A DNA stretch of 41,128 nucleotides. Source: Candidatus Caribbeanibacter nitroreducens (GTDB taxonomy: Bacteria > Gemmatimonadota > Gemmatimonadetes > Palauibacterales > Palauibacteraceae). How positions within the stretch are numbered: position 1 is the stretch's first letter; the number at the start of each line of letters is the position of its first letter. Below the pieces are notes generated by a model. It had not been told where the DNA came from, did no database searches, and worked only from the letters and a program-made list of their open reading frames with translations. Made by a program: the position numbers and the translations under genes. The DNA lies in NCBI GenBank assembly GCA_947581645.1, contig CANPVF010000138.1, positions 1 through 41,128 of the forward strand. Reading direction: 5' to 3'. Below, piece by piece: positions 1-41,128 of the stretch.

Positions 1-637
1 AGACGTTGAAGTAGATCCACATGCCCGCCGTGGCGTGACCGGGGATGTAGCAGACCATGGCGTACTCGCCGGCCTGGTCCGCCGTGAAGGTGATCGTCTC
101 GCTGGAGCCCGGCGCCGTCGCCCGGCTCATGCTCGTCGCGTTGGACGTGACGGCCCCCTCGAAGACGGGATTCGCTGCCTTGAAGGTCGCCGGCCACCGA
201 TCCCTCGCCTCGCCGATCCCCAGGCTGTGGGCCACCGCCGGATCCTCGTTGCTGAACTCGATGGTGACCTCGTAGCCCTGCGGGACCGTGATCGTGGCGT
301 TGCCGTTGGCGTAGCCGTTGAAGTTCCAGTTGCTGTTGGCCGAGGTCTTCGCGGCGATGATCTCCATCTGCACGGTCTGGTCGGAGTCGTTGACCTGCAT
401 CCAGTCCGGAAGCCCCTCCTGTGAGGCTCCACCGGCCGCCTGGCCGGCCTGCTCACCGCCGCCGCCCTGCTGCCCTCCGGCGGCCTGCTGGCCGGCCTCC
501 TGCTGCTGAGCGGCCTCCTGCTGCGCCCCGCCGGTCTCGCCTCCGCCGTCCCCGCCGCCGCAGGCCAGCAGGAACGCGGACGCCAGGAGCGCCACCGCGA
601 CGGTGCCGATCGATCTCCCCGCTGCTCTCGTCTCCAT
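1..637 (-). CDS. Sulfocyanin/cupredoxin-like copper lipoprotein (C-terminus runs off the left edge)
   Basis: Translation from ATG at 637: METRAAGRSIGTVAVALLASAFLLACGGGDGGG (lipobox LLAC), Q/A/G-rich linker, then ...EYAMVCYIPGHATAGMWIYFNV, matching the sulfocyanin CxPGHAxxGMW copper-ligand motif. Confidence 0.75.
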   Translation of the reverse strand, partial: METRAAGRSIGTVAVALLASAFLLACGGGDGGGETGGAQQEAAQQQEAGQQAAGGQQGGGGEQAGQAAGGASQEGLPDWMQVNDSDQTVQMEIIAAKTSANSNWNFNGYANGNATITVPQGYEVTIEFSNEDPAVAHSLGIGEARDRWPATFKAANPVFEGAVTSNATSMSRATAPGSSETITFTADQAGEYAMVCYIPGHATAGMWIYFNV

Positions 638-685
638 GGATCTCTCCCTGTCGTTCGTTTCCAGCTCGTCCGTCGTCTCGGTCTC

Positions 686-1198
686 TCATCCTCCGCGCGC
701 CAGATAGACCGCCGCGATCACCACGGCGATGCCCAGCAGGGCGTTGGCCCGGGCGAGCCAGCTGGCGATCTTGCGGCTTCCGCCGCCCCCGCGTCCGCCC
801 TCACCCCCGGCGTCCGTCTCGGCGGAGGCCCGGGGGCCCAGCACGAAGTCGTGGAGGGCGCTCACCACGATCATGGCGGTCACGGCACCGAGCTTCCAGG
901 CCAGGGCCGTCCCGTAGTCACCCGCCCAGAACATAGCGTCGCCCAGCACCTCGGCCCGCAGGATCCCCCGGAAGTGGAGGTTCAGGGTGCCCGTGACCAC
1001 CAGCACTGCGATGGCCCACCAGCCCGCGGTCCGGAACCGCCGCCCGAGAGCGGCGAAGAGCCGTCCCCGGAGACGGGCGTCGTCCAGCTCGCGCAGCACC
1101 GGCGCCCCCACGATGGCCAGGAAGAACATGCCCCCGAGCCAGAAGAGGGCGGCGAGCAGGTGCACCGTGACATTGAGGTGGTATGCGGACATGGTCAC
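686..1198 (-). CDS. CopD-like/DUF4149-type integral membrane protein
   Basis: 170-aa ORF with about four hydrophobic segments (HLNVTVHLLAALFWLGGMFFLAIVGAPVL; WKLGAVTAMIVVSALHDF) and conserved His/Trp residues of the CopD superfamily. Confidence 0.55.
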   Translation of the reverse strand: MTMSAYHLNVTVHLLAALFWLGGMFFLAIVGAPVLRELDDARLRGRLFAALGRRFRTAGWWAIAVLVVTGTLNLHFRGILRAEVLGDAMFWAGDYGTALAWKLGAVTAMIVVSALHDFVLGPRASAETDAGGEGGRGGGGSRKIASWLARANALLGIAVVIAAVYLARGG

Positions 1199-1243
1199 CC
1201 GGTGACCGTGAAAGGAAGGACGGTCGCTGGTCCGGAGAGCCCG

Positions 1244-2494
1244 TCAGGCGTCCGGCAGGTCGAAGCCGTCGGCCCCGGGACCGTCGCCGGCCCGCCGGCG
1301 CTGCTCGAAGTACTCGTCCACCGGGAGCGCCTCGCCCCGTCCGACCTTGGAACGATACTCCGCCGGCACGTGCGGGCAGAAGGGGTCGGAGTCCAGGGGA
1401 TCTCCCGTGAGCGCCCAGGCGCGCGACCGACTGCCGCCACACAGCTTCCTGTACTCACACACCCCGCACTTGCCGCGGAATCCGTCCGGGTCCCGGAGGT
1501 CGCGGAAGAGCTCGTCGTTCCGGTAGATCTCGGCGAGGCTCCGGTCTCGCACGTTCCCGCCCGAGACGGGGAGGAAGCCGGAGGGACAGACCTCCCCGGT
1601 GTGGCTGACGAAGACGAAGCCGTTGCCGTCGGAGGTGGATCCCGCCACCACGGAGCCGTTCCCCTCGCCGACCTCGATCCGGGAGGCCACGCGCCGGTAG
1701 AACGGCCCCTCGACGGTCACGACGCTGAACGGGGCCTCCCGCTGGCGTCGATAGAGCCAGGCCATGATCTCCTCGTGCGCCTCGGGCGACGGCGCCTCGA
1801 GAGCCACTCCCCGGCCCACGGGCACCAGGAAGAAGACCTCCCAGGCCACGGCGTCCAGCTCCTCCACCCGATCGGCGATGGCCGGCAGCTCGGAGCGCGT
1901 GGTCTCCGTGACCGTGGTGTTCACCTGGATCGGGAGTCCCTCGGCCCGGGCGTGTTCCGCGGCCTGCAGGGCCGCGTCCCAGGATCCGGGCTCTCCCCTG
2001 AACTCGTCGTGGCTCCCGGCGCTGGCGCCGTCCAGCGAGAGGGCCATCCGGCGCGTCCCCGCCTCCTTCAGGCTCCGCACCGTCTCCCGGTCGACCTGCG
2101 CGGTCGGGGCCGGGATCACGGCGGCCGGGAGGTCCAGGCTCCGGGCGTGGCGGATGAGCTCCAGGAGGTCGGGCCGCTGGAGAGGGTCGCCCCCCGAGAA
2201 CACCAGCACGGGCGGCGGGGGACCGAGCTCCGCCACCTGCTCCACCAGCCGCCGACCTTCGTCCGTCGTCAGCTCGTCCGGGTGGCGGGCGAGCTGGGCT
2301 TCGGCCCGGCAGTGCACGCACTTCAGCGGACAGGAGCGGGTGACCTCCCAGGTGACGACCCTGGGGGTGCGGCGGTACAGCTCACGCCGGTCCGCCAGCG
2401 TCGTCGTCCTTCCGCCGGCGCTCCCGCCGGCGTGGGGACATCCGCCGGTTCCCTCGGCCGCCTCGCCTCCCGTCGCCGCGTCCGGCGTCATCAT
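1244..2494 (-). CDS. Radical SAM/SPASM protein (heme-biosynthesis NirJ/AhbD-like family)
   Basis: TRSCPLKCVHCRAEAQ (CxxxCxxC) and C-terminal SPASM cysteines CGVCEYRKLCGGSRSRAWALTGDPLDSDPFC. Confidence 0.8.
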   Translation of the reverse strand: MMTPDAATGGEAAEGTGGCPHAGGSAGGRTTTLADRRELYRRTPRVVTWEVTRSCPLKCVHCRAEAQLARHPDELTTDEGRRLVEQVAELGPPPPVLVFSGGDPLQRPDLLELIRHARSLDLPAAVIPAPTAQVDRETVRSLKEAGTRRMALSLDGASAGSHDEFRGEPGSWDAALQAAEHARAEGLPIQVNTTVTETTRSELPAIADRVEELDAVAWEVFFLVPVGRGVALEAPSPEAHEEIMAWLYRRQREAPFSVVTVEGPFYRRVASRIEVGEGNGSVVAGSTSDGNGFVFVSHTGEVCPSGFLPVSGGNVRDRSLAEIYRNDELFRDLRDPDGFRGKCGVCEYRKLCGGSRSRAWALTGDPLDSDPFCPHVPAEYRSKVGRGEALPVDEYFEQRRRAGDGPGADGFDLPDA

Positions 2495-3186
2495 CCGCCC
2501 TCGCCGCTGGCGACGGCGGCTCCCGGCTCCTCGACGGGCTGCAGGAGCCCGACCCGGAGGGCGAACCGAACCAGCTCCGAGCGGTGGTTCAGGTCGAGCT
2601 TGTCGGTGAGACGCGACCGGTAGGTGTCCACCGTCTTCGGCGAGATGTCCAGCTTCTCGCCGATCTCCCGTGAGCTGAATCCCTCGGCCGTCAGGGCCAG
2701 GACCTCACGCTCACGCGGGCTGAGCTCGCTCAGCTCCCGGTGCTCCTGCGCCTCCTCGCTGTTTCGGTACTTCTCCAGCAGCAGACGGGTGGCCTGGCTG
2801 GGGAGGTAGACCTCGCCGCCGGCGGCGACCCGGATCGCCTCCACGAGCTCGCTGTCGGCGCTGGTCTTGGTCAGGTAGCCGCTGGCCCCGGCGTCCACCA
2901 CCGGAACCAGGTACTCCTCCTCGGCGTGGACCGTGAGCACCAGGACCCGGACGTCCAGGTCCAGGGCGTTGAGGCGACGCGTGGCGTCGAGCCCGCTTCC
3001 GTTGGGCATCGAGAGGTCCATGACCACCACGCGGGGTTCGATCTCCCGGGCCATCTCCACGGCCTCCTCCCCGCTGGACGCCTCTCCCACGACTCGAATC
3101 ATCGACTCCGCTTCCAGCAGGGCACGAACGCCCGCGCGGAAGAGCGCGTGGTCGTCCGCCAGGAGCACGTCTATCGGTTCGGCCAC
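2491..3186 (-). CDS. NarL/FixJ-type response regulator (REC + LuxR HTH)
   Basis: DVLLADDHALFRAGVRALLE, phospho-acceptor VVVMDLSMPNGSG, YLTKTSA and HTH LSPREREVLALTAEGFSSREIGEKLDISPKTVDTYRSRLTDKL. ATGA overlap with the downstream radical SAM gene. Confidence 0.93.
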   Translation of the reverse strand: MAEPIDVLLADDHALFRAGVRALLEAESMIRVVGEASSGEEAVEMAREIEPRVVVMDLSMPNGSGLDATRRLNALDLDVRVLVLTVHAEEEYLVPVVDAGASGYLTKTSADSELVEAIRVAAGGEVYLPSQATRLLLEKYRNSEEAQEHRELSELSPREREVLALTAEGFSSREIGEKLDISPKTVDTYRSRLTDKLDLNHRSELVRFALRVGLLQPVEEPGAAVASGEGG

Positions 3187-3334
3187 TTTCTACCTCCTGC
3201 AGCGCTTCCAGGGAGCGCGGTCGCTCGGCGGCGACATCGGTCCGCCGCCCGTCCGGGCCTCCACCCGGCGACGCTCGGCTACAGTCTTGTCCCGAGAGGC
3301 ACCTGCATCTGTCGGGAAAAGCGGAGCGCGACGT

Positions 3335-3351
3335 GTGGGAGAACTCCCCAC
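3335..3351. promoter_or_regulatory. 17-bp palindromic operator upstream of response regulator
   Basis: GTGGGAGAACTCCCCAC; proximal edge offset 22 from -35-like GACAGA (RC of 3308-3313), then N19, AAGACT (RC of 3283-3288). Confidence 0.75.
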
Positions 3352-3377
3352 CCCCGCACTGTTCGACTCCCCCGGGC

Positions 3378-4193
3378 TCAGCGAACCGGCGCCGCGAAGG
3401 CCCGGCGGCCGGCCCAGTAGCCGATCCCGGTCCAGGCCGCCAGCGACGCCAGGGCCAGGGCGATGAGCGGGCCCCGGCCGAGGCGCTCCAGGAGATCCGC
3501 TCCCACGGGTCCGAGGACGGAGACCCCGGGGTCCAGCACGGCGATCGAGGCCAGCCGGTACGCCTCCACGGGGTTCACGAAGGCCCACACCTCCAGGACC
3601 GACGCCGGCACGCCCCACCCCACGAACGCCCCCGCCAGGCCCAGGCTACCCATGGCGAGAAAGAAGAGCCACACGGTGAGCCCGGCGCTCGTGGCCCGGG
3701 CCCGCGTCGACAGGAGGGAGGAGATCCAGATGCCGAGCGACACGAAGCAGACGCCCAGCAGGAGCGTGAATCCCAGGAGGACCACGACCATGACTGGCGG
3801 CACGCCCCGCACGACCGCCACGAGGCCCGTGGCGCCGAAGCCGGCGAGCACCGCCAGCGACACCGCGGCGCCGACGCCCGTCCACTTCCCGGCGAACACC
3901 TCGTCCCGGGTCACGGGCTGGGCCAGCAGGTAGTCCAGCGTGCCGAGCTCGCGCTCGCCGGCCAGCGCCGAGACCGCCGGGAAGAGCGCCAGGAGCGGGA
4001 CCACGAAGAGGGCGAGCTGCATGAGGCCCGCCAGGGCACGGGCGAAGCCGCGGTACCCCAGGATGGCCTGGTCCGGCTGGCCGAAGAGCATGAGCAGGAG
4101 ACCGCCGACCACGAGCACCCCGGAGCTCACGGCGAACCAGTAGTTGCGGAGCGAGTCGCGGAGCTCGCGCTGGAGGAGCCTGAGGGCCGTCAT
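3378..4193 (-). CDS. nosY: ABC transporter permease NosY
   Basis: ABC-2 type permease (GELGTLDYLLAQPVTRDEVFAGKW). Directly follows nosD and nosF. Confidence 0.85.
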   Translation of the reverse strand: MTALRLLQRELRDSLRNYWFAVSSGVLVVGGLLLMLFGQPDQAILGYRGFARALAGLMQLALFVVPLLALFPAVSALAGERELGTLDYLLAQPVTRDEVFAGKWTGVGAAVSLAVLAGFGATGLVAVVRGVPPVMVVVLLGFTLLLGVCFVSLGIWISSLLSTRARATSAGLTVWLFFLAMGSLGLAGAFVGWGVPASVLEVWAFVNPVEAYRLASIAVLDPGVSVLGPVGADLLERLGRGPLIALALASLAAWTGIGYWAGRRAFAAPVR

Positions 4194-5125
4194 CCGGTGT
4201 CCCTCTTCTCCGCCCCGACGGACCGGGCCGACAGGAGCCGGTCCATGACCTCGTCCAGGGCCGGGGAGAGCGCCCGGAAGTCCTCCACCTCGACCCCCCG
4301 GTCACGGAGGGCACCGAGGGCGTCCATGGCCCCGCCGGGCGCCAGCTCGACCCGGATCCCGCCGCCCCCGTCCTCGGCGGCGCCCCGCACGGAGCCCCGG
4401 TCCCGGAGCAACGCCACGGCGGCCTCCTGGCGGGAGGCGGGCACCTGCACCCAGAGCTCGCCGCCCACGCCCGAGCGCTCCCACAGGTCCTTCAGGGTGC
4501 CGTCGAAGACCACGCCGCCCCCGTGGATCAGGATCACGCGGTTGGCCAGCGACTCCACGTCCTCCAGCCGGTGGGTGGCGAAGAGGATCGTCCGGTCCTC
4601 GTCCACACCTTCCAGAACCCGAACGAATTCCCGCCGGGAGCTCGGATCCAGGCTGGCGGTGGGCTCGTCCAGGAGCAGCACCGGCACCTCCGCCCCCAGC
4701 GCCAGGGCCAGGAGCGTCTTCTGGAGCATTCCCCCGGACAGAGCGGACATCTGCTTCTCTCCCACCTCGTCGGGCGGGAGGCCGAACTCCGCCATCCGCT
4801 CGGTCGCCGGCTCCACCGGGGCGTCCCGGAGGTCGCTGAACAGGTGCAGGAAGGCGGAGACCGTCATGTCGAAGACCGGCGGGCGCTGGGGCACGTATCC
4901 GATCCTGCGCCGGGCCTCCTTGCCGGCCGGCCCGGCCTGCTGCCCGTCCACTGTCACCGAGCCCTCGAACCCGATGAGACCGAGCAGACACTGCAGCAGG
5001 GTGGTCTTTCCCGCACCGTTCAGGCCCAGCACGGCCACCCGCTCGCCACGGTCCACCTGCAGGTCGAGTCCGTCCAGGACCACCTGCTCGCCATAGCTCT
5101 TCCGGAGCCCGTCGATGCTGATCAC
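4190..5125 (-). CDS. nosF: ABC transporter ATPase NosF
   Basis: Walker A GLNGAGKTTLLQ, signature LSGGMLQK, Walker B VLLLDEPTASLDP. GTG start at 5125 overlaps the nosD stop. Confidence 0.88.
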   Translation of the reverse strand: MISIDGLRKSYGEQVVLDGLDLQVDRGERVAVLGLNGAGKTTLLQCLLGLIGFEGSVTVDGQQAGPAGKEARRRIGYVPQRPPVFDMTVSAFLHLFSDLRDAPVEPATERMAEFGLPPDEVGEKQMSALSGGMLQKTLLALALGAEVPVLLLDEPTASLDPSSRREFVRVLEGVDEDRTILFATHRLEDVESLANRVILIHGGGVVFDGTLKDLWERSGVGGELWVQVPASRQEAAVALLRDRGSVRGAAEDGGGGIRVELAPGGAMDALGALRDRGVEVEDFRALSPALDEVMDRLLSARSVGAEKRDTG

Positions 5126-6654
5126 GGCCGGCTCCCGAGCGTCCGCGCCGCCCCCACCGCTCCGGCGGCGGACGCCAGCAGCAGGATCCCCGCCGCGGCG
5201 TCGGTCCGCGTGGAACGCGGCTCCGTGGCCGACGGCGCGGGACGGGCCACCGGCGGCTCGCGCTCCCACCGCCGGAACGCGCCCCGGACCAGCTTCGGCG
5301 CCGAGTCCACCACCAGCGGCCTCGGCTTCAGGAAGGGGAAGAAGCGGCTCACCGTCTCCACCACCGGGACCACGGGGCTGTAGGAGAAGAGACGGAGCGG
5401 CGGGTGCTCGGTCATGAGGTCCTCCGACAGCTTCGAGTAGACGTACGGCGTGTCGCCCACCCCGTCGCCGTCCCGGTCGAAGCCGGCGTAGTCGCTCCAG
5501 TAGTTGCCGCGCCAGTCGTTCTGGGCGGCCTGGTTCTCGCCCACCCCGCCGGTGACCTCCACGGCACGGTGGTTCGACACGAAGTCGTTGTCACGAAAGA
5601 CATTGCCCGTCACCGACGGCAGGGTCCGGAGACCCGCGTCGTTCTCGAAGAAGACATTCCGCTCGAAGTGGTTCTGTACATCGCGGCCGCGCGGCGAATT
5701 GTCCAGGTACACCCCGGCCTCGTTCTCCACGAAGAGGTTGCCCACGGCCCGGATGCTGTCGGCGTCCTTGAGGCCGAGCCCCAGCCCGCTGGCCCCACCC
5801 GACTCGGCGAAGAGGTTGTCCTCGAGCGTGATGTCCGTGGAGTACATGATGAAGGAGCCGACCTGGTTCCCCACGAAGCGGTTTCGCTCGAAGTGGTTGT
5901 TGTTGCTGTACATGTAGTGGAGCCCGTACCGGCCGTCCCGGATCAGGTTCTCCCGGATCGAGAGCCGATCGGAGAAGAAGACCACCACGTCCCGGGTCCG
6001 CGTGATCGTGTTGTCCACGATCTCGGTCCCGGAGCTGTACCACAGCCGGATCCCGTCGCCCCGGCGGGGCGGCGGCAGCGGCTTGCCGGTGATCCGGTTG
6101 CCGCGCACGACGGAGGCCTGGGAGTTCTTCAGGTAGACTCCGTAGTAGACGTCCGCCAGCACGTTGTCCACGATCCGGGCCCGGGCGTCCCGGACCATGA
6201 CGCCGGCGTGCTCCTCGTCGGGGTTCGTGCCCGTGTCGCGGAGCTCGAAGCCCCGTACCTCCAGCGCGGCGCTGGCCTCGATGACGTGGCCGCGACCGCC
6301 GGCGTCGAGGACGGGGCGGTCCACGCCGATCAGCGTCACGGGACGGTCCACCACGACGCGCTCGCGGTAGCGGCCCGGAAGCACCCGGACCGTGTCGCCC
6401 GGCCGCGCGCTGTCCACGGCGGCCGAGACCGCCGAGATGGGCCCGTCGGGCCGCACGGTCCACGTCCGACTGTCGGGGCCCGCCAGGGCGGACGGCCACG
6501 GCGCGGGACTCCGCTCCGCCGCCGAGCTGTCCCGGCGAGCGTCGGCCGCGCCCTCCTGGGCCAGGGCCGTCCCGGGAGCCGCCGCGAGTCCGACCACGGC
6601 CACCAGGGTCGCCGCGGCCGGCCCCACCGCGGGGCGGATGAGCGAGCGGATCAC
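5122..6654 (-). CDS. nosD: Periplasmic copper-binding/maturation protein NosD
   Basis: Signal peptide (PAAATLVAVVGLAAAPGTALAQ), right-handed beta-helix repeats (GIRLWYSSGTEIVDNTITRTRD, YGLHYMYSNNNHFERNRFVGN). GTG start at 6654 overlaps the upstream stop. Confidence 0.9.
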   Translation of the reverse strand: MIRSLIRPAVGPAAATLVAVVGLAAAPGTALAQEGAADARRDSSAAERSPAPWPSALAGPDSRTWTVRPDGPISAVSAAVDSARPGDTVRVLPGRYRERVVVDRPVTLIGVDRPVLDAGGRGHVIEASAALEVRGFELRDTGTNPDEEHAGVMVRDARARIVDNVLADVYYGVYLKNSQASVVRGNRITGKPLPPPRRGDGIRLWYSSGTEIVDNTITRTRDVVVFFSDRLSIRENLIRDGRYGLHYMYSNNNHFERNRFVGNQVGSFIMYSTDITLEDNLFAESGGASGLGLGLKDADSIRAVGNLFVENEAGVYLDNSPRGRDVQNHFERNVFFENDAGLRTLPSVTGNVFRDNDFVSNHRAVEVTGGVGENQAAQNDWRGNYWSDYAGFDRDGDGVGDTPYVYSKLSEDLMTEHPPLRLFSYSPVVPVVETVSRFFPFLKPRPLVVDSAPKLVRGAFRRWEREPPVARPAPSATEPRSTRTDAAAGILLLASAAGAVGAARTLGSRP

Positions 6655-7262
6655 GACTCTCCGGCTCCCTTCTTCTTCCGGCGCCACCACTCGTAGCCCA
6701 GGATCACCGGACCCGCCGCTCCGGCCAGGAGCATCAGGGCTCCGCCCCAGTCCGGATACGCGGTGACCGCGAACTGTCCCACTTCCGTCGATCCCAGAAT
6801 CGTCGGCGTGAACGGCTCGATCTCGATGGGCGCGTCCGGCGACAGGTTGTGGCCGTACTCGTACAGCCAGTGCTGAAAGTCCCACATCATGACCGCGCCG
6901 AAGACGACGAAGTCGATGTACCCCAGGGCGGCGATCGGCATCCGTGCCACCAGGAACGCGAGCCCCGCCAGGAGCAGGAACCGGCCGATGAAGAAGGGGA
7001 TGAAGTTGAACTCCGGGAACTCGTCCGGGGAGATCTCCTGCATCCCGATGTAGTGGTTCAGGTTGTTGATCTCCTGGATGTCCCCCTGGACGGTGTGCGA
7101 CATGATCTCCATGGACAGCCCCTCCGGGTACTGCGGGGCGTGGAGGGTGATCTCCCACACCGGGAGGAAGAGAGCCGGTATCAGGGCCAGCGAGATCACC
7201 AGCAGCGCGATGCGGCTGGGCTTCGAGATCTCCCCCTGAAAGAATTCCTTCAGGTCCTGCAT
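6651..7262 (-). CDS. NosB-like integral membrane protein of clade II nos clusters
   Basis: Multi-TM protein starting MQDLKEFFQGEISKPSRIALLVISLALIPALFLPVWEITLHAPQYPEGL, between nosZ and nosD. Confidence 0.7.
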   Translation of the reverse strand: MQDLKEFFQGEISKPSRIALLVISLALIPALFLPVWEITLHAPQYPEGLSMEIMSHTVQGDIQEINNLNHYIGMQEISPDEFPEFNFIPFFIGRFLLLAGLAFLVARMPIAALGYIDFVVFGAVMMWDFQHWLYEYGHNLSPDAPIEIEPFTPTILGSTEVGQFAVTAYPDWGGALMLLAGAAGPVILGYEWWRRKKKGAGES

Positions 7263-7334
7263 GGTTGCTCCTTCGTTCTGTTCATGGCCGGGCTCCCGCC
7301 CGGGTCTCGATTCAGCGCAGTCCGACAAGCGGAC

Positions 7335-7376
7335 GGCCGGTGCCCCGGGGGATCCGTCGTCCCCGGGGTCCCGGCC
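7335..7376 (-). terminator. Strong inverted repeat between nosZ and nosB-like gene (possible terminator, attenuator or processing hairpin)
   Basis: GGCCGGTGCCCCGGGG...CCCCGGGGTCCCGGCC, 14/16 complementary with a short loop. No obvious T-tract. Confidence 0.5.
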
Positions 7377-7409
7377 GTTCGCGCCCGCTAGCCGGTCCGG
7401 CCTTCTGGT

Positions 7410-9371
7410 TCAGCTGGGCTGTACCAGGAGGTATCCCATCATCTCCAGGTGCAGCGCCGAGCAGAACTCGGTGCAGTAGAAGGGGAAGGTCCCGACCCTG
7501 TCCGCCGTGAACCGAACGGTCTGCGTCTCGCCGGGCTCCAGGCTCACGTTCACGTTGTACTTGTTGATCGCGAACCCGTGGGTGGCGTCCCTCGCCTGCT
7601 CCACGTTGGTGACGTGCAGCACCACCTCGTCGCCCTGGTTCACCTCGATGTGCTCCGGGTTGAAGTGGCTGCGGACGGCGGTCATGTAGACGTGCACGGT
7701 GTTGCCGTCACGCTCGATCCGCTCGTCGCCGGCCCTCGGCGCCTCCTCGCTCACGGCCATCGTGCCCGGATCGAAGCCCACCTCGGGGTAGGTGTTCCAC
7801 GGGCTCAGCTTGTCCGCCTTGATCATCTGAGCGTAGTGGGGCTCCCCGATGCCGATGGCGGCGTCGTAGAGCAGCTGCATGCTCTCTCCGCTCGTGTCGA
7901 TGAGCTGAAAGTTCTGCGGGTGCAGCGGCCCGACGCTCTGGAAGCGGTCGATGGCCCACTTGTTCAGCGAGACCAGGTAGTTGCCGTCCGGGCTCCTCGT
8001 GTCGCCCTCGGCGGCCGCCAGGTGTCCCACGTTGTAGTGCACCGGCAGCTTCTCGATCATCTCCAGCGTCTCGTAGTTCCACTTGGCCACCGCGGACTCG
8101 ATGAAGAGACTCGTGTAGGCCTCGCCGTTCGGGCCGAACTGCGTGTGCAGGGGCCCGAGGCCCAGCTCCAGCTGGCCCTCGACGGCGGAGTCGAAGTTGA
8201 TGATCGGCACGCCGTAGGGGTCGGTGCCCGAGAAGTCCTCGTTCGCGATGGCCTCCTCGATCATCTCCCACGAGTAGACGGTGGCGTGGGGGTCCAGCTT
8301 GCCCGAGATGACCAGCTTGGAGCCGTCCGGCGTCACGTCCACGCCGTGCGGGCTCTTGGGCTCGGGGATGAAGTAGAGCAGTCCCTGCTCGATGGCCACG
8401 TCGATGGGGATCAGCGTCCGCCCCTGGACCGTGCGCGTGTTCTCCGGGTTCTCGGCCACCTTGGCGGCCTTCTCCCAGTTGATCACGTGCAGGTAGTCCA
8501 TGTCGTTGGCGGCGGTCCCGGCCTCGAAGGGCGGATTCCCCTTCCCGATGCCACCGGTGGCCATCTCCGTGTTGAAGGAGTTGATGAACGCCCAGCCGTG
8601 CGAGGGGCCCTTTCCGGCGTCGGAGAGGTCCTGCGCGTACGGCGGGAGCTCGATCGTGAACGACCGGTCCACGTCGATGCGGCCGGCGTCGCGGTCGAAC
8701 TTGAAGAAGGTGACGGCGCCGCGGTAGCGCTCCTCGTAGTCGTCCAGCGAGGCGTGCGTGCCGTCCAGCGTGCCCGCGTACTGGCTCCCCTCCACCACGT
8801 ACTCGGTGTTCGGCGTGACGAAGGCCGCGCCGTGGTTGGACGTCAGCAGCGGGTCGGTGACGATCTGCTTCGTCTCGAAGTCGCGCAGGTCGATGACCCC
8901 GATCCGCGGGTTCGCCTTGTCGTTGATGAACAGGTACTCACCGTCGTAGTCGCCCTCGGTCTCCGACAGCGCCGGGTGGTGGGTGTCACCCCAGCCGATG
9001 TCCTTCTCGAGCATCCGGCCCTGGTCCAGCACGGCGTGAGTCTCCTCCGCCCCGAGGCCGTATCCCTGCCACGGCTCCGGCGTGAAGACGCCGATCACCT
9101 TGAGCAGCCGCATGGAGGGGACGCCGAAGACCATGACCTGACCGGAGTGACCGCCGGAGGACATGAGCAGGTACTCGTCCATCTGCCCCGTCGGCACGTA
9201 GGTCTTCACCGCACGGGCGATGTCCTCCTGGCTCAGGCCGCGGTCCTGGGCGATCTGCCCGACGTCGGCGCCCTGTCCCTGGCCGCCACCTCCGCAGGCC
9301 GCGAAATATCCGAACCCGGCCAGGACGGCGAAGGCCGTCGCTCCGAGCTTCCATCGATGCTTCCCGATCAT
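7410..9371 (-). CDS. nosZ: Nitrous-oxide reductase, Sec/lipoprotein-type (clade II-like)
   Basis: MIGKHRWKLGATAFAVLAGFGYFAACGGGG (lipobox, no twin-arginine), CuZ region GDTHHPALSETEGDYDGEYLFINDKANPRI, CuA motif FYCTEFCSALHLEMMGY. Confidence 0.96.
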   Translation of the reverse strand: MIGKHRWKLGATAFAVLAGFGYFAACGGGGQGQGADVGQIAQDRGLSQEDIARAVKTYVPTGQMDEYLLMSSGGHSGQVMVFGVPSMRLLKVIGVFTPEPWQGYGLGAEETHAVLDQGRMLEKDIGWGDTHHPALSETEGDYDGEYLFINDKANPRIGVIDLRDFETKQIVTDPLLTSNHGAAFVTPNTEYVVEGSQYAGTLDGTHASLDDYEERYRGAVTFFKFDRDAGRIDVDRSFTIELPPYAQDLSDAGKGPSHGWAFINSFNTEMATGGIGKGNPPFEAGTAANDMDYLHVINWEKAAKVAENPENTRTVQGRTLIPIDVAIEQGLLYFIPEPKSPHGVDVTPDGSKLVISGKLDPHATVYSWEMIEEAIANEDFSGTDPYGVPIINFDSAVEGQLELGLGPLHTQFGPNGEAYTSLFIESAVAKWNYETLEMIEKLPVHYNVGHLAAAEGDTRSPDGNYLVSLNKWAIDRFQSVGPLHPQNFQLIDTSGESMQLLYDAAIGIGEPHYAQMIKADKLSPWNTYPEVGFDPGTMAVSEEAPRAGDERIERDGNTVHVYMTAVRSHFNPEHIEVNQGDEVVLHVTNVEQARDATHGFAINKYNVNVSLEPGETQTVRFTADRVGTFPFYCTEFCSALHLEMMGYLLVQPS

Positions 9372-9556
9372 CGTAGGTCTTCCTCCTGTGGTGTGGTGCG
9401 GGCCCGTCGCCCGCTCTCTGAATCGGACAACCACCTCCAGGGCTCTGCCGAGGAAGCAGCCATCGCGAGTCCGTCTCCGGTTCCGTCCGTCTCTCGTCTA
9501 TTGTTCATGCGACGGTGCTTATTTTCGCCCCCGCCGCGCCGGGCGTCTGTAGGGAC

Positions 9557-9988
9557 CTAGTCGAGGGCCGCTGTGGGGCGTTCCCCCACGTCCTCGGCTA
9601 CCGCGTCTCCCACCGTGGTCCGTCGGAAGAACGTGACGATGGGGGCGGCCACGTCCTTCCACTCGTCGTGAACGGGACACGGGTGCTCCTCGCTGCACTC
9701 CTCCCGGCCCAGCACGCACTCGCGGCTGGCGTCCAGGGTCTCGAAGGCCTCGATCACCCGGAGTAGGGGCAGCTCGTCCGCCGGGACGGCCAGGCGGTAG
9801 CCACCCCCCGGCCCCCGGTTCGAGTCCAGGAGTCCCTCCCGGGCCAGCGCGTGGAGCGTCTTGGACAGGTAGTTCTCCGGCAGGTCCAGCTCCCTGGAGA
9901 GGGTCTCCGCCGAGACTCTCTGGTCACCGTGCCGGGCCAGCTCCACCACGGCCCGGATCGCGTATCGCGACGTTCGCGTCATTCGCAT
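9557..9988 (-). CDS. Rrf2-family Fe-S regulator, NsrR-like
   Basis: MTRTSRYAIRAVVELARHG...LPENYLSKTLHALAREGLLDSNRGPGGGYRLA and C-x6-C-x5-C (CVLGREECSEEHPC), typical of Fe-S Rrf2 proteins. Confidence 0.88.
   Translation of the reverse strand: MRMTRTSRYAIRAVVELARHGDQRVSAETLSRELDLPENYLSKTLHALAREGLLDSNRGPGGGYRLAVPADELPLLRVIEAFETLDASRECVLGREECSEEHPCPVHDEWKDVAAPIVTFFRRTTVGDAVAEDVGERPTAALD
9573..9589. promoter_or_regulatory. 17-bp palindromic operator upstream of nosZ (inside Rrf2 3' end)
   Basis: GTGGGGCGTTCCCCCAC; offset 22 from TACAGA (RC of 9546-9551), N19, GAAAAT. Confidence 0.65.
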
Positions 9989-9991
9989 GGT

Positions 9992-10546
9992 TCAGCTCCC
10001 GTCGCTGTCGCCGGAGTCGGACGCCCGGCCCGTGGCCCCGTCCGACGAGGCGGCGGAGCCCGAGCCGTCGACCTGCCGGAAGTACTCGAACAGGGCCCGG
10101 GCCTCCTCACGCGTGACGCCCTGGTTCGACATGGGGGTCAGGTACTCGGCCAGGAGCGCCTTCCCGATGGAATCGTTCCGGATCATCGAGTCCGGGTTCG
10201 TCACCATGTGATGGAACCAGGGGTAGTCCCGCCGGGACGTGACGCCCTCCAGCGGGGGACCGACCAGCCGCTCGTCCAGCCGGTGGCAGGCCATGCACCC
10301 GAGGTCCTTGAACAGCTTCTCGCCCCGGGAGGCCAGCGCCTCGTCGATGGGACCGCGAACCGGCTGGAGATCGCCGGACGTGGCTGCCGCCGAGCCGGAC
10401 GCGTCGCCGGCCGCGGATCCGGCCGTACCGGAGTCGCCTCCGCCGCAGGCCGCGAGGGCCAGGACGAGGACGAGGGCCGCGAGACGGCCCGCCTCGAATC
10501 GATCGGGAGTGTTGATCCACCGGATGAACGGAAGGTCGTCGCGCAT
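9992..10546 (-). CDS. Lipoprotein c-type cytochrome
   Basis: Lipobox LALAACGGG; single heme CMACH with downstream PMSNQGV Met-ligand region. Confidence 0.88.
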   Translation of the reverse strand: MRDDLPFIRWINTPDRFEAGRLAALVLVLALAACGGGDSGTAGSAAGDASGSAAATSGDLQPVRGPIDEALASRGEKLFKDLGCMACHRLDERLVGPPLEGVTSRRDYPWFHHMVTNPDSMIRNDSIGKALLAEYLTPMSNQGVTREEARALFEYFRQVDGSGSAASSDGATGRASDSGDSDGS

Positions 10547-10699
10547 CTATCCTCTCCTGCACTGTGTGGTCGGCTCCGACGGGACAGCAGGACCGCCGCG
10601 GCCGTATTTCTCATGGCCACGTCGATTTTAGACGCGGAGACGGGGGGTGTCTGTCCGGGGGACGTCGCAGAGGGGTGTCGGAGATCGCCGGAACGGGAC

Positions 10700-10716
10700 G
10701 TGGGGAGTCTCCCCAC
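10700..10716. promoter_or_regulatory. 17-bp perfect palindrome upstream of cytochrome c-Rrf2 genes
   Basis: GTGGGGAG-T-CTCCCCAC, perfect 8+1+8; offset 45 from GACAGA (RC of 10650-10655), N19, TAAAAT (RC of 10625-10630). Confidence 0.8.
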
Positions 10717-10764
10717 GGTGGTCCGGCCTCGAGAGGAGGAGACCGGAGCGGCCCGACCCGCGGA

Positions 10765-11496
10765 TCAGCGCAGCAGCACCTGGAAGACCAGCATCCCGAT
10801 GATCGCCAGGCTGGCCGTGAGGGCCACGGTCTCGGAGGAGGTGTCGTCCAGGGCCTCGGGGATCAGCTCGGCCAGGACCATCCAGATCATCGCTCCGGCC
10901 GCGAAGCCGAGCCCCACGGGGAGGAACGGCTCGAAGGTCTCCACGAAGAGATACGCCGGGACGGCCAGCAGGGGCTGGGGGAGGCTGGAGAACACGCTCC
11001 ACCCGGCGGCCCGCCAGACGGACTCGCCCCGGGGCACGAGCACCAGGCTGATGGCCAGCCCCTCGGGGATGTTGTGCACCGCGATGGCGATGGTGATGAA
11101 CACGCCCAGGGCCTCGCCGCCGCCGAAGGAGACGCCCACCCCGACGCCCTCCGTGAAGGAGTGGAGCGTCATGACTCCCACCATCATCAGCGCCGCCAGG
11201 GCGTCGGCCCCGCGGAGCCGTCCCACCCGCAGGCCCTTCCGCCCCTCCAGGTAGCGGTGGCTGACGGCGATGAAGGCGACGCCGGCCACGAAGCCCAGCG
11301 CCACACGCAGGACCCCGTAGTTGAAGCCCTCGTAGATCAGGCCGGCGCTGGCCGCTCCCATGAGCCCGGCGGCCAGGGCGTTCGAGATCCCGAGCCACGT
11401 GCGGGAGGGACTTTCGACGAAGAGGAAGGGAAGCGCGCCGAGGCCCGTGGCCACGGCGGTCATGAAGGCGAACAGGAAGACGTCGAGGACCGGCAT
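10765..11496 (-). CDS. ZIP-family metal transporter (copy 1)
   Basis: HSFTEGVGVGVSFGGGEALG and HNIPEGLAISLVL motifs of ZIP TM4/TM5. Confidence 0.88.
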   Translation of the reverse strand: MPVLDVFLFAFMTAVATGLGALPFLFVESPSRTWLGISNALAAGLMGAASAGLIYEGFNYGVLRVALGFVAGVAFIAVSHRYLEGRKGLRVGRLRGADALAALMMVGVMTLHSFTEGVGVGVSFGGGEALGVFITIAIAVHNIPEGLAISLVLVPRGESVWRAAGWSVFSSLPQPLLAVPAYLFVETFEPFLPVGLGFAAGAMIWMVLAELIPEALDDTSSETVALTASLAIIGMLVFQVLLR

Positions 11497-11622
11497 CCGG
11501 CTGGAGCGCCTCCTTCAGGGCCAGAGCGTTCGCGGCTCGGCGGGCACGGCGGACCGCCGATCGAGTATGAATGTCGGGCGGCGCGCACCGAACAGCCATC
11601 GAGCCCCGGCCCCCGAGCCCCG

Positions 11623-12012
11623 ATGAACGAGTCCCTTTCCGCAGACGATCCCGGAGCCCCGGACGCGGGGCGCGGCCGCGCTCCCCGACGCTTCAGCGAC
11701 GAGGCGCTGGAGCTGGTGGCCACCCGGTTCAAGGTCCTCTCGGAGCCCACCCGGCTCCGCATCCTGAATGCCCTCCGGAAGGGCGAGCGAACCGTCTCCG
11801 ATCTCGCCGAGGCGGCGGAGACCAGCCAGGCCAACGTATCCAAGCACCTGGGCATCCTGCGGCGTCATGATCTGGTCACTCGCCGCAAGGAGGGGCTCCA
11901 CACGCACTACCGGCTCACCGACCAGGCCATCTTCGAACTCTGCGAAATCGTGTGCGAGAGCCTGGAAGAGGAACTGGAGAGCAGGAAGCGAGCCGTCTCC
12001 GGGGACGACTGA
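11623..12012 (+). CDS. ArsR-family transcriptional regulator
   Basis: RFKVLSEPTRLRILNALRKGERTVSDLAEAAETSQANVSKHLGILRRHDLVTRRKEG wHTH; ATG at 11623. Confidence 0.85.
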   Translation: MNESLSADDPGAPDAGRGRAPRRFSDEALELVATRFKVLSEPTRLRILNALRKGERTVSDLAEAAETSQANVSKHLGILRRHDLVTRRKEGLHTHYRLTDQAIFELCEIVCESLEEELESRKRAVSGDD

Positions 12013-12021
12013 GTCCCGGCC

Positions 12022-12498
12022 CTAGCGCGTGGCCAGTCCCCGGGACGAGGCCAGCATCTTCAGCAGGTCGTGCCGGGCGACCATGCCCACCGGACGCCCT
12101 CCCTCGTCCACGACGGGAACGTGCTTCACGTCGCGGTCGAGCATGATCTCCAGGATCCGGTCGACGGCATCGTCCAGCTCCACCGAGTGGACGGGCCTGG
12201 ACATGACCTCGTCCACGCCCCGACTTCGGGCCTCGTCGTAGACCTTCTCTGCGTTCTGCTTGCCGAGCCACTGGCCCAGCAGCTTCTGTGATCGGAACGT
12301 GGAGAACGGGATGTGGGCGGGTTTCGCCGCGAAGTCGCTGTCGGTGACGATGCCCACGACCTTGCCGCTGTCGTCGACCACCAGCAGCGAGCCGACCTCG
12401 CGGTCGAGCATCGTGTCCGCCGCCTCCTCCAGGGTCGCCGTCCGGTTCACCGTCACCGCCGGCGACGTCATGATGTCTCGAGCAGTCTGTTCCTTCAT
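12022..12498 (-). CDS. CBS-domain pair protein (Hrp1-like)
   Basis: ARDIMTSPAVTVNRTATLEEAADTMLDREVGSLLVVDDSGKVVGIVTDSDF ... VDEVMSRPVHSVELDDAVDRILEIMLDRDVKHVPVVDEGGRPVGMVARHDLL. Confidence 0.9.
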   Translation of the reverse strand: MKEQTARDIMTSPAVTVNRTATLEEAADTMLDREVGSLLVVDDSGKVVGIVTDSDFAAKPAHIPFSTFRSQKLLGQWLGKQNAEKVYDEARSRGVDEVMSRPVHSVELDDAVDRILEIMLDRDVKHVPVVDEGGRPVGMVARHDLLKMLASSRGLATR

Positions 12499-12554
12499 CG
12501 TGGATCCTTCTTCCGTTCGATTCCTCGTCCCTCGCTTCACCGCGGGCGTCGAGC

Positions 12555-12586
12555 GTGGCGCTGCCCCTCCCGGGGTGCAGCGCCAC
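12555..12586. terminator. Intrinsic-terminator-like hairpin
   Basis: GTGGCGCTGCCCC-TCCC-GGGGTGCAGCGCCAC, perfect 9-bp outer arms plus CCCC/GGGG. Confidence 0.5.
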
Positions 12587-12589
12587 GGC

Positions 12590-13123
12590 TCACGGCACCT
12601 CCGGGTCTCCCTCGCTCTCCACCCTGGCCAGCAGCCCCCTGTGCCGGCGGGCCAGATAGATTCCCACGGCCGCCGCCGCCACCAGGTTGGCCCAGACCAC
12701 CGAGCCGGTCGGGAAGGCGTCCAGTACCGGTATCGCCACCGCGAACACGATCACCAGGCTGAACATGAATATCATGACGAAGGCGAAGAAAGCCAGGTAC
12801 CACTCCGCCGGATGATACTCGATCTCGCGGACGAGCCAGGCCGATACGAAGCCCACCGTCAGGAAAACCAGCAGGTGGAGCCCGTTGTAGACGAAGATCG
12901 GGGCCGGGCCGGTGGCGGAGACCGGATCCGGCAGGGGCTCGCCCAGGATCGCGCTTCCCAGCACCGTCGGAGTGTGCAGCACCCACTCACCGGCGATGAG
13001 GTTGCCCAGGGCGTACAGGACGATGATCATCGCGTAGCCGATCAGCCCGGCGACGAACCCCTCCCATGCCAGGCCGCCACCGGGCGTCTCCGCCGACGGC
13101 GCGCCTCCGCTCCCGTGCTGCAT
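12590..13123 (-). CDS. Hypothetical multi-TM membrane protein
   Basis: Four hydrophobic helices (GFVAGLIGYAMIIVLYALGNLIAG; FAFVMIFMFSLVIVFAVAIP); Met at 13123 is the likely start. Confidence 0.6.
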   Translation of the reverse strand: MQHGSGGAPSAETPGGGLAWEGFVAGLIGYAMIIVLYALGNLIAGEWVLHTPTVLGSAILGEPLPDPVSATGPAPIFVYNGLHLLVFLTVGFVSAWLVREIEYHPAEWYLAFFAFVMIFMFSLVIVFAVAIPVLDAFPTGSVVWANLVAAAAVGIYLARRHRGLLARVESEGDPEVP

Positions 13124-13130
13124 CACCGGC

Positions 13131-13748
13131 TCACCTCCTCTCGCCGTCGTCCGATGCATCCCCGCCACCGTCCTCGGGGACGAAGACGGAGTAGACGCCC
13201 CGCAGGTCGCCGACCTCGAACCCGTGGGCGCGGTCCTCGGGATACCCCTCCTTCACGAACGCCGGCCGCTCCTCCTTCGCGCCGTGGCAGGCCAGGCACG
13301 CCCGCTCCACGGTGATGCGCCGGAAGTAGCGCACTCCCTCGCGGCCGTCCATCGTCGTCCTGCGCCACGTGCCCATGAGCTCGGGGTCCCGCTCCATCTC
13401 CTCCATCACGGTCCGCGCCGCCGAGTCGGCACGGTGCGCCGGGTTGCGGAAGCGGATCGCCATCTGCGACACGGTCCAACCGTTCTCGGCCGCCACGCTC
13501 TTCATCTCCTTGCCCACGGGCTGGCAGACGTTGCGGAACGTCTCCCGGTCCACGTCGCCACCGCTGCCCAGGAAGCTCCGGGCCAGGCCGGAGCGGAGCG
13601 CGTCCAGCCGTTCGATCTCCCTCACGGCCTCGCCCAGCTCGTCGGGCGGCGGCTCCGGCGGACCGGCCTCCTGGGCCGCGGCGACGGGCGCCCAGAGCAG
13701 GAGCGCCCCGGCGGCCGCGGCCGCCATGCGCCCGATTCCCCCTGTCAC
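13131..13748 (-). CDS. Tll0287-like/DUF3365 single-heme sensor-type protein
   Basis: Signal peptide and ...ERACLACHGAKEERPAFVKEGYPEDRAHGFEVGDLRGVYSVFVP with CxxCH. Confidence 0.78.
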   Translation of the reverse strand: MTGGIGRMAAAAAGALLLWAPVAAAQEAGPPEPPPDELGEAVREIERLDALRSGLARSFLGSGGDVDRETFRNVCQPVGKEMKSVAAENGWTVSQMAIRFRNPAHRADSAARTVMEEMERDPELMGTWRRTTMDGREGVRYFRRITVERACLACHGAKEERPAFVKEGYPEDRAHGFEVGDLRGVYSVFVPEDGGGDASDDGERR

Positions 13749-14071
13749 CGGTCCAGTCGGCGGGAGATGCGACGCATGACCCTCTTCGCCTCGGTGGCGG
13801 CGTCGTCCACGCCGTCCTTCAGGTCGTACCAGGTGTCCTCACCGGCCGTCTCCAGCTCGCCGACGCGGCGGCGCATGGTCTCCAGCGCGTCCTGCAGCTC
13901 TTCCAGGCCCTCGTGATAGCGGATCTTCACGTCCGCCTTCGTCTTCCGCGCCCGGGCCTGCCACAGGTCGAGCTTCGCCGACCACTCGTCGAGCTGCGCC
14001 CGCCGGCGGTCTCGGTAGGCCCCCCTCTTCTTGCTGTTGCCCAGCGCCATACCTCGCACGGTCTTCTTCAT
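13745..14071 (-). CDS. Small charged coiled-coil protein, unknown function
   Basis: MKKTVRGMALGNSKKRGAYRDRRRAQLDEWSAKLDLWQARARKTKADVKIRYHEGLEELQDALETMRRRVGEL; overlaps the downstream start. Confidence 0.6.
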   Translation of the reverse strand: MKKTVRGMALGNSKKRGAYRDRRRAQLDEWSAKLDLWQARARKTKADVKIRYHEGLEELQDALETMRRRVGELETAGEDTWYDLKDGVDDAATEAKRVMRRISRRLDR

Positions 14072-14183
14072 GGTCCTCGCCTCCCCGGCTGTGGGTGGGC
14101 GCCCGGCATTCGTCCGACGATCGTCCGGCCGGTTCGCGCCCGTGATACTGGGTGAACGATACCCGGGCGGGGGAGCCGGAGAA

Positions 14184-14200
14184 GTCGGAGAATCCCCCAT
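14184..14200. promoter_or_regulatory. Degenerate copy of the operator upstream of coiled-coil/Tll0287 genes
   Basis: GTCGGAGAATCCCCCAT; no clear GACAGA box at the usual offset. Confidence 0.5.
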
Positions 14201-14222
14201 GCGTCGTGTGGGGAAAACCGGA

Positions 14223-14963
14223 TCAGTGCAGTCCCACCCGGAGGGCGAGGAGGAGCCCGAGCCCCGCGGAGAACGCGGCCAGGTGCAGCAGGTTGTGGCG
14301 GATCGAGTCGTTCCTGTTCACCTCGGGCACCAGGTCCGAGGCGGCGATGTAGATGAAGTTCCCGGCGGCCAGGGGCAGGAGGAAGTCGACGTCGAGCTGG
14401 CGCGAGGCACCGTAGGCCACCAGCGAGCCGGCGAGGAAGGCGAGCCCCGAGAGGAGGTTGAAGAAGAGCGCCCGGCCCTTCGACCACCCGCCGTGCACCA
14501 GCACCGCGAAGTCGCCGAGCTCCTGGGGCACCTCGTGCGCGGCGGCCGCCACCCAGGTGGTGATCCCCAGCCGCACGTCCACCAGGAAGGCGCTGGCCAC
14601 CGCCAGCCCGCCCATGAAGTTGTGCAGACCGTCGCCCAGCAGGATCAGGTACGTCAGCGGCTCCCGACACTCGGCCACGTCCCGGTGACAGTGGTGCCAG
14701 TGCAGGAACTGCTCGATCACGAAGAAGATCAGGAAGCCGCCCAGGAGCCACGTGAAGACCTCCGTGGGCCCACCCATCTCCCCCAGCGCCGTGGGCAGCA
14801 TGTGGAAGAACGCCCCACCCAGGAGCGAGCCGGCGGCGAAGGCGACCAGCGGGAGCAGGAGCCGTCGGAGCGTCTGGTCGCTGAACAGGAGCGTGCTGCT
14901 CCCGACGAGCGCGATGACGCTCATCAGAACGCCGCCGGACAGGATCCACAGGAATGTCGTCAC
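14223..14963 (-). CDS. ZIP-family metal transporter (copy 2)
   Basis: GDGLHNFMGGLAVASAFLVD and AAAHEVPQELGDFAVLVHGGW. Confidence 0.87.
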   Translation of the reverse strand: MTTFLWILSGGVLMSVIALVGSSTLLFSDQTLRRLLLPLVAFAAGSLLGGAFFHMLPTALGEMGGPTEVFTWLLGGFLIFFVIEQFLHWHHCHRDVAECREPLTYLILLGDGLHNFMGGLAVASAFLVDVRLGITTWVAAAAHEVPQELGDFAVLVHGGWSKGRALFFNLLSGLAFLAGSLVAYGASRQLDVDFLLPLAAGNFIYIAASDLVPEVNRNDSIRHNLLHLAAFSAGLGLLLALRVGLH

Positions 14964-14970
14964 GCGCGCC

Positions 14971-15738
14971 CTATCGGGCCGTGTATCCGCCGTCGATGAC
15001 CAGCTCCGAGCCGGTCATGAAGCTCGACTCCTCGGAGGCGAGGAAGAGGATCCCCTGCGCGATCTCCTCCGGCTCCCCCACTCGCCCCAGCGGATGGAGC
15101 TCGGCGAGCTGCTGCCGCCCCTCCTCCACGTCGCCCTGGCTCTCCAGGTACTTTTCCACCAGGGGCGTCCAGATGAAGCCGGGGTGCACCGAGTTCACGC
15201 GCACCCCGTCCTCGGCGTACAGCAGCGCGTCGGTCTTCGTCATCATCCGCACGGCGCCCTTGGAGGCGTGGTAGGACGGAATGTCCGGGGCGCTCACGAT
15301 GCCGTAGATGGAGGACAGGTTCACGATGCTCCCCCCGCCCGCCTCCTTCATGTGCGGGATCGCGTGCTTCGTGCACAGGAAGACGCCCCGCGTGTTCACT
15401 GCCTGGACCTCCTCCCACTCCTCCAGGCTCAGCTCGTGTGTCGGACGGTCGGCGCCGGAGATCCCGGCGTTGTTGACCAGGACGTCGAGGCCTCCGAAGT
15501 GGTCCACCACCTCGTCGGTCACGCGACGCACCTCGTCCTCGTCGGAGACGTCCAGCTCCCAGGCGTGGGCGGCCCCCACGACCCCCTCGATCTCCTGCAC
15601 CACGTCCCGGCAGGCGTCCATGTCCACGTCCGTGACGGCCACTTTCGCCCCCTCCCGCGCCAGGAGGATCGCCGTCGACTTGCCGATGCCGTGTGCCGCG
15701 CCCGTCACCAGGGCGACCTTGCCTTCCACGCGTCCCAT
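14971..15738 (-). CDS. Short-chain dehydrogenase/reductase
   Basis: KVALVTGAAHGIGKSTA, LVNNAGISG, YHASKGAVRMM catalytic YxxxK. Confidence 0.92.
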   Translation of the reverse strand: MGRVEGKVALVTGAAHGIGKSTAILLAREGAKVAVTDVDMDACRDVVQEIEGVVGAAHAWELDVSDEDEVRRVTDEVVDHFGGLDVLVNNAGISGADRPTHELSLEEWEEVQAVNTRGVFLCTKHAIPHMKEAGGGSIVNLSSIYGIVSAPDIPSYHASKGAVRMMTKTDALLYAEDGVRVNSVHPGFIWTPLVEKYLESQGDVEEGRQQLAELHPLGRVGEPEEIAQGILFLASEESSFMTGSELVIDGGYTAR

Positions 15739-15890
15739 GATCTTCCTTCCGAGTCCTGTAGGATTCTGGCTGCCGTCTCTGCCCCGCCCGGCCGGGGCCG
15801 GGCAGGGTCGACCCGGAAGCTAGAGCCGCCGACCCCGGCCGTCTGTCCGGGTCTTCCGGAGACGAGCGTCGGGAGCCCATCGTTTCGCGC

Positions 15891-15907
15891 GTCGGAACAT
15901 TCCCCAC
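15891..15907. promoter_or_regulatory. Operator in the divergent SDR/CBS intergenic region
   Basis: GTCGGAACATTCCCCAC. Toward SDR: offset 44 to GACAGA, N19, TAGCTT. Toward CBS: offset 22 to GACGGC, N19, GACATT. Confidence 0.7.
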
Positions 15908-16055
15908 AGGGACGAGCAAGAGACCGAGGACGGCCCGGGGGACGCCAGGCAGCGACATTGGCAGCGTTGAAGACAGGCCCGCGCCGGTCGTATCGTGCCC
16001 CTCGGGCCACCGGACGCCCCGTTCCATCGACGTCGTTTCCAGAACCGGAGAGAGG

Positions 16056-16634
16056 ATGAGCATGGTCACCCTGCACGACATCATGACCGTGAACGTGATC
16101 ACGGTCTCGCCGGACGCCAGCCTGCGGGAGGTCGCCGAGCTTCTGAGCTCGGAGCACATCTCGGGCGTGCCCGTGGTCTCGGGAGAGGACGTGGTGGGGG
16201 TCGTCTCCGCCACCGACCTCATGGAGTTCGACGCGGCCACCGAGGGCGGCGGCCCGCCGATGGAGCCCGAGAGCCAGCTCGAGTTCGACGACCAGCCCGG
16301 GGCCGAGCTTTGGGAGGAGGGCGAGGAGCCGCCGGCGGCGTACTTCGTCCGACTCTGGGAGGAGCAGGACCGGCTGCGTGAGGAGAGCTTCGGGGGGGAT
16401 GCCGGACCCGGGCCCGGGGAGGGTGGCGGCCCGCTGGACCGCTACACGGCGGCCGACGTCATGACCCGGACCCTCTGCGCGATGTCCCCGGACACCCCCG
16501 TTCGCGACGCGGCGGAGTACATGCTGAAGGCGGGGATCCACCGCCTCCTGGTGATCGACGACGACCGGCTGGTCGGCGTGGCCACGACCACGGACCTGAT
16601 GAAGTCGGTCTCGCAGTACGGCCTGGCGGGATGA
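16056..16634 (+). CDS. CBS-domain pair protein with acidic insert
   Basis: LHDIMTVNVITVSPDASLREVAELLSSEHISGVPVVSGEDVVGVVSATDLM ... AADVMTRTLCAMSPDTPVRDAAEYMLKAGIHRLLVIDDDRLVGVATTTDLM. Confidence 0.9.
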   Translation: MSMVTLHDIMTVNVITVSPDASLREVAELLSSEHISGVPVVSGEDVVGVVSATDLMEFDAATEGGGPPMEPESQLEFDDQPGAELWEEGEEPPAAYFVRLWEEQDRLREESFGGDAGPGPGEGGGPLDRYTAADVMTRTLCAMSPDTPVRDAAEYMLKAGIHRLLVIDDDRLVGVATTTDLMKSVSQYGLAG

Positions 16635-16720
16635 CGGGGTCGGGGCCGTGGGGCGCACGCCGGATGCGCCCCCCCGGGGAGCCGCCGGGGCCGACCGCGG
16701 GAGACCGGGAGGCGTAGGCG

Positions 16721-17515
16721 TTGGAACCGGGCTGGTTTCAGGAGATCTTCCTCCGCCTCTCGGGCCCCGACCCGGTGGTCCAGGGCCTGGTGGGCGGCCT
16801 CGTGATCACGCTGCTCAACACGCTCGGGGCGCTCGCGGTCGTGGTGTGGCGCGACCCGTCGGAGCGGTTCCTGGACACGGCGCTGGGATTCGGCGCCGGC
16901 GTCATGCTCACGGCCTCCTACACGAGCCTGATCATTCCGGGCGTCGAGGAGGGCGGGGTCGTCCGCGTGCTGGTCGGGATGGCGCTGGGCGGGATGTTCC
17001 TCTACCTCGGGGATCGCTGGGTCCCCCATCTGCACATGGTGAAGGGGCGGGAGGGGGCGGACACCGACCGCATCCGGGCCGTGTGGCTCTTCATCCTCGC
17101 CATCACGCTGCACAACGCCCCGGAGGGCCTGGCCGTGGGGGTCGGCTTCGGCTCCGGGGACCTCTCCACCGCTCTGCCCCTGATGCTGGCCATCGGGATC
17201 CAGAACATCCCGGAGGGCCTGGCCGTCGCCGCCTCTGCCCTGAACGTGGGCTTCGGCGCCGCCTTCTACGCGGCCTTCGTGGGGATCCGCGCCGGGCTCG
17301 TGGAGATTCCCCTGGCCGTGGGCGGTGCCTGGGCCGTGGAGTTCGCGGCCCCCGCCCTTCCCTACGCCATGGGCTTCGCCGCCGGGGCCATGCTCTACGT
17401 GATCAGCAACGAGATCATCCCCGAGACCCACCGGAAGGGCCACGCGCGCGCCGCGACCTTCGGAACGATGCTCGGGATCATGGTCATGCTCTACCTCGAC
17501 GTGGCGCTGGGCTAG
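16721..17515 (+). CDS. ZIP-family metal transporter (copy 3)
   Basis: HNAPEGLAVGVGFGSGD and IQNIPEGLAVAASAL. TTG start preceded by GGGAGG. Confidence 0.88.
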   Translation: MEPGWFQEIFLRLSGPDPVVQGLVGGLVITLLNTLGALAVVVWRDPSERFLDTALGFGAGVMLTASYTSLIIPGVEEGGVVRVLVGMALGGMFLYLGDRWVPHLHMVKGREGADTDRIRAVWLFILAITLHNAPEGLAVGVGFGSGDLSTALPLMLAIGIQNIPEGLAVAASALNVGFGAAFYAAFVGIRAGLVEIPLAVGGAWAVEFAAPALPYAMGFAAGAMLYVISNEIIPETHRKGHARAATFGTMLGIMVMLYLDVALG

Positions 17516-17519
17516 CGGC

Positions 17520-18731
17520 GTGAGAGACGCATCCGACTCGACGAGCGACCGGAGCCCGCCGATCCGGGACGGTAGCGTCGGCGCCCGGCAGGTGGTGGTG
17601 CTGGCGCTGGGAGTCGCCGCCACGTACCTGATCGGCCTGCTGCTGTGGCCCTTCGTCCCCGCCATCGTGACCAGCGCGGCCCTCGCCGCGCTGGTGTATC
17701 CGGCCCACCAGCGGCTGGAGCAGCGGGTCGGCCACCCCGACGTGGCCGCCTTCATCGGCACCACGGTCCTCTTCTTCGCCCTCCTCCTCCCCCTGGTGGG
17801 CCTCTCCTTCGTGCTGGTGGGCGAGCTCCGGTTGGGCATCGAGGAGCTCACCCGCCAGATGTCCGGCATGCTGGCACCGGGGAGCGGCCTTCGGGAGTGG
17901 CTGGAGCGGGCCGGCGGCTACGTGGGACTGGACCCGGACCAGGTGTCCTCGCAGATCGGCGAGCAGCTGCAGCAGGTGCCGAGCATCCTGGCCGACCGCA
18001 CCCTGAGCTTCCTCTCCGGTCTCGGGGGCTGGCTCCTGCAGGCCGGGACCGCCGTGTTCACGCTGTACTTCATGCTCCGGGACGGCGAGAGGCTGGTGGA
18101 GATGACCCGCTGGCTCATTCCCCTGGACCCGGCCTACACCGACCGTCTCCTGGTGCGGGCCCGGGAGGTCACCTACGCCACGATGTACGGGAACGTGGTG
18201 GTGGCCGTGGTCCAGGGCGCGCTCGTGGGCGGCGCCTTCTGGATCGCCGACCTCTCGGCGGCGGCCCTGTGGGGCACCATCACCGCGGTGCTGTCGCTCC
18301 TTCCCGTGGTGGGCGCCCCCGTGGTCTGGGTCCCGGCCGCCGTCATCATGATGTCCGGAGGGCGCGCCGGAGCCGGCGTGGCGATGTTCGCCTTCGGGGC
18401 CCTCGTGGTGAGCACCGTGGACAACTGGCTGCGGGCCGTGCTGGTGAGCGACCGCGCCCAGCTCCACCCCCTGGTCGTGTTCTTCAGCGTGCTGGGAGCG
18501 GTCTTCGTCTTCGGGGCGGTGGGGCTCTTCGTCGGCCCGGTCCTCTTCGTCGTCGGGCTGTCGCTCATCGAGACGGCCCGGCTCGTGCTGGAGCCGGAGC
18601 GTCCCGAGGGCGCGGCCCCGGAGGGAGAGCGCCTCCTGGACCGCGTCTCCCTGGGCACGTTCCGGACGGTGCCGGGCGAGCCGGGATCACCCGGGGACTC
18701 CGACGTCGACGATCCCGGCAGCGGGGGCTGA
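17520..18731 (+). CDS. AI-2E family transporter (PerM-like permease)
   Basis: YPAHQRLEQRVG, long multi-TM protein with FVGPVLFVVGLSLIE C-terminal motif. Confidence 0.82.
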   Translation: MRDASDSTSDRSPPIRDGSVGARQVVVLALGVAATYLIGLLLWPFVPAIVTSAALAALVYPAHQRLEQRVGHPDVAAFIGTTVLFFALLLPLVGLSFVLVGELRLGIEELTRQMSGMLAPGSGLREWLERAGGYVGLDPDQVSSQIGEQLQQVPSILADRTLSFLSGLGGWLLQAGTAVFTLYFMLRDGERLVEMTRWLIPLDPAYTDRLLVRAREVTYATMYGNVVVAVVQGALVGGAFWIADLSAAALWGTITAVLSLLPVVGAPVVWVPAAVIMMSGGRAGAGVAMFAFGALVVSTVDNWLRAVLVSDRAQLHPLVVFFSVLGAVFVFGAVGLFVGPVLFVVGLSLIETARLVLEPERPEGAAPEGERLLDRVSLGTFRTVPGEPGSPGDSDVDDPGSGG

Positions 18732-18755
18732 TCCGCCCGGGGCGGAATTCGCGGC

Positions 18756-18772
18756 GAGGGGAAATCCCCCAC
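18756..18772. promoter_or_regulatory. Operator upstream of TonB-like gene
   Basis: GAGGGGAAATCCCCCAC; offset 22 to GACAGC (18794-18799), N19, TAGCGT (18819-18824). Confidence 0.75.
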
Positions 18773-18878
18773 AGGGCCCGTCACCATCTGGCGGACAGCG
18801 TCTCGACCTCCCGGGGGATAGCGTTGTGGGGCGACGGAGACGGACGCTTCAGCACGCACCCGCCCCGGGAGGTCGAGG

Positions 18879-19577
18879 ATGACGCCGGAAGAGCACAGGC
18901 GGACGGTCCGAGGAGTCGTCGAGGAGCCGAAGTCGGCGAACGAACGGTTCAAGGAGGGATTTTCCGCCGTCGTCGCCGGCGGGCTGATCGCGGCGACGCT
19001 GGCTCACCTGGCCCTGTTCGAGCTGTTCCCCGAGATGCGGGCGGCGGACGTCGGTGCCGTCTCTCGGGCCACCCGCACCATCGAGCTGCCGCCGCAGGTC
19101 GAGGTACCGCCCCCGCCCGAGGCCGTGGCCCGGCCCGCCACGCCGAAGGTCTCCGCCGCGGCCGACATCAGCGAGGACGTCACCATCAGCAAGACGTCGT
19201 TCGAGGCCAACCCGAGCGACCACCTCCCGCCGCCCCCGAAGGCGACGGCGCAGAGCAGCGCCGAGAAGCGGCCGGAGTTCATTCCCTATGACGTGGCGCC
19301 GGAGCTCAAGAACCCCCGGGAGGTCCAGAAGTACCTGATGGAGACGTACCCGCCCGAGCTGCGCGCCAACGCCGTCGGCGGACGGGTCGTCCTCTGGCTC
19401 TACATCGACCGTCGGGGACAGGTGCAGGAGACCCGTGTACAGGTGAGCAGCGGCTACGAGGCCCTGGACCGGGCCGCCCACAGGGTGGGACGGCGAATGG
19501 AGTTCACCCCGGCGATGAACCGGGACAAGAGGACGCCGGTCTGGGTGCAGCAGGGCATCGAGTTCGAGGTGAAATAG
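18879..19577 (+). CDS. TonB-like energy transducer
   Basis: Single N-terminal TM, Pro-rich periplasmic linker, C-terminal GGRVVLWLYIDRRGQVQETRVQVSSGYEALDRAAHRVGRRMEFTPAMN. Confidence 0.85.
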   Translation: MTPEEHRRTVRGVVEEPKSANERFKEGFSAVVAGGLIAATLAHLALFELFPEMRAADVGAVSRATRTIELPPQVEVPPPPEAVARPATPKVSAAADISEDVTISKTSFEANPSDHLPPPPKATAQSSAEKRPEFIPYDVAPELKNPREVQKYLMETYPPELRANAVGGRVVLWLYIDRRGQVQETRVQVSSGYEALDRAAHRVGRRMEFTPAMNRDKRTPVWVQQGIEFEVK

Positions 19578-19590
19578 GCGGACGTAGCCC

Positions 19591-20442
19591 TCACCCCTCG
19601 GGGGCCGGCGCCTCCTCGTCGGTCCGGTCCCGGCTCGCCTGCCGGCCGAGCCCCGAGGACACGGGCACGCGGCCCAGGTCCCTGACCACCAGGTCCGCGC
19701 CGGCTCGCTCCAGAGCCTCCTCTCCCTCCCGGTCGCGGGCGACCCCGATCACGACGCCGAAGTCACCGCGACGCCCGGCCTCGACACCCGGGGCGGAATT
19801 CTCGACGACGGCGGACCGGTCGGGGCTCGCGTCCAGGCGGCCGGCGGCCTGCAGCAGAAGATCCGGAGCGGGCCTCCCCGTGAGCGTGGGATCGTCGGCG
19901 AACTCGGCGGCGTCCACCACGGCGTCGAACAGCTCCTCCAGCCCCGACGCCTCCAGTACCTGCCGACCGTGCCGGCTGCCCGTGACCACCGCCGTACGGA
20001 CGCCCGCCGAACGGAGGCGACGGACCAGCTCCGCCGAACCCGGAAGGATCGGCAGCCCCCCGGACTCGAGTACGGCCCGATACCGTTCGTCCTTTCGGTT
20101 TCCCAGCGCGCACACCGAGTCCGGGCCCGCCGGGTCGCCGGGGGCGCCGAAGGGCAGCTCGATGCCCCGCGCCCGCAGGAAGTCCCGGGCGCCCTCGTAC
20201 CGCGGCTTGCCGTGCACGTGACGTCGGTAGTCGTTGCGGGTGAAGGGCTCGAAGGGAGTTTCCTCACGGTCGGCGCGGCGCTCCAGGAAGGGATCGAAGG
20301 TCTCCTTCCACGCCCGGAAGTGCGCCTCCGCCGTATCGGTGAGGACACCCTCCAGTTCGAAGATCGCCGCGTCCAGCTCCTCCGGCCGGAGCACCCCCGA
20401 TGCCGTTCCTCTCGTCGCTTTCCCGTTCGGCTCGCCCGTCAT
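19591..20442 (-). CDS. HAD-superfamily beta-phosphoglucomutase-like phosphatase
   Basis: AAIFELEGVLTDTAEAHFRAWKE; DYRRHVHGKPRYEGARDFLRARGIELP; VVENSAPGVEAGRRGDFGVVIGV. Start ATG 20442. Confidence 0.85.
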   Translation of the reverse strand: MTGEPNGKATRGTASGVLRPEELDAAIFELEGVLTDTAEAHFRAWKETFDPFLERRADREETPFEPFTRNDYRRHVHGKPRYEGARDFLRARGIELPFGAPGDPAGPDSVCALGNRKDERYRAVLESGGLPILPGSAELVRRLRSAGVRTAVVTGSRHGRQVLEASGLEELFDAVVDAAEFADDPTLTGRPAPDLLLQAAGRLDASPDRSAVVENSAPGVEAGRRGDFGVVIGVARDREGEEALERAGADLVVRDLGRVPVSSGLGRQASRDRTDEEAPAPEG

Positions 20443-20659
20443 GGTCGCCTCCCGTTCGTGCCTCCGCTCGCGCTTCCCGCCCCCGGGCCTCCGGGGCCGG
20501 GGGAGCGATCCCCGTCCTCTCCTCTCACGGCTCCATCTACCCGGGACCCCGGCAACGTGTTTGCAGGGGATGGCCCCGAGCGCCGTCGCCACCCGGGACG
20601 CGAGCCTCCCCTTCCGCTCCCGGGTCGCTCCCTGGAGCGCCATCGATCCCGAGGTGAGC

Positions 20660-22033
20660 ATGGACGAGCCGACCCCCTGGGTGGACGATCGGAGCGCCGC
20701 CCTCCTGACGGACCTGTACGAGCTGACGATGCTCCAGGCCTACTGGCGGGAGGGCATGGATCGGGACGCGGTGTTCAGCCTCTACTACCGCCGACTTCCC
20801 GAACCCCGCAACTACGTGCTGGCGGCCGGCCTGGAGGACGCGCTCCGGTACCTGGAGACGGTGAGCTTCCCCCCCGAAGGCCTCGACTTCCTGGCGGGCC
20901 GCCGGGAGTTCAGCCGGGAGTTCGTCGACTGGCTCGCGGACTTCGAGTTCACCGGCGACGTCCGCGCGATGCCCGAGGGGACGCCGGTCTTCCCGTACGA
21001 GCCGCTTCTCGAGGTCACGGGGCCGATGCCGGAGGCCCAGCTCGCCGAGACCTTCATCATGAACCAGGTGCATTTCCAGAGCGTGCTGGCGTCGAAGGCG
21101 GCGCGGATCGTGGAGGCGGCCGGCGACCGGGCCGTGGTGGATTTCGGTCTCCGGCGGATGCACGGCACGGACGCCGGCATGAAGGGGGCGCGGGCCTACC
21201 ACATCGCCGGCGTCGCCGCCACGAGCAACGTCCTGGCCGGCCGGGTCTACGGCGTTCCGATCACCGGCACCATGGCCCACAGCTACGTGCAGTCCCACGA
21301 CGACGAGCTCGAGGCCTTCCGTGCGTTCGCGGAGCAGTACCCGGAGACCGTCCTCCTGGTGGACACCTACGACACGCTGGACGGGATCCGGAAGGTGGTG
21401 GAGCTGTCCGACGAGCTCGGAGACGACTTCCGCGTCCGGGCCGTGCGGCTGGACTCCGGCGACCTGGCCGAGCTGGCCGTCGAGTCACGGGAGATCCTGG
21501 ACCGGGCGGGGCTGGAGGACGTCGAGATCTTCGCCTCCGGGGGACTGGACGAGTACGAGATCGCCGAGATCGTCGAGAGGGACGCCCCCATCACGGGGTT
21601 CGGCGTCGGTACCCGGATGGGAACCGCGCGGGACGCCCCATCCCTGGACATGGCGTACAAGCTCACCGCCTACTCCGGCCGGGGACGGCTCAAGCTGTCC
21701 AGCGGCAAGCGGATCCTTCCCGGTCCCAAGCAGGTGTACCGCCGGGAGGAGGACGGCGTCTACGCGGGGGACGTGGTGGCCCGGGCCGGCGAGGAGCCGC
21801 CGGAGGGGCGCCCCCTCCTCCGGACGGTCATGGAGGATGGCGAGCGGACGGAGGCCGGCCACACCGATCTGGACGAGGCACGGGAGCGGAGGCGCCGGGA
21901 GCTGGACCGGCTCCCGGAGAGGATCCGGCGCGTCGAGCCGGCAGACGCGCCATATCCGGTCCAGGTCTCGGAAGAGCTGGAGGAGTACGAGGAGGACGTG
22001 CGCGAACGCGTCATCGCCGAGACCGGCGACTGA
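20660..22033 (+). CDS. pncB: Nicotinate phosphoribosyltransferase
   Basis: LLTDLYELTMLQAYWREGMDRDAVFSLYYRRLPEPRNYVLAAGLEDAL; VDFGLRRMHGTDAGMKGARAYHIAG; MAHSYVQSHDDELEAF. Confidence 0.93.
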   Translation: MDEPTPWVDDRSAALLTDLYELTMLQAYWREGMDRDAVFSLYYRRLPEPRNYVLAAGLEDALRYLETVSFPPEGLDFLAGRREFSREFVDWLADFEFTGDVRAMPEGTPVFPYEPLLEVTGPMPEAQLAETFIMNQVHFQSVLASKAARIVEAAGDRAVVDFGLRRMHGTDAGMKGARAYHIAGVAATSNVLAGRVYGVPITGTMAHSYVQSHDDELEAFRAFAEQYPETVLLVDTYDTLDGIRKVVELSDELGDDFRVRAVRLDSGDLAELAVESREILDRAGLEDVEIFASGGLDEYEIAEIVERDAPITGFGVGTRMGTARDAPSLDMAYKLTAYSGRGRLKLSSGKRILPGPKQVYRREEDGVYAGDVVARAGEEPPEGRPLLRTVMEDGERTEAGHTDLDEARERRRRELDRLPERIRRVEPADAPYPVQVSEELEEYEEDVRERVIAETGD

Positions 22034-22044
22034 GTCGGCAGGCT

Positions 22045-22953
22045 TCAGCTCCCCTCGTCTCGCCGCCGGAGACGCTCCTCCTCGGACGCCCGATACCCGG
22101 TCACGAGGTCCAGCAGCTCCTCGGTCACGGCCTCCTGGCGGCGATCCCTGAGCTCCTGCCGGAGCTGCTGCACGTGCTCCTCGATGCGCGTCTCGGCACG
22201 CTCCATCGCGGCCAGCCGACCGGCGTGCTCCGAGGCCTGGGACTCGGCCGCCGCCCGGACGGTGGACACGTACAGGTGCTCGCGGACCAGGAAGCGGAAG
22301 AGCCCCTCCCACGGGGCGCGGTAGGTGGGGATCACCGACGTGGGCCACGGCCGCGCCTGCAGGTCGGCCAGCCACTCCCGGTCCAGCGGTAGGAGCAGCT
22401 GCCACCGCGGCCCGTAGGCCGCACCACTGCGGTAGGCGTGGTGGGTGATGGCCAGCGTCTCGAGCCCCTCACGTCGCCACGTCTCCACGCTGAGGAGCAG
22501 ATCCTGCGCGAGCCCGGTGAGGCCGTCCGGACCGGCGGGCACCGGAAGCACGATCTCCGGCTCGAAGCCGGCCTCGCGCAGGTGGGGGACCAGCCGACCA
22601 CCGACGGCGGCGACGCGAACCGGCCTTCCGAGCCCCCTCAGCCGGGGAGCAGCGTGCGAGACGATGTCGGCGTTGAACTGCCCCACGAGTCCCAGGTCGG
22701 ACCCGAAGACGACGGCTCCGGCCGCCCCGTCCCGGGCATCGAGGCCCGCCGGGGCTGCCCCCGACTCCACCGGCGCGTCCCGCAGCGCCACCTGAAGGCC
22801 GAGCTCCAGAGTCTCGCGGTAGCCCTCCAGGGCGGAGACCGCCTCCCGAAACCCCCGGATCCGGACCGCGGCCAGCGCCTTCATCGCCCCGGCGATGGAC
22901 CACAGGCTCTCCGCCGCTTCCACCCGTTTCCGCAGACCCTCGACGCGCTGCAC
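22045..22953 (-). CDS. atpG: N-ATPase gamma subunit
   Basis: MQRVEGLRKRVEAAESLWSIAGAMKALAAVRIR...; last gene of the N-ATPase operon. Confidence 0.87.
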   Translation of the reverse strand: MQRVEGLRKRVEAAESLWSIAGAMKALAAVRIRGFREAVSALEGYRETLELGLQVALRDAPVESGAAPAGLDARDGAAGAVVFGSDLGLVGQFNADIVSHAAPRLRGLGRPVRVAAVGGRLVPHLREAGFEPEIVLPVPAGPDGLTGLAQDLLLSVETWRREGLETLAITHHAYRSGAAYGPRWQLLLPLDREWLADLQARPWPTSVIPTYRAPWEGLFRFLVREHLYVSTVRAAAESQASEHAGRLAAMERAETRIEEHVQQLRQELRDRRQEAVTEELLDLVTGYRASEEERLRRRDEGS

Positions 22954-22954
22954 G

Positions 22955-24475
22955 TCAGGCGCTCCAGGCCTCGCTCACCGCTTCCCGCGCCACGTCCCGC
23001 AGCTGGCGCACCTCGTCGGGGCCGATCTCCTCTCCGGCCTCGATTCGGCGGCAGAGCTCGGGCAGGCGGTCGCGGACCGCGTCCCGGATCCTCCGCTCGG
23101 CGTCCCCCACCCGCTCCACCGGAACCGGCTGGAGGACACCGCCGGTGGCGGCCAGGAGCGTCGCCACCTGCTCCGCCGGAGGCACGGGATCGCCCTCCCC
23201 CTGCTTCAGCACTTCCCGGACGCGACGTCCGCGCTCCAGCGTCGCGCGGGTCTCCTCGTCCAGCTGTGTCGAGAAGCGAGAGAAGACCTCCAGCTCCAGG
23301 AACTGGGCGTAGGCGAGCTTCAGGTCGGAGACCACGGTCCGGTAGGCCGACAGCTGTGCCCGCCCGCCGACGCGCGAGACCGAGCGCTCCACGTCGACGG
23401 CGGGCAGCACGCCGCGGTGGAAGAGGTCCGGGGAGAGGTAGATCTGTCCGTCGGTGATGGAGATGAGGTTCGTGGGGATGTAGGCGGAGACGTTCTGGGC
23501 CTCCGTCTCCACCACCGGCAGGGCGGTGAGCGAACCGCCCCCCTCCTCCTCCCGAAGACGGGTGGCCCGCTCCAGGAGCCGGGCGTGGACGTGAAAGATG
23601 TCTCCGGGAAAGGCCTCCCGCCCCGGCGGTCTCCGCAGCAGGAGCGAGAGCTCCCGGTAGGAGCGAGCGTGGCGGGTGAGGTCGTCGTAGACGATCAGGA
23701 CGTCGTGTCCGGCCTCGGTGAAGTGCTCGGCCATGGAGGTGGCCGCGTACGGCGCCACGTACTGCAGGCCCGGCGGGTCGTCGCCGCTGGCCACCACGAC
23801 CACGGTGTGCTCCATGGCGCCGGACCCGCGAAGCCGCTCCAGGACGCGCGCGACGGACGAGGTCCGCTGTCCGATCGCGCAGTACACGCACACCACGCCC
23901 GACGCCGCCTGGTTGACGATGGTGTCCACCGCCAGTGTCGTCTTGCCGGTCTGCCGGTCGCCGACGATCAGCTCCCGCTGGCCCCGTCCCACCGGAACCA
24001 GGGCGTCCACGGCCTTCACGCCGGTGTGCAGGGGTTCGGACACGGGGGCCCGGCTCAGGATCGGGGGCGCCGGCCGCTCGGCGGGGAGCCGGTGGGTGGC
24101 CCCGAGCGGGCCGCGCTCGTCCAGCGGCCGTCCGCTCCCGTCCACCACGCGGCCCAGGAGTTCCTCTCCCACGGGGACGCCGAACTCCCCTCCTGTCCGC
24201 CGCACCTCCTGTCCCGCTTCGATCCCGTCCTCCGGATCGAGCAGCACCACGCCGATGCCCGTCCGGTCGAGATCGAAGGCCAGGCCGAGCTCGCCCCCGG
24301 AGAACCGCAGGACCTCGTCCCTGCCCGCGCCGGAGAGGCCGGAGACGCGCACCACGCCCGCCTCCACGGAGCGGACGAGTCCGAACTCCCGCACCGGGGG
24401 GCGGCGGGCCGCCTCCTCCAGGGCCCGGGCCAGCGCGTCCAGGGGCCGGAGCACGGCCTCGTCCACGAGGGTCAC
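22955..24475 (-). CDS. atpA: N-ATPase alpha subunit
   Basis: [29 protein letters not shown]-loop; [29 protein letters not shown]. Confidence 0.95.
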
Positions 24476-25251
24476 GACGCCTCCTCCCGCGTGACCTCGG
24501 ACTCCAGGAGCTCCGAGACCTCCCTCTCGGCCAGGTCCAGGCGGTCGCCGGCACTCCAGGCGACTTTACGGTCGCCGGCCCGGAGCTCCACCCCCAGGAC
24601 GAGGTCCCACGAGGTGTCGAACTCGAGCTCCAGGCCACGGCCGATCCGGTCGTGGACGGCGGCTCTCAGCGCCTCCCGCTCGTCCCCGTCCAGCTCGAAC
24701 CGAGTGCGCACCTGCACCGTGTCGTCCTCCTCGCCCGCGGCCCGCCTGAAGTCCTCCGCCTCGGAGGGGTCCAGGCCCTCGAGCCGTCGCGCGAAGACGT
24801 GCACGGCCTGGCTCTCCAGCTCCCGGTCCGCCAGCTGGCGGAGGAGATCACGGGTGACGTCCACGGCGTGGTCGGCGACCCGCTCCCGGAGCTCCCGGAG
24901 CAGACTCTCCTGCTGGCGGCGGACGGCCCGCTGCCACCGCTCGCGGGACTCGGCCGCCTCCTCCCGGACCTCCTCCTCCAGCTCCTCGCGGAGCCGCTCG
25001 GCCTCGCGCTCCGCCTGCCGGAGTCGCTCGTCCCGCGCCTCGTCGAGGGCCCGCCGCTCCTCCCGGTAGGCCTCGGCCTCGCGCTCCGCCTCCTCCCTCT
25101 CGCGCTCGGCCTCCTCCTGGCGACGCCGGATCCGCTCCTCGCGGCGGTCCAGGGCCGCGGTGACCGGCCCGTACAGGACGTATCGCAGCAGGCCGACCAG
25201 GATCAGGAAGTTCAGGACCTGGGCTCCGAAGGTGAACCAGTCGATGTCCAC
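24472..25251 (-). CDS. atpF: N-ATPase b-type stator subunit (long, C-terminal delta-like extension)
   Basis: N-terminal TM plus long E/R-rich coiled coil; C-terminal [33 protein letters not shown]. Confidence 0.85.
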
Positions 25252-25254
25252 GGA

Positions 25255-25533
25255 TCAGCCTCCGGCCGCGGCCACCACGTGGTTCCAGAACGGGTTGGCG
25301 AAGATCAGGATCAGGGCCACGACGAGGCAGTAGATGGCCGTGGACTCGACCATGGCCAGCCCGACGAAGAGGGTCCGGGTGATCGTGTTCGACATGTCCG
25401 GCTGCTGTGCCATGGAGTTGAGCGCCCGGTCCAGCGCCCGCGCCTCCCCCAGGGCCGGGGCGATGGTGCCGATGGCGATCGTGAGACCTGCCACGGCCAT
25501 CGATACTATTCCCACCAACTCTATGCTTCCCAT
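25255..25533 (-). CDS. atpE: N-ATPase c subunit
   Basis: Two-helix hairpin with APALGEARALDRAL in helix 1 and GLAMVESTAIYCLVVALILIFANPF in helix 2. Confidence 0.95.
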   Translation of the reverse strand: MGSIELVGIVSMAVAGLTIAIGTIAPALGEARALDRALNSMAQQPDMSNTITRTLFVGLAMVESTAIYCLVVALILIFANPFWNHVVAAAGG

Positions 25534-25542
25534 CTTCTTATC

Positions 25543-26262
25543 CTATTCTGTATCGAGTACATTATTGACGTGGGGAGGCTCGACCGGGCGCTCGGCCGCG
25601 TGGGTCCGCACGGCGGACAGCACGTAGACCAGCGCCAGCATGCCGAACACGTAGGCCTGGATGAGTCCGATCAGCAGCCCGAAGCCCTGCAGGACCGCGG
25701 GGAACAGGAAGGGCACCACCGAGACGATGATGGCGGCGATCAGCTGTCCGCTCATGATGTTGCCGAACAGGCGCACGGCCAGGGCCAGGGTCCGCGAGAG
25801 CTCCCCGACCACGTGGAAGGGGAGCATGAGGGGAGTGGGTCGGACGTAGTCCCGCAGATACTCCCGCCACCCGCGGGCCATGACCGCGAACGCGGGGATG
25901 GCCAGGAACACGGTGGCCGCCAGGGCCGCCGTCGTGGAGAGGGAGGCGGTGGGGGGCGTGTACCCCGGCACGATCCCGAGGACGGAGGCCCCTGCGATGA
26001 ACAGGAAGAGCGTGCCCACGAACGCCAGGTACGGGTCGGGGTCCTTCGCACCCGCCTCGCGCACCTGCTCCCGCATCTGCTCCACGACGAGCTCCAGGAG
26101 CAGCTGCCAGCGCGAGGGCTCCACGTCGGCGCTGATTCGCCGGGTGACGAGCCAGGAACCGGTCACCAGCACCACCATCAGGACCCAGGTTCCGGCCAGG
26201 GTGAGATTCACCCGCACCGGCCCCCAAGCCCAGAGAACCACCGAATCCGGCCCGAACGGCAT
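25543..26262 (-). CDS. atpB: N-ATPase a subunit
   Basis: LSRTLALAVRLFGNIMSGQLIAAII conserved stator-Arg region. Confidence 0.94.
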   Translation of the reverse strand: MPFGPDSVVLWAWGPVRVNLTLAGTWVLMVVLVTGSWLVTRRISADVEPSRWQLLLELVVEQMREQVREAGAKDPDPYLAFVGTLFLFIAGASVLGIVPGYTPPTASLSTTAALAATVFLAIPAFAVMARGWREYLRDYVRPTPLMLPFHVVGELSRTLALAVRLFGNIMSGQLIAAIIVSVVPFLFPAVLQGFGLLIGLIQAYVFGMLALVYVLSAVRTHAAERPVEPPHVNNVLDTE

Positions 26263-26264
26263 CG

Positions 26265-26534
26265 TCAGTCCCCCTCCCGCGGACGGAGTCGGTGCACCAG
26301 CACGGTGCGGACGAGGAGGAAGCCGAGGAGTCCGGCGGCGGCCGGCACGATCCCCCGCACGGCCAGCAGACCGAACCCGACGCCGGCGATCGACAGGCGC
26401 AGCAGATAGCTCCCGGCGAGCAGCAGAGGCGGACGGCGCGACGTCTCCGCCCGCGTCAGGGTGATCCAGAGCCCCCCGAAGTAGGCCGCCCCGATGACCA
26501 TTCCGGCGACGAACCCGACAGCGGCGCCGATCAT
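26265..26534 (-). CDS. atpR: N-ATPase-associated small membrane protein AtpR
   Basis: MIGAAVGFVAGMVIGAAYFGGLWITLTR...SYLLRLSIAGVGFGLLAVRG; position between atpQ and atpB. Confidence 0.8.
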   Translation of the reverse strand: MIGAAVGFVAGMVIGAAYFGGLWITLTRAETSRRPPLLLAGSYLLRLSIAGVGFGLLAVRGIVPAAAGLLGFLLVRTVLVHRLRPREGD

Positions 26535-26840
26535 GGTCCCGGTCCCTCCCCCCCGTCGCTCTCCCGCTTCACCCAGTACCAGGCGTTCACGCAGCCCACC
26601 ACCACGCCCACCACGAGCCCCGTGAGCGTCCACGAGACGGTGCCCGGCGTCGCCGACAGGCGGGCGTCCAGGAACATCCCCAGGCCGATGCCCAGCAGGG
26701 CCGGCACGGCCACCGACCAGCCGACGAGACCGAACATGCCGAGTCCGAACCAGACGCCCCGGTCCCCCTCCCGGCGCGCCCGGAGCTTGCGACGGGCCTT
26801 GCCGCCGACGGTCTCGTCGAGCCGCTCGTCCCTGCGCCCC

Positions 26841-26854
<14 letters not shown>
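26531..26854 (-). CDS. atpQ: AtpI-like/AtpQ membrane protein
   Basis: FGLGMFGLVGWSVAVPALLGIGLGMFLDARLSATPGTVSWTLTGLVVGVVVGCVNAWYWVKRE. Confidence 0.82.
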
Positions 26855-28972
<2,118 letters not shown>

Positions 28973-28993
28973 TCAGCGACGGCGAGGAGAGGC

Positions 28994-30091
28994 GTGGAAC
29001 GAGGACGCGACGAGGCGGGGACCGACGGCCGGCGGGCGGACCGGCCGCATCTCGCCCTGCGCTGGCTCCGTTCTCTCCTGGTGGTGGCCCTGTTCCTCTT
29101 CGCCGTGCGGCTCCTCGGAGCCGCCACGCACGCCCTCTCCCCCTTTCTCACCGTCCACCTTCCTTCCCTCGTGGGAGGGCCGATCGCGGCCGTGGGTCTG
29201 GGCTGGCTGGCCACGTACGTGCTCCTCAACGGCTCCGTGGTCGCCGCCCTGGGACTGTCCCTCTACGCTTCGGGCGCGCTCCCGCTGGAGCACGCGTTCC
29301 TCGTACTGGCGGGCTCCAGGCTCGGCGCCTCCGCCTTCGTCATCCTCATGGGAGCCCTGGATCACCTGAAGAACGGGCGCGGAAGCCTGCGTGAGTCGCT
29401 GGGGCTCGGCCTCCTGACCCTCATCGTGACGCACACCCTGTATCTCCCGGCCACCGCCGCGGGGTACGTGCTCCTGCGCCAGCTCCCGCCGGCGACCATA
29501 GCGGCCCTGGGGGCGGACTCCCTGGGACTGCCCACGCTGGAGGTGCTCCGCGGGCTCACCGCCGGGGTCGCCGAGCTGCTGGGCCCGGGCCTCGCCTTCG
29601 GGGTGGCCGTGGTCCTCTTCGTCGTGAGCCTCCAGTTCTTCGACCGAATGCTGGAGGACGTGGACGCGGACGGGCTGCGCGACCGCTGGTTCGGGCGGCT
29701 GGACAACCGGTGGATCTCCTACGCGCTCGGCACCGGGGTGACCACGGTCACGGCCAGCGTGTCGTTCTCCATCGGAGTGGTGGTTCCCCTGTACAACCGG
29801 CGGTGGATCGGCCCGGACCGGATCACCCCCTACATCATGGGGGCGAGCCTCGGAACGCTGGCCGACACGCTGCTGGTGGCCCTGGTGCTGGGCACCACGC
29901 TCGGAACGGGCACGGTGGTCCTGATGGCCATGGTGGTGGCGGTCGTGACGGCCGTCGCGCTGGTGGCCTACGCGCCCTACCGCGCCCTGGTCGCGGGCGG
30001 ACTGGAGTGGGTCACCGGCGAACAGCGCAACTTCCGGTGGGCCGCGGCCGGCCTGCTGGCGGCGCCGGCCCTGCTCCTGCTGTTCGGCTGA
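28994..30091 (+). CDS. Na/Pi-cotransporter-like (NPT2-related) membrane protein
   Basis: About nine TMs; repeated small-residue motifs GSRLGASAFVILMGAL and MGASLGTLADTLLVALVLG resemble inverted repeats of NPT-type transporters. GTG start at 28994. Confidence 0.55.
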   Translation: MERGRDEAGTDGRRADRPHLALRWLRSLLVVALFLFAVRLLGAATHALSPFLTVHLPSLVGGPIAAVGLGWLATYVLLNGSVVAALGLSLYASGALPLEHAFLVLAGSRLGASAFVILMGALDHLKNGRGSLRESLGLGLLTLIVTHTLYLPATAAGYVLLRQLPPATIAALGADSLGLPTLEVLRGLTAGVAELLGPGLAFGVAVVLFVVSLQFFDRMLEDVDADGLRDRWFGRLDNRWISYALGTGVTTVTASVSFSIGVVVPLYNRRWIGPDRITPYIMGASLGTLADTLLVALVLGTTLGTGTVVLMAMVVAVVTAVALVAYAPYRALVAGGLEWVTGEQRNFRWAAAGLLAAPALLLLFG

Positions 30092-30112
30092 GCGCCGGAG
30101 CCGGAGCTCCGA

Positions 30113-31558
30113 TCAGAGGCCGAAGGGGTAGGTCTCCGGCTCGCCCTCGACCTGCTCGGAGTCCAGCGGCGTCAGGGCGTCCGTCTCCTCCAGCCACACG
30201 AGCTCGTCGAACTGGCGGGAGAGGGAGGCCTGGACGTACTCGTCCCCGTCGTCTCCCGGGTCCCGGACCACGCCCACCGTGCGCAGAGGTCGGGTGTCGG
30301 CCAGGCGCTCCCGCACCGCGGGCGGGGCCCGGTGGTGGATCGGAAGCAGCGCACGCGGCTCCTCCATGTGGGTCAGGAGGTGCTCATAGCTGTCGTCGCG
30401 TGCAGGCCCCAGCTCCCGGGTCTCCGGCGGCCCCTCCCAGCGGGACGCCACGGTCACCGACCCGCGGTCGGTGACCATTCCCACCAGGTACGCCCTCTTG
30501 TCGAGCTCCTCCCGAGCCAGCTCGCCCAGGCTGGTCCGTCCCCTCCGGCCCATGCTCGTGGCCGAGGCGTCGCCGACGTGGGCGTTGTGCGCCCACACGA
30601 CGCCCCGGGAGTCCGGCCCGTGGTGGGCCAGGAGCATCCGGAGGGTGTCCAGCATGTGCTCCTCCCGGACGTTCCACGCCTTCGCTCCTCCCCGGTAGAG
30701 CAGGCGATAGTAGCGCTCCGCATCGGCCACCAGACGGGCGTTCTGCACGGCCTGCACGAAGTCCTCGCCGATACCGGGAAGCGCGAGCCTCTCCTCCAGG
30801 AGCTCCCGCAGCTGGGCCATCACGGCCTCCTCGCACTCCTCGAACGTCTCGCGGGTGGCCTCGCTCGTGTAGCGGCCGGGCTCGTCCTGCCAGGGCGCGA
30901 GGCACGAGTATCGGGAGCGTGCCTCGTCGGCGGCCTCCGGATCCACCCGCTCGAGGTACTCCAGTATTTCCCGTACCGAGTCGTTCATTCCGAACAGGTC
31001 GAGCCCGTGCAGGGCCACGCGATCGCCTCGCTCTCCGATCCCCGAGTTGAAGTCGCGCAGGCTCTCCACGAACTCGCGGGTCTCCCGGTTGCGCCACAGC
31101 CACCGGGGAAACCGGGCGAAGGCCGTCCACTCGGATTCCGGCACGTCACCGTCGCGCACGTAGCGATCGATGCGGGCGGTGTCGCTCCAGTCCGCCTCCA
31201 GGGCCACGAAGTCGAAGTCGTGCACCGCCAGCAGCTCCCGGGTGAGCCGCGACCGCATGCGGTGGAACTCCGACGTGCCGTGCGTGGACGCACCGAGCAG
31301 GACGACCCGCGCCCCGGACGCCCGGCGGAGGAAGCCGTCCAGGTCGGCGCGGCCGATGCTCTCGAAGGGCTCGGCGAAGTCCAGGACCTCGGTGGCCAGC
31401 TCCTCGTCGGACACGTCCTCGGGCATGACGGCCACGGCGTCGTCCCCGGGACTGGCGGCCGAGGGCTCCGTTCGGGACGGAGCGTCGCCCTCGTAGTCGT
31501 CCTCCTCGGTCTGCCCGTGTCCCTCTTCCGGCGTCGGGTCCTCGTTCGGTGCGCTCAT
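30113..31558 (-). CDS. Erythromycin esterase-like protein
   Basis: ARVVLLGASTHGTSEFHRMRSRLTRELLAVHDFDFVALEADWSDTARIDRYVR; GVVWAHNAHVGDA. Confidence 0.9.
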   Translation of the reverse strand: MSAPNEDPTPEEGHGQTEEDDYEGDAPSRTEPSAASPGDDAVAVMPEDVSDEELATEVLDFAEPFESIGRADLDGFLRRASGARVVLLGASTHGTSEFHRMRSRLTRELLAVHDFDFVALEADWSDTARIDRYVRDGDVPESEWTAFARFPRWLWRNRETREFVESLRDFNSGIGERGDRVALHGLDLFGMNDSVREILEYLERVDPEAADEARSRYSCLAPWQDEPGRYTSEATRETFEECEEAVMAQLRELLEERLALPGIGEDFVQAVQNARLVADAERYYRLLYRGGAKAWNVREEHMLDTLRMLLAHHGPDSRGVVWAHNAHVGDASATSMGRRGRTSLGELAREELDKRAYLVGMVTDRGSVTVASRWEGPPETRELGPARDDSYEHLLTHMEEPRALLPIHHRAPPAVRERLADTRPLRTVGVVRDPGDDGDEYVQASLSRQFDELVWLEETDALTPLDSEQVEGEPETYPFGL

Positions 31559-31592
31559 GTATCCTCTGTCCTCGCTGTTTCGTCGTCCGTGA

Positions 31593-33344
31593 TCATTCCC
31601 TGTCGAGCCACTTCTTCAGCTCCGAGAGGGAGCGTGTATTCAGCACGTCGTCCGGCTCGAGCCATCCCCTGCGGGCCTGCGCCACGCCGTACTCCATGTA
31701 CCGGAGGTTGTCCGTGCTGTGAGCGTCCGTGGAGATGACCACCGGGACGCCGAGCTCGCGGGCCCGGAAGACGTGACGGTCGCTGAGGTCCAGGCGCTCC
31801 GGGTTGGCATTCAGCTCCACCGCCACGTCGTGCTCGCGCGCCGCCTCCAGGACGGCCTCCACGTCCAGGTCGTACGGCTGCCGTTCGTTGATCCGACGTC
31901 CCGTGGGATGGGCCAGCACGTGGACGGCCGGGTGCGAGACGGCGGTGACGATGCGCTCCGTCTGCTCGGCCCCGTCCAGGTCCATGTAGGAGTGGACGGA
32001 CACCAGGACCAGGTCGAGCTTCTCCAGGTGCTCGTCGTCCAGGTCCAGTGACCCGTCCTTCAGGATGTCCACTTCCAGCGACCGGAGGATCTCGATGTCC
32101 AGGTCCCCCTCGAAGCCGTCGATCTCCTTCCACTGCTCCTCCAGCTCGTCCTCGTCCAGTCCCCCGGCCACGCTGACGCGCCGGGAGTGGTCGGTGATGG
32201 CCATGTACTCGTAGCCCCGCTCCTGGCAGGCCCGGGCCATGGTCTCGATCGTGTTCTTGCCGTCGGACCAGGTGGAGTGCATCTGCAGGTCGCCGCGGAT
32301 GTCGGACAGCTCGACCAGGTCGGGGAGCTCGTCCTCCCCGGCGGCCTCGATCTCGCCCCGATCCTCCCGGAGCTCCGGCGGCATCCACACGAGGCCGAGG
32401 GCCTCGTAGACGCCCTCCTCGGTCTCGCCGGCCACACGCTCGCCCTCGCCGGGCTCCATCTCGTCCGGATCGACCCCCTCCGGGATCTCGAACACCCCGT
32501 ACTCGCTCACCCGGAGGCCGTCGTCGAGGGCACGCTTGCGCAGCTTCACGTTGTGCTCGAGCGACCCGGTGAAGTACTGGAGCGCCGCTCCGTAGGACTC
32601 CCCGGGCAGGATCCGCAGGTCCACCTGCAGACCGGGGCGAAGGACGACGCTCCCCCGGGTCTCCCCGGCCTCGATGACGCGCTCCACCAGGTCGTAGGAG
32701 GTGAAGTGCTCCATCACGGGCCCGGCGTCATCGCAGGCCACGAGCAGGTCGATGTCGCCCACGGTCTCCTTCCGCCGGCGGTAGCTTCCCGCCACGTCCA
32801 GCTCCTCGACGCCGGGAGCTTCCCCCATGTACTCCAGGAGCGGCTCCACCCAGCGGTCGGCGTCGCCCAGGCGGAAACGCTCCCGGTGCTCGCGGAAATC
32901 CTCGATGGCCTGGCGCAGCTTCTCGGCGGTCTTCTGGCCGAACCCCTCCAGCTCGACGACCCGTCCCCCGTCCAGGGCGTCCTCGAGGTCGTCGACGGTC
33001 TCGATGTCCAGCTCCTCCCAGAGCTTCTTCGCCTTCTTCGGGCCGATGCCCTCCAGGTCCAGGAGATCGGCCACGGTGGGCGGGACCTCGTCGTGCAGAT
33101 CCCGGAGAAGCTGGAATTCGCCGGTCTCCACCATCTCGGTGATGTATCCGGAGATGTCCTCGCCGATGCCGGAGAGCTCGGTCAGGTCCTCACCCTCCTC
33201 CACCATCTCGGCGAGGGAGCGCGTCAGCCCCTCGATGGTTCGCACGGCGTTCCGGTAGGCTCGCACGCGGAACGGGTTCGCCTCCTGGATCTCCAGGAGG
33301 TCGGCCACCTCGCTGAGTCGTTCGGCGATCTCTACGTTTTCCAT
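31593..33344 (-). CDS. polX: DNA polymerase X with PHP domain (PolX)
   Basis: HhH motifs, GSYRRRKETVGDIDLLVA catalytic Asp pair, PHP motif LQMHSTWSDGKNTIE and ITDHSRRV. Start MENVEIAERL at 33344. Confidence 0.94.
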   Translation of the reverse strand: MENVEIAERLSEVADLLEIQEANPFRVRAYRNAVRTIEGLTRSLAEMVEEGEDLTELSGIGEDISGYITEMVETGEFQLLRDLHDEVPPTVADLLDLEGIGPKKAKKLWEELDIETVDDLEDALDGGRVVELEGFGQKTAEKLRQAIEDFREHRERFRLGDADRWVEPLLEYMGEAPGVEELDVAGSYRRRKETVGDIDLLVACDDAGPVMEHFTSYDLVERVIEAGETRGSVVLRPGLQVDLRILPGESYGAALQYFTGSLEHNVKLRKRALDDGLRVSEYGVFEIPEGVDPDEMEPGEGERVAGETEEGVYEALGLVWMPPELREDRGEIEAAGEDELPDLVELSDIRGDLQMHSTWSDGKNTIETMARACQERGYEYMAITDHSRRVSVAGGLDEDELEEQWKEIDGFEGDLDIEILRSLEVDILKDGSLDLDDEHLEKLDLVLVSVHSYMDLDGAEQTERIVTAVSHPAVHVLAHPTGRRINERQPYDLDVEAVLEAAREHDVAVELNANPERLDLSDRHVFRARELGVPVVISTDAHSTDNLRYMEYGVAQARRGWLEPDDVLNTRSLSELKKWLDRE

Positions 33345-33428
33345 GGACTGTAGCTTAGCGTGGAACACTGCTCCGACTCCGTCGGGCAGGCCTCGGGGGA
33401 GGACGTGGGGGGAGGCCGCCGGCGTCCG

Positions 33429-33445
33429 TCGGGAGAACTCCCATG
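33429..33445. promoter_or_regulatory. Operator between PolX-esterase genes and CapA-like gene
   Basis: TCGGGAGAACTCCCATG, containing GGGAGAACTCCC identical to the core at 3337-3348; offset about 46 to GACGGA (RC of 33378-33383). Confidence 0.6.
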
Positions 33446-34603
33446 GTGCCACCGAGAGCGACACCGGTCGGAGGGGGCGACTCCGTCGACGCCGGCACGG
33501 CCACCCTCTTCCTGGCCGGCGACGTGATGATCGGGCGGGGCATCGACCAGGTCCTTCCGAACTCCGTCCCGCCGTCCCTGCACGAGCCGCACGTCCGGGA
33601 CGCCCGGCGATACGTCGAGCTGGCCGAGCGGGAGAACGGGCCGATTCCGGCTCCGGTGGGCCTCGCGTACCCGTGGGGAGACGTCCTCGACGAGCTCGAC
33701 CGGGCCGATACCGCAGCCCGGATCGTGAACCTGGAGACCGCGGTGACCACCGCCGGGCAGCCGTGGCCCGGGAAGAGCATCCACTACCGGACCCACCCGG
33801 CCAACGTCGGCTCTCTCGTGGCCGCCGGCGTCGACGTGGCCGTGGTGGCGAACAACCACGTGCTCGACTGGGGGCGGGCCGGCCTGCGCGAGACGCTGGA
33901 CACTCTCGAGGCCGCCGGCCTGCGGCCGGCCGGCGCCGGCTCCGACCGGGAAGAGGCCGGGGCCCCGGCGACCGTGGACCTCGACGGGCGCCGCGGCCGC
34001 GTCCTGGTCGTCGCGCTCGCCTCCCCGAGCGCCGGCGTCCCGCCGGAGTGGGCCGCGACCCCGGAGCGGTCCGGGGTCGCCTACCTCCCGGAGCTCTCCG
34101 AAGCCGCCGTCCGGGACGTCGGTCGGCGGCTGGCTCGGATCCGCCGGGAAGACGACCTGGCCGTGGCCTCGCTGCACTGGGGATCCAACTGGGGCTACGG
34201 GATTCCGGCGGACCAGCGTCGCTTCGCCCGCCGGCTCGTGGACGAGGCCGGCGTCGACGTCGTCCACGGCCACTCCTCCCACCATCCGAAGGGGCTCGAG
34301 GTCCACCGCGGGCACCTCATCCTGTACGGATGCGGTGACTTCCTCAACGACTACGAGGGGATCGGAGGGCACGAGGAGTACCGGCCGGAGCTCGTGCTCA
34401 GCTACCTCCCGGTCCTGGAGGCCGGGACCGGCCGCCTGGAGCGCCTCGAGATGGTCCCGATGCGCATCCGCGGTTTCCGGCTGGAGCGCGCCGGCCCCGA
34501 AGCGGGGCGCTGGATGTGCGACACGCTGGGGCGGGAGAGCCGGCGGCTGGACGGCGTCGACGTCGGGCTGACCGACGACGGCCGGCTGCTGGTCCTTCCG
34601 TGA
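33443..34603 (+). CDS. CapA-family (poly-gamma-glutamate synthesis-like) metallophosphatase
   Basis: LFLAGDVMIGRGID; IVNLETAVT; VVANNHVLDWGRAGLRETLDTL; VHGHSSHHPKGLEVHRGHLILYGCGDFLNDY. Confidence 0.9.
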   Translation: MVPPRATPVGGGDSVDAGTATLFLAGDVMIGRGIDQVLPNSVPPSLHEPHVRDARRYVELAERENGPIPAPVGLAYPWGDVLDELDRADTAARIVNLETAVTTAGQPWPGKSIHYRTHPANVGSLVAAGVDVAVVANNHVLDWGRAGLRETLDTLEAAGLRPAGAGSDREEAGAPATVDLDGRRGRVLVVALASPSAGVPPEWAATPERSGVAYLPELSEAAVRDVGRRLARIRREDDLAVASLHWGSNWGYGIPADQRRFARRLVDEAGVDVVHGHSSHHPKGLEVHRGHLILYGCGDFLNDYEGIGGHEEYRPELVLSYLPVLEAGTGRLERLEMVPMRIRGFRLERAGPEAGRWMCDTLGRESRRLDGVDVGLTDDGRLLVLP

Positions 34604-34610
34604 GTCCGGC

Positions 34611-35819
34611 TCAGAAGAGGGCCACCCCGATCTCGCCCTCCAGGGCCTCGCGCCACAGGTCCTCGAGCCGCCCCAGCTCCTCGCCGGCCACCTCCTCGAC
34701 GCGGGAGCGATAGTCCTCCGCCCGGCTGCCGGCCTCCGTGCCCAGTCCGACCTCCAGCAGCTGCGGCTCCTCCAGCGGCTGACCGATTCGGCTCTGGAGG
34801 TAGCACTCCGCCCCCTCGACGCCGGGGCAGCATCCGACGACGCGGCGCGCGATGCGGTTCGCCGCCACCGGATACAGCTTGCCCGGGTGGCTCACGGGAT
34901 TCTTGCCGGCCGAGGCCTCCATCACCATCGGGCGGTAGGGCGTGATCAGTCCGCCGACCCGGTTCCCGCGGCCCGTCTGGCCGTCGTCCCCGCCGTCGGC
35001 CGAGGTGCCGAGGACGGTGAGGTAGACCTCGCCCTCCTCGACGCGATCGGCGGTGTTCACCTTCACCGCGAGCGCGCCCCCGGTGTGCTCCCTGGCGGCC
35101 TCGCGCGCCAGCTCGGCGGCTCGGCGCTTCGTCTTCTCGTAGCGCTCGAGCGTCGGCGTGTGGCGGCCGACCACCGCGCACGCGACCGTGAGCTCGATGC
35201 TGTCTCCCCGGCGCACGCCGGTCACCTTGACGTCCTCTCCCAGCGCGGGGTAACGGCCCGTGACGTGATCCGACGACAGCCGCCGCTCCACGTCCAGCAC
35301 CACCCGCTCCAGGACGCTGGGCGGGGCGTATCCCGTTCCCAGGGACGTGTCGTTGGCCAGCCGCTTCCCCTCCCGGAACTGCCGGTCGAAGAGCTGCACC
35401 AGGTCCGGTGATCCCGGCCGGAGCAGGTTGTGGAAGCGGAAGTGCTCCCGGGCATCCGCCGCGTGCAGGTTCTCGTCGACCCAGTCCCGGCAGGCCTCCC
35501 GGACGATCTGCTCCACCGGCACCTCGCGGCCCCGGAACTCGTGGGTGGCACGGCCGCTCAGGTAGACGTCGACGGGCTCCTCCAGCTCGCCGCCCCCCGG
35601 CTCGGGCCGGCCGAGGCCGGCGCGGAGAAGGACTTTGTCCACGTTGTGGTGGAGGGGATGCCCGAACTCCTGCGCGTAGAACCGGCACAGGTCCGTGCTG
35701 AGCCGCTCCGCCATGCCGTCGCAGATCGTGTCGGGGTGGCCGCGCCCCTTTCGCTCCACCACCTCCACGTCCCGGTCGCCGGTCGCAGGTCCGATGAGCT
35801 CGCTGATGGTGACGTCCAT
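34611..35819 (-). CDS. S-adenosylmethionine synthetase, archaeal type
   Basis: VVERKGRGHPDTICDGMAERLS; GTSADGGDDGQTGRGNRVGGLITPYRPMVMEASAGKNPVSHPGKLY, typical of the archaeal MAT family. Confidence 0.93.
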   Translation of the reverse strand: MDVTISELIGPATGDRDVEVVERKGRGHPDTICDGMAERLSTDLCRFYAQEFGHPLHHNVDKVLLRAGLGRPEPGGGELEEPVDVYLSGRATHEFRGREVPVEQIVREACRDWVDENLHAADAREHFRFHNLLRPGSPDLVQLFDRQFREGKRLANDTSLGTGYAPPSVLERVVLDVERRLSSDHVTGRYPALGEDVKVTGVRRGDSIELTVACAVVGRHTPTLERYEKTKRRAAELAREAAREHTGGALAVKVNTADRVEEGEVYLTVLGTSADGGDDGQTGRGNRVGGLITPYRPMVMEASAGKNPVSHPGKLYPVAANRIARRVVGCCPGVEGAECYLQSRIGQPLEEPQLLEVGLGTEAGSRAEDYRSRVEEVAGEELGRLEDLWREALEGEIGVALF

Positions 35820-35822
35820 GCC

Positions 35823-36767
35823 TCACTCCTCCCGATTCCGCCCGTCGCCGTTCCGCTCGTCGACCCGCGGCGTCAGCACCCGGAGTGCGTCCGGAACGAC
35901 GTCCGCCCGGAACGCTTCGTCTCCGAGAACCTCCCCGTCCAGGCTCACCCAGATCGGCGGTCGGGCCCGGATGCTCACCGACTCGACGCGTACTCTCCGT
36001 ACGTCGTCCCGGCCCGGGTGCTCGCCCCGCAGGACGGACCACACGAGTCCCGGCATCTTCCGGGCCGGTCCACACTCGACCACCACCAGGTCGAGGAGCC
36101 CGTCGTCCACCCGGGCGCCGGGGGCCACCGGGACTCCTCCTCCGGCGTGGCTTCCGTTCGCGACGATGACGCTGTACGCCACCGAGCGCAGGGTCTCCCT
36201 CCCCTCGTCGCACTCGGCCGTGATGCGGTAGCGGGGAATGTGGCGAAGGGCGGCCACGGCGGCGACGCGGTAGGAGTAGCTCCCGAGCCATCGCTTCAGC
36301 CCCGCCGGGAGCCGCCGCTCCACGAGGCCGCCGACACCGGCGACGGCGGAGTTCACGAAGTGCCGCTCCCGGCTGCCGCGGACCCGGCCCACGTCGACGG
36401 TCCGCGTCGACCCCTCGTCGAGGACCTCCCGGGCCGCCTCGGGGTCCAGGGGGACGCCCAGGGAGCGGGCGGTGTCGTTGCCCGTTCCGAGCGGGAGGAG
36501 GCCCACCGCCGGGACCGATCCCGTCCCGTCTCGCTCCCGGCCGAACGGTGCCAGGCCGTTCACGACCTCGTTGAGGGTGCCGTCGCCCCCGGCCGAGACC
36601 AGCTCGGCCACCCCTTCGGCCCGGGCTCGTCGTGCGAGGGTGGAAGCGTCGCCGGGACCCGTCGTCTCCCGCAGCTCGGTCTCGGGCTCGGCCGCCAACT
36701 CCTCCAGCAGCCCCCGGTGCCGCGAGGCGCGTCGGGCCGTCGGATTGAGGATGACGAGCCTCCTCAC
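35823..36767 (-). CDS. Diacylglycerol kinase-like lipid kinase
   Basis: LVSAGGDGTLNEVVNGL and LLPLGTGNDTARSLGVP. Confidence 0.92.
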   Translation of the reverse strand: MRRLVILNPTARRASRHRGLLEELAAEPETELRETTGPGDASTLARRARAEGVAELVSAGGDGTLNEVVNGLAPFGRERDGTGSVPAVGLLPLGTGNDTARSLGVPLDPEAAREVLDEGSTRTVDVGRVRGSRERHFVNSAVAGVGGLVERRLPAGLKRWLGSYSYRVAAVAALRHIPRYRITAECDEGRETLRSVAYSVIVANGSHAGGGVPVAPGARVDDGLLDLVVVECGPARKMPGLVWSVLRGEHPGRDDVRRVRVESVSIRARPPIWVSLDGEVLGDEAFRADVVPDALRVLTPRVDERNGDGRNREE

Positions 36768-37633
36768 CCGTCGCCCACCAGCCGCTGACGGTACCAGTCC
36801 AGGAGCCGGTCCTCCAGGGCACCAGCCGGGCCACTCTCGCCGGGACGCTCCGGCCCGATGGAGTGGCCCTGGCCGGCCAGCAGCTCCTTCCGGACCTCAC
36901 CGGCTCCGCCTCCGCCGGGTTCCTCCCGATACGCCCGGCGGAGGGCCCGCTCCAGGACCTCCGCCTCGGACGGGGGGACCCGGTCGTCGTCCTCGCCGTG
37001 GAGGAAGAGGACGTCCGGCCGCGGCTGGCCGGCGGCGATCTCCTCCGCCCGGTCCGGTATGTCGAGTCGCCGCGCCTGCTCCCGCGCCTCCGGGGTCCAG
37101 TCGTAGGGCTCGCCGACGAGGTCCTCGATCTCGGCCAGCGGAGTCTCCGCGCTCGCGGGAGCGCCGACCGTGGCCGCGGCCCGCACCGGCAGGTCGCCCT
37201 CGGCCAGCACGTGGAGCGCGACCAGCCCGCCGGCGGAGTGTCCGAACACGCCGAGCCCGCGGCCGAAGCCGGCGTCCAGCTGCTCCCGCAGCGACTCGAT
37301 CACCGACGGGAGCTCCCCGGTGGCCTGCTCGACCACCGGCCACAGCAGCCGCCCGAGATAGTCCTCTGCCTGCCGCTCGCCCATCTCGCGGGGACCGCCC
37401 TCGGGCCGGCGGCCGCCGAACAGCGGAAGGTCCAGGTAGACGCGGTAGGCCTCGAGCCCGTGGAGCGGCAGACGCTCGGACAGCCCCTCGGCCTCGGGCG
37501 GCGGTCCGAAGCCGTGCCAGAGGACGAGGAGCGGCGCCTCGTGGTCGATTCCGGCCGGCGCGGCCAGCACGCCCGGAACGCCGGCCGCCCGGATCTTTCG
37601 GCTCACCGTGCGCGATCCGTCGGCGGCCGTCAC
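36764..37633 (-). CDS. Alpha/beta hydrolase (esterase)
   Basis: GVFGHSAGGLVALHVLAEG nucleophile elbow GHSAGG; FLHGEDDDRVPP Asp/His region. Confidence 0.85.
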   Translation of the reverse strand: MTAADGSRTVSRKIRAAGVPGVLAAPAGIDHEAPLLVLWHGFGPPPEAEGLSERLPLHGLEAYRVYLDLPLFGGRRPEGGPREMGERQAEDYLGRLLWPVVEQATGELPSVIESLREQLDAGFGRGLGVFGHSAGGLVALHVLAEGDLPVRAAATVGAPASAETPLAEIEDLVGEPYDWTPEAREQARRLDIPDRAEEIAAGQPRPDVLFLHGEDDDRVPPSEAEVLERALRRAYREEPGGGGAGEVRKELLAGQGHSIGPERPGESGPAGALEDRLLDWYRQRLVGDG

Positions 37634-39693
37634 GGCTCGACCCCCTTCTCCTCCAGCAGGTCGGTGAACCCGTCCTCGTCCAGCGTCTCGACCCCCTCCT
37701 CCTCGGCGTCGTCTGCCTTCTGTCCCGGGTCCTCGCCCACCACCACGTAATCGGTCTCCGAGCTCACCGAGGAGGCTGCGCGCCCCCCGTTGGACTCCAC
37801 GAGCTCCCGGGCCTCGTCGCGTGTCCAGCGCTCCAGGGCGCCCGTGAAGACGAACGTCAGCCCCTCGAGCAGGTCGGTGCCCGTCTCCTCCGCCTCCCGG
37901 ACGTCGACGCCCGCCTCCAGGAGTTCGTCGATGGCCTCCCGGTCGCGGGGATCCTCGAAGAAGTCACGGATCTTCGCCGCCATCTTGGGGCCGACCCCCG
38001 GCACCTCCTGCAGGGCGTCCTCGTCCGCCTCCCGCACGGCCTCCAGCGACCCGAAGTGGTCCGCCAGGTCCCGGGCCACCGCCTCCCCCACCTCGGGTAT
38101 TCCGAGCCCGTAGAGGAAGCGCCGCAGAGCGGGCTCACGGCTGTCCCGGATCTCGGAGATCAGTCTTTCGGCCGATGTCTCGGCGAACCCCTCCAGCTCC
38201 TCGAGGTCTCCGGCCTCCAGGCGGTACAGGTCGGCGAGGGACTCCACGAGACCGCGCTCCACCAGCAGGTCCGCCGTCTCCTCGCCGACTCCCTCGATGT
38301 CCAGCGCCCCCCGGGCGGCGTAGTGCTGGATCCGCCGTTTGAGCTGGGCCGGGCACTCGAAGCGGTTCGGGCAGAGGTCCAGCGGCCCGTCCCGCTCCAC
38401 GTCGGCGCCGCAGGCCGGGCACGTCCCGGGCATCGAGAAGGGGGGCTCCCGCTTCCGGCCCGGCTCCTTCAGGCGCTCCACGACCTCGGGGATCACGTCC
38501 CCTGCTCGCTGGATCCGAACCCGGTCGCCGACCCGGACGTCCTTTCGCTCGACTTCCTCCCGGTTGTGGAGCGACGCCCGGGCCACCGTCACGCCGCCCA
38601 CCTCCACGGGACGGAGAAGCGCCACGGGCGTCAGCTTCCCGGTCCTGCCCACGCTGACGGCGATGTCCTCGACGCGCGTCTCCTCCCGCCGCGGCTCGAA
38701 CTTGAAGGCCAGCGCCCAGCGCGGGTGACGGGCCGTGCTCCCGAGTGCCTCCCGCGGCGCGTGCTGGTCCAGCTTGACCACCACGCCGTCGATCTCGTAG
38801 TCCAGCTCGTCGCGCCGCTCGCCCCACCGCCCGTGGTACTCGGCGATCCCGTCGGCGTCCGCGGCGGTGTCGATTCCCTCGGGAAGCCGGAAGCCCCAGT
38901 CGTCCAGCGCCTCCAGCGCCTCGGAGTCGGACTCCAGGTCGAGGTCGCCGGCGTTCAGGACCTCGTAGGCCAGCAGGTGGAGCGGCCGGCCGGCGGTGAC
39001 CCGCGAGTCGAGCTGACGGAGGGAACCGGCCGCCGCGTTCCGGGGGTTCGCGAAGGGCTCCTCGTCCCGCTCCATCAGGGAGCGGTTGAGCTCCTGGAAG
39101 TCGGGCAGGAAGAAGATGGCCTCGCCCCGGACGGCCAGCAGCGACGGTGCCTCCCGGTCCTCCTCCCTGAGGACCAGGGGGACGGAGCCGATGGTCCGGA
39201 CGTTGTCGGTGATCTCCTCCCCCTCCCGGCCGTCGCCCCGGGTGGCGCCGCGCTCCAGGCGCCCGTCCTCGTAGACCAGCTCCACGGAGGCCCCGTCCAG
39301 CTTGGGCTCCAGCAGGAACGACGCGTCCTCGCCCGCCGCCTCCCGCACCCGCCCCACCCAGCGATCGACGTCGTCCCGCTCGCGGGTGGCCTCCAGGCTG
39401 AGCATGGGAGCCACGTGCTCGACCGTGGGGAACTCGTCCCGGGGTGGGGCTCCGACGCGGCGCGTCGGGGAGTCGTCGGTGGCCAGCTCCGGGAACCGGT
39501 CCTCGATGGTCTCCAGCGCCACGAAGAGCCGGTCGTACTCCGCGTCGGAGATCTCCGGCTCGTTCTCCACGTAGTACAGGTGGTCGTGGCGCCGCACCTC
39601 CTCCCGGAGCTCTCCGACCACGTCCTCCGCCTCCTCCCGCGACAGCTCCCCGGCCTCGTCCGGGCCCGGAAAGCCGTCGGTGCCGGGGCTCAT
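37630..39693 (-). CDS. ligA: NAD-dependent DNA ligase LigA
   Basis: HDHLYYVENEPEISDAEYDRL; LLEPKLDGASVELVYEDG; Zn finger CPACGADVERDGPLDLCPNRFECPAQ; C-terminal BRCT. Confidence 0.95.
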   Translation of the reverse strand: MSPGTDGFPGPDEAGELSREEAEDVVGELREEVRRHDHLYYVENEPEISDAEYDRLFVALETIEDRFPELATDDSPTRRVGAPPRDEFPTVEHVAPMLSLEATRERDDVDRWVGRVREAAGEDASFLLEPKLDGASVELVYEDGRLERGATRGDGREGEEITDNVRTIGSVPLVLREEDREAPSLLAVRGEAIFFLPDFQELNRSLMERDEEPFANPRNAAAGSLRQLDSRVTAGRPLHLLAYEVLNAGDLDLESDSEALEALDDWGFRLPEGIDTAADADGIAEYHGRWGERRDELDYEIDGVVVKLDQHAPREALGSTARHPRWALAFKFEPRREETRVEDIAVSVGRTGKLTPVALLRPVEVGGVTVARASLHNREEVERKDVRVGDRVRIQRAGDVIPEVVERLKEPGRKREPPFSMPGTCPACGADVERDGPLDLCPNRFECPAQLKRRIQHYAARGALDIEGVGEETADLLVERGLVESLADLYRLEAGDLEELEGFAETSAERLISEIRDSREPALRRFLYGLGIPEVGEAVARDLADHFGSLEAVREADEDALQEVPGVGPKMAAKIRDFFEDPRDREAIDELLEAGVDVREAEETGTDLLEGLTFVFTGALERWTRDEARELVESNGGRAASSVSSETDYVVVGEDPGQKADDAEEEGVETLDEDGFTDLLEEKGVEP

Positions 39694-40856
39694 CGCTTCA
39701 CTGCTTCGGGCAGCGCCTCCGGCGTCGGCGCCTGGCCGCCGCTCCTCAGGGCGAGCCAGGTCGTCACGTCACGGGCGGTGACGATGCCCAGCAGCTCCCG
39801 GCCCTCGTCTACCACCAGGACACGCCGGGCCGGCGACTCGCCGAGTTTCCTGATCACCTCGAAGAGCTCGTCGTCCGGCCCCACGGCGACCTGCTCGTCG
39901 AAGGGGATCATCACCTCGCGGACGCGCGTGGCGTCCCACCGGTCGCGCGGCACCTGTCCCGTCTCCTCGAGGGTGACCAGTCCCAGGGGCTCTCCGTTCT
40001 CGACGACCGGATAGGAGCCGTGCTTGTCCCGGAGAAAATGGTCCTCCACAAGCTTTCCGACGCTGATGTTCGGTGAGACGACCTCGGGGTCGGCCGTCAT
40101 GGCGTCCCGGGCCCTGGCGCCCTCCAGGCCCGCCCGGAGAACGTGCTGCCGGTAGCTCATCTTGGCGGCGTTCATCAGGAACCAGCCGATGACGCCGAGC
40201 CACAGGCCGCCGATCAGGTTGCCGGCGAAGAGCTGGAGGAGCCCGAACGTGGCGATGAGAACCCCCATGGCCTGTCCCCCGACGGAGGCGATCCGGGTGG
40301 CCTCCTCGAGGTCGTCGCGCCACCACCAGAGGACCGCCCGGAAGAGCCGCCCGCCGTCCAGCGGGAAGCCGGGGAGCAGGTTGAAGACGGCCAGCGCCAC
40401 GTTGAGGAACGACAGGTACCGGGCCACCTCCACGGCCGCCGCGGACCATCCCAGGGCGTCGCCCAGGAGAAAGAGGGCCCAGAAGGCGGCGCCGATGACC
40501 AGGCTGGCCAGGGGGCCGACGCCCGCGATGAGGAACTCGTCGCGCGCGCTCCTCGCCTCGTCCCGCATGCGGGAGACGCCGCCGAAGATGAACAGCGTGA
40601 TGCCCTCCACCTCCACGCCCTTGGCGCGGGCCATGAGCGAGTGGGCGATCTCGTGCAGGAGGAGGGAGCCGAAGAAGAGCGCCCCGGCCACCACGCCCAT
40701 GACCAGGTACGCGCGGCCCGATAGCTCCGGCACGACCCGGGGGAAGACGGCGGTGCTGAAGCTCCACACCACCAGGGCCACGATGATGAGCCAGGAGAGA
40801 TCGACCGAGATCTCGAAGCCGAAGATCCGTCCCAGACGAAATCCGCGCATGCTCAA
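39690..40856 (-). CDS. Site-2 protease with CBS pair (Rip3-like)
   Basis: LLHEIAHSLMARAKG (HExxH), NLLPGFPLDGGRLFRAVLWWW, C-terminal CBS pair. Confidence 0.92.
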   Translation of the reverse strand: MSMRGFRLGRIFGFEISVDLSWLIIVALVVWSFSTAVFPRVVPELSGRAYLVMGVVAGALFFGSLLLHEIAHSLMARAKGVEVEGITLFIFGGVSRMRDEARSARDEFLIAGVGPLASLVIGAAFWALFLLGDALGWSAAAVEVARYLSFLNVALAVFNLLPGFPLDGGRLFRAVLWWWRDDLEEATRIASVGGQAMGVLIATFGLLQLFAGNLIGGLWLGVIGWFLMNAAKMSYRQHVLRAGLEGARARDAMTADPEVVSPNISVGKLVEDHFLRDKHGSYPVVENGEPLGLVTLEETGQVPRDRWDATRVREVMIPFDEQVAVGPDDELFEVIRKLGESPARRVLVVDEGRELLGIVTARDVTTWLALRSGGQAPTPEALPEAVKR

Positions 40857-40985
40857 CTCCCCGGGCCCGTGGTGAGTGTTCCCGACGTCCCCGGCGCCTC
40901 ACGGCGAGCCACGAACGGCGGACGGCATCTCGTGCGGCGGACGATCAGCCTGGCGAGCCAGGGGACGCTGGACAAGGGACGCGCG

Positions 40986-41128
40986 TCAGTCCCCGTGACG
41001 GCGGTTCGCCACGTACCGACGCAGATCCAGGGCGTCACGAACGGCCCGTCCCTCCGGGTCCTTCAGGTGCTTCATGTGGGAGCCGAAGCGGCTGAACTTG
41101 AGCACGTAGAGAAAATCCTTCGGCGCCC
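40986..41128 (-). CDS. C-terminal fragment of a DUF72-like protein (runs off right edge; possibly truncated)
   Basis: APKDFLYVLKFSRFGSHMKHLKDPEGRAVRDALDLRRYVANRRHGD*, resembling the DUF72 FxxKxSRxxTHxkrLkD block. Confidence 0.45.
   Translation of the reverse strand, partial: APKDFLYVLKFSRFGSHMKHLKDPEGRAVRDALDLRRYVANRRHGD

Follow-up and report, generated by a model that had tools for sequence, protein, structure and literature searches.

The DosRST (DevRS) system of Mycobacterium tuberculosis combines a LuxR-type response regulator with a G-rich palindrome, its kinases DosS and DosT sense via haem GAF domains, and its regulon includes universal-stress (Usp) and CBS proteins. The G-rich DosR palindrome has a TSGGGA half-site and often occurs in several copies per promoter (PMC2275270). 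In the FixLJ system of rhizobia, a kinase with a haem PAS domain works with a LuxR-type regulator, with links to cbb3 oxidase and N2O respiration. NarXL and NarQP combine a HAMP-HisKA_3 membrane protein with a NarL-family regulator, and NarL sites have a 7-2-7 heptamer arrangement. NreABC of staphylococci includes a PAS-HisKA_3 kinase and a LuxR-type regulator whose binding site at genes for anaerobic respiration is a GC-rich palindrome (PMC8139620).

The window, i.e., the whole 41,128-nt stretch of Gemmatimonadota DNA analysed here, carries a nos cluster and a recurrent 17-bp palindrome with the refined consensus GTSGGRANWNTYCCSAC (half-site GTSGGRA). GTSGGRANWNTYCCSAC is very probably bound by a LuxR/NarL-type response regulator that would activate a low-oxygen regulon under a PAS-HisKA_3 kinase. 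We read the system as working like FixLJ, DosRS or NreBC while being a member of none. Its kinase and regulator have the same layout as NreBC, but NreB carries a 4Fe-4S cluster, whereas the four cysteines needed for it are absent from the PAS domains of the kinase sequences read, which have a FixL-type His instead. Compared with FixLJ, the PAS kinase is related to the FixL haem PAS, but HisKA_3 replaces the FixL kinase domain, the distal Arg is mostly missing, and the proposed regulon would be wide and direct rather than acting via FixK. Unlike in NarXL and NarQP, the HAMP partner lacks the phospho-accepting His, and the motif differs from the NarL heptamers. The partner kinase is soluble, with a single PAS domain, HisKA_3 and no GAF, unlike DosS and DosT, and the DosR recognition helix is unlike that of the regulator here. 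The DosR box TTSGGGACTWWAGTCCCSAA (PMC2275270) is 20 bp long, whereas the half-sites of the 17-bp motif are 3 bp closer.

The sequence-only reading had listed nine palindromes in a common 17-bp register, and each sequence was found at its coordinates. With a matrix trained on relatives' sites, those at 3335, 9573, 10700, 14184, 15891, 18756 and 28840 scored 16.1-21.6 bits, and the register held for these seven strong sites. It did not hold for 33429, which was one base off (-7.2 bits; the true, weaker site at 33428 scored 13.2 bits), or for 28822, which was discarded as a site (2.7 bits). All but one were indeed intergenic, the exception being 9573, which falls in the Rrf2 gene, at its 3' end (Table 1).

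Table 1 Features of the window around the palindromes
Feature	Position	Strand	Remark
Response regulator, LuxR/NarL-type (REC + GerE), nos-cluster copy	2491..3186	-	PF00072 + PF00196
Palindrome GTGGGAGAACTCCCCAC	3335..3351	-	148 bp 5' of response regulator start
ABC-2 permease, nosY-like	3378-4193		nos cluster; PF12679
nosD	5122-6654		nos cluster; PF05048
nosZ (nitrous oxide reductase), heads nos cluster	7410..9371	-	PF18764
Rrf2-family regulator	9557..9988	-	PF02082
Palindrome GTGGGGCGTTCCCCCAC	9573..9589	-	nosZ promoter, in Rrf2 gene 3' end
c-type cytochrome, 5' of nosZ	9992..10546	-	PF00034
Palindrome GTGGGGAGTCTCCCCAC	10700..10716	-	
Operon: unknown protein, Tll0287-like, unknown, CBS-domain protein	12022..14071	-	
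Palindrome GTCGGAGAATCCCCCAT	14184..14200	-	112 bp 5' of 12022..14071 operon (start 14071)
Palindrome GTCGGAACATTCCCCAC	15891..15907	.	Between divergent SDR-ZIP (-) and CBS-ZIP-AI-2E transporter (+) operons
Palindrome GAGGGGAAATCCCCCAC	18756..18772	+	106 bp 5' of TonB-C protein (18879-19577)
First gene of N-ATPase-type operon	27239-28744	-	TIGR03305
Palindrome GGGGGGAGATCCCCCAC	28840..28856	-	95 bp 5' of N-ATPase-type (alternate F1F0) operon; GACAGAC 28772-28778
Weaker palindrome GTCGGGAGAACTCCCAT	33428..33444	.	Between PolX (-) and CapA-like (+) genes

In a genome with 71% G+C, such palindromes could reflect chance and base composition, and the simple arm patterns of the sequence-only reading, when searched with two mismatches allowed, were no more frequent than in shuffles, leaving the signal inseparable from composition. 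Position weights, however, gave 6 sites above 16 bits in the intergenic DNA of the window against a shuffle mean of 0.01, and 8 in the entire window against 0.07. When the matrix was trained on window sites only and transferred to other contigs, matches above 12 bits per 10 kb were 4.8 in intergenic versus 0.17 in coding DNA, and 3.0 versus 0.16, with 0-1 matches for the reversed matrix. The motif is strongly enriched 5' of genes, here and in relatives; matrix matches concentrate between genes and not in coding or shuffled DNA. With transfer across genera and a reversed-matrix control near zero, the probability of chance is practically negligible. Contigs chosen by number had no intergenic match above 10 bits, whereas the other contigs were enriched, indicating that the sites mark specific genes. 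Across the sampled stretches of the genome, the window was one hot spot, but the extent of about 30 kb originally given to the regulon proved too small, the regulon being genome-wide. tRNA T-arm-like sequences (GTTCGA core) were found to swell the counts of GTGGGN7CCCAC.

Since the palindrome arms are G+C-rich and complementary, RNA hairpins, terminators or a mobile repeat were also considered. This explanation is highly improbable: the arms showed no covariation beyond independence, no intergenic match above 10 bits lay between convergent genes, and the palindromes stand at a fixed distance from -35 and -10 elements. An Rfam search gave no match. The palindromes repeat every ~23.5 bp and end in a half-site fused to the -35-like TCCCGACAGAC, followed by 18 bp and TANNNT. 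Measured from the centre of the palindrome, GACAGA elements clustered at 28-30 and 51-54 bp; in 11 cases TANNNT lay exactly 25 bp beyond GACAGA, and no other offset occurred more than once. Exact composite promoters numbered 59 in 15 regulator-positive genomes versus 7 in 15 genomes without the regulator (controls, 5 and 4), whereas the pattern with a single mismatch was too loose to discriminate.

Several palindromes of the window fit this layout. The nosZ promoter has the -35-like CCCTACAGAC (core 9545-9551), 18 bp and the -10 element GAAAAT (9521-9526), and the array at 10700 reaches the -35-like CCGGACAGAC (core 10649-10655) and the -10 element TAAAAT (10625-10630). The minus-strand promoter at 15891 has GACAGAC (15841-15847) and TAGCTT (15817-15822). 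The 3335 site has a -35-like GACAGAT half-site (3307-3313), but no -10 was clear where the spacing would place one. This anatomy fits an activator: dimers would occupy the palindrome and one or two further sites, often half-degenerate, at about -90, -67 and -43, and the site at about -43 would overlap the -35 region (TCCCGACAGAC - 18 bp - TANNNT), the class II activator position.

The sequence-only reading had named the response regulator at 2491-3186 as a candidate for the binder, which is now strongly supported, together with a 75% identical paralogue, the second copy in the genome (G000 C123:71340-71996; L040:11340-11996). Its receiver and GerE domains both scored above cut-off, placing it among the NarL/FixJ (LuxR-type) regulators, but it belonged to no named curated subfamily (NarL, FixJ, GacA, MctR), all NCBIfam models shown being below cut-off (best, GacA/UvrY, 183.5 bits; cut-off, 280). 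The recognition helix ISPKTVDTYRSR is invariant across motif-bearing loci. Among 25 loci with regulator orthologues of 70-78% identity from outside the family, the kinase-regulator operon was flanked by the motif at 23 (above 10 bits) or 18 (above 14 bits), compared with 2 and 0 for the reversed control. Additionally, a wider set of 20 regulator loci from other genera, which overlaps with the 25-locus set, had 26 sites above 13 bits versus 0 reversed. Sequence comparison demonstrates that the motif exists, where it stands in promoters, that it is conserved and that it is linked to the regulator gene; we infer that the regulator binds the palindrome and activates transcription.

Two other proteins could bind the sites. 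The Rrf2-family protein (9557-9988) might be an NsrR/IscR-like repressor, with the motif as its operator at the same genes; its gene lies between those for cytochrome c and nosZ and has a site on both sides, and in G010 and G013 weak Rrf2 homologues (35-37%) occur close to the regulator. However, genome G006 has 14 near-consensus sites, yet no Rrf2 relative at E<=1e-20 and no Rrf2 gene between cytochrome c and nosZ, while the g2/g4 genomes have Rrf2 relatives and almost no motif. The Rrf2 protein, also proposed earlier, therefore fails as master regulator and is very unlikely to explain the motif; its gene is probably a target in the cytochrome c operon. Another global regulator, e.g., of the CRP/FNR type, could co-occur with the two-component system, bind the sites and control the kinase-regulator operon. 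Low-oxygen global regulons are often under CRP/FNR proteins, FixLJ itself acts via FixK, and phylogenetic co-occurrence leaves two co-inherited genes inseparable. Such a protein is nevertheless unlikely, since the motif lacks TTGAT/TGTGA half-sites, its half-site is not FNR/CRP-like, and it tracks one regulator, whose recognition helix is invariant; no motif above 14 bits was found near same-family homologues of <=50% identity with changed helices.

For the LuxR-type regulator, phosphorylation by the soluble PAS-HisKA_3 kinase would lead to activation of transcription. FixL haem domains were among the best solved matches to the kinase PAS domain, and the candidate haem His was invariant (36/36). 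The position of the FixL distal Arg (R220) is mostly Leu (Arg in L077), so oxygen as the ligand is uncertain. FixL/FixJ equivalog scores were under cut-off (FixJ, 94 of 255 bits; FixL, 69 of 850). From the FixL-like PAS domain we infer a haem sensor, and the signal would most likely be low oxygen or electron-acceptor limitation. In 17 of 18 aligned sequences, the divergently encoded membrane HAMP-HisKA_3 protein has Q, Y, F, V, L or E in place of the phospho-accepting His. Tentatively, a three-part low-oxygen system is possible, in which a soluble haem-PAS kinase and a LuxR-type activator are joined by a HAMP pseudokinase serving only as phosphatase or antagonist, with oxygen and envelope sensing split. 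In the window's genome neither regulator copy adjoins the PAS kinase, whose gene lies with a second nosZ on contig C107.

Soils harbour abundant Gemmatimonadota, some of which reduce N2O, a greenhouse gas; Gemmatimonas aurantiaca is reported to need some oxygen for N2O reduction to start (PMC9530729). In open-licence papers, no description of Gemmatimonadota nosZ regulation or of this system was found, and the master regulator is apparently undescribed so far. This poorly studied phylum of soil and water bacteria seems to use one regulator for nitrous oxide respiration and hydrogen use at low oxygen, and the proposed regulator, DNA code, promoter layout and target list would allow prediction of the genomes in which N2O reduction and hydrogen oxidation are induced jointly. 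Such a regulon, FixL-like and DosR-like and accompanied by a conserved pseudokinase, would lie outside Proteobacteria and Actinobacteria.

The regulator is predicted to control its own kinase-regulator operon, nosZ, cytochromes c, NiFe hydrogenase and 2-oxoacid:ferredoxin oxidoreductase, as well as universal-stress and CBS proteins. In another genus cbb3 oxidase, whose genes adjoin the operon in four genomes, would be a further target. The enrichment tests and the orthologous promoters support the earlier proposal that a single dimeric regulator co-controls N2O respiration, ion-motive ATPase, metal transport and stress genes. The evidence for control of single window operons (e.g., TonB, PolX/CapA) is weaker than for conserved targets. 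No obvious site was seen at some nosZ promoters of regulator-positive genomes (G338, G323 and G016), and two more distant Gemmatimonadota MAGs (L057 and L058) showed no motif at their nosZ loci. A few genomes without a close regulator orthologue still carry the site (G168, G076 and G153). Sites were kept at orthologous promoters of other genera, those in common being NiFe hydrogenase, 2-oxoacid:ferredoxin oxidoreductase, cytochrome c-nosZ, multihaem cytochrome, S15 peptidase and kinases; the cytochrome c promoter 5' of nosZ has a site in G006 and G004 too. At the hydrogenase promoter, the site was present in 8 of 10 genomes with the regulator versus 2 of 20 without (p=3e-4).

The 17-bp palindrome was most closely linked to the LuxR/NarL-type response regulator of the window and its paralogue. 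Five other genomes of the family carried close orthologues (78-80% identity), and near-perfect motif matches averaged 4.5 in six same-family genomes with the regulator versus 1.2 in the rest (p = 0.0014). Outside the family, orthologues showed about 58-78% identity, and the motif flanked the kinase-regulator operon above 10, 12 and 14 bits in 23, 21 and 18 of 25 loci, respectively, compared with 2, 1 and 0 for the reversed matrix. The recognition helix K-T-V-D-T-Y-R-[SA]-R was invariant in all 25 loci. Same-family homologues at ≤50% identity differed in this helix and lacked sites above 14 bits. Of the 10 regulator-positive genomes, 8 had a site at the hydrogenase promoter, as did 2 of the 20 negative ones; the trend for the nosZ promoter was weaker (p = 0.04). 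The Rrf2 protein, the other candidate, was rejected because it did not co-distribute with the motif.

Coordinates of the regulators, the second nosZ and the divergently encoded membrane proteins
Feature	Location	Position	Strand	Remark
Response regulator	window	2491-3186	minus	
Paralogous regulator	L040 (own genome, contig C123)	11340-11996		75% identity to window regulator
Rrf2 protein	window	9557-9988	minus	
Second nosZ	L077 (own genome, contig C107)	8164-10185		75% identical
HAMP-HisKA_3 protein	L040	12244-13311		across families
HAMP-HisKA_3 protein	L141	10213-11301		across families
HAMP-HisKA_3 protein	L158	9351-10397		across families
HAMP-HisKA_3 protein	L159	11664-12635		across families
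HAMP-HisKA_3 protein	L252-L267			across families

All nine sequences listed in the sequence-only reading were found at their stated positions. Position weights were needed because loose consensus counts did not exceed those of shuffles. A matrix trained on the window sites alone was enriched for intergenic matches over both coding DNA and the reversed matrix in two contig sets, which were partly selected for carrying matches, so a genome-wide total was not estimated; contigs picked by number gave no intergenic match above 10 bits. A second matrix of 58 sites from relatives, incompletely independent because these were first selected with a window-exposed matrix, supported seven of the nine sites at 16-22 bits. 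The consensus was GTSGGRANWNTYCCSAC, and its two arms varied independently, as would be expected for a protein dimer and not for a hairpin. The window is a motif hot spot, holding 7 of 29 sampled intergenic matches in 4% of the sampled intergenic DNA (p ~2e-4), a figure to be read with caution because the matrix used had been trained on the window. Two more matches lay within window coding sequence, at 14802 (14.0 bits) and 20251 (16.8 bits), the latter ~300 bp upstream of a gene at 20570.

Among the genes preceded by sites in this genome were both nosZ copies, a response regulator/kinase pair, cytochrome c-Rrf2, a multihaem cytochrome, a multicopper oxidase, the NiFe hydrogenase small subunit, 2-oxoacid:ferredoxin oxidoreductase and aconitase. 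Sites also preceded genes for Usp and CBS proteins, ZIP transporters and a K+ transporter, as well as an N-ATPase-type operon. The second nosZ, which lies beside the PAS kinase, is accompanied by a palindrome of its own at 10349 of L077 together with a GACAGAC element. The matrix again selected intergenic sites in G006, G010 and G004, and orthologous promoters shared sites at the hydrogenase, the oxidoreductase, the cytochrome c before nosZ, the multihaem cytochrome, an S15 peptidase and kinases. The core of the earlier proposal, that one dimeric regulator co-controls N2O respiration, ion-motive ATPase, metal transport and stress functions, is supported.

Alignment of 77 upstream regions anchored on the palindrome revealed half-sites TYCCSAC at +25/26 and +48/49 (step ~23-24 bp). 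A GACAGA element began close to +29/30 or +52-54, and TANNNT followed exactly 25 bp from its first base in 11 cases, every other offset occurring at most once. This geometry would therefore place the last half-site over the -35 region, centred near -43 of the predicted start site, a class II activator position. The 15 regulator-positive genomes contained 59 exact composite promoters and the 15 regulator-negative genomes 7, against 5 and 4 for the controls. In the window the composite promoters were clearest at 10700 (TAAAAT) and on the minus strand at 15891 (TAGCTT), and the nosZ promoter had GAAAAT as its -10. The operons at 14184, 18756 and 33428 are less certain targets because no recognisable composite promoter was found there.

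In most relatives, the regulator was co-transcribed with a soluble PAS-HisKA_3-HATPase kinase, whose PAS best matched a sensor kinase and FixL haem domains among solved structures. His occupied the position of the FixL proximal histidine in 36 of 36 kinases, pointing to putative haem binding, though such a histidine may be common in this PAS subfamily. In 17 of 18 cases across families, the divergently encoded HAMP-HisKA_3 membrane protein carried Q, Y, F, V, L or E in place of its phospho-accepting His; the protein of the window's genome had also lost the ATP-binding box. By sequence, this conserved protein is a pseudokinase that may serve the regulator as a dedicated phosphatase. Downstream of its gene, Usp and CBS genes were frequent. 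In four genomes of another genus, g53 (L252, L253, L260 and L263), the regulator locus held the cbb3 oxidase gene ccoN; ccoO and ccoG were confirmed in L263, and in L253 and L263 a site and a composite promoter lay between the cbb3 genes and the regulator. Such gene content around regulator loci points to oxygen limitation as the putative signal. The system would work like FixLJ, DosRS or NreBC, but for each of these some hallmark features were looked for here and not found, so it is classed as a variant of LuxR-type two-component respiratory regulation, with binding, activation, haem and signal all predicted. Searches of open-licence papers yielded no account of such a system.

Motif-like sites also occurred in hydrogenase or nosZ promoters of G168, G076 and G153 (L247, L243 and L213), genomes without a close orthologue of the regulator; that family may possess a diverged one. 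In genus g6 (L107-L112), regulator homologues (44-50% identity) had changed recognition helices and kinases kept the same PAS histidine; these homologues probably read a shifted motif, which is worth deriving.

The window corresponds to contig C138 of a 2.96-Mb draft genome and has a G+C content of 71%; the nearest relatives of its NosZ were named Gemmatimonadota MAGs. Genes were predicted with our own codon-model script, and start codons are therefore approximate. ARAGORN reported a 98-nt tRNA-Phe at 21987-22084, probably spurious, overlapping the end of the predicted gene 20570-22033.
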